A stretch of 64,000 nt of DNA. Origin: Lineus longissimus (taxonomy: Eukaryota; Nemertea; Pilidiophora; Heteronemertea; Lineidae). The notes beneath the pieces were generated by a model, which was given only the letters and a program-made list of their open reading frames with translations, was not told the origin of the DNA and made no database searches. The translations under genes were made by a program, and so were the position numbers. This document shows positions 1 to 64,000 of this stretch, one piece after another (position 1 is the stretch's first letter; the number at the start of each line of letters is the position of its first letter). The stretch is from NCBI RefSeq assembly GCF_910592395.1, contig NC_088316.1, forward strand, positions 2,292,001 through 2,356,000, in the 5' to 3' direction.

Positions 1-406
1 AAAAGGTTTAATTGGTATGAGGGCGCAATTAGATCCAGTTAGTGCACAACCTGAATGGAAGAGAAGGTTTTGCCGATAGAGATGATGTGATTTTAGGGTT
101 GAGTCATGCGTCAGTGGGTCCAGAGGATCCATCCGTCCCGCATCAGATGCAAAACGTGGCAGTTTCATCATTCGTATTTTGATTTGCATGATTTTGATTT
201 CACAAGTTTCTTCAGCTTGAAAACTTTCTGCTGATCGGTGATTTTGTTGCAATCTCATCAAATATTAAGTTTTCTTCCTCTGAGCCAATCCCAATCAAAA
301 ATCCCTTTCTCATACAGATCAAAAATATAAAATAAATGCAAGTTCTTGTGTAGCGCTTTATAACGTACAACATTCTCAAAGCGCTTTATATTTATTCCCC
401 AGTCTA

Positions 407-514
407 AGCTTGGTTGTTACCATTCAATCCGACCTCTCTAATCAGGACACCTCTCTATTAAGGACAGCATATGTCAGTCCCAAGGGTGTTCTCATCGGAC
501 AGGTTCTACTGTAG
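407..514 (+). mobile_element. Short TA-type MITE copy 1 (left end missing)
   Basis: It matches the elements at 3271 and 15821 over the block containing CCTCTCTAATCAGGACACCT and ends TTCTACTGTA. The left terminal part present in the other copies is absent or diverged. Confidence 0.7.
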
Positions 515-2639
515 TTTTGAAAATCAAATGTGCAAAATCATTTCGCGATGATAAATTCACGTTGATAGGTCAATCGCAGGTTAAGATAAATAAATCTGTG
601 GGAGAAAAATGGAACGTACGTTCCCAAAATCGTGTGAGCAGCTGCCTAGGCTGGGCGTGTTTCCAAATAGACACGACCATTGTCGCAAATTAACAAATGA
701 TAACAGCAGCATTGCCAGCTAATAATATTTCGCGATTACGCAAGTGGGCAGGCTGGATCCCTAACATCGCTTTGTGGTTACAAACCGGCTGATAATGACC
801 GCCGGTTCATCGCCACCACTGTCATTTCCCCGGGCGGGCAATGAAAGGTTTAAAAACTACTTAGCGGAGCTTTCCCATAGCAAACTACGCACCCGGAATC
901 GAAATCACTCCATTTCGAATCCTAAAGAACGCCAACAAAACCTCCCTTGATTGCTAAAGAAAATACGGGCTGGGAAGTTTGTGCCCAATATTCTTCTAAC
1001 AACTGTTGAGAGGGACCCCCATGGATTAAACTCCTAAAGTGGGAGGATCAAGCTGCAAGGCTTGTCTGATGGGGAGGGGACGAGACCTCGTCATTTTTGG
1101 GGAAACCGTATTGGGAGGTTTGGCAAAATGACCGTAATAGTGAGCCTGGCCGATGACCACAATGGTGGAAGCATATTTAGATTTGGGACGTCTACATTAC
1201 CACTCTTGATGGCCCAAAAGGCCTAAGGCCCGGTTTAATTATCCCTTGGAGCTAGTGCAAGACTGATTAGGTCACGTTGTCCTCGGGATATCGGAGTGTG
1301 GTCAGTGATTATTCCGTCGGGTCCAGGGATGCAACACAAACAATGCATTCAAACATCGCCCCATTGAAAGGAAATTCGAACTAATTTTCTATTATTTCAC
1401 TCCATCCAGGGTAAGGGGCAGAAATAGCCCTTCTTGACCCCTGGCAATCAGGCAACCATCCAGGGGGTAGCACTTGGCCCGAGCTTCTGAATATTTTTTC
1501 AAATCAATGAAGACGAGACTCTATTAAAGCTCCACCTTACCAGTTTTAAGTTACAACTAACACCTCCAGGTCAGTATCGATTCCTCAAACCACACTCTGA
1601 CTTCGCCTGTTCACAACAAACATTTTGCAGACCAGTGTAATCGAGAAAAGACAGGGAGACAACTTGAGGGGCTGCCCCCTTCTATTTCGCTCAAGAAGAT
1701 CAACTGACTCAGACCGTAACATAACCCGTGAATAGGCACGGCCTCTGGGGGACTCCCTAGCAAGGCAAACTCTCCTAATGACACCGCAAAACCTCCCAGA
1801 GCTGCTGATCTAGCATCGGATTTCAAATAAGGCCTTGTTGTCCTTGTCGTTACGTTACAAAATCCTCGACGTTGTAATTTGATTAGGTGATCCAAGTTTG
1901 CGACAAAGCAGTCATCAAACTCGATCAGTGTGTAAACGTTAGCCATCATAAATAGCAGCTAGGCGGCAAAACTTTTAGCACTCTCGATGAAACTTGACCG
2001 CCGTCTTTACAAGATAGATCACGCCCGACCATTAAGTGAGAATCCGACGGCCAGAGGTGCCAGACAGACTATCTAATTCGGTTCGATTCTTCACTTGTTT
2101 ATAGAGGTGTTGGGTCAAAATAGAACCATGTTGGCCTAGGCTTGACTGGCCGTCAAAAAAGTTAGCGAAACAAATCTTACGCAATCACGCCTCCTCTAGG
2201 CCTCCTAATTCAGCCCTCAAGAATGAGCACAGTGTTTTCCTAATGCAGTAGGTGGCGGTGACACTTTCCCCTGTCTATACGGAAGCCAACCAATTCTAGA
2301 TGACTCCCCTCTATTTTCACTACAAACAACCCAAGCAAAACATCATGTTTTTTTCGCTTCCGAAAAACTTACTTCAAATGTCAATCAAAACGTAATCCGC
2401 TCACAAGTTTATACTCATCACAATTCCCCGAAGATCTTTCGACAATGTCTCCAGCAATTAAAGAGTCACAGAACAGTGTTCCTACCGAGAGGAAAAGCAC
2501 TCGATGTTGTCATGTTATGTAAATGAAAAGGTTCCGTCCTGGGAAGGACAGACTTTTATATTCTCAAGATGGTTCGAATTGTGACTTCCACTGTTGGTGT
2601 ACTTATTGACTTGGCTGCCTTTGTATTGTGATTTCATAA

Positions 2640-2720
2640 CTGTTTACAGTAACTGTTACTTGAGAAGGTATGAGATTGTCCGATTTGTGATCGGAGAGTT
2701 GTGGGTTCGAGGCATGACAC
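2640..2720 (+). mobile_element. tRNA-like SINE head next to the MICU exon 3 donor
   Basis: It contains GTTGTGGGTTCGAGGC, a Pol III B-box-like word (GGTTCGA), preceded by ATTGTCCGATTTGTGATCGG. The same GATCG-AGAG-GT-GTGGGTTCGA arrangement occurs in the element at 44.4 kb on the minus strand. It ends about 10 bp from the GT of the exon 3 donor. Confidence 0.45.
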
Positions 2721-2731
2721 ATGACACCTAC

Positions 2732-2842
2732 CCTTGTCATTGAGGTTACGGAACATTTTTGTCGATCCTTTATGTAGTGGTGGTGTATTCTTCAAGGTTT
2801 GTTCAACTTCGTACCGGGATAGCACTCGTCTTCTTCCACGAG
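2732..2842 (-). CDS. MICU2/MICU3-like gene, coding exon 3 (N-domain, before EF hand 1)
   Basis: 111 nt. The acceptor is TATTTGCAG|CTCG and the donor AAGG|GTAGGT; the exon enters with two bases of a split codon and leaves in phase 1. The translation has an Arg-rich start followed by LSRYEVEQTLKNTPPLHKGS and TKMFRNLNDKG. Human MICU3 has, from memory, a block with TPxxWKGSSKLFRNL at this point and MICU2 one ending STFFRDLGDKG, so the match is in the right order after exon 2. NTPPLHKGSTKMFRNL is closer to MICU3, and NDKG is closer to MICU2, as expected for a pre-duplication gene. The next block (ISYTEYLFLL in vertebrates) was not found in the 2.7 kb to the left, so the EF-hand exons should be outside the window. 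A tRNA-like SINE head ends about 10 bp inside the following intron. Confidence 0.9.
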
Positions 2843-3270
2843 CTGCAAATATAGCAACAAAAAGACATCAATATCGAAATATCAAAATGGTTCATAGTCC
2901 CTTTAAACGTTCTTACACACTGCCAATAAACAGCAAGAACAATATTGCACTTAAGACATTTAAGCATTGCGCAGAGGAGTGATTTTAGTTACTGTGACCT
3001 GTGATTTTAACTGCTGCGATGTGCAACAAAAAGATCTCTCCTCTGCAGGAAAAAACGGTATAAATCAGTGGGTTTGATGTTGATTGCAAATTGATGTAAA
3101 CAGGCAGACAGCGTTTCGTTATGACCAAAATATTAAAATCCATAACCACAATTTTTTCAACAGACAAATCAAGATTCACTTTATTGCCACACCCTGTAAG
3201 GCTAGTATATTCTCTGTGAAGGTCAGGACATCCCAAACCCCTGGGCAATGAACAATAATCTAAGCCAATA

Positions 3271-3446
3271 CGGTGGAACCTCCCTTAGCAGACACCTCTC
3301 TTATAAGTAGAACCTCCCTGTCAAAGACACTCGCTCTGGTCCCAAATTGGTTGTTTCCATTCAATTTGACCTCTTTAATCAGGACACCTCTCTATTAAGG
3401 CAGCATTTGTCAGTCCTGAGGGTGTCCTTAATAGAGAGGTACTGTA
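3271..3446 (+). mobile_element. Short TA-type MITE copy 2
   Basis: It begins CGGTGGAACCTCCCTTAGCA and ends with the inverse, AATAGAGAGGTACTGTA. The interior is nearly the same as copy 3 (ATTGGTTGTTTCCATTCAAT and GGACACCTCTCTATTAAGG). The terminal parts are imperfect inverted repeats. Confidence 0.75.
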
Positions 3447-4099
3447 TAACAAGGGTCCTCTCTTAAAAAGCTTGCCCTCATTACAACACTTAAGATTTAT
3501 AGCTGACTTTAGATAGAAATACTTCTATAATTCCTTTGACATATTTTTGCACGGACTGGATGTTTTTCTTTGACCAAAGTTGGCAAAGGGCAGTGCAAAT
3601 ATTGTAAGGTCAAAGGAAAGTGTCAAGCAATTGTCTAAAACGGTGAAATATCTCACCATAATTCCAATAAATCTGACAAGGAAAGTCAGAGGACATGCAA
3701 ATTTCTTTTCAGGTAAATAGCAAAATGTTGTGATAATATGATGAACAAAACATTCAGGCAAATGGGTTTCGTCAGGAATTAATCAAATCCTTGGTGGCGT
3801 TGATCCACTCCATCAATAGATGTCACCATTAATGCAAGTATCAATTCGTTTCTTGTACCCCCCCTCCTCAAGGGTAGTTAAGCTATCACCACTAATCTTT
3901 GCCGATGCTTGAGTAGTATTTATTTTTCCTTTAGTGAAAATTTGGCGAAGCTGGAAAGAATAAGGATGCTAATGTGTCGATGTCTTGTCGAACATACAGC
4001 CTTACCCAGTAAAATTAGTCCGGTTACTTTATATGATGGTGATAACTGATATATTGTTGATGGTGATGTCTTGACGAAAGAAAAAGTAGCATTGGTGAA

Positions 4100-5163
4100 A
4101 TGAAATGGCCAGGGCCATTGTGCTCACCTCATGTGGAGGAAAGATGGACAAAGAGCATGGTCTTGTGTCATGTAGTGTTAGGTTTGATGTAGGTCCAAGC
4201 AATTACAATTTCCCCAAAATGGCCAATTTACAGTACATTCGACCTCTGTGACCTTGAAAAGTAGGTCAAATCAAAGAAGACCCGGGTGACACATTGAATG
4301 GTTGTTAGAATTAGATGTACCTATGATATAAAATTGGTGCCAATCGGGCAAGTCATTACTAGGAATAATGGCATTTTGAAGAATTTAGGATTTGGCCCCC
4401 TCCCTGGAGGCCAAACGGCAAATCAGATCCCACCAAACTTCAGTACCTGAGATCACCTGACCAAGGGGTACATGTGTACTTAATTTGTGATCAATAGTCA
4501 TTGCAGTTAAGAAACGTGCCATAGCTACGGCCTGACGGCGAATTTACGCCATTTGACCTCTGTGACCTTGACAAGAAGGTCAAATTAAAAACCTGTGTGA
4601 CATATACTGTATGGTGGTTAGATGTACCCATGATATCAAATTGGTGGCAATCGGGCAAGAAGTTAAGGAATAATCACATTTTTAAGGTTTTTGGATTTTG
4701 CCCCCTGGTGGTCAAGTGGTGAATCATATTGGACCAAACTTTGGTCCCTGAGATCACCTGACTGAGGGGTAAATGTGTACCAAATTTGGTATCAATAGTC
4801 ATTGCAGTTTAGAAACGTGCCATCGTTACATCCTAACGGCTAATTTACACCATTTGACCTCTGTGACCTTGAAAAGGAGGTCAAATCAAAAACCCGGAGG
4901 ATATATGATGCACCTTTGCTAGAAGTACCTACCATATTTTTTTCAAAATTTCCCGACTACTATTAAGGGAGATATTGCATATTTTCACTTTTAACGTTTG
5001 TCCCCCTGGTGGCCAAACCATGAAACGAATCGGACCGAAACTTGGTCTCCCAGGTGTCATTACATAAGGGTACATGTGTACCAAGTTTCAACTCAATAGC
5101 TCTAACAGTTACGAAACGTGCCCTGCTAACGGACGACGGACGACGACGACGACGACGACGACG

Positions 5164-5222
<59 letters not shown>

Positions 5223-5275
5223 ACGACGGACGCCACGGTATGGGATAAGCTCACCTCTGCTAAGAGGTGAGCTAA
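4100..5275 (+). mobile_element. Repeat element with internal 0.3-kb tandem units and a GAC tail
   Basis: Near the left end is TGTGCTCACCTC, and the right end folds as AGCTCACCTCTGCTAAGAGG followed by TGAGCT. Between them a unit starting GACCTCTGTGACCTTGA recurs at 4241, 4555 and 4856 (314 and 301 bp apart). Each unit has a CCCCCTGGTGG-type block and an AGAAACGTGCC block. A GAC array precedes the terminal hairpin. It is non-coding; the open frames across it are translations of the trinucleotide array. Confidence 0.6.
5115..5236 (+). repeat. GAC trinucleotide array
   Basis: About 40 GAC units with a few GGAC interruptions. It sits inside the element ending at 5275. Read in other frames it gives poly-Asp, poly-Thr or poly-Arg. 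Confidence 0.95.
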
Positions 5276-6596
5276 AAAGGGTGATGCTTGAGCCTTAAGA
5301 TGTCGTTATAGGGTGATAAGGTGTCGTACCCTTGAGGAGGGGGGGGGGGGGTACAAGACACGAATTGATACTTGCATAAATGCTAGCAAGACTGAGTACA
5401 TTGAAATTTATGTCACCTTGATGTCACCAAGTGTGCAAGTTTATCCTGGATTGCACATCATATCTGGCATACTTATCAAATCGGTACCTTACAATTAGAA
5501 AGTAACTTTAGCATTATATGAACATTTCTACATGTTCTATCACACCTAGCTCTAACTACGAGTATTCAAGGTCAGCGACACTATTGCGAAACCAGACAAG
5601 GCAAGGGTTAAAGATGATGAAACAGTCCATGATACATATTCCACCATCTTCCCGTGAACTGCTGCATTTCCCCGCCTCATCTTCGACACTTCCACGAATA
5701 ATTACATATAGATTAAGTTATGATATAGATACGACGGGATTGCGGGCGGCCATGACGCACAGACATATCATGATACGGTCTGCCGTCAATCGCCCTTATG
5801 ACAAGATTAACAAACGTTTCGTCCGTGGTCATCTACGTCAATTCATGAGCAATCGTTCGTGATATCTTGCTTGGAATTCCCTCTGGTCACCAGCAGTTCC
5901 AGAACAGCCAAAATTTACCAAAGAATTTATTTCAAACTGTATGTTCTCCAATATGCAGCCCGCCTGAGCGCTGGCTGCAACCGGAAGGCCACCCCTTCAC
6001 CCAAAACTTTCGAGTGAAGTCCATATTATAGGTCAACTAGCAAGTCTTTTGAACCCTTGACAAACTTGCCCTGAGGTTTATTGACCCCTGAAACTAAAAC
6101 TACCAATATATTATTCACCATAAGCAAAATCGAAGTTCAACTTTGTCACTTACCAAAACAACAATAACACTACATCAATCCAAATAATTGAAAAATATAT
6201 CTTTTACTACAAAATGTTGTTTTTTTGGTAAAATTCATGGCACAAGGCCAAGGTAACATTATTTTTCTTTTGAGACGAGTAAAAGAGTGTAAAACAGTAT
6301 GATTAGCAAATGTGTGCGTATTTAACCAAGTTGGTTGTTAACCTAATGGGTCATGACCCCTTCATGATACCATCTACCGAAACTTCACGCCTTATTTAAA
6401 GCGTCCAGGCCCTGTACTATCAACAGGCCCACAAAACTATTTCTGCAGAATGCTAATGTCCCGAGTAATTTGATGTTGTCTGACCTAAGTAATTATAGCT
6501 TGCTAACATAATATGTAATTTTACACAAGGCCTAGCTACAGGCATGAGCTTGAATAGCTCTTTTGTCAGAACTTATCAGCACCGATCAGGTATGAG

Positions 6597-6680
6597 GGCT
6601 GTCAGAGTGGCCAGTGGTATAAACATTAGTGCCTGTCACCTCTGAAGTCCCGGTGTGACAGCGGATATAGTCCCCCTGGA
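6597..6680 (+). mobile_element. tRNA-like SINE head (decayed)
   Basis: CAGAGTGGCCAGTGG fits a Pol III A box (TGGCnnAGTGG). It is followed by CCTGTCACCTCTGAAGTCCC in the anticodon-arm position. The B box is degenerate. No further SINE body can be defined. Confidence 0.35.
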
Positions 6681-6749
6681 GTCATAGTCCGGTAGCATTG
6701 TATTTGACCAATTAAGCAGCATGATCTATTGTACCGCTAACCCTAACCA

Positions 6750-6972
6750 AAACATTTGGCAATGTGGGCTATTGTTACACGGACTATCAGCCCTAGGACT
6801 ACTATCCCTTGCACACCGGGTTCAATTCCTGGTCGCTCATGTGATAGAGGGCGACTCTCTTCAACAGCATTGGCTTCCTCTGGGTTATCCGGTTTCCTCC
6901 TACTTACACTACAATCACCCAGTATTGTTTATAGAGCTATTGCCCTTGTTGACGCTCAGCTCTCAACTCAAC
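6750..6972 (+). mobile_element. tRNA-derived SINE, family A, copy 1
   Basis: A B box GGTTCAATTCC lies at 6819-6829. The body contains GAGGGCGACTCTCTTCAACA, CCGGTTTCCTCCTACTTACA and the end CTCAGCTCTCAACTC. The same order of blocks is found at 6975 and, inverted, at 16265, which defines a family of about 220-230 bp. Confidence 0.7.
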
Positions 6973-6974
6973 CT

Positions 6975-7130
6975 ATGAGGTCTCGGGTTTGATCTGTTAC
7001 ACTCATGTGGTATAGAGTGCGACTCTCTTTAATCGCGATGTAGGCTTACTCCGGATCTCCGGTTTCCTTCTACTTCACATTACAAATTGCCAAATATTGT
7101 TTGTTGAGCTAGTAACAATGTCGAAGCGGA
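6975..7130 (+). mobile_element. tRNA-derived SINE, family A, copy 2 (partial)
   Basis: It directly follows copy 1 in the same direction. It has a degenerate B box GGTTTGATCTG at 6986-6996, then GAGTGCGACTCTCTTTAATC, CCGGTTTCCTTCTACTTCAC and AATATTGTTTGTTGAGCTAG. The tRNA-like head is shortened. Confidence 0.6.
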
Positions 7131-7334
7131 CTCATTTTTTTATCCAAAAGTGTATATGACCTAAATTCAGCTACACACCGACCTGACTGAACAGTCACTT
7201 GATTTTTGATGTTGGAGAAGCTTTTATAAGTTCCCATGGCGTGACCTGTCTGTGTCTTTGTAAAGGCTTGATCTTCCATTGATTTACCTTGAGAGTAGGC
7301 CTACTTGGATTTCAATGCTAAAGGAACTAGGTGA

Positions 7335-7365
7335 CACAGTGGCACAGTGGCACAGTGGCACTGCA
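7335..7365 (+). repeat. 10-bp repeat, three copies
   Basis: ACAGTGGC repeated in steps of 10 bp (GTGGCACA). Confidence 0.7.
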
Positions 7366-7574
7366 TTTATAATGAAGATGACACAGGGACGCATTCTTGA
7401 CGTATTGTCCAGAGGTATCTCTACGACTTTGGGTTGTTAACCCTCAGGCATTTTTCTCTCAAGTTCTGGCAGATACCAGCCTACGCTAGGTGTACTAGTG
7501 ACAATATTGGAGACTGCTCAACACAGGTCATTTCAACAGATCGAAGCACACACCATTTATGCCGAAGGACAGAG

Positions 7575-7718
7575 ATCAAAATGGCACAAAGATTCAAAAT
7601 GGCACAAAGATGCAAAATGGCACAAAGATTCAAAATTGCACAAAGATTCGAAATCGCGCAAAGACTCGAACTCGCACAATGATTCAAAATCGCACAAAGA
7701 TTCAATATTGCAGAAAGC
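7575..7718 (+). repeat. 18-bp minisatellite, about 7-8 copies
   Basis: The unit is GGCACAAAGATTCAAAAT with increasing divergence to the right. Because 18 is a multiple of 3 all frames stay open, giving repeats such as HKDSKW. There is no sign of a real protein around it. Confidence 0.85.
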
Positions 7719-8970
7719 TGAAGACGGACGTCATGACACAGGCTCAACCAGGTGAGCTGAAAATACCATAGGCACGAAAGACGAGATGAAAGTCAAGCCG
7801 ACTGATTGGACAACAATTTCCTCGATTAACCATATGTATATGTATACATTATTTTCAACAGCGACATAATCGTAAAAACTCCCACCCTGGACAGTGGTCT
7901 GTTATTAAATGTAAGCGAGACTAAGATGTGGTAATCAATCGTCAAATCGCACGGTTTAAGGACAGTGATTTGCAGCTCGAGTTAGTTAGAATGGGGTAAC
8001 GCTTTGCCTGCGTGGCATAAGGCCGGTCATTATGGTGTTTTCAAATTACTGAAACGGAATGAAGTACCATAACAGTGATGAAATGTTATGGTGCATGAGC
8101 GGTTGGAAGTCATTTGCTGCGGGCGGGTCAGGCTTTTTGTGGGAACTTTCATACCTATCCTTTGGTAACACTTAGATAATATTTTTCTGGCCAGAACAGG
8201 ATTAGATCGGTCATTTGTATAACTGTTTGGAACGTCCGAACAGCAAATTAAAACAGGCCGTCCGTGGTATCAGGAGCAAGACAGTCGTTGGGGTATGAAT
8301 ACAATCGGTCACCACATTACAGTTGTGTTTTTTGTCACAGACAGTCCACACAAGACTAGAGTATCGTATCACCCTTAGGAATTTACCTGCTTGGAAAAAT
8401 ATGTGACAGTGGACAGCAAAATATCAATGTCATAAAGAAACAACTTGGGAGTGTGATTAGGTGTCCCTGTAATGACTATCATTAGCTTTGGCCACAGTCT
8501 GAGTGAACAAAAACTAGGAGATTTATGATTAATCGCCAATAAAATAAGCTGATAGAAAACCAAATTTTTGGGTTTTTTTGATACGGCAAAAAACCATAAA
8601 ACGTTCATATGATAGGCAAAACAACACCTAAAAGATGCCAAAATGTACATGTCTGCGTTCTGTATATTCATGAGTATATTTCGCAACAGATAGTCTATCA
8701 GCAGCAATCCAAATGATGTGGGATCTCAAGGGATGACAGAATCAAATGTAAAACGTCGTTATAATCGCCGACGGATATCGATGTCGTTCCATATCACTTC
8801 TCCAGTAATAATTGTGATGGCGTTTGGTATATCATAGCTCTGACCTTAGGCGCCGCAAAAATGAGTTTCGTTTCTGATCTGGGGTTATCCGAAATCCTTT
8901 AAGCTTTATGTATTGCATGGTTATTACTAAAGGACAAACTGATGCAGAGTGAGTAGGCAGATGAGATTAG

Positions 8971-9340
8971 ACGGACCGAGTAGGCGGACCTAGTAGGCGG
9001 ACCTAGTAGGCAGACCGAGTAGGCGGACCGAGTAGGCGGACCGAGTTGGCGGACCGAGTAGGCGGACCGATTAGGCGGACCGAGTAGGCGGACCGAGTAG
9101 GCGGACCGAGTAGGCGGACCGAGTAGGCGGACCGAGTAGGCGGACCGAGTAGGCGGACCGAGTAGGCAGACCGAGTAGGCAGACCGAGTAGGCGGACCGA
9201 GTAGGTGGACCGAGCAGGCGGACCGAGTAGGCAGACCGAGTAGGCAGACCGAGTAGGCAGACCGAGTAGGCAGACCGAGTAGGCAGACCGAGTAGGCAGA
9301 CCGAGTAGGCAGACCGAGTAGGCAGACCGAGTAGGCAGAA
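8971..9340 (+). repeat. 13-bp minisatellite, about 28 copies
   Basis: The unit is GGCGGACCGAGTA. The left part is dominated by GGCGG and the right part by GGCAG units. The long minus-strand frame here is only the 39-bp period read as 13 residues (LLGPPTRSAYSVR). Confidence 0.95.
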
Positions 9341-11142
9341 GCAGAAATAAACTTGATGGGGCAAGAAACTATGAAATAAATCCAGTTCACGTCGGTGGAT
9401 ACCGCTCGTTTCAGGGTAAGAGTCGCCTGTTTATGACTTGATTATTGGCGGTTTAAATCACGAGGGGTCTATTTCATTGCTGGCTCATTCTCGCCGACTT
9501 ATGTTGTCTTCGTGGAATGGATCAAACGATTTACACAAATTACCGCATTTGGACGTCTGCCCGAAGTGGAGATGATGGTGCATCCGTACGCAAATATGGT
9601 TATGAGGGGAGAATGGTCTTTTTCGGGACACGGGGACAGACGAAAATACGGCAAGGATTATCGAGACAGACACTCATATTTTAGCGAGATTCAGAAGTGG
9701 CTAAAATTTTGCGTCAGGATTAGCCAAAATTGCATGTCGGGATTCGGGATGTACATGGCTTTTTTCAACGGAAGAAACCCTGTCACAAAAAAGTTTACAG
9801 TACTTAATTTCAAAACATTGAGCAGTACAAGACATAGCATATTCCTTGACACTGTGAAGACTTTGAAGTCAAGGTTTGAATAAATACGACAACACTTACT
9901 TTTTACTCGATTAAACGAGAATGTCTGTGAGGTTAAACTGAGACGCATTCTCACGACGAAGCCATATTTTGCCAGTTTGAGTTTTCTCATTCATAAAAAG
10001 AATGCCAAAATAAAAACTACTCACGAGGGACGCTTTGCCAAGTCTGAATGACAACACTGGAATAGCATTCCTTGTACAAGCGTGAATGAATAGTGCCAAT
10101 GTACAGTGACACCTATCAGTGACTTTTTGTAACTTAGTCTGGCCCACTTGGCACATGCCTATAGACTTCTTTTAAAATGATTTGCCCAAGGACACACATG
10201 CAGGGACTCTTCTCTTCCTCTATGAAATGAACTAGTCTGTTTTGTCTTGATCCCCAAGATGTCAGCACTGGTGCAGTGGAGTCCACCAAGAATGAATTTG
10301 AAGGATTTTTTCTTCATCGATGCATGCTTGTCACCCAAACGCAACAAATTCTGAAAGGTAAGATCGCAACTCTCTGTTACACTTTCTGCAAGGTATAGAT
10401 AGGTACAGAGCAAGCCACTGACCATGGTAGTGAAAGGGTTAAAGGGGAAATCAAATTCCAGGTTGTTTGAGAACCATCGAATGCCCGCAATATTATACTC
10501 CAAAATACAACGATTTGTAAAGGTCGCGTCACATGTTACCATTCTTATTTGCATGACATCAGAACACATCATCATGTGACAGCATTGCATTGTTTTCTCA
10601 TCAAGTGCAAACAGAATGCTATTTTAAGCCTTGTGACATTCTTGTGGTGGACTATATATTCATTGCCTGAATCTAGTTATTTGTGAATTACTATCAATTT
10701 AGTCTCTGCGGCAATTAGCAGTCCATGGTGAGGCGAAAATGCTCAAGGCACCGCACTGCATTAGTTCATGGTTGGAGCACACACAAAAACACACTTTGGC
10801 TGCCTTTTTAGGCACTGAGTATAAAATGTAAGGGTAAACACTTGCTAGTATGATAGAAAGAAATGGCATGCCATTTTGGCAAGTGGCCTAAATCACACTG
10901 GTGCACCTTTTCCTTCTAGAGAGAGATTCTGTCGCAGAGACATGCAATGATTATCGCATGTGACAAAAGTCTCTCATCTGAAGCAGGTAGTAGCAACAAG
11001 AAGCAGCCTTGGCAAGCATAGTTATCAGACCCACTGGACAATCAAGCTTTTTGTTCTCATCACTCTATGCTGGGCACATTACTCTCAGCTCAACTGGTTG
11101 TCAAATTACTGAAGAACATGGCGTGCAACTGCAGCACTAGGC

Positions 11143-11560
11143 CTTTCTACACGAGGACAGTTGGAACCGGCTTCGAGCCAGCTCAAGGCGGGTCAGGATA
11201 ATTTTTACCGTGTAGAACGAAATCAGAACCGTCTCCAAGTGACCTGACCCGAGGCGCGTTAGCACTGCAGTCTCGAGTCACTTGAGGCGGGTTGGAGCCA
11301 CTTCAAGACGCTTAATCTCTCGTGTAGAACCGATCTGGCCTTGAGTCACTTTGCGCACGGTACTAAAATCGAGTAGTGCGGTATATAGCAGTTCATGAAA
11401 ACACGCGCCACCATGCGACGGGTTAGTGGTTTAAGTGGCCTGAACTGACCTAGGGCCGGCGATTTGATCCGTCTCCGTGTAGACAGCGCAAAGCCAGTTA
11501 CAGGTGATCCGGCTTCAAGTGGCTCGAGGTGAGGAGGGCTAGAACCGTCCTCGTGTAAAA
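11143..11560. mobile_element. Inverted-repeat element with terminal TACACGAGGAC
   Basis: The left end TACACGAGGACAGTTGGAAC is mirrored at the right by GAACCGTCCTCGTGTA. The interior is made of degenerate copies, in both directions, of a unit containing CGTGTAGAACCGATCTGG and TCAAGTGGCTCGAGG. It is non-coding and about 415 bp long. I could not define a target duplication with certainty. Confidence 0.6.
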
Positions 11561-12029
11561 GCAACTATTATCATCCCCTTTAACAAGTCCAACATGCCGA
11601 CAGTGACCTGAAAAAACACTGCTGTCTGGATCCAAAGGTCAATGACCCAATGAGTAATTAATGGTTTCATTAATTGGTCTAACGAGCAAAAACTATCAAT
11701 ACGATTATTGTATCAAACAACTTTTCGAAAAGTTGCTGAGGAATCACACGTGATGGTAAATTGTTGTGGCTGACGTGGACACAAAAGGTTGACAGGTCAA
11801 CAACATACTTTTATGTCAACTGACTTTATCATCCTGTCCTTTTATTCAGTACATTTGGTCCACGTCAACATTCACTCTGTACTTGGAGGTGTCGATTTCA
11901 ACACCAGGTGACACTACTGCTGCTCATGTTAGCGCAGAGGTGGACGAAACTATCCTATAAGTAGGTTTTTGTGTCTGTAACACGATAAACTTTCCACCAT
12001 GACAAAGTTATTCGAACATCATTTGAACA

Positions 12030-12220
12030 CTCTCCAGGAAATATTCCTCCTAAAACGCGAGATGAGCATTTTTACATGCCACTGCAGTAAGGTCCCAACT
12101 GGGTTTATTGGCCCAGGACTCCGACTTTGGTCAGAGTCAATTGCAGGCCAGCTATGTTTCTCACCTTGTGGGGTCTTTAGCTTGCCCTGGTAAAAGCCAC
12201 AAGGTACAAGGAGCCCGGCC
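12030..12220 (+). repeat. Interspersed repeat family D, copy 1
   Basis: It shares with 13955-14120 the ordered blocks CTCCAGGAAATATTCCTCC, GAGATGAGCATTTTTAC, TTTATTGGCC and GTGGGGTCTTTAGCTTGCCC. The class is unknown. Confidence 0.55.
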
Positions 12221-12248
12221 AGGAGTCTGAGTTTTATGTTAATGCATA

Positions 12249-12471
12249 TGTGACCCGCTCTACCAAAACTAGGCGCTTGTCGCATCTGAACTTGACAGGT
12301 TGATACGGACTTGTTGTTCATTTCCCTATTGTAGACCTTTGGTGAAATGTAACCAAATCAGTTTGTAATAGATTTCACAAAAGGTCTACAATAGGAAAAT
12401 GAACAACAAGTCCGTATCAACCTGTCAAGTTCAGATGCGACAAGCGCCTAGTTTTGGTAGAGCGAGTCACA
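12249..12471. mobile_element. Hairpin MITE with TA target duplication
   Basis: Two arms of about 100 bp, for example TGTGACCCGCTCTACC at left and the inverse GGTAGAGCGAGTCACA at right, are inverted copies with three visible mismatches. A central loop of about 25 bp separates them. TA flanks it at 12247-12248 and 12472-12473. There is no coding capacity. Confidence 0.85.
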
Positions 12472-13954
12472 TATACCCCACTCAGCTACGGTACTCATTC
12501 ATGGCACAAAAATTGTTCAAACTTCAACCGATTTCGGAACTGACTCGCATCAAAGTCCCAAAAGAAGTATAACCTAGGTACAGAGTCCCTAAGTTTTAGT
12601 TGTCAAAGTCAATGAAAAAATATGCATTATCCATGATGAACAAATAGTCTGCCCAAGTACATGACCTTGCTACTGTTTGGGCAGCAGGCCTCCTAGATGT
12701 TTTCATGGATTAAATGCCTGCTGTATGTAATTACGAGACTTTTCCATTTGCACAGGGCAAAGGTTGATGTGACCTTTCCATTTGATGTTATTGATGTGTC
12801 GAGTGATGAGATGGTAGTTACGACAATGATGACAGCAGTATTAGCCACCAGAACAGGACTTTTCATTTGAGATTAAGAATGCAGAAGAGTTGGATTTTGT
12901 AAAAAAATATTTTAGACCAACAGTGAGCATAATCCCATAGTTTTTGCGTACATTTTGAGACAATGAATACCTTTCCAAACACCACAAATGCACTAAAAGT
13001 ATTCCAGACAGGCCTCTCAATTACATGATTCCTACACCGTATAATGGTGTAGGCTGTACAGGATGTCCCCCAATTTTTTTATTTATTTTTTTTAAAAATA
13101 AAATGACCCCCTGAAGCGTTTTTTGACCCCTAACATAACCAAATCTCATCCAAATGGCCTAATTTTATAGTTTTACCCTAAAATTATGATTTTTCAGGTG
13201 TATGTGGTGATATCAGTCACTAACTTTGATTTATGACGTCGCTATTCAGGCAAATTGGCGTGATGAAATGTCCCCAAATTAAGCTAAAAAGCAAAAAAAA
13301 ACATGTCCCCCAAAATAGGCTAAAAAAATACAGGGTGTTGAGGTCTCCACGTAATTGAAAGGCCTGCCAGATTCGAAATGTGGAAGTCGCAATAAAAATG
13401 TTTTAATGTTTGAGTACGAGTATGCCAGTGTAGTCGACTTCCTAAGGGTGGTGATCAGGAACATAATCTGAAATTCCCCTCAACATGACTCCTGTGTTTT
13501 CACTTATAGTCAGACAAACGGATTGTCTTACGGAGAATGTGTCTCATTTATCTGATTGTCAACCAAACTTACGGGATTTTGGGCGACCATGTTAGCTGGA
13601 ACAAGGGCTGTTGTAAAAACAGGAAGGGCATGATGATAAGTTTTCATCAAAACACCACTAACTGTTCCTAAAGTGGTGAAAACATCAGCCTACACACAGG
13701 AAAGGACTGGCCAGACTGGCCTTGGCACCGTATATATTCTACAAACCACATATTTTTTCCTAGCACACAATCAACAAACAGGATCAAGACAGTGCAAACA
13801 TCTTGTCCAAATTTTTCATGTTGGTGTCAGTCCCTTTCATGTGCCATGTCAATGACTTAAACCTTCACCCTGTAAGGTCTTCATTTTTTTCAAAACACAA
13901 GGTCATTCTTCTTCTTTTTCCTCAGTGTCTGCTCTGCACTTGGGGTTGTTGATC

Positions 13955-14120
13955 TCCAGGGAGTATTCCTCCTCCACGGCGGGATGAGCGTTTTTTACGT
14001 TTTGCGTTTATTGGCCTAGTTACTCAGGCTTTGGCCAGAGGTAGAGTCCACGCAAGCTACTCACGTTACTCACTTAGTGGGGTCCTAAACCTGCCCTGGC
14101 ATAGACACCAGACACAAGGA
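13955..14120 (+). repeat. Interspersed repeat family D, copy 2
   Basis: It has the blocks CTCCAGGGAGTATTCCTCC, GGGATGAGCGTTTTTTACG, TTTATTGGCC and GTGGGGTCCTAAACCTGCCC in the same order as at 12030. Confidence 0.55.
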
Positions 14121-15820
14121 CACAAGTCTGTGGCAAACAAATAAAACAGGTCGTGTCCTTGCCATACATTTGGAACGAACTTCAAGGAAGACGCCACTCA
14201 AATCTTCAGATTGGCCTTGGCTGATGCGTCTCAAAAATTTCATCCCACGATCTTCCCACCCATGTGCTCCCTTGTCAACTTGTGATAACCTAACATTGAA
14301 AAAGCACCTCAGTATATTGTCGGGAAGTTTTTCAAGGAATATAGTATAAAAGGTCAGGCCGTATACATCTAAAACACATCGGCCTTGGACCCTGGATTCC
14401 CCACTCCCAATGTCAGATATTCCCATGGCCCACCCCTTCTTTTCAGACCACGTAGCATTAAGTTAGACTGTATGCCTGAAATCAAAATAAAAGCTTCGAG
14501 CAACAAGGTCAGGCCAAGGTTTAGATCTTGTAGAATCTTCTGACCTCAGCCCCTGGACTGCCAACCCCCAGCCCTGCTTTTTTCTCCCATTTCCCACCCT
14601 CCGCCCTTTGCGTCCGACCGGTGTGAGATACCCCTATCATACAAATGATGGAACGTATCGTTTAAATGGAGATGAAGATGTCACAATTTGCTGTTAAAAC
14701 TCTCGATTCTTGTGGGAAAGTCTTGGTCAGCGAGTTAAATAAAGGTTAACGCTGACAATGATAAAGGCAGCTCCTGTAGCAGTCAATTTAAGTTCATTAT
14801 AGCAGATCAAACATATAAAAGTCGACTGACATCGGGTAGAATCGCTGTCTGTTTCATGTATTTTGTGCTTTGAGAGTGTGGACTATTGGGATTGTTGCCG
14901 AGCTTTTGTGCGATGATCCGCTATGACATCTGCATCAAAAGATGCTGAAATGACATGACAAGAGGACCTGTGAAAATTTATGTTATCTTTGTGAGGACAT
15001 AAATCATTGGCCAACAAGACTTGTGTGAAATTCCCATGGTTTTTGGATGGCTGGACAGGACGGGTCTTAGATGGTCTGAGATGGTCGCGCCTGGCGTGAC
15101 TGAGTGATTCACTATCTGTCACTGCCGATAGCAGTGATGAATGGACCTCGACGGGATGCTGTGAGATGATGAAATGAGGTGGTCTGGCGTAGTCGATGCT
15201 GTTGACATCTTCGGTGATTAAAAGGATGCTATATGAAGTCGAGACATGTTTTGACTGAGTTTGGATGAGACTGGTGAGCATATTGCTCCAGAAACTTTGG
15301 CGTTATGTGCTAGTATTTCTGTGGAAACTTGGGCTCCAAAAGGTTAACGGTTAATAAGGTATGCAGCTAGTTTGTGGCCAAGTGGAATAACGGAAAGTAA
15401 ACGATTATAAATGGGAAGAATTCCGATTAAAAATGCCAGAATGTAGACGAATAATCATTAATCTCACAATGAGATACCGCCCTCTCAACTCTTTCTGACA
15501 TTCCGCTGTATCGAGATCAGGATTGCACCGATCATAACCATTTCCCGGGTCACCAGCATGCCTTCAGGTACTGGCAAATCCTTTGTGGAATTACTCGTAA
15601 TCGCCGAATAATACTATTTTACTTTTTTTGTGTAACGGATAATCATTTCATGAACATATTGGAATTTTCCCTGTGGTCACATTCAGGTTCGATGCATTGT
15701 GTAACTGAGTATTGTCATTTGAAGTAAGGTTACCTAGTTCAAAACATAACTTGCAACTTTTTATGAGCAGTATCCCATACTTTGCAGCCAAGACATTGCG
15801 TGACTGAAAGCTTATGAAAA

Positions 15821-15967
15821 TACAGTGTAACTTCCGTCAGCGGACAGTAATTTTGGTCCCAAATTGGTTCTTTCCATTCAATTTAACCTCTCTAATCAGG
15901 ACACCTCTCTATTTCGGACAGCATTTGTCAGTCCTGAGGGTGTCCTCAATAGAGAGGTTCTACTGTA
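15821..15967 (+). mobile_element. Short TA-type MITE copy 3 with target duplication
   Basis: The left end reads TACAGTGTAACTTCCG and the right end GTTCTACTGTA, so the termini are inverted. Both ends carry a TA consistent with a TA target-site duplication of Tc1/mariner type. The interior equals copies 1 and 2. There is no coding capacity. Confidence 0.75.
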
Positions 15968-16264
15968 CATTAGAAAATAATGCACTAAGCGCATCACAAA
16001 GAAGTGATTTAAATCGCTCACAATAATCGCTTGTTTATTGAGCTTTAGCCTCCTTCAAAATCACCATGTCTTCATGATATAGCCTGAGAAACCCCTAGGA
16101 CCAACTCCTGTTTTGTCCTCCCAACAGTTCAGGACAAATCCTGCCTGACCCTGAGCAAGAGTTCAACCAGATTACATAATGCTTCAGATGTCATCCAATT
16201 ATCATATCAAGAGACATGAGAGAAGTCCAACATCTGCCCCATACTCATATTATCACAACAGATG

Positions 16265-16495
16265 GAATAAGATTATCGAGTTGAGAGCTGAGCATCAACG
16301 AAAACATGATTAGCTCCATAAAAAATATTGGGCAACTGTGATGGAAGTAGGAGGAAACCAGAGACTCCGCTGTCGAAGAGAGTCGCCCTCTCTCTCACAT
16401 GAGTGTACCCAGACCGACCGAGAATCGAACCCGGACCTCAGATGTGTATGACACCGATGTTTCCACTGCGGAACTTTGACAGCCGACAGATTGGA
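16265..16495 (-). mobile_element. tRNA-derived SINE, family A, copy 3
   Basis: On the minus strand: A-box-like TTCCGCAGTGG, B box GGTTCGATTCT (16421-16431), then GGGCGACTCTCTTCGACAGC, TGGTTTCCTCCTACTTCC and the end CTCAGCTCTCAACTCG. This is the most complete copy of the family in the window. Confidence 0.7.
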
Positions 16496-17581
16496 TCTGG
16501 TCAATTAGACTTTCTGTGGTCTCCAATTTGCATTTCACTGTAGAACAGAAGATTTGCATGCGGGACATTCATTCAATCATTCTGCAGTGAAAACTTTCGC
16601 TTTTCGGCTGAATTCTATGTCATTGTTTACATGTTTCCACAGAAGCATTGCATCCAGATGCCGATCTCAGTTTCGATCTTAACATTAACGTAACATTACC
16701 CCGACGTCACCGAATCCACAGATGACGCAGCGACTTCAGGACAATGCAACGGTATTGACACTGATTGACGCAACATTCAATAACAACGGTCTAATCCGCG
16801 TACGGGACAAGTCAGCCCTCATTACGTTTCACAGTTTTATTAACGTAACATTATTACACCCTGCTTTCCCTACTTTGAGCCTATTTTACTGAGATTTCGT
16901 TACTTCAGCACCAAACATTGTTTTTCTGCACCGAAAATCTTCCTCAGTTCTAAGGTATGAAGGTGTGATGGAATTCAGGTGTCACTAAGATCGTCTAGAA
17001 GCAGATTTGACCATTTCAACATCCAGAAAGCACTTCAGGGGGTCAGAAACAACAGCAACAAATATTTAGTTGTTGACAATTTGTCCGTATTTTGGGCACG
17101 CGTATCATAAATGCTGCGTACTTCGGAACTGATATGACGAAAGTAGATGTACTGACACAGACAGGGTGAAACTGATATTTTCTCAAAGGATGGAAACATA
17201 TAAATATGAAATATCAATCTCGCAATAAGTCAAGAATATGCACACGGCCCTCAAGAATTTGATTGAAATCTTCGCTACTATATTACGCGTTGGGTAACTT
17301 CAAAGGCCCTGAATGGTATAAATCTCCTACGAGGGCCATGGAGTTGGCCTTCCTGTGATTCAGCCTCAGCCTCCCAACATGAAAGACTTGAACAGACAAT
17401 GCCATAATAAACAATTTTCTTTTCAATAAAATGCTGAAAACGTTACTAGGCCGACTTATTTTGAATCAAAACACCCAGAATTGAACCTCAGTCAGACCAA
17501 TAAACAACAAAACAATGGCGATCAGATACAGATAATATCAATAGTTGATTTGCCCTAATCCCTATTGATATTGGTTTATGC

Positions 17582-17754
17582 CTGTTTCGCCTATTCCTGT
17601 TTCGCCTTTTCCTGTTTCGCCTACAAAATTCCTGTTTCGCCTATTCCCGATTCGCCTATTCCTGTTCCGCCTATTCCTTTTTCGCCTATTTCCTGTTTGG
17701 CCTATTTCCTGTTTAGCCTATTTCCTGTTTCGCCTATTCCTGTTTCGCCTACTT
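17582..17754 (+). repeat. 15-16-bp minisatellite, left arm of a foldback pair (11 units)
   Basis: The unit is TCCTGTTTCGCCTAT with variants (TTCCGCC, TTTAGCC). The same unit occurs inverted at 18383-18555, 628 bp away. Confidence 0.9.
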
Positions 17755-18382
17755 TCCAGTACCCCTACAATAAATCGACTCTCCCACGGGGAACCTTAGG
17801 GATGCATGTCCATTTTATGGGGAAAATGTGAGGGGACAATTGGATGATGTTAACGATGTGATGACAATTTGACTAATCAAATGCCATCAACTTTGTTAAC
17901 AAACCATGCCATGACCGTTTTGAAAGAGTCACCTTGAAAGCGGGGACAGTCCGGGACTTATTTGACCATAGGACCATAGGACCATACTGACACACAGTAA
18001 AAACTAATAGATTAAGTAGAGTAAAGCAGTCGTTTATTTTATGAAAACTGAATTCATGAATTTTTGATAAAAATACATAATATTGTACATTCTCATAATT
18101 ATTTGATCAAAATCAGCTGTAAAACCCATGTCATAATATACATGTAGGTACAGCACATATAAAGTCAAACAAGGTGGAAAATACATATCATGATATTATG
18201 TCAGACAAGGTAACTGATGGCATCAACGTAACTCATTATGTCCCTCTCTCCATTGACGTATTGTTTTTTGAGGCGTAACATGCGTTCGTCAATGCGTACA
18301 TATGTGGCTCTCCTCGGGTTTGGTCGGTCAGTAAGGGGCGGTTCATATTCCTACGTCTGTGGGGAGGTTAGCAATACATTTG
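17755..18382. other. Centre of the foldback pair
   Basis: 628 bp of AT-rich DNA between inverted minisatellites. There is no convincing open frame. A 10-bp repeat ACCATAGG in three copies lies at about 17963-17990. Confidence 0.6.
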
Positions 18383-18555
18383 AATAGGCGAAACAGGAAT
18401 AGGCTAAACAGGAATTAGGCGAAACAGGAATAGGCTAAACAGGAATTAGGCGAAACAGGAATAGGCGAAACAAGAATTAGGCGAAACAGGAATTAGGCGA
18501 AACAGGAATAGGCGAAACAGGAATAAGCGGAACAGGAATAGGCGAAACAGGAATA
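18383..18555 (-). repeat. 15-16-bp minisatellite, right arm of a foldback pair (11 units)
   Basis: The plus strand reads ATAGGCGAAACAGGA, the reverse complement of the left-arm unit. Eleven units mix 15 and 16 bp, with ATTAGG and GGCTAAACAGG variants. Confidence 0.9.
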
Positions 18556-18704
18556 CACCTTGATATTTTTGAGCAAGATACTCACATCTCCTTTTAATAT
18601 ATTGAAACAAGCATAATGTCAAACCCCAAGTGTAAATGTCAGCTTAATAGGACATTTTGCTTACTTTATGTCAAGACCATTTCAAAAATAATGTTGGTTA
18701 TGCC

Positions 18705-18924
18705 CACGACACCTCTCTATTAACCCTTTCAGCTCTGAATATTTTTCAGTTTGATGGTCACCCCCTACAGCAGCATGCATATGTACAGGCGAGCCATGCT
18801 TTGAATCTACACGATCTACAGTGTCACCTTCGTCAGAATAATCCTCCAAATCACTCGGCAAATCACCATCGTCTGATTCAGAGTCTGCCATAAGTTCATC
18901 AACCACATCATCAACTGTCTTCAA
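18705..18924 (-). mobile_element. piggyBac-like fragment inserted in a MITE copy
   Basis: ACACCTCTCTATTAA belongs to the MITE family at 407, 3271 and 15821. At its TTAA it is interrupted by CCCTTTCAGCTCTGAA, which looks like a piggyBac terminal repeat (TTAA target, CCCTTT start). To the right, a minus-strand frame starts at 18924 with an acidic N-terminus (DDVVDELMADSESDDGDLPS), typical of piggyBac transposases, and runs into the terminal repeat after about 65 codons. That suggests an internally deleted copy. The opposite end was not found. Confidence 0.4.
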
Positions 18925-20353
18925 TGTTTTCTTTCAGTACATTGATCACTTTCGGAACATCAGATCGTCAATAAGGTGTCAGGTGACATAGGTGGTGAAA
19001 TTCCCCTGTAATGATGTAGTCATTAAAACAGGTACCCCAACCCTTCACTCAGCCATGGCAGAGGTCATAGCCGCGTCCTTGGGGCTAATTCCACACATAT
19101 CACTCCCGAATCAGAATACCTGGGGAAGTTTCATAACAAAATAGATGGACGTGGTCAGATATCCATCTATTAGAATGGCACTTCCGAAACCTTAGGCTGG
19201 TGATGATATCTGTCCTACATGTGTGATTAACAACACATTAGACATGGCTTTTGGAAAGCTTTTGAGTAGAAAATACAAAACTAAACTGAATCGGGACCCA
19301 CTGTTCATGAGCAATCGATTCTCAAAGCAAAAAAGTCTAAACTCTTACGCATTGAAGTGCCTGGATGATGATACACATATTCTTTTCTCGTACTGAGACT
19401 TGAGTTCTAACCACAAGATTTGAGCACCGACCATCAGGGTGATGAGTAAATCAACACCATAAACCATTAATCAAGGCTGCTTGCCTTTGGTCGGCCTGCG
19501 CAGAAGACGAAGTCCATACTTGACAAAGATAAAGCAGATTACAAGGCCTGGCTGTTATCCTAACATGCCAATTACTGTAGCATTGATAAATTTATCGATA
19601 ATCCAAAGATCACAACTTCAAAAGGGTCATCTTTGTGCCTAGAGACTTCTCTCCATAGAGTAGGCCTTGCCTTTTAGAAGAACTCCTGAAGAGCTTTGGG
19701 GCACAGACTGAGCGACAAGTTGTTAAAAGTTGTAAAATATTGTAAGGCCTTGTTAGCCTTGAAAATGAGACAGAGGCAAAACAAGGGAAACTGGGTCAAG
19801 TTTGGGGCCGATTTGAAGAAAAGATCCCATCGAATCTGAATGTTGACTAAATTCTCATGTAAATGGAAATTTCCATGCCTGTCTTGCCAAATACCTCAGG
19901 AAAATGTCTCGTTTTGAACTATAAGTGGAACTATTTCACGCCAACTATCGATTTCATTATTTCATCTTGTTCCATATTTTCCCAACATCCATCAAATCCC
20001 CGCCAAAGAAAAGTGATGCCAGACAGGAACTCCAACAAACAATCAGAAGTGATGGTGTTGTTTATGACTGTACGGCAACACCAATAAACCGCTTCATCTT
20101 AAGCTCACAGCAAAGGTCAACAAGCTGCTCAAAGTTGTCTTATTAGTGGAACAAGGTGTGGGATCAGAGGTGCCGACGAAATCTCTATGTTATTAGGCAC
20201 AGTACAGCTTTTCCTCTGACCAGAGGATCCTTCTTTGCCCTTCGTCCATATTTTGGGATAAGGGCAATGCTTATGCCATTTTTGGAAATCATATAAACCT
20301 AACAGGACCAGAACTTTTACCACTATAGGCTCAACACAAGGAAGCGTCTGGAT

Positions 20354-20872
20354 ATGTACAAGAGGCCTTTAAGGGGATACCAAGAGACTAATTCACTTGT
20401 AATGTCAGGAAAGCACCTGGCAAAAGTGTTTCCTAAAAAACAAGTGTTTTGGTACCAAGCATCCAGACTCAGACAATTCAACGAAAGCCCAAGGAAAAAA
20501 TCTGTACCTCGAAAAACAAGCTTGAACTCGGGTCTTGGTACCATGCCTCCAGATGCAGACAGCTCTGGGAGAGCCCTAGACAAATCCACCGCATTACATT
20601 ACAAGGGGCTGCAGGAAGGTCCAAAACACGTTTCGCACCTACTGACTTTCAGGCCGAAGTTGCCATCTCCTCGAAGAAAAACTCAAAGTTTGAACTCATC
20701 TTTTGGTAGCATGCCTCCAGACGCAGACAGCTCCTGGAAAGCCCCAGACAGCTCGATGGTAGGCCACGTGTTTGCTATTGGTAAATCCAGGATCAAAAGG
20801 AAGGCAAAGACTCAGGTGCAACAGTTAGCTCCATTACTCAAGAAGCCGTTCTACAAATTACTCTCAGTCTGA
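20354..20872 (+). other. 172-codon open frame over degenerate tandem repeats
   Basis: This is the longest ATG-to-stop frame in the window. It overlaps a repeat: TTGGTACCATGCCTCCAGATGC-type words at 20448, 20536 and 20701, giving SLNSGLGTMPPDADSSGRAL and SLNSSFGSMPPDADSSWKAP in frame. Spacing is 88 and 165 bp, so the frame is not fixed by the period. I recognise no domain. Either a chance frame in a repeat or a small lineage-specific protein is possible. Confidence 0.2.
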
Positions 20873-22010
20873 TTCACAAATTGAACACCATTATAAAATG
20901 AAGAGTTAGTGTGATCGACTTACTACTAGAGTAAACTTTAACATTTCGGAGCCAGTGATATGACTTGGGATGAGGAAGGATCTACTATGTTCGTTACCAC
21001 CATGAGGCAAACATTTAGATCTAACATCTAATGAAGTTAAGAAGTCAGGAAGGAAACGCAACCGCAGTTCCTATATGGTTTTTCTAGACTACAACCCCTG
21101 TCGACAATCTTCCAGAAGATGTTCAGGGCTTCTCAACATCGCTAAGCTGTAACAATGTAGCCAATCAACAATCGGTAGAGATACGCAACCATCTCAATCC
21201 TCAAGAACAAGAAGCAACACCAGAAATCAGTGACCGAGATTGGAATTTTTCATTTTTTTTACTACATTCACATCAAAGCAAAATTTTGCCAAAACCCTTT
21301 GCCAACACATGACTATTGTTGGAAACAGACTCGACCCAGATCACCAACCTCCCTCTCACATTTGATAGAGCATGAAGCCACGCTGATAGCAAGGATTCGA
21401 CGTCTGCTTGATAAAACGGAGTCAAATGAAGTACATCTTACAAGCTGGCAGCCGATCGTCTCCAAAAACATGAAAACCTTCCCTATCATTGAGGTAGCCA
21501 ACCTCTGCATCTTTGTATGATTCATGAAATGTTATCATCAGACCAAATACTTGATTTTTTCCAAAGTGGTTTGAGAAGATTAATCATTTGTCTAGTCGAA
21601 TTTTTTGGCGAGTGCGGGGTCTACTTGATTGGTGGTTAAAGAGGTTAACCTTGCCCCAAGACTACCAGTTCAGTCCATTCTAATCAACTTGTAATATACC
21701 TACTTGACTGATGAATCACTTACAAGTTACCCCAAGGATAATGGCTTCATGAAGGCAAACCTTGCAAATGCCTTCTTTCCCTCCTCTGAGTTGACTTGTT
21801 GCCCATGAAATTACTTCGATCACAAAGGCAGCTTTTTCTTCATTGATGTCCATTTGAAGTGTGCCCTTTTTCACGAAACTAGCAGAAGTGCCCTTTTTAT
21901 GGCAAACACTGCTGTGCACATTTGAAACAAATTTCGAGGCTTGCCCCCAAGGTTTCCCAACCTGGTCATGATCCTCCAAAACACTGAAAATGAAGGTGTC
22001 TGAGGATAGA

Positions 22011-22492
22011 GAGGAAAATTGGCCAAAGGACACCACCCTAACCACAAAGCTCTGGGGCTATGTGGCTTCAGACCTGCTCCCTAATGAAGAATAGAGAGGA
22101 AAACTGGCGAAAGGACACCACCCCGACCACAAAGCTCTGGGGCTATGTGGCTTCAGACCTGCTCCCTAATGAAGAATAGAGAGGAAAACTGGCGAAAGGA
22201 CACCACCCTAACCACAAAGCTCTGAGGCTATGTGGCTTCAGACCTGCTCCCTAATGAAGAATAGAGAGGAAAACTGGCGAAAGGACACCACCCCGACCAC
22301 AAAGCTCTGGGGCTATGTGGCTTCAGACCTGCTCCCTAATGAAGAATAGGGAGGAAAACTGGCGAAAGGACACCACCCCGACCACAAAACTCTGGGGCTA
22401 TGTGGTTTCAGACCTGCTCTCTAATGAAGAATAGAGAGGAAAACTGGCCAAAGGACACCACCCTGACCACAAAGCTCTGGGGCTATGTGACA
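22011..22492 (+). repeat. 85-bp tandem repeat, six copies
   Basis: GAGGAAAACTGGCGAAAGGA recurs at 22011, 22096, 22181, 22266, 22351 and 22436, exactly 85 bp apart. The inner copies are nearly identical (CGACC or TAACC before ACAAAGCTCTGG), so they are recent. Confidence 0.95.
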
Positions 22493-25260
22493 GACCTCTC
22501 TAGGTTCCGGTAAAGAAGTTGGACAGACTGTGTGAAGTGCACCTCAAAAATTCTGAACGCGGAAAAAGAACAAGGTGATGTCTCATTTGTTTTCAGTGTT
22601 AAAGCATGATTTCATTTCAAATAGCTTCCCGTAGGTATGGTGCAACGTTTTAAAATGAGATATCTTGTGCCACCGATATTGAAGTGGCCAAGAGTCAAAT
22701 GGTTAACGAAACTGCTTAAGTGGAGATGATTATGCTTGTCACTTTTATTGCACTTGGTGACCTTAATCATTTTACAATAGGTAGAATATTTCAAGCATCC
22801 CTTGCTGGCACTTCAGCCCCTGCGCATTTCAGGAAGATGATGGCATTTCAGGGGGATGATAAATTAGAGTACTTTGTGCAGGAGACTGCGAGTCTCACAA
22901 AGTGTTATCCATTTGGTGTTATTTTGATTAATAGGCCTAGACAATCTGACAGGTGAATATGATTAGACCTTGCCAATAAACAAAGAACTACATGGAAGCA
23001 GGGGCTCTCTCAAACTCTAGTTCAGTGCTCTCTACCAGGTTTTTTCAAGGTTAGTACCCTTAATATTCAAGAAGTTTTGCCACCAGTGTGCAACACAGGG
23101 TAGGGTGAAAACAATTTAAAGTGGGAAGGCCCTACAGAAACCCCTTTCAAAATTCTAGAGCAAGGTAGGGTGGCTCCTTCCAAGGTAAGGTGGCCGCCCT
23201 GACAAACCGCCTTGAGGAGTACTCTGTAGTTGCAACCAAAGGGAATAGGGACTGTATATTTTGTACCCAGGCAACAAGGGGGACAGAATTTGTAAATTTT
23301 AGGCCCCTTTATGCATAATCACAAGTACAGGTGGGGTTGAAAAGATGTTTTGAACCTTTCTTTTGCTGTAAGTTGTCACTCAGTATGATACGTTTCAGAT
23401 GAAACCTATATACTAAATGAATGGTCCTACATGGCATTCTTCACACAAAATTTCAGTCAGGTAATGGCCCCTTGGTAACGAGTGTGAGGAATCCATCAAG
23501 AATGGCATCCAGAGTGGTCAAAAGAATGTGCCAAATGTTACAACTCATCAAGGTACACATCCTGACATATCAGGCCATTTCACTCCATCATTTTGACGGA
23601 GTAGTCATGTTCTAGGCCCCGTTTGCAAGACGATGCAAGGAACATACCCTATCTGACCTTAGCAAGGCCATGCAAAGGTAAAACGGGGAATAAGGTATCG
23701 AGGGTTGCACTTCACTTGTCAGATTCTCCCCCAAATTTAAAAAAGACTTGGTTTTTAACGTGATTTGGGCTGAAATTGAAAAAGTGTCATTTTGCCCCCC
23801 TCCCTTCCCAAAGACCAAAAAGCTAGCAATGCCGCTCGACTTGTTCTGAAAAACCGGGCCCTGGATAAAACTCTTCAAACAGTGATAACCAGCAGACAAG
23901 AGTGAAGGCATAAGTGACTGCTGGCCGAGACTTGACAGGAGGCACAGAGCCTGCTCTCCGAATCACAACAAACACTGAACACAACCAACTTGAAGCAGCC
24001 ACAACATCAACAGTCTTGATAGGTCAACGGTTTTGGCTCCAGAGGCAATAACTTGGAAAGAACTCTTCAAATAGTGATAACCTGTCTGCAAGAAAGTATT
24101 GATGGCAGAAGAGTCACCCAAACCATTGAATACATATGATGCGAGGGTATTGATCAATGACTGGATGACTGCTCCGAACTTACTGGTAAAGGCAAGTTGC
24201 GAGATTGGACGAGAACAACGTCAGTCCGTTAGTCCTGAGAACCCTCTGTGGACAATGGTGAAATCGAAGACAATTTCCAGTAAATTCGAACATCGAATTT
24301 CCAAGTGTTACAAGGTACCTTGATAGAATAACCCGCTGCTGAATACTGTGGCCACAAAAAAAGTAACGACGATTCATCATTTAAGCAGCAGACAAGAAGG
24401 TTGACTGAGAAGTCCAACAGCCAAGCAATTGACTAAACTGTAGGTAGGCCAATCTAGAGACTGGGTGGGCATCGATGGCTTTGTGACTGCTCTAAAGCTG
24501 GCCTGAGTAAGGCTGATGAGGTTATCCAGCATCTTCAAAGAGTAACCCACGAGCATATTTAGCCACAAAAAATGAAAGATAGCAGTTTTTATCAGGTTCT
24601 GGGTCCGTCCCCACTTCTTGTTGGTCAGGCGTCTGCCACGAAGACTCTAACATGATATTCGGACATTCTAAAGAAGAGTCTACTGGCACCAGCATGAGTT
24701 CTGTACTTCAATTTCTGTATCAGGAAAACGTCTGAAGGATGCCAAGAGGGAGAAAAAGTTGTCATCGAAGTGGATTCAAGATGTCTGAGGATGGATACGC
24801 CAAGTCTATACCCATTACTAATCTTGCTTGCCTACCACTAGTAACGGTATCAAATGGAATGGTTGATTCCAGGAATAGGCTACACACTTGGACAGAGTAG
24901 ATGGGGCTTAGGATAATGCAAAGCAAATACAAAGACTCCATTGAAGGTTTTCTCAAGCATGACTGTGCACACTTGGACATTTTGACTCCAGCGTTAGTTT
25001 TGTTCTGAGAAATTTTGTTCTGAGAAAATTATCGCAACAGATTGTGACAAAAAAGGATTTTTTGATAACCGAGAGTTCAGCAAGGAGTAAAAGTGGTTTG
25101 CAGAGTGTTTCCAGGATGCAAATCTCCTTCTTCTCTGTTATTCAACAATGGTTTGGAGACTGGTGCCCAGACTGGTCAAGTTCATGATGTTGATTTCACA
25201 TCAGTCTTGGTTCCCTGGAGGCTTCCTATGTTTTGAGGTAAAAGCTGAAATCTCAATGGG

Positions 25261-25750
25261 GGTGAGCATCAGATGGTGCACACGCAGACCTTGTCAAAGA
25301 ACTTGGTCCAACATGGTTACCTGGGATTGAACAAGACCATATCATCTCAGAATCAAGGTCTTGAAACCTTTGCCCACAACAGGCTTTAAAAAGTTTTGAT
25401 TAGGTTTGTGAAGTTGGTATCACGTCACTCTTTGTGCAATGGCTGTGAATATCGGATGGTGCTCACGCAAATTTTGTCAAAGAGCTGGGTCCAACAAGGT
25501 TACCTGGGCTTGAACAAGACCATGTCAGGGTTCTTCACTATGCTTTCAGTCCAGGCGCAGCACCCGACAGAATCATTTTTTCCCCCTTTAGCACCCAGAC
25601 AGATTCATAGAGTTGGTAATGGTTTTAGTGTTAGAGCAGCCGGAGAGATTTTGCTGCCAACCCGGACAGAACTGAAGTGAATTCTCAACAAATGTCTTGA
25701 AACCTTCACCCACAACTGTAGGCCTTATTAACTTTGATTAGCCCGATCGG
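25261..25750 (+). repeat. Tandem duplication of about 180 bp, second copy interrupted
   Basis: GTGAGCATCAGATGGTGCAC at 25262 and GTGAATATCGGATGGTGCTC near 25446 start two copies that share GTCCAACA-GGTTACCTGGG and TCTTGAAACC-T-CCCACAAC. The second copy has about 130 extra bases between the blocks. Confidence 0.65.
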
Positions 25751-26394
25751 TACAGCTAACCTTGGTGCACGGTATTCTCATTCCCAGAGTAACGAGTGGG
25801 TGTATCTAGTTATCACGACCGCCCATGGAAATTCCTGTGGTTATTACAAAAAGAAACAACATCTTCACCAACTGCATCCGACACCTTTTCTTTACTTGTA
25901 AACTTAAGGCCTTGTTAAGAACGTTTTTGTTTGACATCAACACAGCATTGCTAGAATAAAGATCTTCTCCTTAACTGTAAACCATACTGCGCCTAAATCT
26001 TTTTAGAATACACAATTTTCATCTTCTTCCCATTCTAGGATACCTCTAGCAAAGGGGTATTGAGTGCAATACGTTTCAACAAAATGATTTCAACTTGCGA
26101 AACTAAAAATCGTTTTGCAGCGCCTAACGACTTTGTAGAGTTTCCTAACGAATTGATTAGTAAAAGGTTGGAAGTGTGATGAAGACGTATGATACTAGTC
26201 TTATAGTGGTTCCACCAAATTGAACTGCCAGACAGTTAAATAATGCGGAAAAAAGATTTGTGAGAAAAGGCAGGGTCGAGGACTACCTGAATCTGTGGTT
26301 GCACTTTAGGTGTAAGCCATACTTACTCTGTTTGTTCAAGTGTTTTAAAGTGAACTTTAATTTAGAATTGAATCTGAATTGAAAATTTCTTATT

Positions 26395-26500
26395 GTGATC
26401 AGTGACCAAGTGAAGATACAAACTCTTTAAATGCCAAGTTTCAGCAAATTTGCATGCATAATAACTGCACTATGGCAATGTTCATTTCTTTCTTTTTACC
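26395..26500 (+). repeat. Interspersed repeat family E, copy 1
   Basis: AATGCCAAGTTTCAGCAAAT and ATAACTGCACTATGGCAATG match the sequence at 46775-46860 in the same order and direction. Confidence 0.55.
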
Positions 26501-26691
26501 AATGGCACAAGAGAATACGACAATAAAGTAAATGGTGAAGGCCTTTAACATGTTTTAACGAAAAAAGGAAAATGGATTAAGAAATGTTGAAATTGCCACG
26601 ATGTAGGATATCGTATTAGTTCTGGTAATTAGTACAGAAGCCCCAATATTTCTGTAACGCACCAGCTTATGATACCATCACCAGGACTAGA

Positions 26692-27027
26692 ATGAATCAA
26701 CATTTTCTCCGAAGCCGATCGCGAAACGGGGGTAAGGATATTAAGCAGAAAAACAATTCTTTGCAGTGTCTCGTCCAAGACTCTCAAATGAGAGGCGAAC
26801 TACCAAAATCTGGCGATTCCCACATGATAGCCATTGACTGCAAACTGGACTATTCTGGCAAGCTGATTATTTACTTTCCAAGAAGCGGTCAAGAACTTTA
26901 CAGCAGTTGCAAAGACTGGCTTGATTCCTTCTGCCCTCTTGTAGCAGATATTTTGTCACAAACACCACTAGACACCTTCACGTTCCATCAGTCGAACAGA
27001 CAGGGTGTTTTAGTTGAGAGCACATAA
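26692..27027 (+). other. 111-codon open frame, unassigned
   Basis: The frame has a protein-like second half (LDYSGKLIIYFPRSGQELYS and CKDWLDSFCPLVADILSQTP). I recognise no family, and no splice signal or neighbour supports it. It lies inside MICU intron 2 on the opposite strand to MICU. It may be a transposon remnant or chance. Confidence 0.15.
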
Positions 27028-27906
27028 AACCTTTTCTTACAATTTGTTTGAGTTATTTTCAAAGATTGACACAACTAACATTGCAGAATAGAACTACAAG
27101 TTCGGTTAGACTCATCACTAATCAAAAATGGTTCAAATTTTCCGTGGTAACGAATGGTGACTCAGCTATTACAAACACAGACAAACACCTGTTGGCCTTT
27201 TTCGAGATACTTCCCGTATAATTCTGGTAATAACTACCTGTGATTAGCAAACTTCGGATCATTTTTCCACCAAGTTTGCCTGTCAGATTTATACCACAAA
27301 GGTGAACGGACCGCACACACGATATAGTGATGCTTCCCAGTCTGACATCGGATTGCTAAAACAGGGAACTTTGGGCTCCATGGTTGGTATCAAAATGTGC
27401 ATTTCATAAAGGCATAATGTTTGGATTGGGCTTCTCCGGCACCGAGATCTTTTTGTCCCCAAGCCAGCCCAATGCCCTTCCACCTCAACCGGCAGCTCAT
27501 TACTGTAATGTTCAGCTAGCCTTACCTAATGGACAACAATAATGGTCAGTCTTGCGGAGGTGTCCACCACAACAGTTTGTTTGTTTCAATGGTCAGCTAC
27601 CACATCTTGCAAGGACCTGCAAATAGGTCAATAACCCGGCTGTTTGGAGGTGGAAAATCAAATATCCTGCTATTCATAAAATATCAATAGCATTTCCTGA
27701 CTAAAACAAATTTGTTCACCATATACCCATCCTTTTAGCCTTAGGTGCATATCCTTGAGGCAGGATTCCCATTTCTAGCAATTGTCCGGATGGGTTGGTC
27801 AACATACGTATACACTGTCATAGACACCCTGGCTATCGGGGCTTGGTACTCTATACAGGGTGTATCACAATCAACAGCCCAGTGCATGACCTTCTAGTCA
27901 CGGCTT

Positions 27907-28240
27907 AGATACACATATTTACCCAGCCCTGTTTATGCCAAAATTGCCGACGTGCCAAAAATCGTGATAAATGGTGTTTTGGCATTATCTCCTTCCAATA
28001 AGTCTAGCTGCCATAACACCACATTGAAGTCAACACCAGTAATTAGCTCACAGATTTGTGAGACATGGCTAAGATTCACATATCAATCCAGCCCCTGCTT
28101 CTGCCAAAATTGCCGACATGGTAAAAGTCGTGATAAATGCTGTTTTGTCATTATATCCTTCTAATAAGTCTAGCTGCCGCAACACCACATTCAAATCAAT
28201 ATCAGTAGTTTGTTCACAGATTTGTGAAATCTCTTCGCAA
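27907..28240 (+). repeat. 166-bp tandem duplication
   Basis: GCCAAAATTGCCGAC at 27937 and 28103, with the following blocks CGTGATAAATG-TGTTTTG and AATAAGTCTAGCTGCC in both copies, gives a period of 166 bp. Confidence 0.85.
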
Positions 28241-29190
28241 ACTGTGCCTGCCTGACATAAATGATCATAATAACAACAAATATAGTCTGATGCACTACAC
28301 ACTACATGTATTTGATGCGAACATGAGATAATGATGCAAACATGAGATAATGATCAACACTCTCACCTAATATGTCATGAATAGAGACACTGACATGATA
28401 GGAAGTGACATCTAGTACAGTGCATTCATTCATGAACCCAAGGTCAACACAAAGACCAGAAGAGGATTATCTGAGTAAAATTTGTCCAAAAGATTGTTCT
28501 CATCCAATATTCAAGTAAACCTTGAAATTATCATTCTAATCATGCCATCTGATGAAGAACATATGTACGTATCATAATGTTGACAATGCGATATCACAAA
28601 ACTTTCAACAGCAGTGCTATCTCGACACAAAAACGTTGTCACTCATGACATTCCGGTATAACCATCACTATTCAACCCTGCCAACGACTGTTATGGTGCG
28701 CTTTGTTGAATTCTCGGGAGGTTTACAAAGTGCATGATCGGGAAGAAATACCGTCCTATTATGATCATAACAAGCGTGAACGATTTATAAATAATTTCAG
28801 GAAATATTATCGCCGCTCCTATTTGATTGAGATCATAAGCAGTTCAAAGCCATTGGTATGGTTCATTTGTACCGATGTCTGAGGTGGCCTACCAGTCTGA
28901 CTAGCATGCCACTTTTCTTGAATGAAGGTTGGGATCGACAGTGACTGGTTTGAAAAAAGCTTCACAGCTAATCTATTTGTTTTTTGCATCATTCCAATAT
29001 TATCAAAAGTCAAAATACGCTCTAAGAAATAAACCTCAACAGAGTACATATCAGTTTTGGCCAGAGAAGTATCGAAGGTTTTTCAAAAGCTCAAAAACCT
29101 TTATTTCGAAGAGTGTAGTCAGGACAGCTAATCAGAAGACGAAAGGAAGCAAAATATACAGTAAATATGAACATTAAAATGTCTCCCTAC

Positions 29191-29326
29191 CTCTCGGCAT
29201 CTCCTCTGTGACTGACTCCAAGAAGTCTTGTGGGGTCATGTAGGCGTTTCCTTCTGCCTCGACCGAGGCAAACGCAAGGAAACGACTCTCGCGGATGGTG
29301 ACCGTTGGCTTCTCATCTTTGGCATC
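29191..29326 (-). CDS. MICU2/MICU3-like gene, coding exon 2 (N-domain)
   Basis: 136 nt, 45 codons plus one base. The acceptor is TTTTTAG|GATGCC and the donor GAGAG|GTAGGG. The translation contains RESRFLAFASVEAEGN followed by AYMTPQDFLESVTEE. This matches the MICU2/MICU3 N-domain block remembered as RERRFRLFASIECEGQ then LFMTPYDFILAVT (MICU3), with a similar block in MICU2 (F-x-SLEHEGE-x-YMTPRDFL). The pattern fits MICU2/3 better than MICU1, which lacks the FASVExEG form. The exon begins in phase 0, as exon 1 requires, and ends in phase 1, as exon 3 requires. It precedes the first EF hand. It stands alone in tens of kb of repeat-rich non-coding DNA, so it is clearly conserved coding sequence. 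Confidence 0.9.
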
Positions 29327-32300
29327 CTAAAAAGATGAGAAAAGAGAGATTTTGAATTCCAATGTCGGAGTTCAACATAAAATCTTATGAAAGTTTTATC
29401 TTGGTTCTTTGCTTTGAAAAATGTTAAAAATGATGTGAATATACATGTATATATAAACATAAATAGGCCAACAACGACCCATAGTAAGTTGATAGTGTGA
29501 TTAGCTTTAAAGCTTCTTGTATTGGTCAAACAGTTTTTGATATCATTCAAAATCCAATTGAAACACTTAACCATCACATCTATATCAGTTATGATCCTGG
29601 CCCGGTGATGATTGTAGACTGATGATTGCGGACTGCGGCTCCACAATCCACCTCGGGAGGTCTCCGACTAGTCCCGATACTAGGTTAATGGGCAAGTTTG
29701 TGAGTCAATGGCTGGCTACCTAGGCTTACTCCAGGCAGGCAATGATTTCCACGTGGACCAAAATATGAGACCCCCAACTGTATGTTCATCAGGTTTTGAC
29801 TTTGCCGGTTTTTATCTGTGAAGCAGCATGCACACACACATAGTTTGAATAGGAAAGAAGGCAGCAAACCCTTGTTAAAACGGTCTCCTTTTTAAAAATC
29901 TCATCATTAGGTGGCAGACTTCTATTACCATTCAAACCGACTGCTGTATGCATATTGCTTATTGCACTCCAACTCGAGGCAAACTTGGCCGATTTGACTT
30001 AAATAAACAATTTGCACCAACATGGCCAATAATCATCTTTCAAGACCCCACAGCAGCTGAGGTTTGTTGTTTTTGCAGAAGACATTACCCCTGGTTGTCC
30101 TGTTCATGACCTTGCCGTGAGGTTCCAGGAGCCACCCGTCCAAAACTCATCCAACAATATAATTACCATATTTCGCCGTTATGCACATATGCCACCAGGC
30201 AAAAACTCCTTACCGGCAAACAAAGCATGCATTAACAAACATTTTTTGTCTCCACGAGATGCTGCACCAGTTTTCTGATAACAGACATATCCCCATTCCC
30301 ATCTTTCTGACAAAAAGCCAGCTGCCTTCGACCCCTGTAAGGGATTCCCAGTCCTGTCAAGGGGTAGCCCTTTGTCCCTTACCCTTAATCAGGGCGATAA
30401 TAGCACAGCTATATCCATACAATGATAATGTCAGTCTCATCCCAGCTAGACTTGTAGACTGTTCATATCATTCACATCGTCATGTAGAATGAGTTTCTTA
30501 CTTAAGGTGAAATCAAAAACGGATTCCATTTCAATTATACCAGGTTATTGTCTGCATATATCATCATTACATTAGTGAACCTCATTAGACTCTGCTTAGG
30601 ATGGAATCAAATCCACTCAAGACATTTATCAAATTTGAGCCCCCTCTGCTCATCTGAAGACCTAAGGGACCTTTTGAAAAGACACCTGTCTGTGTCGAGA
30701 TGATATTGGGGCAGGTGCCCGTGCCAGGCGAGGGCCACCACCTTATGAACCCTGCCACCCGTGCCAGCCACAAGACAAGGGATCTTTCAAAAGAAGGGAC
30801 ACAAGTTACAAATAGGGCGCTTCAAAAGGAGGGACATGGCCATCCCTTGATGCAAACAAGGGCATTACTTGGGAAGACGAGAGACTTGAGCAGTAGGGAC
30901 ACTTGACAAGCCCGTCATAAGGGGTTTACTAGACTTAGTAACATCATTGAAAACACTGAAAAGCCCAAATTCACATTTCAACACTTGAGATGCCCCCATT
31001 ATTTTAAATAAGAGCATGTTGAAGAAGACAGATAACAAAAGATTAGGAACTACAACTCCAGGCAACAGTTTTTGCCTCCAAAGCCAAGGAAAGTTTGAGA
31101 TACAAAAAATGTACAAAAAAGTCAGACATTTCAAAAACGATTAACACATCCCCCCTCCCGGACTCCAGACCCCACACAATACAAGCAGATCCCCTGGGCC
31201 ATATTTCTTTCTGATTTTTATTGCTCAAAAGAAAAGTTCTGTTTGCAATCAGTTTAAAATTCATAATGCCCAGAAGTGATATTTTTTCCAGCTTCGAGTA
31301 TGAAATAGAATGTATCATACCAAGAAACACTGCATTTAAATGCACTCCCCATGGCCAGAGGCTTGACACTTTACCATTGGAAAAAGCCTTTCATGGATGT
31401 GTTTGCAAACAATTCTGAAGTCCCTCTTTGAGTGGCAATAATGGCCCCAGCCCTACAAGTTTGAGAGGCATCACTAACAGTTAAGGCATTTATAGAAAAA
31501 AAAATCAATTCTGCATTATTTGCCAGCTTTTAGATTTATAAAAACCACTGCTAGGGGGTTGTGACAATATTTTTACCGGGGGCTGGATTTTTTTTTCGAA
31601 AGTGAAAAGCCACCTTTCCTGCAGCAAGGTACACAATACTACCATTAACATCCCAAACCATTACCAGTTCAAATATTACAAAATCAGGACAACTCAAACC
31701 TACTGTCAAATGAAAATTCCTCAAGAAATTTTTTTTTACAATTTTCATTTTTGCAGATTTTAAAAATGTTTCTCATCGGTTTTTCCAATTAAAAAGATTT
31801 TTCTGATTTTTTTTATTGACAGTACTGTATATCCTAAATTTTTCCGCCAGCTTTTGCAAAGTAGGCTAAACGCCGAGTTTCCATCCCTGCCGTCAAAACC
31901 AAATCATTTTATTTTCAAGATACACCAATAATGGAATTAATTAAGTTATAAAATTAAAACTACAGCCGTGAACAACCAGGTTGTTGTGTCACTGACCATG
32001 TCTTTTGAGGAATTGCTTTCTGCCCCCTCCCCCCATAAACACACAAATGAAGATGTCAGCATTAGTATACTACAAAGCAGAATCAATCCACAAATCTCTG
32101 ATAGAAGTCACTGACTGTCCCTTCCTGTCAATGCAAATCATCCTGAAGAAATAATTAACCAAATTACCGCAAACCAATACCACTCACCAGATGAACCTGT
32201 AAAGGTTTGGGCGGTACACCAAAATTACCCGACATTCCGAATTTATTAATTTCTCTTCAAGGCTCAATCAACAGATAAGCGGTTGATGAAATTACAAGAT

Positions 32301-32676
32301 TCTTGTCGGATAAGGGCATCAGCAACTTGTCCCTAAAGATGCCACTGCCACCCACTTGCTTGCTAGCCTATTGTCGGCTAATTAGGTGCAGGGCGACTGC
32401 TACTGCTGCTACTGGCCAGATGGTCCCGCGTCTCTATGTCAACCAAGGCAAGGCAAATATCTTTCTGAGATAGACACCTTCTGGATGTAAAAAAAGTACT
32501 TTACAGGGGCATTGGGGTCATCAAATTCCTTTATAAATCTAATGATAACAAGCATAGTAATACCACAACTAGCAAACCAGCCAACCCAAAATTCCAAATA
32601 GTATTTCAAAGGAATTGACTATTTGCAGTCATATTCTACCAACTTTGGAGTATACTAGTATTTTTTACTTGTGCAA

Positions 32677-32696
32677 CCCCCCCCCCCCCCCCCCCC
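32677..32696 (+). repeat. Poly(C) run
   Basis: About 20 consecutive C. Similar G or C runs occur at 5338, 37060, 48738 and 50059. Confidence 0.9.
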
Positions 32697-35600
32697 ACCT
32701 GAACTCATGCTACTTTCACAGTCCCAAAGATCTTTCAGAATCAGGTTGCTGACCAAGGAAGAGAATTGGACTGGCCTCGATGATAATAGAAAACCAAGAA
32801 ATCATTTGAGCTCCACAATTCGCTAAATTGGTAAATTCTACCCTCTCGAATCAGTATCTCAGCACAATAGCTGTAATTGGCGAGGGCCCATTTTGTTGCT
32901 AAGCTTGCAGTCAAAAACTATAGCATGGCGATAATAGCGGAGATTTAGCCGGCACTTATCGGGTCAGGGCTAGGGCATACATCTGTAGGGAGCGAGAAGA
33001 TCCGCTGAAATCTCTTGAAAAGACCCTTGATCAGGGTCTGCGGAGCCTAGACAATGGTTAATCTTATCATCATGGAGATACAGATGACAACGATGACAGG
33101 AGTGTCACACACACGATGCATGGGCAGACAATGAGATGACATGCTCGGCACGTGTTATGAACCCGGTCAGAATCCCTCCAGGAAAATCACGATTCCGCAG
33201 CGATTGTCAGTTTGCTGTTGCAGCGGGACCAGTTTAGCTAAGTCAGATCTTTTGTGTGTCAAATCCAAGCGGAATTTTCAAATCTTTCTTCACTATTTCC
33301 TTTTGAATAGGTGAAGTTTGAATGTCTTTGTTGATCATTTCAATGCGATGATGGCGAGGCTATTGTGATAGGGTGCCAGGCTGGACAGACACATTTTAAA
33401 CATTCAATCAATTAGCAAAGGATTCGGACAAATAAGGGAGCTAATCATAACTTCTGAAACCCTTGAAATGTAAATGTATTGCCTTGTTAAGCACCCTGGT
33501 GTTGTCTCCCAGATTACCAGGGGTGGCTATGTCCAGATCTACCAAAAATAAGACAAAATTCAACATCTTTTTCTCTGGTGTTTTGTTGTGAGAATGTCTT
33601 TTTATGGAGGGGTAATAATGAGAAATTGATGATGGACCACATTTCTTTATGAGGTCAGAAAAAAGTGAAAAATGTTTTTATAGGAAAAAGGAAAAAGATA
33701 ACAGATGATATCTCAGTAATTTTTTATTCAAACCCTCAAACCTCGAATAAAATTTCAAAAATGTGATTTGGCAAATGTTGGTTGTTTGCTGCCAAACACT
33801 TGAGAGGAATCATGGAGCATGATAGTGTTCATTTAAGCTTCTTTAGCGGTGCAAGTTTATAAAGGAGCTTATCGAGAGCAAGCCTACAGGGCTCAGACAG
33901 ACAAACCGGGCAAGCGGTACAGAACAGAGAAAGAGCCAAGCTATAGAGTCATCGGATCCTATGGCCCTAGGAGCCAACAGATTTGGTTGAGCTAACATTC
34001 CAGGCTTTCATACAGATAATGTCAAAAGTTGTCCCTCGACTCCAGCTGCCGATGATGCTGGACTAGAGCCCTGTTGGAGCCACGTTATTATTTTATAGGG
34101 TTTCGGGTGTAGGGTGGCCCTTTTTGCCACAGTGGCAGATTCTATCCCTAACAGTGCCATGACCACGAGGCAAAAGTTGTAACTTTAGACGAGTGCTCAC
34201 ATAGACCTGTTGACTAATGTTCTGAGCGGCCTCAGTCAATGGGGTTCTCCATCAAAATTAAGAGTGTGAAATTTCTGAGCTCTTAAGTGGAAAATAGAAG
34301 CCCAGACTCATATTTCACAGGGTGTCAAATGGGTTGACGATTTATCGGTCAATTCAAGAAGAAATTATTGGGGAAAAAAGTAAATTATACGAGACATCCA
34401 TATTACTCGGACAACCAATAACGATCAGGGTGTGGCCACACCCACATCACAACCACATCCTTGGATTACGAGTCCAACCAAATTAATCTCCAGATTAAGT
34501 ATATCCGATGACCTAATTTCATTAGGTATACCTTCGTCAAGAACTTTACCTAGCAGGGTTTTGTTATCGAATGGCAGGTGACCCGACATCACCTTGGATC
34601 TACTGATGACCAACATCACCTGGTAGCAATCGAAGAACGTGATGATCAATATTTCATCGATTCAAGTCTGGCTGTGTCTGCAACTGATTATGGCCTGGTG
34701 TCAGGCCATTACAGAAGCCCAAACTTCTTCCTTCCCCAGCACACCCCCGCCCCCACCCCTCTCCCGGGCTTTGATCCCCCAAGGTGCTCTCAGTTTTGTC
34801 TCCCTTTCTCTACTAGTCCAGATCACCTTCTTGCTTTGAAGCTTTAGCTCTGGCTCTGCATCAGCAGTTCTTGACTTGATTTCCCCCAAAATTCATCAAC
34901 CTGTCTTTTGAATGTGACTTTACTTTATAGCAATTCATTCCTACCTGGGTCTAACATCTAGGTGTAATTTGACGATGATGATGATGATAGCCAATTCATT
35001 GATCTTCGTCTCGTGGCAAGTTATTCATTAGGCAAGATCTGTCTGGAGGCGCCAAGATGCTCTAGATGTTTGATGCAGAGTAAACATAATTTCTCTAGCA
35101 AACGACATGCCGGGATGGGGGAGGAGGGAGGGGGGAATCGGAGGTTTTATAATACTGTACGACTTATCCTGTTTTGTTTCAATTTCAAACTCAAATGAGA
35201 TCAAAATTCTTACAAATTTGCATTTTATTTTGAAACCTTGGCTACCCAATGACGTATATCTACGTCTCTGTTGCCCAACCGTTCGGTGCCAATGACGTGG
35301 AAATACTTCGTCAAACAGAGGGTGCCATTGACTGTGGCAATTGTCTCTTTGAAACAATGAGAATGCCACACAAACTCCTATGATTGGCTAGTCCTGAACC
35401 AAAGGAGGTTTTTTGTGACTTGCTAGTGCCATATAAATTCTAGCCCACATACTCACGATTGTCCCCAACTTCTCAGCCCGATGGCCAAATAAGTGGCCAA
35501 GTTGAGCTGAACTGAAGACCAAGATGTGGGGATTCCTACCTTGACTGCCTGCCTTTGTAGCTGCTATGGATTTGAAAGTATGATGGCAAGTATCGAAGGT

Positions 35601-37620
35601 AGAAGACAAAGTTCTTACAGTTGAAACCATCAAAAGACTTTACTATGAAATTGGTGCAGCACTTTTAGCTGCTTTGACCCCTTTATCTTATTGTGTTAAG
35701 AATCCAACTAGTGTTCCACATTGTGCCCATCTAAAAGGGCAATGTGAGGGCAACAAACCAGCTGCTGAGGCCAATTTCAGGCGGGTTTGTCCTCCCCTCA
35801 AATTTGCTTCAGGATTTCTGAAATCACTTCTTGACCTTTTAGTGGCTAGATGGCTTTGTGCACGCCAGGGTCCCACTCTCCTTTAATTGCCTTCTTCAAG
35901 AACCCTGCATTCATTTCAAAGTCAGTGTGTTTTAAAATGAACTGCAAAATCTCTGTCTTCTTTAGTCATGGGATAATTACAGGTTTTCAAATATCCGCCA
36001 AAGTTGGTGCTTTCAGTGTACTAATTTCGCTCAGCGGGTACCCTCGCGTTTGTGAACTGTTCTCCACAGCTCAATTAAAATCAAATTATTTTCTGCAGAC
36101 TTAAATGAGACAATGGACTCTCAGGTCTGTATAATTACGCTCATTGTGATGGCAGCCAATTGGTTTTTCAAGAAGCGGGTATTGTCTTGGGCATCCCATC
36201 CAGAATCTGAACCAACCTTCATTATCTCTTCTCAAAGACTTCTCAAATTTTTATTTTGCGTCTCGGAGAACGAAGGTGAAAAGGTCACAAGGGGTCAAAA
36301 CAATTTGCTGTTTTTCTATTACAATGGAGTGGAGTGTTTTCCTTGTGTTCAAGTTTGCCCTTATGAAGGAAATATTTTGACGGCAGTAAAATTTTTTCCC
36401 TTCGCATGTCATAATCCACAGAATATGCAAAAACAGTTTATTTTTTGATCTGAAAGCCTTTCATTAGCAGTTTTTTCACTTCACACTCTTTCGTAAACCA
36501 GCAGAGACAACACACTCAGATGTAAAATTGTCATGGTAACTTAGGACTCTTCACAAAATTCTAACAAACGAGGGTGTTACCTTTCAACACGCGAGTAAAA
36601 AGTACCACACCAGCTAATCACATTTTCAAATCGTTATTTCCGTCTGCAAGTATCAAATGGTAGAGAGGTGGAAAGACGTTTGTTCCAAATATCACAACAA
36701 CAAAAAGACAAATGTCAACCACCCACTAGAAGAGCGATCATTCCCCGTACAACTTACAAGACTTGACTTAATGACTTGGTGAAATCCTCTAAATGTCCCC
36801 TATACCTGATTACTGCTGATGAATGCGGATATACGATATACTCCCACGTTTTGGCTGCAGACCGCACCCAGCGGTGCAGGAATGGCCATCAGGAGAGGTT
36901 GGGTGGGCAGAAAATCACTGTCCGGATTCGAGATAGACACCCTTATTTCAGCAGGTTTTGGGACAAGCAGTGGATGTGTAGGGATTGGGCTGAAATTGCG
37001 TAATGAGGATCAGTATAAGGCCTTTTTATAACGGGACATTAACGCAGGTACCTCCTTTCCCCCCCCCCCCCCTCCTTTCACAGCAGTACAGGCACTGAGG
37101 CACTTCATAATCAAGCACTAGCACAGTCTCTCTCTCAAACAAAATTCTGTCCTATTCCAGAAAAGCATCAAACTGTACAGTGCTCTGTGTGACTGATAAT
37201 TTAGATGACCAGGGACACTGCTGGAGAAATATGCCGACCCTGCAGTTTTTTGGACAAATTATGGCAAATTTTCGCAGAATCAGAGCAAGGCAGTAGCTTG
37301 TTTACTGTGTCTTGTTGTGATAACACAAAAACAATCATGTCATCTTATGAATAATGATTACATGCAAGTTTACAAAAAACAAGTCCACATATTTGCCCAA
37401 AATGACCTTATAAAAGCAGGCAATCTCAATAGTAGGCGTATCAATAGAGTGTGGGCGGATTTATTGCATAAAAATAATAAGTTATTGCAGATAATTAACC
37501 ATTGTTATTCCTGTAACCATAACCCAAATATCAATTTACATCGAATTTATCTGGACATTACAAACTCAGTGGACACTTTATCATAGGGAGCTTAGAGTAT
37601 AAATAGCTGATATGGCTCTG

Positions 37621-38625
37621 GATTTACTGTTTGATGGTGTCAATGGCGAAGCTGACCGTTTGATGGTGTCATTGGGGAAGCTGACCGTTTGATGGTGTCA
37701 TTGGGGAAGCTGGCCATTTGAGGGTGTCATTGGGGAAGCTGGCCGTTTGATGGTGTCATTGGGGAAGCTGACCTTGGGGAAGCTGACCGTTTGATGGTGT
37801 CAATGGGGAAGCTGACCGTTTGATGGTGTCAATGGGGAAGCTGACCGTTTGATGGTGTCATTGGGGAAGCTGGCCATTTGATGGTGTCAATGGGGAAGCT
37901 GACCTTTTGATGGTGTCAATGGGGAAGCTGACCGTTTGATGGTGTCATTGGGGAAGCTGACCGTTTGATGGTGTCAATGGGGAAGCTGACCGTTTGATGG
38001 TGTCATTGGGGAACCTGACCTTTTGATGGTGTCATTGGGGAAGCTAACCGTTTGATGGTGTCATTGGGGAAGCGGACCGTTTGATGGTGTCATTGGGGAA
38101 GCTGGCCGTTTGATGGTGTCATTGGGGAAGCTGACCTTTTGATGGTGTCATTGGGGAAGCTGACCATTTGATGGTGTCAATGGGGAAGCTGACCGTTTGA
38201 TGGTGTCATTGGGGAAGCTGACCTTTTGATGGTGTCATTGGGGAAGCTGACCGTTTGATGGTGTCATTGGGGAAGCTGACCATTTGATGGTGTCAATGGG
38301 GAAGCTGACCTTTTGATGGTGTCAATGGGGAAGCTGACCGTTTGATGGTGTCATTGGGGAAGCTGACCTTTTGATGGTGTCATTGGGGAAGCTGACCGTT
38401 TGATGGTGTCAATGGGGAAGCTGACCTTTTGATGGTCTCATTGGGGAAGCTGACCGTTTGATGGTGTCAATGGGGAAGCTGACCGTTTGATGGTGTCATT
38501 GGGGAAGCTGACCTTTTGATGGTGTCATTGGGGAAGCTGACCGTTTGATGGTGTCAATGGGGAAGCTGACCGTTTGATGGTGTCATTGGGAAGCTGACCT
38601 TTTGATGGTGTCATTGAGAAAGCTT
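37621..38625 (+). repeat. 29-bp minisatellite, about 35 copies
   Basis: The unit is GTTTGATGGTGTCATTGGGG followed by AAGCTGACC. Copies differ mainly at CATTGG/CAATGG and at the first base (GTTTG, TTTTG, ATTTG). One copy near 37767 is cut short. Stops in the unit and the non-triplet period exclude coding. Confidence 0.95.
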
Positions 38626-40212
38626 GAAGTGCATACTCTGCTGTGCTGCGATGCTTCTGTGATGGCCTGTTTGAGAATTACTTCAGCTGGAGGTATGAAA
38701 TTTGGTTATTTTGATTCAGGCGAGATGTGTCCAACATGTTTTAGATCAGGATCAAATTTATCGTCTGTGTATTCGTTAGGGGTGTATGCATACCCATTCT
38801 GCTTGAGTAAATCGGTAGCCATTTTTCATCACATTTGACCACAGTTGAAAAGACTGACCATAAAACAAGTTAGAATCATTGGAAATTGATTAAACTTTAG
38901 GATGTTAATACCAAAAGTAGCCCACGAAGCTGGTATTGCCTGAAATTCTCAGAAGGAAGCTCTTAATGAAAATATATGTGCAGCTGTTGGAAACAAATGT
39001 AAAGAGAGAGGAATATATATCACTGTAGATTAAGGACTGGTTGCAGCGGGTTGAATTATCATTTATTTATAAATCATGTCATTGCAGACTCGTCTTGTAA
39101 TCATTGTTTCGACAAGCCAGTTGAGAATCCATATCATTACTTTTTTCACTGCACTCGGTATACTGCGCAGAGACATCAGTTGGTACTTGAACTCGAGGAT
39201 AGATTTCCAGAACCCGATAGTTGACAGTGGTTGATGTCAGCCATACTAACCAGTCAGAAGATGGGTGTTTTACCAAATATCAGGTAAATGACATTAAGCA
39301 GTTTGGCAGGTTTGTCAAGGTAGAATTACAACTAAACCATACTTTCTGATTGCTGTGAAGTCATAATGAATATGAGCCTACGTCATCAACCACTGATACT
39401 AATGCAGCTACCGCATGAAAAGTTGGGCAGTTTATTTTTTTCCGGGGCCTTTAAATGCACCCACTTCTGCGCCTGTACTAACATTACTGACGGCTACACA
39501 TTAAGTATACGACGAAATGTACAGGTGCAAGTACAAGTGAATGCACAGTGAAGTACAATAGCAGTATATGTCTAAACCAAGCTAAGACGATGTGAATAAA
39601 AGCATAGACAGGCGCACAAAGATGAAACCAGTTCAACACAATTTGTTCTGTGAACTTTTGGTGTCTGGCCATGAAACTACAATGAGCGGGCAAGTTGACA
39701 TACTGAGGCCCGAGTCCCAAATGTATAGGCCTACCCGCCGACATTGCCCAAACCAAACAAATTACAGTTAATAAAGACATACACTCTGTGTAAATAATAT
39801 TACCATACATAAAGGTAAACTGTAGTCATACAATCGGTTGACATAAGCATTCCTTTGGCTCTTAGTACATTTCAGTTCATTTTCATACATCAAGTGCAAC
39901 AATATGAGAAATTTCCACCCAAGCGACCTGCAATGCCATAAAAAATTGCATGTCTGTAAATGTAGGGCATTTTTTACTTCTACAAAATTTGGCAGTTTAC
40001 CGTAGATTTTTAGGCATATTCCCGTCAACTGAATAATGCCGTTTTTGGTACACCATTTTTTTGTTCTACATAAAACCAACAAATCGAAAATGCCACAAAA
40101 GGCCTATTTCAGGATAGGAATTTCTTTGACGAGTTCATGCGCTTTTTATTAAAAGATTTAGATTCAGTTTATCAAGCATAATAATGATAGTTAGCACTCT
40201 GAATGTACTTTA

Positions 40213-40470
40213 GCTGATGGAATAGCTAATAACTGTCCTAGCGTACTCAGTGAGGTATACCAGTTCGAGGTGTATCGATTACCGGCGGTCGCATTTATCA
40301 GATCAGTCCCAAGCTCATAGAATAGCTAGTGACTGTACGAGCGTACTCAGTTTACTTTTAGAACAATAACAGATTTGGAGGTATATGGACACTGGAGGGG
40401 ACATAAATCAAATCAGTCCCCAGCTGATGGAATAGCTATCTCAGCAACTCAGTTTATGAAAGGTATATTG
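40213..40470 (+). repeat. Degenerate tandem triplication, about 100-110 bp period
   Basis: AGCTGATGGAATAGCTA near 40213, AGCTCATAGAATAGCTA near 40314 and AGCTGATGGAATAGCTA near 40423. The first two are followed by ACTGT and GCGTACTCAGT. Confidence 0.7.
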
Positions 40471-41198
40471 GCACCAGCTTCTACTTTATTTTGATTTGGA
40501 AGCTAAAACTTTTTATCAGTTAAATGAAGAAGGTGACATTTAGTTGGACAGTTCCAGTTATTTGGCTTTGACGTGATCTGCATACATGTACACCATATGT
40601 TTGGCTAATGGAAGCTTGTTGTTTTTTGGGTGACCCTGTACCCTGTAGAAGAGTCTGGAAGGTGCCTTAAGTGACCTTAGATCAGCCGATCGCCCGACCA
40701 GACTGTACCTAACGCCCTTACCCCCAGTCAAGACATCAATTTGAAAACCCTCTTTTAAAACCCTAAATGATCATTTATAATGGATTGTCCCCACAATTAC
40801 AAAAATACACAATTCCACAAGAACCAAGGATATACAAAGGCGGCAGATCAACTAAACTCATGAAGTACAAACTACCTTAATTTGGGACCCAAATCTCCCA
40901 CCAATTTCTATAGAACTGTTCCTTAATCTAATTGGGTGTCACTTAGTTGGCAGACCTCACACAAATTTAATCATGTACGTAGCCTCAAAAGGAGCAACCC
41001 TGGTGTCTTCTTTGTCTGGACACAGGCTCAGGGCAAAAGGACCGTGAACGAGTGAAAATATAATGATCTAACATTGGATGATCACCACCGAAAACAAAGC
41101 GACTGCTTGAGTAAAATCACCATTTTAGTCAAGTTGTTTGCCTAAACACATCTAATGAGCCGCAAAGGACCCTTTAATAGTCACCTTGCAAAAGGACG

Positions 41199-41279
41199 GA
41201 GCTACCCCAATCACCGAGAGCAAAAGAGCTACCTCAAGCTCCGAGGGCGAAAGAGCTACCCCAATTACCGAGGGCCACT
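41199..41279 (+). repeat. 27-bp repeat, three copies
   Basis: GAGCTACC starts at 41199, 41226 and 41253. The period of 27 keeps the frame, which reads SYPNHREQK, SYLKLRGRK and SYPNYRGPL. Confidence 0.75.
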
Positions 41280-43285
41280 GGTGAGTCAGATTGCCATATT
41301 CGGGAAAAACAAGAAAACAGCCACTTTATGGATTTATTTGGAATAAAATGGGTTCATCTGGTTGACACATCCTGTACACATCAGTGAAAAAACATCTTTC
41401 AACATCACAAAAGTTCAACTCCATTCAAATTCAGCTGAACTTATTGTTATTCAAGCATGAATTTTGTGTTTTCAAATGGTCAATTTATGGTTTTTGATAC
41501 TCAACATGAAGGAATGAGATGGAGGAAAACAAAAGTAAGCCATGGATACATATTTGAATTACTGAAAAGACTTTGAAAATTGTTGGAGTCCACAAGAAAC
41601 ACGACAGTACGACAAGGGATGGGCTATTACGGATAAGCCCACATTCAGTGGGATGGTGCCTGGTGCCAGTGACTTCAGGGCGCGGGCCAGTCGTCGTCAC
41701 CGTATAGAAACACCCAGAGGATGAATACCCTGAGCAAACACTACGCCATCAGGAAGGAAAACACGGTGACGAATCGGAGATTATCGCAGATTTGTTCAAA
41801 TCTCGCAACACGTTCAGAACGCGACAGATGATGTTTGCAGAAATAACTAAAAGTGTCATAAGCTTGGACATTATCACTTTCAGCCGATTGCGGGTGTCAG
41901 AGAGGTCCTGAGGACACCTTAGACTGAATGATGGTCAGGCGTGATATTCTCCTTGCCCAGCCACTGGAAAATATGATTAGGCTTTCATGAATGGAGCAGA
42001 CTCAATGTTACCTGTTCCACCTCCGCACATCCCACAAGTTCCTCTTCATCTCCCCAAGTTTTCACAAGAATTTTCTGCATCGTTTAACAGCAAAGGAAGA
42101 AGGGGATTGTGGTTTTCATGGTGTACATATCTCAGGAAATGTTTTAGGGCACTACAGGGCCACACAGGCAAAAAAACTATAATCCCTAACAACCTGAACA
42201 GGCTTGTAACAAATTGTGGTCTCTTTTGGTTGCTGGAGGGAAGACACCCCGAATACCGATTTTTTCTCAGTCGGGGACTTCAACAAGGAAGAGTACAAAG
42301 TAAACTTGGATCTTCCTGCTGGATATTTTGTAATTCCAGCTGAGGTTATGCATGGTTTAACATAATTACAAATTGGGGCTCTCGGGGTGGCGAAATGGAA
42401 AAGGCGATGAACATGTTAATAAAAAATCACTTTCTACTTGCTATTTTTAGGTATAAATGTCCAGCTGACCTTCAACAACAGCTTTCAAATCAAACGGAAC
42501 TTCATCCAAAGACTCATTCACCTGAGTCATGGCCACAAAGTAGACAAGTTAGCTAATATTAGACATCAAAACACCTCCAGTACCCCACCCCCACACGAGT
42601 GATTCAACCCTCAACACGGAAAATGCCATGTAATACAGTTTACCATGTTTATTCTAGTCACCCGGAAGGACAAGTGGAAATGTACCTTGGAATAACCTCC
42701 GCCCTCGGACAATAAATGACTAACAATATCGCCAAAAGTAGAATTAGAATTCGATAAAATTTTAACTGGATTGGAACTATAACCTCCCGCATATTATCTG
42801 AGGTTAGAGACACACGACAAGCCCATCGAGTGCAATATTCCTCAATGTGGAAGCAGAACTTCCGTGAGAAAATTTGACTGTTGTGGCGGACCTGCGACAA
42901 ATTTGCCACAGTTTGTTCAACATATCAATGACAGGGAAGCGGTCTCTCACAAGACGTCTAGCGCTCTACGTGTGATACATGGCTTAAGAGGCCTATTCAT
43001 TTCGGTCATTTATTTCAGGCCACTTCGGACAGCCATCAAACACTACACTCTTGGTTAGGTGATGAAATTGTCAGGCCAACAACATCAAAAGGTCCGTTTT
43101 TATTGAGTCTTGCAGACTTTTGAGTTGTTTTCCCGTTTCTAAATCGCTGAGACTGAGATACTACTGCAACTATATCAAGGTAACCATAAATTACCAGCCA
43201 GTGTTTCCAAGGTTCTGATATGTCTGATTGTGAGATGTGGACTGATTATCTTACAACAACAGGGCAATATGAGACAGAGAGTATA

Positions 43286-43678
43286 GCCGCACTTACACCA
43301 CCTGAAAATGGACCACCAATCTTGGTTCGGGAACCAATGCCGCACCATCGAAAATCCACCAAGCGCTTACACCAGCGCTGCAGCTATAAAATCCGGCTAC
43401 AGATGGCGCGCAAACAATAAATTGCATGCGCAGAAAGCGCCATTTTGAAAGCGCCGCCTGGAGCCGAACCATCTAACTAGCTAATTGCCGATCCATTTGC
43501 GCGTACACCACGACAAAGCCGAGCTTTTAAAAAGCCGGGCGAATTTGGACCATCAAGCTTGGTGAGACAAATTCGCTCGGCAATTTGTATCGGCAATGGA
43601 TTGCCGAACCAATTTGTCGCGGCAATGTGGTGGTGTAAGTGCAATTGGTCCACCAATATTTCGTGGTGTAAGCGCAGC
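43286..43678. mobile_element. MITE of 393 bp with TA target duplication
   Basis: The left end GCCGCACTTACACCAC is mirrored by GTGGTGTAAGCGCAGC at the right. TA flanks both sides (43284-43285, 43679-43680). Further inner inverted blocks repeat ACCAATTTGTCGCGGCAAT-type and ACTTACACCACC words. It is GC-richer than its surroundings and has no coding capacity. Confidence 0.75.
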
Positions 43679-44339
43679 TATTGCGAACATTTTTATAAGA
43701 ACACTCTTTTTTGTAAATGACATTAGAAAAAAAGTTTAAAGTTTGAGGTTCATAGTCTTATATTTACTCAGATATAGGTTATCATTCGACTTTACACTTT
43801 AACCCCGGTTTCGTCTACATTGAAACCTTTTGGTAGACCGTAGATGAGGTGCTCAATCAGCACTACAATCTGAATATTTCTGACCAGTATCCTTTTTTAA
43901 CACCTGGGTGGAGGAAGGCAAGATAGGTAAAGAGACTTGCCCAGAGTCTCACGCAGACTGTGAGGGTTAGACTAGGGACATCTTGACCACTAGAAGAGAG
44001 TCCAAACCGCTTCACCAAAGCAGCTCAAAAATAGTTTTACCCAAAAGCTCACAAAATGTTGAACTGGCCACTTTTTTATGCCGTGTTGATATTCTTTAGA
44101 ATATACTTTTATGCAAAAATCATTTCATGGGGCCTGACTCACTTTTCCCACAGACAGACCCTGTGAAAAACAGGGGTATGGTGCAAGGGTTACCACTGTG
44201 TGGTCAAACATTATGACACATAAACGGATTATCATCAAAACCGACCCAAACCCAGCTCATTGATTCACAAGGATTTCACTAAAGTGATATTGTACCTACA
44301 TTTGAAATATTCATTTTTAAAAATCCATTTTTGTTGGCT

Positions 44340-44455
44340 GATTCTAAGGCCTTCTTCCAGTGCCTTCAGAAATAGGTAACTGGGCAGGGAGTCGAACCCA
44401 CGACCTCTCGATCATGAGGCCGACTCTCTTTCACTGCACTACCGCTGCCTCATAG
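44340..44455 (-). mobile_element. tRNA-derived SINE, family B
   Basis: On the minus strand a box-A-like TAGTGCAGTGA (44431-44441) is followed 32 bp later by a perfect B box GGTTCGACTCC (44388-44398). The body then reads ACTGGAAGAAGGCCTTAGAA. The tRNA head is well kept but it lacks acceptor-stem pairing for a functional tRNA, so it is scored as a SINE. Confidence 0.6.
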
Positions 44456-46774
44456 AAACTTCCTGTTTTGGAAACATTGATTTCCCAATCATCCCTAATC
44501 AGTCTTTTGAAGGCAAAGTCAGAACCAGGTGGCTGGGATCAGATCACTTTAACCAGACGGAAGTGAAAACGTACTTCCTCATCTTCAAAGGAATTATACC
44601 ATTACCTCCCAGCACGTCAGGACTCGCTCCGCTCGCACCCAACCCTGAGCGTGGGAGGAAATTAACCAAATCAAAGCACCGGCAAACTTCACAAAAACTA
44701 ATCTGACTAATCACATTGATTGGTTATTGTAGCTTCCTGATTATAACGCTGCTTCTGAACCAATCTTGTTAGGAATCAGGCAATGCTAAGCGACCACAGG
44801 AGTCCACGGCGGGCATGTACGGACTCGTTGCAAAATACCCACTTAGGAGGTTTTTCCAGGCCAATCTTACCACATTACACAATGATAAGCAATATCACTA
44901 CAAAAGCACAAAAGTCCATAATTTCTGTTTGGGTCCTATGGCATTGTTATCAGCTTCTTAAACTTAATCAATAGATTCCTGAATATTCGTGTGCAGGCAA
45001 GTCTCAATTCTCTTTGAATTGCCTTGGTGCCTATTGTCCCAGCTGATTCTAAGGAATCTGTTAAGAACCAAGAGACTACCCACTGCCAAATATGGCACCT
45101 GAGTGATGATGACACTTTCTAAATTTACTGTATTATGAAATCTTGGGGATAAGGAAGAGGGGATGAGGAACGAACCACATGGTCAGTGGCTTTCTAGGAA
45201 TACAGACGGATGGCTAACCTGTTGAGGACACGTTCACAACCTGACCTTGCTATTCATTGTACTTTTTGACCGGTCTTTATGGAAGACATTGTCACAACCT
45301 GATTTTACTAAGAGATATTCTGACAGATCTTTGTGGAAATTTTGTTGTAAGTAAACCTCTCTTATTTATGTTGTAAGCCTTTATTGACTCATACATAGAT
45401 TGTTACACAATGTATTTCATCATAATCATCATTGGTCACTGACAATAGCAAAAGTAATCATTACTCTTCAATGAGGGACTTAATGACCAAAAGGTGGCAG
45501 TCTTAGTTAGCGGTTCAATACAATACACTTTACAGAACCCTTTGTGAATGTAATTGACATGGGCTGGAAAATAGATTGCGTTGTTACCAAAGTTCCTCGT
45601 TAGACTTTGAAACATTTTGTTTCAACAACATTTTTAGAGAATTTTTTGAAATACTTGAAACATGGACCAAGTTTACATTGATTAATCATCCTGTACAATC
45701 TCATAACAATGACATGTTATATTGGATATTTGATGAAGAAATTTGGTCAAATAAATGGGACATTATGATGTCAAATATTTGAGTCTGGACAACAGATAAC
45801 TTTGGCAATCATTCATTGGTTGGGAGAGGATGAAGGCACCCTATCTTTGACAGAAGAATGTTGCAAAAAAATTATTTTTGACTCTTTCATTCATACACAT
45901 TTTTTATCTTGAAATTTTTATATTTTTCCGACTTCTGTCACAAATTGTGTAACTTGCAACACGAGGCTGCAAGTATGAGGTGCCTTGATGAGTAATGACC
46001 CAAGGTGGAACTGCTGGCCTGGAAGACCCCATTAGCAACGTCAGATGGTCCATAATATTACCTCGCACCTGCGTCTTGCTGCTACTGCTGGCCTAGTCGG
46101 CAGAGCCTGACAAAAATCACATTACATCAGCTGCTAGAATCAAGGTACTGTTGCCTAATTCCAACAGAAATGCCTACTTCTAAAACTGCATGATGCGTTG
46201 GTCATCCCAGGAGCCAGTGAAAAAAATCGTTGATTATTGTGATTTGGACTGTCGCCGCAATTATAATCGCAAATTGCAGCGATTTAAATCTCTTGTTTGT
46301 GTGGTGCTTTACAGACTGGGTTAATGCCACAGAATAAAGACGTCATACTCGCCGACTACACCCCCGCGGAAAGGTAGAAATCAATCTCCACATATTTTCA
46401 AACCAATTACTTAAATGAAAACCGAAATTGATCTGGGTGGGTATAAAACAACTTGCCGATGACAGAGTTTCCGGAACGCAATCTGTGGCGATTGTCCGCC
46501 ATTAAATCATTATGGCTAATAGCCTACCCCTCCCTGGGGTAGAATTTCAGACCTAGAGGGGACGGTGGAAGGAAATGAGGCAATTTCCATTTGAATGCCT
46601 CCGCGACAAGGTTACCATTTAAGGTCAGTTTGGAAACATTGGTGAAAATTAGTCATAATTACTACATACTTTCTTCTTTTAAGGCCTAGGCTACCTTAAA
46701 AATTCTAAATTTGTATTCGAGTTTGAAAATTTCAAATTGCGTAAATACATATTTAATAAATACCAGTTTGCCGT

Positions 46775-46860
46775 TATGAAGATAAATACTGTGAATACCA
46801 AGTTTCAACAAATTTGTATCATTATAACTGCACTATGGCATTGTGTATAACTGCATTTCT
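46775..46860 (+). repeat. Interspersed repeat family E, copy 2
   Basis: AATACCAAGTTTCAACAAAT and ATAACTGCACTATGGCATTG; see 26395. Confidence 0.55.
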
Positions 46861-49800
46861 ATTATCCTGGGACACCAGTAAGTACGAATGTCATACCTTT
46901 TAAAGGAAATAAGTAAGCAAGTGAGGCAAGCCACGTTTGAGGTGCAAAGTACACTTTTTGCCTGGTGCAGTATTAACCCCTGAGGCATCTAATGGTGTAC
47001 AGTGTCACGTCAGTCCTACTATTGCCCGAAAAACACTTCTTCAGCCCACAACGTATTTTCAGTTTTGATAACCTAGCACAGCGTAAACAAGTGACTTTAG
47101 TCACTGCAACCTACAATGTACCAGTAGCCATGACAACAGGACAGTTGTGGTTGAAATGCAGCCGCTGATTGGTGGGTGCGCTGCGACTAAAATCACTAGT
47201 TTGCGAAGCGCTTTGTTATTTGAAATTATGTACTGGAAATGAAAAAACAACAAGTTTTGAATATCCACTTGGGTTTTTTTAATACGAATCACCCCAAACC
47301 TAGTACAGTTCATCTACAATTGAATAACAACATCATCTCAATTGCAAATGCCCTTGTCTTCTTGAAAATCATCTTTAAGTTTGCTATTTAACATTGTATC
47401 CAATCATAGATGGGGTGAAATCGGTTCGCCATGTAAGAAAAGAAATCCTAATTGATCTGAACTCAACAACTGTTTTCAATTGAAATAAATAATAAAGCAG
47501 CATTAAATAATGCTCTCTTTTCAAAGTCTCATACACGAATGTTCCCAGCACGGAGGTATTTCTCCATCACAGATTACTTTGCAAAAGTTTTTATTCACAG
47601 GAGTCCTGGGAATCTGGATGGTTGCTGATCATAGGTAAAGAGTGTCATTTTTCAGCAAAAAATGATGTGCTCTTTTGAAACAAATTCAGAGGCCTGCAAA
47701 TCTTCGATTCTCGCAGCACGCTTTCGCAATAGAATCAGTATGTCGCAAGACCTACGCCAAATTGTTTACGAAATATCCGCAACGAAAAAGCATGACAATG
47801 CCAGCATGAAGTTCGGCCTGCGGTAAAAAAAGATTTCAACGTGCCACATGAGCAAAATATCACTATATGGAACAGCATAGAATTGCTTGCTGGTGGGACA
47901 ATGCCTGGCGCGTGGCAGAGGGACCCCCGGGGCGCTATACAAGTTTGACCTCCCTAAGACATAAACGACTGTATGAAGAACGCAGTCAGTAATCGCCAAA
48001 CACTCCCTCGTGTGGGCGGGTTGAACCTTATTTACTCTTGAACCCCTCCGAGCGCATTTAATTTCACCACGATGACTCACGCAGAGCTGAAAACCCAGGG
48101 ACGCAGACTTAAAAGAAATTACGATTTTGGTTTAAATTGGAGTGTGCCCAAAATGACTGTTAATTAGAATAGGCTAATTATGGAAGTTGTTTGGTATAAG
48201 AGCGTGGTATTGTCCACCGATGAACAAATAGAGGTTAGCGCTGTAAGTGTTAGCATAACGGGGAGGTTGGGTGACCACATCAGTACTACAGTGCTAAAAT
48301 TGCATATTTCTTAGCCAGGATTATTCATACTTGATTCGTACGTGGATTTTTAAAATTCAATAATCAATTTGGAATTGTATCTTGCATATGATGTGAAATT
48401 ATTCTGACATTTGTGAGGATGCTCGATGAGAGATTATGTAAGTATAAGATGATATGACACCATACATAACATTTCTATACTTCAGTACTTGATGTATTGT
48501 ACGCGCCGGTCACCGATCCAAAGGTTGACCGCGCTCAACGTTGCTTAACTTCCACTCTGGGGCCAACACGCCAACCACTGGGCCATAAAGGAATTCCAAC
48601 ATCGCCGGCGGGTTAAGCCGTGCCATATACCTGGGGGTACTATACACTTGACACCTTCCACTTGCCCATCTCTCAGATTTCGGGGGAGGGAAATGTTTCC
48701 TTTTTCATCCCAGCATCATAACATGAACTTTTTTTTGGGGGGGGGGGGTTACTTAAGTGGAGACTCTGTTATGTTTGTTGTCATGTGCATACGGCATTGT
48801 CTTCCAGCACATTGATAATGATATTCCAAATTGCCATGTTGCCCACAATTTTTGCGCTTAGTTCCTAACTTGACTATTTGCACTTGACCATCACATATAG
48901 CCGCTGTCATAAAATAGCCTGACTATTCCTTCAGCATTGCACATGTGGCAAAGTTATGAATATGAATCGTGCACAAGTTTCTAATTTGACCATTTCCCAC
49001 ATTGACCACAACAAGCGGTCACACTGACCACAACAAATGGTCACTCCGATTCCAGTGAGTACTGATACTAGACCAGATGGCTTCGTGACAAAAGATGGGT
49101 CAGTTGACTGAATGCTTTGTATTAATGTTCAAATTGAAAATAGCGCTGCCAATAATAGAAATGGGTGGACAACAGAATTGACTCATGACCAACTGTTCAT
49201 CTGTGCTCTGAGTGGTGTCCTTGGACCCTTCTCCTGTTTGCTAAATGGTAATCTTATTTCGGGCTAATTTTTCCCCTACCTTCAGGGATAAGAACTTGGG
49301 TCAAACTGACCAACAGAAATCGTTCAGGCAAACAATGTCAAGCATTCAAACCCTTTTTGTGTGTGTCCTTTTTAAAAATATCAATATCAACATGCATGTT
49401 CATTTTGTATGAATTGAATTTATCAGCAGGCTAGCTAAGAACAAAGCGGCTTGAACCTACAACCACCTGTTTATGATTCTGACTGTACACACCACTATGA
49501 CGATGACATCACACCCTTCAGTTCAAAAGATATTAGGTCACACTCTTTTAAAACTAAGACCAGGAAACTTTCAGCGGCAATCGATTTGATGATTTTCAGT
49601 TCTTGCAATTTCGACCGCGTACCTCGAATTTGCAGTGATGGAATTGAGAAGATGGATGAACAGCATGAGGCTATGACATCTTTCAAAAGTTTTTGTCTGC
49701 CCTGGAGCTCTGCTTGTAGATTAACCCCAGGGGTTAGAGGTCAACCAACTGACCATTATAAAGTTCTGGTCAACTACTTTATATTTGCAGAGCAGTTTGA

Positions 49801-50644
49801 TACATGGCTTAAACTGGTTTGGACTGGGGGCAAACTTCTGTTGGCTAAAGAGGCAATAGGTCAAATCACGACAACAAGAAAATACACAATATGAGTCTAG
49901 TGCAGAATGTATTTATTGCACCAGCAAGTGCGTAAAGACAATGAAAGAGACAATCTACAGGTGTTTACTACAGTATTTGACCAAAGGTAAAATTTGTCAA
50001 ATGGTAGGTCACTCGGGAACTAAGAACAGGATATTACCAAGACAGACCACTCAACTGAGCGGGGGGGGGGGGGGGGGAGGGGATGGGGGCTCTTTAGGTA
50101 TTTGCTGGTTATGAAGACTGAAAGCGCAAATATTGACAACAGCATATGATCAAAGTGATGCCGATGGCCACATGATATTAAAGTGCCCTGCCATCTAAAC
50201 CTCCAACCATCCTTCAGGCTTGACTGTCGGGGGCAGATACAGGAGACAGGAAAAGCGGGTGGGGTGGGGGTTCGCTCACTCACTCCGACACTGAACTTCA
50301 TCTTCATGTTTACTTGAAAAGATTTTTCATGATTTGAATGGGGGAGGGGGGAGTGCGTCTCTTGGATCCACGCCTGACAGTCTGTCAGTCTTGAGCATAT
50401 TTCAACATGACAATTGACATGCGAGTGACACTGACAGCGCATGAACGAATTGCAAAAGTGACTACTGTACGTGTTGTAAAGCACACATTAGAACAGGTAT
50501 ACCCACCCAATACTTTATTCATTACGTGTATACCATACCATGTACAAATGTGCAGTATACACTATGTTACAATGTAGAGTGTACATTATGTACAGGGGCT
50601 AGGCCTGAATGCATGTTGGAAATATGTCAAAAGTTCAGGCCTAC

Positions 50645-50851
50645 CTTGGCTTCGACAACCGCTAAAGACAGGGGTGTTTTCTCGAAAATGTTAGCAACCA
50701 GCCAATAACCAGCAGCACCCGTCGTCGCAGCAGATATCACAGATAGTATTGACGGCCGCAGTTTGGCATTTTGGCGTAAGAATAAACGCCTGCTGAGCAA
50801 TAAAGATCTGTAAGCGGATCGTCTCAAACTCTGAACGAATGTGGCCGCCAT
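50645..50851 (-). CDS. MICU2/MICU3-like gene, coding exon 1 (mitochondrial targeting and membrane segment)
   Basis: First coding exon of a mitochondrial calcium uptake regulator; MICU proteins sit in the intermembrane space and gate the calcium uniporter. The exon gives 69 residues. It starts MAATFVQSLRRSAYRS, is rich in Arg and Leu, has no acidic residue before Glu57, and has a hydrophobic stretch at about residues 35-56. This is what a cleaved or anchored mitochondrial presequence looks like. I chose the ATG at 50851 because its context (AAC before, GG after) is strong; two in-frame ATGs at 50872 and 50881 would add 10 poorer residues. The donor reads AAG|GTAGGC, phase 0, which joins in frame to exon 2 at 29326. 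The N-terminus alone is not diagnostic. The assignment rests on the phase match, the downstream exons and the mitochondrial character. A skipped small exon between 1 and 2 is possible. Confidence 0.75.
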
Positions 50852-50854
50852 GTT
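50844..50854 (-). promoter_or_regulatory. YY1-like site on the MICU start codon
   Basis: The minus strand reads AACATGGCGGC, an exact match to the AAnATGGCGGC YY1 motif. This motif often covers the start codon of housekeeping and mitochondrial genes. It is both a strong initiation context and a possible core promoter element. Confidence 0.5.
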
Positions 50855-50865
50855 TACATCCGCAC

Positions 50866-50877
50866 CGCGCATGCGCA
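50866..50877. promoter_or_regulatory. NRF-1-like palindrome upstream of MICU exon 1
   Basis: CGCGCATGCGCA fits the NRF-1 consensus YGCGCAYGCGCR at every position and lies 15 bp upstream of the chosen MICU ATG. NRF-1 is a main activator of nuclear genes for mitochondrial proteins, so the site agrees with the gene's function. No binding data are available here. Confidence 0.55.
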
Positions 50878-50899
50878 GCACAACCCAATTAGATTAGTC

Positions 50900-50914
50900 T
50901 CCCACAATGCAAAT
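50900..50914 (+). promoter_or_regulatory. ZNF143-like site overlapping an octamer
   Basis: TCCCACAATGCA resembles the ZNF143/Staf core (TTCCCAnAATGCA), and ATGCAAAT at 50907-50914 is a perfect octamer. It lies about 50-60 bp upstream of the MICU ATG, next to the NRF-1-like site, as in TATA-less promoters with dispersed starts. Confidence 0.4.
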
Positions 50915-53474
50915 CAGCTGATTTAGCAGAAAGGTTAGTCGGCTGGCTGCGAATGTGAGCAGTTAGTTCTGAACTCGACGCAGTGCTAAGCGGTTGGATA
51001 ATTCTATGGATTATTACCCAAGTTACATTATGACATTCCATCTAATGGATATATATTGACAACCTCAGGAATATCACTAATAGGGCTTCAAAAATAAAAG
51101 GTAAACCTTTAGATTTTTTCTTTTTGTTAATAAATCTTTATCTCTTCTTGAATATAATAGTTGTGGAGTTGGTTCCGAGTACAAATCTTGAAGCGACATT
51201 TGGGGGATTAAACGCATGCACTTTCATAAAACGCGGTTATAAGTGTCATTGAACGATATAAAATATGTCAGGGACAGGGTCAATGTCCACCACGCCAAAT
51301 TAGTTCTTTGTCTCACTTTTACAATCAAATCAACATTGTCCTTCTGATAAGCAATGAAATTGAATTGAACAATACTGATTTAAATGATTTTGATCCCGCA
51401 AAGTGGCCAATTTGATAAAGAGCCGGGAGTACACACTTTTAAACACATTTCGTAGGAAATATGTTTGATTCGGGTGAGAATCTTTAATATTTCATGTGTT
51501 ATTAACTGTTTGACTTTCTTGGTTTAACATTTCCGTCCTCGCTTCACACGTCATTATTTTAATGAATGAACACCAAATCAATATATTGAAACTAAAAGTT
51601 GAAATAAGCACAGTACGCTGTCTTATTTATTGATCAAAGTTTGAGTGAACGACAAAGGAATGACTGTTCAAATAAAGATTTAAAGAAAAACTGTTCACAA
51701 CGTCTGGTATCTTAAGTACAACGAAATTAACCCAAATTCCACTAATTTTCCAATAACGAAAGTCGATTAGTACTGAGTAGGTTATTGAGTTTTGAGGGAA
51801 TGAAACTGAGACAACAAGTCACACGCATAGTAGTTATTAAGACCAGTATATTAATTTTTTTTTCATTTGAGTGCCCGACAAACCGGCATTGTGTACTTTC
51901 TTGCGCAATAGTCGCTTTTGGAAAGTTTGAGTCAAACGTTGTGATAAATACGTATTAAGAATCGCGATGTCTGATAATTTCATCATGCATGGCAATTGCT
52001 CATAAATTTGCCAGGGGTGCGTTATTTCATTACTTCTATTTTTACGCGCGCGTATAGTTGGTCCAATCACCCGCGTTGTCAATCTTGACACTAGAGGCGC
52101 TGATTTCGTAAATTTCGGCACTTGGCGAGTTTGGCGGATTGTGCGTCTTAGCACGGTGGTGATTGGTTGTAACTAAATGTGCGTCATGCGTCAGAGCTTG
52201 TTCTGATTGATTGATTGGTTGTCTTGTTTACGCGCGTCATGCGTCGAAAACGTTATTTGTGATTTTGGGTAGTAATTCTAACCGTGCGTCTGTACGTAAA
52301 AGCGATGCACGCATGTCGATTCGGCCCGATTTCCAACGCACGTGCCTTGTATCAGTTATAAACTGTCATCAGGAAACAGCCCTTATTGATGGTGGCCATG
52401 CACTCCGCGCATTGCCTCAAATGGGGAATGACACCCTCCGTGAATGATTTAGGAGGGTATATGGTGGCCAAGATGAGAAGTATGAAGTTTCCCCGACCTT
52501 GTACTTCGTCTCTTCCTTTTGTTCCGCACGGAAGTCTAGACAAGTATTCTCATCTAATGAGGTCATTAATTACCATCATTAATTAATGGCTGATTCGTCA
52601 TATGCGGTTACTATACTGGTGTCAAACGGCACAGCACTTTTTCTCTCCATGGTGTCATTAGAGAAAAAATCTGACATGGACTAATTTGGGTTAAATAGGG
52701 TTACATTGTTGCGGTACTGATAGTGTGACTGCGTGCTGCTGCCTTGGGTGGTTGGGCTTGCACTTTTCAGGATAAGGACCTGTCTTCGTTTACTAAAACT
52801 CTGTATCGCGAATGGTGCTCTATACTAAAATCATAAGGCACCGACGGGTTCCCATAAGGCACAAGCATATCCGACGCCATAAGGAAATGACCAGACTGAC
52901 CAACCAGAGAATTCCTGCATGCTAATTAGTGCCGCGCGTGAATATTTATTAGAGACTTTGCCACTATGTCATGCATATAACCTCCTTAATAGAACGGACT
53001 GATATAGACAAAGCATGCCGTGCGCTTTATCCTTAGTGGCCGTACTTTCCGCTCACGCATAAAAAACAAAAGGTAAATCCGACTTAATTACGGATCACTC
53101 CTATTATTTATCAATCTTACCCCATTGGGTCGGCAAGCTTTGAAATTTCATTTATCAATCATGTTACGCAATTGACAATGTGTGATATATACCTTAACTA
53201 ATCCATTGAAATTCCATTTTATATTTAGAGAATCCAAGAGCGAAATTGTCGTCTGCTATTGATCGATTGGAGCATAGCCTAGCGGCGTAACTGGACTCTA
53301 CATTTCTGAAACGCGTGAATTGGGACTGCGTTTGGTGCGCTATGAAAAGAAGCGATTCGTACTACAGAGATACTTACTTCATTTTAACACACTCTGAACT
53401 GGAAAGTCGGTGAAAATAATGATTATCATCAACGTTCTGCGACATTTTGTGCAAGCCCCTGGACGGTTAAAGTC
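50915..53474. other. Shared divergent upstream region between MICU and FGF
   Basis: 2.6 kb between the two head-to-head genes. It is mostly AT-rich, with a CpG-richer core at about 52.04-52.36 kb. Apart from the sites listed separately I see no coding exon. A minus-strand frame at 51837-52154 (105 codons) resembles no known family. This region should hold the FGF promoter, its 5' UTR and enhancers. Confidence 0.6.
52063..52245. promoter_or_regulatory. Candidate FGF-side promoter core with three CCAAT boxes and a duplicated module
   Basis: CCAAT at 52063-52067 and inverted CCAAT (ATTGG) at 52162-52166 and 52214-52218. Each ATTGG is followed 19-20 bp later by GCGTCATGCGTC (52181-52192 and 52234-52245), so a module of about 53 bp is repeated. 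The surroundings are CpG-rich compared with the flanks. Paired CCAAT boxes suggest NF-Y. Which gene it serves is inferred from position only. Confidence 0.35.
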
Positions 53475-53478
53475 ATGA
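53419..53478 (+). other. Upstream ORF overlapping the FGF start codon
   Basis: A 19-codon reading frame begins at ATG 53419 and stops at TGA 53476-53478. The stop overlaps the FGF ATG (53475) as ATGA. It starts MIIINVLRHF. If the transcript starts upstream, ribosomes would end exactly on the FGF start, an arrangement linked to termination-reinitiation control. The frame exists in the sequence; that it is transcribed and translated is inference. Confidence 0.4.
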
Positions 53479-53793
53479 ATGGAGTGTCTCTGTCATCGGG
53501 CAGTCCAGTCGCCTCTCCTGGCTTTACAACCGCACTCCCCATCATTTCTCAACCAAACCAAGGATTACATTTTAGTGAACATATACCAAACATAGCTAGG
53601 ACTATTCAAGTAAAGGCACCGACCATGGGAAGAAGGGAACGCAAATTAAGGAATTACAAGCGGTTACTACGACGGGCGCGAAGAAATCGTGCCAGTGAAC
53701 CGTGCAGGATGTACGCGGGTGTTGGGTCGTTTCTTAGGATCCATACAAATGGAACAGTAGACGGCGAATTCTCAAAAAACCCAGGCGAATTAA
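53475..53793 (+). CDS. Fibroblast growth factor, first coding exon (FGF9/16/20-like by position)
   Basis: FGFs are secreted or nuclear beta-trefoil ligands of receptor tyrosine kinases. The exon gives 106 residues plus one base and ends at TTAA|GTAAGT (phase 1). Residues 79-97 read MYAGVGSFLRIHTNGTVDG, the first beta-hairpins of the FGF core (FGF2: FFLRIHPDGRVDG; FGF9: FHLEIFPNGTIQG, from memory). The exon stops where FGF genes carry their first, phase-1 intron. An Asn-Gly-Thr sequon at 92-94 corresponds to the one in FGF9 and FGF16. There is no N-terminal signal peptide, as in FGF9/16/20 and FGF1/2. Residues 52-73 are very basic (GRRERKLRNYKRLLRR onward). The Cys usual after the Leu-Tyr or Met-Tyr is Ala. 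An in-frame TAA at 53385 lies upstream and 53475 is the next in-frame ATG; ATG at 53625 has a better context and could be an alternative start. Exons 2 and 3 were not found up to 64000. Confidence 0.85.
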
Positions 53794-54694
53794 GTAAGTA
53801 CCCTTTAAGCAACAGTTTCTCTCCTCCTTCTTCTTTCCCCTCCCTCCCATGAAGCCCATGCAATAAACTTAGTTTCGTCCTCAGTGAGCGTTCTGTCTAA
53901 CCTCACAGGAACCACTGGTGACAAGGCATCACTTCATACACCCCTCGCAAATTAGATCTGTCGTATCCTCCTCCTCCCCTCGCACACGTTACTGAGCTCG
54001 GTCGTTAGTGCCGAGTGCTGGTCTGAGCTTCAGGATGCACTTGACAAAAATGACGTTTTTAAAATGATCGTGGTGATACACCACAGCAATAATCAAACTG
54101 CCGAACTACGCTTAACGAAATTCGGAAAAAAACTGGTCATGCCTACCAGTATTTGGAAAATAGCATCTGCGGGATGACCACATGCAGTGGCTAAAGCTTT
54201 GTTCCGTTGTGACCATTCAGTTGTTTCCCGCCTTTATGTATTTCATTTACTTTCGTTGCACTTAATCATCAGATGAACCCTTGAAAGCTACTCGTTATCT
54301 CTTAAATACATTGTTCAGTAAGAAGTTATTTGGCAATACGTGTTTTGATTCTTTCCTCAAGTTCAAAACAAACGCTTTCTCGACCTCTCATAACTGTTTC
54401 ACTGCTCAGTTCAAGCAAGATCCTCTAACCACATGTCGATTAGACTGTCTTGAACCGCAAAGAACCATTTTCAAGAAGGAGGTGTTTACAAACAAAGGCA
54501 TGCTCCTAACCAGCAGCCCGAAGCTACATCCTCATAAAGATGCTTCGCGTCTATAGCCATCAGTTGGCACATTAACCGACCATTCCACCGGTGCGAGTGC
54601 CACTCGTTCGATTACTAGTCTCGTTAACCGTCGTTTTAAACGGATTTAATGGGGATGCGGAGACGCAGCTTATTGACCGGGTGGCGCGTGGGGA

Positions 54695-56804
54695 TTAAGC
54701 GTAACATAACAAGCAGGAGCTACTTCCTATCAACAGGACGGCTATGCTGTGCATTTGGCGTTGACGGTCAATGAAAACCGACCAAGAGCCGCAGGACAGA
54801 GGAAAGAAGCCAAAATGTATTTTTAACGCTCTTTGCCTGATGTCCAAGCCATCAGCCTGAAGCTCGCGTGATACCTTCCATGCTCCGTCAATAAGATATA
54901 TTGTTCTTGTTCTTTGATTCTCTTCGCCAATTCCCCCTGACGAGAAGTTGGAGCCTACAAATAGGCATGAAACCTCCAACACGTTGGAAGGACATCGACA
55001 TCAGCCAATGCAAAGTAGATACTGGCCATGTCCTTCTATAACACTGGCAGATGATTGGATGGAACAGTGTCAGATGTATTAAAAGGACTCGGATACTGAA
55101 AGATATATCTAAGGAACATTATAGCATAGCAAAGGAGAGTTGGTGAGGAAAGAGTATCAGTGTTCATAGTCCAACTGTGTTGGTCAAGGCAACGCACAAA
55201 ACGCGTTTGTGCCAATCTAATATACGTCTCTAAAATTTGTTCAGCACTTTTGAAGGACATGGCATCGAAGAAGTTGGCTGCTGAAAACGATGTGACCAAA
55301 CCTGGAACGAGTTGTAGCTCTAGGTTTTGAAAGAAGCTGTAGCTTCCGTGGTAGGATTCATTCGCCACACCATCCGCGCCAAGGAGTAGAGAACTCAAGT
55401 ACCATATTGGCTCCATCTTTGCCTTCAGAAGATTTATTGCGACTGAACCAAGTGACCCATGTGGTTCTTACTTTTATGGCCGTCTGCAGCCACCACCAGA
55501 CAGCCAGAACGACAAGGTTATCATGCTTCGTCACGCATCGCCATGTGGCCTTGCAGTATAGAGACCTTGAGAAGCAAAACAGAAGGTTGATGCTCTTGAT
55601 ATCAACTTCTGAACTTACTCTTGGTGTTACCAGCTGGGGTTACCAAGTGTAAGTAATGGCATCATACCTTTTTGGTGTTATATGGCAGCCCATATGTATG
55701 CTACACTTTAGTTCCTCTAACTGGACAATGTTTGCTATCTGCTGCAATTTTCCTTCAAATCAATCTGTGTTAGGTTAACACAGCCAATCACTAAGCGTAC
55801 AGTCAGTCTCCGGCTTGTGGACAATGCTTTGCATTTCTTCATGCCTTCGTGGCAATGTTCTTCCATTTCCTTGGAGTTTCTCAGTTCCAAGGGACACCAA
55901 TCCAGTGGTTCCCGAGCAGTGGTCACGGTCACAGGCGAGTCTCCCTTCGCTTGGAATAGCGATTACCAGCTCTATGAATTCTACGGACCCGGGTAATTCT
56001 GATGAGCTTCCAAGCAAGCGTGCTCTCTTAACAACGTGGCTGGTTCCTACAGGTACACTTCTTGGCATAGTAGTAATGTTCCGGGTTCTGGGCGCCAGGA
56101 AAACTAATGGAGTAAAGCGTTGCCATCTCGTTGCCTAATGATTTCCTTCTGAAAAATAACATTACTATAATACAGCGAGGCCCCTGGAGGCGGCGAAGCT
56201 TTGATATTGAGTGATAGCTCCCCCAGCTAGAGCAGGTAGTCGAAGAAGGTAACACCACGTAAATGCAAAGTTTCTAACTTATTACTAGTATGAACCTTGA
56301 TGTAGACTTCTTTAATATTTTCTGTAAAGTTTTTGAAGTATCTCATCAGTTCGATGCAGAACTTGCATCCATCGAAATGGTATCACTTGTAATACTGCTT
56401 TGCGCAAATCAGATGTATTAGATAAAGTAATATTCTTCCTGGTCAGCCAGAGGTTGGCACCCGAATGACTCGTGTTAGCTTCCGCAGAAGAATCGTCCTT
56501 TCCTTCCATCAGGTGATTTTCATGCAGACATTCTGATGGTCAACTGTCACATCAAGAAGACATGGCTTGTCACACTTAACCTCCCCTGAGACGGCAGCCT
56601 GTATAAGCGCAGGTTTGCCTTGTTCTTGCAATAATCCACAAAAAACATATCTTCCCAACGAAAGTCATACGATGTTCGTTCAAGGAGACCCATGACAAAA
56701 CATGCGGAAACAGTGCGAGTAATTTGTGTATTGATGTTTAGACATGTGGTGACCCAACTCTCAACCAGCAAAAACAATGTTACAAGAATCTTCAAACTGG
56801 ACAA
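54695..56804 (-). other. Unassigned stretch with several minus-strand open frames
   Basis: Open minus-strand frames cluster at 54695-54982, 55036-55416 (126 codons), 55775-56068, 56312-56509 and 56547-56804. Residue composition is more protein-like than elsewhere, for example LLERTSYDFRWEDMFFVDYC and FSAANFFDAMSFKSAEQILE. No frame contains a motif I recognise. Stops and frame changes separate them, so this could be a decayed gene or transposon, or chance. A plus-strand frame at 55407-55652 also ends near a GTAAGT word. Confidence 0.2.
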
Positions 56805-56904
56805 GAGATACTGACACTAGCGTCGCTGTCTTTTGTTACTCCAGTCTTTCCCATCGACGGAAGTGGCGTAAAACTGTGAGAGATCATCAGAGTTTTGCTC
56901 CACG

Positions 56905-57150
56905 ATCATCTCAATGATCGATGCGTGTGTCACAACTTTTTGCAGCAGGTCGGATTTGTATACATGTATCCTGTGGTAAACTGTCGAACTGCTGCACCAT
57001 GTGCGTGCTCTGTGTTTCGTCACAACTTCTTCAGATTAGACTTGCAACTTACCCAGTGGTAAGCGCGTACTGCTGCCTCAAGTGCATGCTCTGTCATTCG
57101 TCCAACTTCTGCAGATCGGATTTGCATCGTACCCTGTCGTACACGTACTC
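56905..57150 (+). repeat. Degenerate tandem repeat, about 80-90 bp, three copies
   Basis: CACAACTTTTTGCAG-AGGTCGGATTTG-type blocks at about 56931, CACAACTTCTTCAGATTAGA at 57021 and CCAACTTCTGCAGATCGG at 57102. Each is preceded by a TGC(G/A)TG word, and two by CTGCTGC(A/C). Confidence 0.6.
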
Positions 57151-60100
57151 GTATACACAGCAATACTAAAAACACATTGGTGCTGAGGAGACTGACGAGA
57201 GCTTCATTGGGTAAATCTCCAAATACGACAAGCATCCTGTATTTGTCGTAACATCGGTTGAATTCTGTCTGGTTTGTCACGTATCTATATCCTCACATGC
57301 TATGGCAGTAAACGGGGACAGCAAGTTTGCTGGCGCGCAATCGGGTAAACTTAAAAACGCTTTCTGTAGACTAGGCGAAGGTAAGTCAGTCTACCCTCTG
57401 TGTGTCTTCACATCGAGCAGGTAGGTTCAATGTTTTTATTGTACCGAGGCCAACAGTTGTAGAGCCTGTAAATGATGATGGTTACAATCAAAAGCATGCT
57501 TAAGACAACTAACTTTACCACCAGACATTAGCAAAACACATCTTTCACCGATATGTATACACGGCCGTTTACCATCTGCTAACTGTTTAGTCTTCCGGGT
57601 TTCTTTAACCCTTTCAGCCGATCGAGGGGAGGGTGGAGGACGTATGCAGATGAATGCCCTCTCAAAGCTGAGGACGCTTACAAGATGTTCTTTATAATGG
57701 ACAGTTGGCTTTGCATTATCGCAAGCGTTGACTTTTGTACGAACTGAAGTTCCTTTGCGTGGTCCAGACCCGATTTTTCATGTTTTCTTCACTTGCTTCC
57801 TGGCCTGGGAATTGGGAGACTGTTGTGATCATTTAGGCCATTTAGGCCAAGGCCAGACTTGAGTAAAGCTGGCAATGGATCATTATTCTGATAAGCTACA
57901 CGCTATTCCTAATGGCAGCATTTTGTTCGAGAACGTGGTATGTTCCCAATGTTAAAAATGCAACGTGTGTTACTACTAATGCACCTCTTGATAATTTTTC
58001 ATTTTCCCCTCGGCGCTTCAAAATTTGTTTAAAGTATTTAATGGTAACATTCACACGCTAAATGCAGATATAACGTAACTCTCGCTTTAATGACAGAATT
58101 CTGCTCAACCCTGCGCTTATTAACCTTGTGCCTTTTTCACAAGAATAATGTCCTAGTGGGATTAGGGTTGTAAGAACGCTACTCGTGGACGTAATGCGCT
58201 TGTCGCGGAGTTAGGATATTGTACCACTTGTCAGAGGCTATTAGATATTGTAAAGGCCTCACCAGGGTACCAAGGGAACTGCTTTTTAAGTCCAGAAGGC
58301 ACGAAATGATCCGCATTCGATGTGGGAGGTGCAACCAGATCAGCCAAAACTTCTCAGCGGGACAATTTAATTTGAAAACGTCTAAGGATGTGTTGTTTTC
58401 GTCTGACCGACGTGGGCCGGTCGGATTAGTCTGTTCCAGTCGTCCTTTTCTTGCAAATTCGCCCCTGGCCTTGCCTAATGTTTCACAGGGCGAAATTGTC
58501 AAGGAATGTAGTGAAAAGATCCCTCATATTCGCAGCCGTGGTCCCAGGCGTGCGTCCAATGTCTCCAATTGTACGGATTGCAGTCCAGTCAGAGCTGCAA
58601 CCTCGAACACATGAAAACGGCCATGGTTGCTTTAAAAGCGATCACATCAACCCAGAACGTGGCGGCAATTTTTCAGAAATATCGTATTTTCATGAAAATT
58701 ATCCAAAATATCTCATAGATTTACGACGTAATTTCGGTATATATACACATCAGAAAGAAAGAAATATGAGGCCATGGTCGCATACTGCACGAAGAAGTCG
58801 ACACGTAATCCATTATACATATGATCAGACTTAACTTATTACATACCAAATCATAACACAATATTACATAATCATTACCACATAAATGCCGATTTTAATT
58901 GCATTACGTTGTCGGTTACTCGATATTAGATATATAAGTAGCTTCCACCGCAATGCCGGTGCCTTACTTAATGGGTTTGTGTACCTAATAGTTTGTCTTA
59001 ATACCACATCGAGCGACATCAATAGACATTTGGACACTTACATCCTGCTGCTTTCTGAACGGACTTGGAAATTCCATGACATGTATGCGGTCTAATTTGA
59101 TGTTTATTGTTAAAAAACCAGCTTAATCCAGTGCTGAAAAATCTTTCAGCCCCTCTGGGACCTTGTTTTGAATTGCTGGTCAAAACAACATATTGGAATG
59201 CGGGCAGACTATAGTATTTTGGGCTAGATCGTATGCGTATTCGTCTACCATTCGCCGACTCTTGCAATTGACACTGTCCAGCCCGCTTTTCTCTGCACCC
59301 CTTTTGAAAAGTCGTAGTGGACTCTCTAGCTCTCTCTTGTATAGAGACACTGAAATATTGGGAACACCAAAAAACGTTACATCTGTAGTCTTTCAAGTTG
59401 AGCAATCTTACTATCAGCACTCTTTCTCACTTTTTCCATACCGCCGAGATACCTGTAATTCGAATTGCATTTCTTTGGAAAACAACTCTTGTTTTATGAT
59501 GTCCCGGTGAGGTATCTCGCGCCAGGTGTTGTAAAATTGACTACAACACCTCCTGGGATCAGATTCACTTGTTTGTAACACGAATCATAACACCAACAAC
59601 AAAAACAACTTGACGTGAGTTTCTTTCCGTCTGGTGCTCCGAGAAGCTTATTTCAGAGGTTGTGAGGGAAAGCCGACAGTCTGAAGTTGTGGCTTTCACG
59701 ATCTCTCGATATCTGTAAATATCTAGTAACTTCACAGGTACATCAACTTCAAGTTCGTCACTATGATACATTGTGCGCATGCGCACCGGAAGTCAAGCGT
59801 TACTTATTTTGACCAGAGTGACGTTGCATGCACCTTGGGAGAAGAAATTTTACGGGTTTACGGGCTTAAACAGATTCATCTGTCTCACTTTTGTTAGTAA
59901 TAGAGATTGGCTGCTGGCTGTCAGGGTCGGTCGGGTCATCAGTCCGCGGCGTGCCAACGAGAGGGGAAGTCCTTTGAAGCGAGATTTATCTACTTGTCTA
60001 ATGGAGGAATAATTCACAAGCAACGTATCAATATTTTCCCTGCTAAACAGGGTGTATAATTTGTTGTGTTAGGTTATAGGTCTAGAAAGACATTGCAGAT

Positions 60101-60942
60101 TAAGGGAAGTATTTATAAGCCTGTGTAAATTAACTTGGGTTGGCGCAGGTCCTTCATAGACTAACAGCAAACCGCCAATATAAACATCCCCAAAATACTA
60201 TTAACTTATAAAGAAAACGCACCAGTTCACCGTGAAGGAAATAATGCGAAAACTTAGAAACCTTATTCGGAATGCAAAGCGCTAAGTAAATTGTTTTTGA
60301 GGGGCTCAAAGGCCCTTGTTAGTTCGTTGGATAGCTCGAGGCCCTGTGCTAGTCGGCAGGACGTCAAAGGTACGCCGGGGTGAAATGGTTGGTTGCAGGA
60401 GGTAGCCAGAGCACCCGACACCCCAACTGAGTTTTCAGTGATTTGGTGCTGGTACGACCGGTGCAGATTGGCAACAACTCGCACGTTAATGGTCATCAAA
60501 ATGTTTAACCAGCGCTTGCCGTATCTTCCTTCATTCTTGAAGCGACCACAATACCGCCGCATACCAAGAAAGCAAGTGTTTGACTTGGCTCAAAAAGTGG
60601 ACAAATAATAACTGTATTATATTTGTGTCCTGTTTTATGTTATTGGAGCTGGTATCTGAGACCCTTGCACCCAGTTTAGGTAACATTATTTGAATGTCAA
60701 GTAACGTACTGAAAGCAGGATACTTGGCACTTTTGCAAGTTATAGGGAAAAGTCCTCAAGGTCACACCAATGTCACATTCGCCGAATGAGTTATGTTGTG
60801 ATGGTGCCTTTATGTGGGCGTTTAAGGGCCCGATCATATCAGAAGCTAGGGACCATTGTGGTACAATTCCTCTGCTTGATTCGAACCAACAAAACAAGTC
60901 CAAGCTAATATGTATTCGCAATAGAAGTTTGCGATTTCACTG

Positions 60943-61230
60943 ATGATCAATGGGGGTGGATTCCGGGAGAGGTCACGCACCATGCCCGGGCAGGTCGGAC
61001 TTGGCCGCTCCTGGACCTTGGGGCAACAAACCCCACGGACTCGGGAAAGGATTATGAGACACCCGATCTCCTATAGCCCTTTGCGCGGCCGCGGTGCGCT
61101 CAGATCTCCACCAAGCTTTAACTTCGTAAACCTCGGAGAGGAAATTGCGATGAGGTTGAACAAACTTGCTTTAATGGCGGTACGTCTGGGTGCCTTACTG
61201 GCCACGCTTTTCGGCACCTCAGTTGAATAA
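60943..61230 (+). other. 95-codon GC-rich open frame, unassigned
   Basis: The frame covers a GC-rich patch with a GCGGCCGC word. From Met70 it could read as a short signal-like peptide (MRLNKLALMAVRLGALLATL). AATAAA follows the stop. There is no recognisable family, and no splice or neighbour support. Confidence 0.12.
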
Positions 61231-64000
61231 ATCGTCTGCTACTGTGTATTCTATCGAGCCGTTCAAACAAACTCCCAATAAGAGCTAAAGAGCCGCCCGT
61301 GCGTTTCGTGTGTCACAGTTTGCTCGGATAAGTTTACCGTCTCGGACCAAAATACGTCCCGAGGCGTCCGCGGGCCAGAAAGGGCAGAGTAGCTCCATAT
61401 TGGGGCTTGTTGCGCAGTGGGTACGCTGTGTCCCCTCGCTTATATTGATCATAGTAAAACTGCCAGCATTGTTCAGCGCTCGGCGTGATTGGGAATGAAA
61501 TGTTCCTATCTGTTGCCAACCTAAAGGGCAGATTTAAGACGATGGTAACCAAAATAACCCACTGGCTGAAAGTTCCGAAAAGCAGACATTGTTTCTGGAC
61601 GGTCCGGGTCATAAGTAAGGTCACATGCTCTCACCTCAGTGAAGCGCCCAACTTGCAAAACAGTTCACGTAATACATGTAACACATCAACATCATTTGGT
61701 GTACCTCAAATTCAAATGCAGATACAGATTTTGAACGAAAGAACTTTGAGTCAGGACTGGGCCAGCGCGTGGCATGCGGAACAAAAAAAAAGAATATTGT
61801 CGACCAGAAATATGTCACACCTGACCTCCACGAGATATACATTTACACTATCACTTCAGCTCCCACACAAGTACAATATCATGAGGAATAATAATTTCAT
61901 ATTGAATATACATTGGCTAGACGGAGGTGCTCATGTCATACTATTCCTGACAAAACAATTCCAACTAATTTAAAATCTTCTAACAATATTTGTCTAAAGT
62001 TATTCTCGGCATTCACATCGTTACAGCGCGGTGTAATGTTTTTGGACGGTCTCATCGCAGCGTGGGCCCAGCGAGTGCGGGCGTGATCCCGGGACTTTAG
62101 CCCCGTTTGCGGACTCTCCTCTCGGACCTCCTTGGCCGTGTCACTGATGCAGGGCATCCGCCAGTATGCGGACCCCGGCATTTCAAGGACATCCGCATAC
62201 CTATACCTTTCAATGCATCGTATAACCATGCCGCGCCTTATGATATTAAGTCGCTCGTTTAGTTGTGAACCAATAGACCTATGTTGTCCACAAGACCAGG
62301 AAGAGTTAATGCTCTATTTATTCCGAACCAAACTCTGATCGTTCATCTCAACTCTACTGCCAATATGTATTCCTTTCGCTGGTAGCTACATAATCCACGA
62401 AATTGCTAAGATGTCGTGCCAGTATCCCTTGGCGAACCCAGCATCTCTTCATGATCAAAACGAGCACATAAATCAACTACCTCGAGAGACATAACCTAAT
62501 GATGGAAGTATCTATTTTCTAAAACCTTTAGCCACCCTTCACTGGAGATCGATGTCATGCGATTACCAGGGACAACATCATGACATTACTTCGCGGGGAG
62601 ATTGGCGCGCGGCCACAAGACTGCTATACCCCGATTCACGCAAGTTTTGGAAGATGTGCAAAAATCGGAATGTTCTTTTCTTAACATAGGATATACCTGT
62701 GATGTCTTTGCCACGTGGTCATATGGGCCAATCAGATAAGAAGGGCTAATACCCGCTTCTCAGAAAAAAAAAGGTTTTTGAGCTTCGAAAACCTTTTAAT
62801 GTTTTTTAGCCAACACAGATATGCACACTTGAAAGGTTTGCGAAAAACCTTGCTGGGTTTTCTTTTCCCTGAAAACCTCAGTGTGCTCATATTATTTGTG
62901 TTTCAGTCCTGAAAAGATTTTTCAAAAACCCATATTCTTAAAAGTGCAGATGTTAGCCTTCTGATCTGATCGCATCTGTTCTGGCCAATCATCACTTAGG
63001 ACATTACAAATGAACCAATCACAAGATCATTTTTTTAAATTTCCTGGACACCGGTGGCTTCTTCGTCCAATCAGAAGATGCAATCAAAAACTGGTTTGTG
63101 GGTCGACCTCTCGCCAGTCTTGCTTCAGAAAACTTAGAAAAGGGCGATTACTCTGACATCAAAAATGCTGACACTCCAACATGTTGACGCACTCAAGTCT
63201 TTGGCAACGCAAGAAGCCCAGTTTATGCGCCTCAAAGTTTATATTACGGGATATTTGTGATACGAACCACAGAGAATCTTGCCTGTGATGACACTCTCGC
63301 TGCTCTGCGAAGAACGCTGCTCGCCTGGCCTTAGTGACATCACATTCTTGTCTGGAATGTGCCATTGCCATCGATTGGCTGTCATCAACAGAATGGGACG
63401 GATCGATAAAGAACTAATCACTGGGGCACAGCTATCCATTATTTTCAACATCTGACTCTGCCATCTTCGCGGGTCACATGACCAACGTCTAAGATGTAAA
63501 CACTGGCAGGAAGCCAGCTGAAGCAGACGAGGTTTAGGTATCTTTGATCGTCGATGCGTTGCATCATTTTCAAGAAAATTGTAGTAGCGTTTCAGTCGCA
63601 TTCGTCTCTTTCGTTACCCGCTTGTAGTGGCATTTCAAAACGTATGTGAAAGTGAAGTGAAACTTGATTTCTTATCATCCTTCGGTCAGTCTTGTTGCTG
63701 AAATATACTGATACGGATATACACCAGTACTGGTCATAAGTAAAGTCACAATATCACGCACATTACACCATCAGGTGATGCCCGAAATGGTACAATATTC
63801 GTTCAAATAATATCGTGCATTCTGAATGTTCGAAATGTACAATGTGCATTGTCATACCTTTGATCAAATGGGTGTTTCGCTATACACTGGGCTGAATTGT
63901 ATATGTATTGTATATGCGCGTCTTTTGGTCATATATCAGTAGCCTGGAGAGTTGGCAGACGGTCCTGGCAGAAGGCCACCCCCCTCAGTTCAAACTTGGG

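Follow-up and report, generated by a model that had tools for sequence, protein, structure and literature searches.

A head-to-head MICU2/3-type and FGF gene pair in the nemertean Lineus longissimus, a likely case of retained bilaterian microsynteny

The window, a stretch of 64,000 nucleotides, comes from chromosome 9 (C9) of Lineus longissimus (Nemertea), a protostome. According to translation, splice sites and homology, positions 2732-53793 hold exons 3, 2 and 1 of a MICU2/3-type gene on the minus strand together with the first exon of an FGF gene on the plus strand, and both outer positions are exact exon boundaries: 2732 is the end of MICU exon 3 and 53793 the end of FGF exon 1. The two genes lie head to head with an ATG-to-ATG distance of 2,624 bp. 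The intergenic gap between the start codons (50852..53474, 2,623 bp) forms their common upstream region and has a CpG o/e of 1.13. Rfam and tRNA scans of the 64-kb window gave no matches.

MICU coding exon 1 (50645..50851, minus strand) starts with the ATG at 50851, comprises 69 codons and ends in the donor AAG|gtaggc in phase 0; its translation is identical to residues 1-69 of the L. longissimus calcium uptake protein 3-like. Intron 1 (29327..50644, 21.3 kb) separates it from exon 2 (29191..29326), which encodes a segment ending in ASVEAEGNAYMTPQDFLESVTEEMPR and is bordered by the ag|GAT acceptor and the G|gtaggg donor in phase 1. Intron 2 (2843..29190, 26.3 kb) carries several tandem-repeat arrays and is followed by exon 3 (2732..2842), encoding ARGRRRVLSRYEVEQTLKNTPPLHKGSTKMFRNLNDKG, with the cag|CT acceptor, the G|gtaggt donor in phase 1 and a PDB match to MICU3 (6agi); all these features are on the minus strand. 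The later exons lie outside the window and were recovered from the whole genome down to C9:2265675, giving a gene span of 77 kb. The splice phases are mutually compatible, and exons 1-5, when spliced, form a single open frame that matches, letter for letter, the beginning of the L. longissimus protein listed at NCBI as calcium uptake protein 3-like isoform X12. Compared with PDB chains, the spliced MICU matched MICU3 with E 1.1e-107, and the scores of 364, 268 and 149 bits for MICU3, MICU2 and MICU1, respectively, place it nearer to MICU3 and MICU2 than to MICU1. The tree of 12 MICU rows was resolved too weakly to establish co-orthology of MICU2 and MICU3 with the nemertean gene (support of 53/84 for the vertebrate MICU2 and MICU3 pair). 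Both EF-hands in the spliced translation, DADGNQRVDKRE and DADGDGHLSHEE, retain the calcium ligands as judged by the EF-hand calcium-ligand rule. When human MICU3 was used to search the whole genome, seven of the nine matches were collinear exons on the minus strand of C9 and the other two were weak (E 0.3 and 0.6), so one MICU2/3-type gene was found. A search of the genome assembly for COX1 gave no match.

FGF exon 1 (53475..53793, plus strand), the first exon of an FGF9/16/20-type gene, encodes a basic N-terminus and the first trefoil strands, FLRIHTNGTVDG, up to the splice site TTA A|gtaagt in phase 1. Intron 1 begins with this gtaagt donor, occupies 53794..64000 of the window and ends at C9:2357754. 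Exon 2 (C9:2357755-2357864), found by a genome search 1.8 kb beyond the window, and exon 3 (C9:2366401-2367957), 10.4 kb beyond it, are likewise on the plus strand. The three spliced exons encode a 661-aa protein whose first 230 residues contain the FGF core (beta-trefoil) domain (PF00167, E 1.6e-29, 102.9 bits against a cut-off of 24), whereas Pfam searches with the single MICU and FGF exons taken separately gave no match. In contrast to vertebrate FGF9 and FGF20, the Lineus protein carries a tail of about 430 residues. The gene consists of three coding exons with introns in phase 1 and phase 0. Vertebrate FGF9/16/20 genes have the same layout, but since it is common to other FGF subfamilies as well it does not discriminate FGF9/16/20. 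The Lineus FGF would be a secreted signal acting via FGF receptors. Members of the FGF9/16/20 subfamily activate these receptors, and their secretion involves no cleaved signal peptide; the Lineus translation shows no hydrophobic N-terminus. The first-pass annotation, made from the window, had described three minus-strand MICU2/3-like exons and a plus-strand FGF first exon with starts 2.6 kb apart, and had called for recovery of the MICU EF-hand exons and FGF exons 2-3. The arrangement and the MICU identity were confirmed, and the remaining exons of both kinds were found on the same chromosome.

The subfamily of the FGF, which the same annotation had taken to be the FGF9/16/20 orthologue, depended on how much of the gene was compared. 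Exon 1 alone favoured FGF12, FGF2 and FGF1 (FGF12 15.8, FGF2 15.5 and FGF9 5.6 bits), and the assignment to FGF9/16/20 on this exon was dropped. Once exons 2 and 3 were joined, the gene came nearest to FGF9/16/20, with moderate tree support. The spliced core scored 85 bits with FGF9, 79 with FGF20 and at best 69 with FGF1 among the best 60 of 120 matches to PDB chains; against 22 human FGF sequences it scored 84.1 bits with FGF9, 79.3 with FGF20 and 78.3 with FGF16, the next being FGF3 with 64.2. By these comparisons the core of the Lineus FGF is nearest to FGF9/16/20. The gene was sister to FGF9/16/20 in all four trees, which overlap because they were built on nested selections from one set of rows, with all other FGF rows human; the support of 75/83 to 87/86 is under the strict 95/80 mark and the long FGF branch (1.72) makes the position of this row unsure. 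AU tests on one tree rejected none of the seven alternative placements (p 0.13-0.42). A protein search with FGF exon 1 gave four candidates and no matches, and one with a 239-residue FGF gave a single lemur FGF among 1713 candidates within length limits that excluded long relatives. Apart from this gene, a single FGF was found genome-wide; it lies on C6 and is nearest to FGF18. One FGF9/16/20 and one FGF8/17/18 gene each have been reported for three lophophorates (PMC8180254), and FGF9/16/20 members for some protostomes, together with two Lottia FGFs whose subfamily is described as not clearly determinable (PMC3420111).

The neighbourhood was surveyed over C9:2182001-2446000, outside the window by reading by eye frames of at least 130 residues. 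A Sprouty gene (PF05210, E 5e-30) was found 13 kb beyond the 3' end of the MICU gene at C9:2251601-2252335, on the minus strand; Sprouty beside the MICU-FGF pair is a new observation. No Pfam domain was recognised in three open frames at C9:2209956-2215167. Sprouty is a feedback inhibitor of FGF signalling. Vertebrate Spry1 and Fgf2 are reported to be near neighbours, within a SPRY1-SPATA5-NUDT6-FGF2 block (PMC6070626), and the Lineus locus likewise has Sprouty near an FGF, but here the FGF is nearer to FGF9/16/20 and MICU lies in between.

The Sprouty neighbour, as well as the scores of exon 1, would fit an FGF of another subfamily, for example FGF1/2-like, that came to lie beside MICU independently in nemerteans and in vertebrates, and the AU test gave p 0.23 for the FGF1/2 placement. 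Such a coincidence is nonetheless regarded as unlikely. The whole core ranks FGF9, FGF20 and FGF16 on top, 14-20 bits over the next human FGF, and the four nested trees agree with this ranking. Moreover, under uniform gene placement, with 2 to 6 FGF genes in the 391-Mb genome and orientation left out of the figure, the chance of an FGF start lying at most 2.6 kb from the sole MICU2/3-type gene found is about 3e-5 to 8e-5.

In tetrapods, EFHA (MICU) and ZDHHC genes are reported upstream of FGF9 and FGF20, with gene deserts on the downstream side of FGF9, FGF16 and FGF20 (PMC3636272). In comparison with the EFHA1(MICU2)-FGF9 and EFHA2(MICU3)-FGF20 blocks given there, Lineus likewise has MICU upstream of FGF, but a single MICU2/3 and a single FGF9/16/20-type gene without duplicates, a gap of 2.6 kb, and Sprouty in place of ZDHHC beyond MICU. 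The presence of the pair outside vertebrates implies that it should predate the vertebrate duplications, as the first-pass annotation had proposed and as its occurrence in Lineus supports. Since the host is a nemertean, the pair is pushed back further: taken together, the Lineus pair and the tetrapod EFHA-FGF9 and EFHA-FGF20 pairs (PMC3636272) suggest that it was present in the protostome-deuterostome ancestor and is probably older than that split. The favoured explanation, which is considered likely, is thus retained ancestral bilaterian microsynteny, with the sole MICU2/3-type gene and an FGF9/16/20-type gene head to head like MICU2-FGF9 and MICU3-FGF20.

The one sequence signal found at the locus was CpG-rich DNA. 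A block of ~37 kb with this property, from about C9:2342 to 2380 kb, ends at the MICU start; it covers the gap together with the FGF gene and continues for another 12 kb. The FGF gene and MICU intron 1 differ sharply in CpG. MICU introns 1 and 2 are at the CpG background (o/e 0.54 and 0.59, respectively, with tandem repeats masked) and one 4-kb bin in intron 3 reaches 0.83, so that CpG gives no clear sign of the FGF enhancers that the first-pass annotation had proposed inside the MICU introns. The short distance between the start codons and the high CpG o/e of the gap could indicate a shared bidirectional promoter, rather than distant enhancers, as the link between the genes. The sharp CpG difference argues against it. 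In human, MICU2-FGF9 and MICU3-FGF20 are also oriented head to head, with gaps of about 25 and 67 kb. With tens of kb between the genes, the vertebrate pairs cannot owe their linkage to a common core promoter, and this explanation is regarded as unlikely.

The end of the CpG-rich block at the MICU start makes the two genes look separately regulated, as would be expected if the linkage were old but passive, kept by inertia in the slowly rearranging genomes of nemerteans and tetrapods with no shared regulation. This may be the case, with rather less than even probability: the same head-to-head order is found in lineages that split at the base of Bilateria, while ZDHHC, the vertebrate third partner, had no match in the 264 kb surveyed and is ruled out there as third neighbour, a pattern judged to go beyond the expectation from inertia.

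If, as favoured here, the ancestral order was retained, FGF would be the developmentally regulated partner, dependent on regulatory DNA that lies around the gene and upstream, and MICU, whose product would act as calcium gatekeeper for the mitochondrial uniporter, might be a bystander unable to leave this DNA, so that the pair was kept. Irimia in 2012 is said to have described genomic regulatory blocks, or ancient microsyntenic pairs, of a developmental gene plus a bystander. The present pair likewise ties a developmental regulator to an unrelated large-intron gene across phyla, namely in Lineus and in tetrapods (PMC3636272), these being the two lineages compared. An ancestral pair would provide linkage as an independent marker of orthology for FGF, a fast-evolving family often badly resolved by sequence trees, as in the Lottia case (PMC3420111). 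It would also make testable whether FGF control elements hold a mitochondrial gene beside FGF for half a billion years.

Sprouty may be part of the same ancestral neighbourhood, which raises the possibility that FGF and its inhibitor were once neighbours. One speculative and rather doubtful extension is that Sprouty, MICU2/3 and FGF9/16/20 shared one neighbourhood in the bilaterian ancestor, with signal and inhibitor linked, that vertebrate duplication and loss split it into MICU-FGF9/20 and Sprouty-FGF1/2 blocks, and that the nemertean displays the undivided state. As regards ZDHHC, 26 DHHC matches were found genome-wide, two of them on C9 outside the block (at 2.97 and 15.35 Mb). Three DHHC stretches, representing 4 of the 26 matches, were compared with human ZDHHC20: the 15.35-Mb match demonstrated 73 % identity over 37 residues, and those at 2.97 Mb on C9 and on C6 52 and 57 %, respectively. 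On the basis of these four matches, a ZDHHC2/15/20-type gene is possibly linked to the pair on the same chromosome.

The first-pass annotation had described MICU exons on the minus strand facing the first exon of an FGF gene on the plus strand, and this head-to-head arrangement was confirmed. The remainder of both genes was also recovered, the MICU EF-hands and FGF exons 2-3 lying outside the window. The search covered 391,118,348 bases in 30 contigs, of which C9, carrying the window, has 20,542,500 and C6 21,663,950 bases; the genome publication gives 391 Mb in 32 scaffolds and 19 chromosomes, with 20.55 Mb for chromosome 9 and 21.66 Mb for chromosome 6 (PMC8593623). The neighbourhood analysed was C9:2182001-2446000, window included.

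Human MICU3 gave nine matches in the whole genome, seven of them on the minus strand of C9 in protein order and two weak ones elsewhere (E 0.3 and 0.6). MICU exons 1-3 occupy window positions 50851-50645, 29326-29191 and 2842-2732 of the minus strand, with mutually consistent phases 0, 1 and 1. The spliced protein matched the NCBI Lineus longissimus entry 'calcium uptake protein 3, mitochondrial-like' at 88 % identity over the whole query, below full identity because some exons are absent from the splice, and its pieces are letter-for-letter parts of isoform X12. That isoform was placed on C9:2342851-2265675 (77 kb), leaving about a dozen residues unplaced. The next species among the matches listed was the nemertean Tubulanus polymorphus (64 %). 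Against PDB the spliced protein scored 363.6 bits with MICU3, 267.7 with MICU2 and 148.8 with MICU1, and by the calcium-ligand rule the acidic ligands are kept in both EF-hand loops of the spliced translation. In a tree of 12 rows (9 hand-picked among 120 listed proteins and 3 human), a clade of human MICU2 and MICU3 beside the nemertean gene was too weakly supported (53/84) to be established. Seven clusters of Lineus MICU proteins, with isoform names up to X13 (C9:2265675-2342851), were seen among the matches listed; in two isoforms compared, alternative stretches flank the first EF-hand on either side.

FGF exon 1 was delimited at window 53475-53793, and exons 2 (C9:2357755-2357864) and 3 (C9:2366401-2367957), all on the plus strand, were found as PF00167 matches in the genome and then delimited. 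The spliced protein has 661 residues, PF00167 matching the first 230 with E 1.6e-29. Exon 3 continues past the trefoil core for about 430 further residues, a tail in which Lys/Arg and Ser/Thr are abundant.

The FGF had been assigned to FGF9/16/20, an identity favoured by the core scores but not by exon 1. Against 22 human FGFs, exon 1 scored 15.8 bits with FGF12, 15.5 with FGF2 and 5.6 with FGF9, so by itself it was rejected as FGF9-like; the best 60 of its 115 PDB matches held no FGF9-like chain, only designed trefoils, FGF1, FGF2 and FGF12/FHF1. Exon 2 scored 21.9 bits with FGF7 and 21.3 with FGF9, and exon 3 39.3 with FGF20, 36.9 with FGF9 and 34.4 with FGF16, followed by FGF1 (28.1). The joined core gave 84.1 bits with FGF9, 79.3 with FGF20, 78.3 with FGF16, 64.2 with FGF3 and 63.2 with FGF1; in PDB (best 60 of 120) it gave 85.3 with FGF9, 79.3 with FGF20, 76.0 with a consensus-designed FGF and 68.9 with the best FGF1 chain. 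In a tree with all 22 human FGFs the nemertean protein, on a long branch, was sister to FGF9/16/20 with support 75/83, and AU tests of seven other groupings gave p 0.13-0.42. Stepwise dropping of fast-evolving groups left the placement unchanged (82/80, 84/78, 87/86) in reduced trees that are nested subsets of one row set and not independent. These comparisons make the gene probably, though not with certainty, of the FGF9/16/20 type.

The genome search yielded one further FGF; it lies on C6, and its exon scored highest with FGF18. Three lophophorates each have one FGF9/16/20 and one FGF8/17/18, according to PMC8180254, and the two Lineus FGFs agree with that complement. The second FGF (C6:19353029-19353187) lies about 115 kb from a DHHC gene (C6:19237647-19238015), a closeness that recalls the ZDHHC neighbours of vertebrate FGF9/20. 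ZDHHC is absent from the nemertean block (C9:2182001-2446000); among 4 of 26 DHHC matches compared, an exon 13 Mb away on C9 shared 73 % identity with ZDHHC20 across 37 residues.

MICU2 and MICU3 were formerly called EFHA1 and EFHA2. In chicken, sequencing of the 1.25-Mb region that includes FGF20 covered EFHA2 as well (PMC3464622). Lineus longissimus is a spiralian protostome with the vertebrate arrangement, and therefore the pair was most likely present in the protostome-deuterostome ancestor; the first-pass interpretation, which proposed a pre-vertebrate origin, is supported in part, and the age becomes greater than proposed. Developmental genes kept beside a bystander in ancient microsynteny are a known kind of phenomenon, and Irimia 2012 reportedly treated ancient microsyntenic pairs across metazoans. 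No description of an invertebrate MICU-FGF pair was found in openly licensed full texts, searches on FGF synteny included (names with slashes not being searchable), and this pair and its Sprouty neighbour appear undescribed within the literature searched. Neither FGF nor MICU is mentioned in the main text of PMC13317027, which treated regulatory conservation among echinoderms in 2026.

The Sprouty frame (C9:2251601-2252335, minus strand, 245 residues) lies 13 kb past the MICU 3' end, its start 93 kb from that of FGF. Its Sprouty domain is complete (E 5.3e-30), and the motif NEYVDTP near its start resembles the vertebrate Sprouty tyrosine motif. Three Sprouty-domain places were found in the genome, the others being on C3, which resembles Spred, and on C8, which is divergent. 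The chance of such Sprouty-FGF closeness, noticed post hoc, is about 0.002-0.006 under uniform placement of 2 Sprouty and 2 to 6 FGF genes. SPRY4 and FGF1 are linked in vertebrates. Spry1, Spata5, Nudt6 and Fgf2 adjoin one another there (PMC6070626), and the literature search on Sprouty-FGF linkage found nothing beyond this Spry1-Fgf2 neighbourhood. Exons encoding class I tRNA-synthetase domains (PF00133; valyl type by eye) follow farther out than Sprouty. Downstream of FGF to 2446 kb, viewing by eye of frames of at least 130 residues, which short-exon genes would escape, revealed a Ty3/gypsy-like element (2379938-2385721) and otherwise repeats or frames without recognisable kin. Gene-deserted DNA also lies downstream of vertebrate FGF9/16/20 (PMC3636272).

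In invertebrates, loss of CpG is usually a mark of active gene bodies that are methylated in the germline. After masking of tandem repeats, the CpG observed/expected ratio was 1.13 in the 2.6-kb gap between the start codons, 0.89 in the FGF gene and 0.99 in the following 12 kb; it was 0.54 in MICU intron 1, 0.59 in intron 2, 0.63 in the 3' half, 0.56-0.65 in the outer flanks and 0.86 in 2.7 kb around the Sprouty frame. Divided into 4-kb bins (66 in all), the region had values of 0.75 to 1.10 in the ten bins between 2342 and 2382 kb; three of the other 56 exceeded 0.8 (2218, 2250 and 2290 kb, the last being MICU intron 3). The CpG-rich block thus spans about 37 kb (C9:2342-2380 kb; window 50852-64000 and beyond), comprising the gap, FGF and 12 kb downstream, and ends about where the Ty3/gypsy-like element starts. 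This composition is most simply read as a domain of about 37 kb that is free of methylation, has FGF at its centre and starts at the MICU promoter. Such a putative domain is what one would expect where a developmental gene adjoins a constitutive one, and the pattern argues against joint control through a single promoter. FGF enhancers had been proposed inside the MICU introns; the pattern neither shows nor excludes these candidates.

The introns of 21.3 and 26.3 kb are the two largest found in the MICU gene and the two nearest FGF. Two minisatellite arrays in intron 2 (window 17577-17751 and 18382-18555), separated by about 630 bp, share one 15-bp unit in opposing orientations and are possibly the ends of a mobile element; intron 2 also contains 13-bp x 28 (8968-9336) and 85-bp x 5.7 (22006-22489) tandem arrays. 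In intron 1, a 29-bp unit is repeated about 34 times in two adjoining rows (window 37629-38624), and an open frame on the plus strand (window 39003-39224), translated and viewed by eye, resembles the terminal part of a non-LTR reverse transcriptase.
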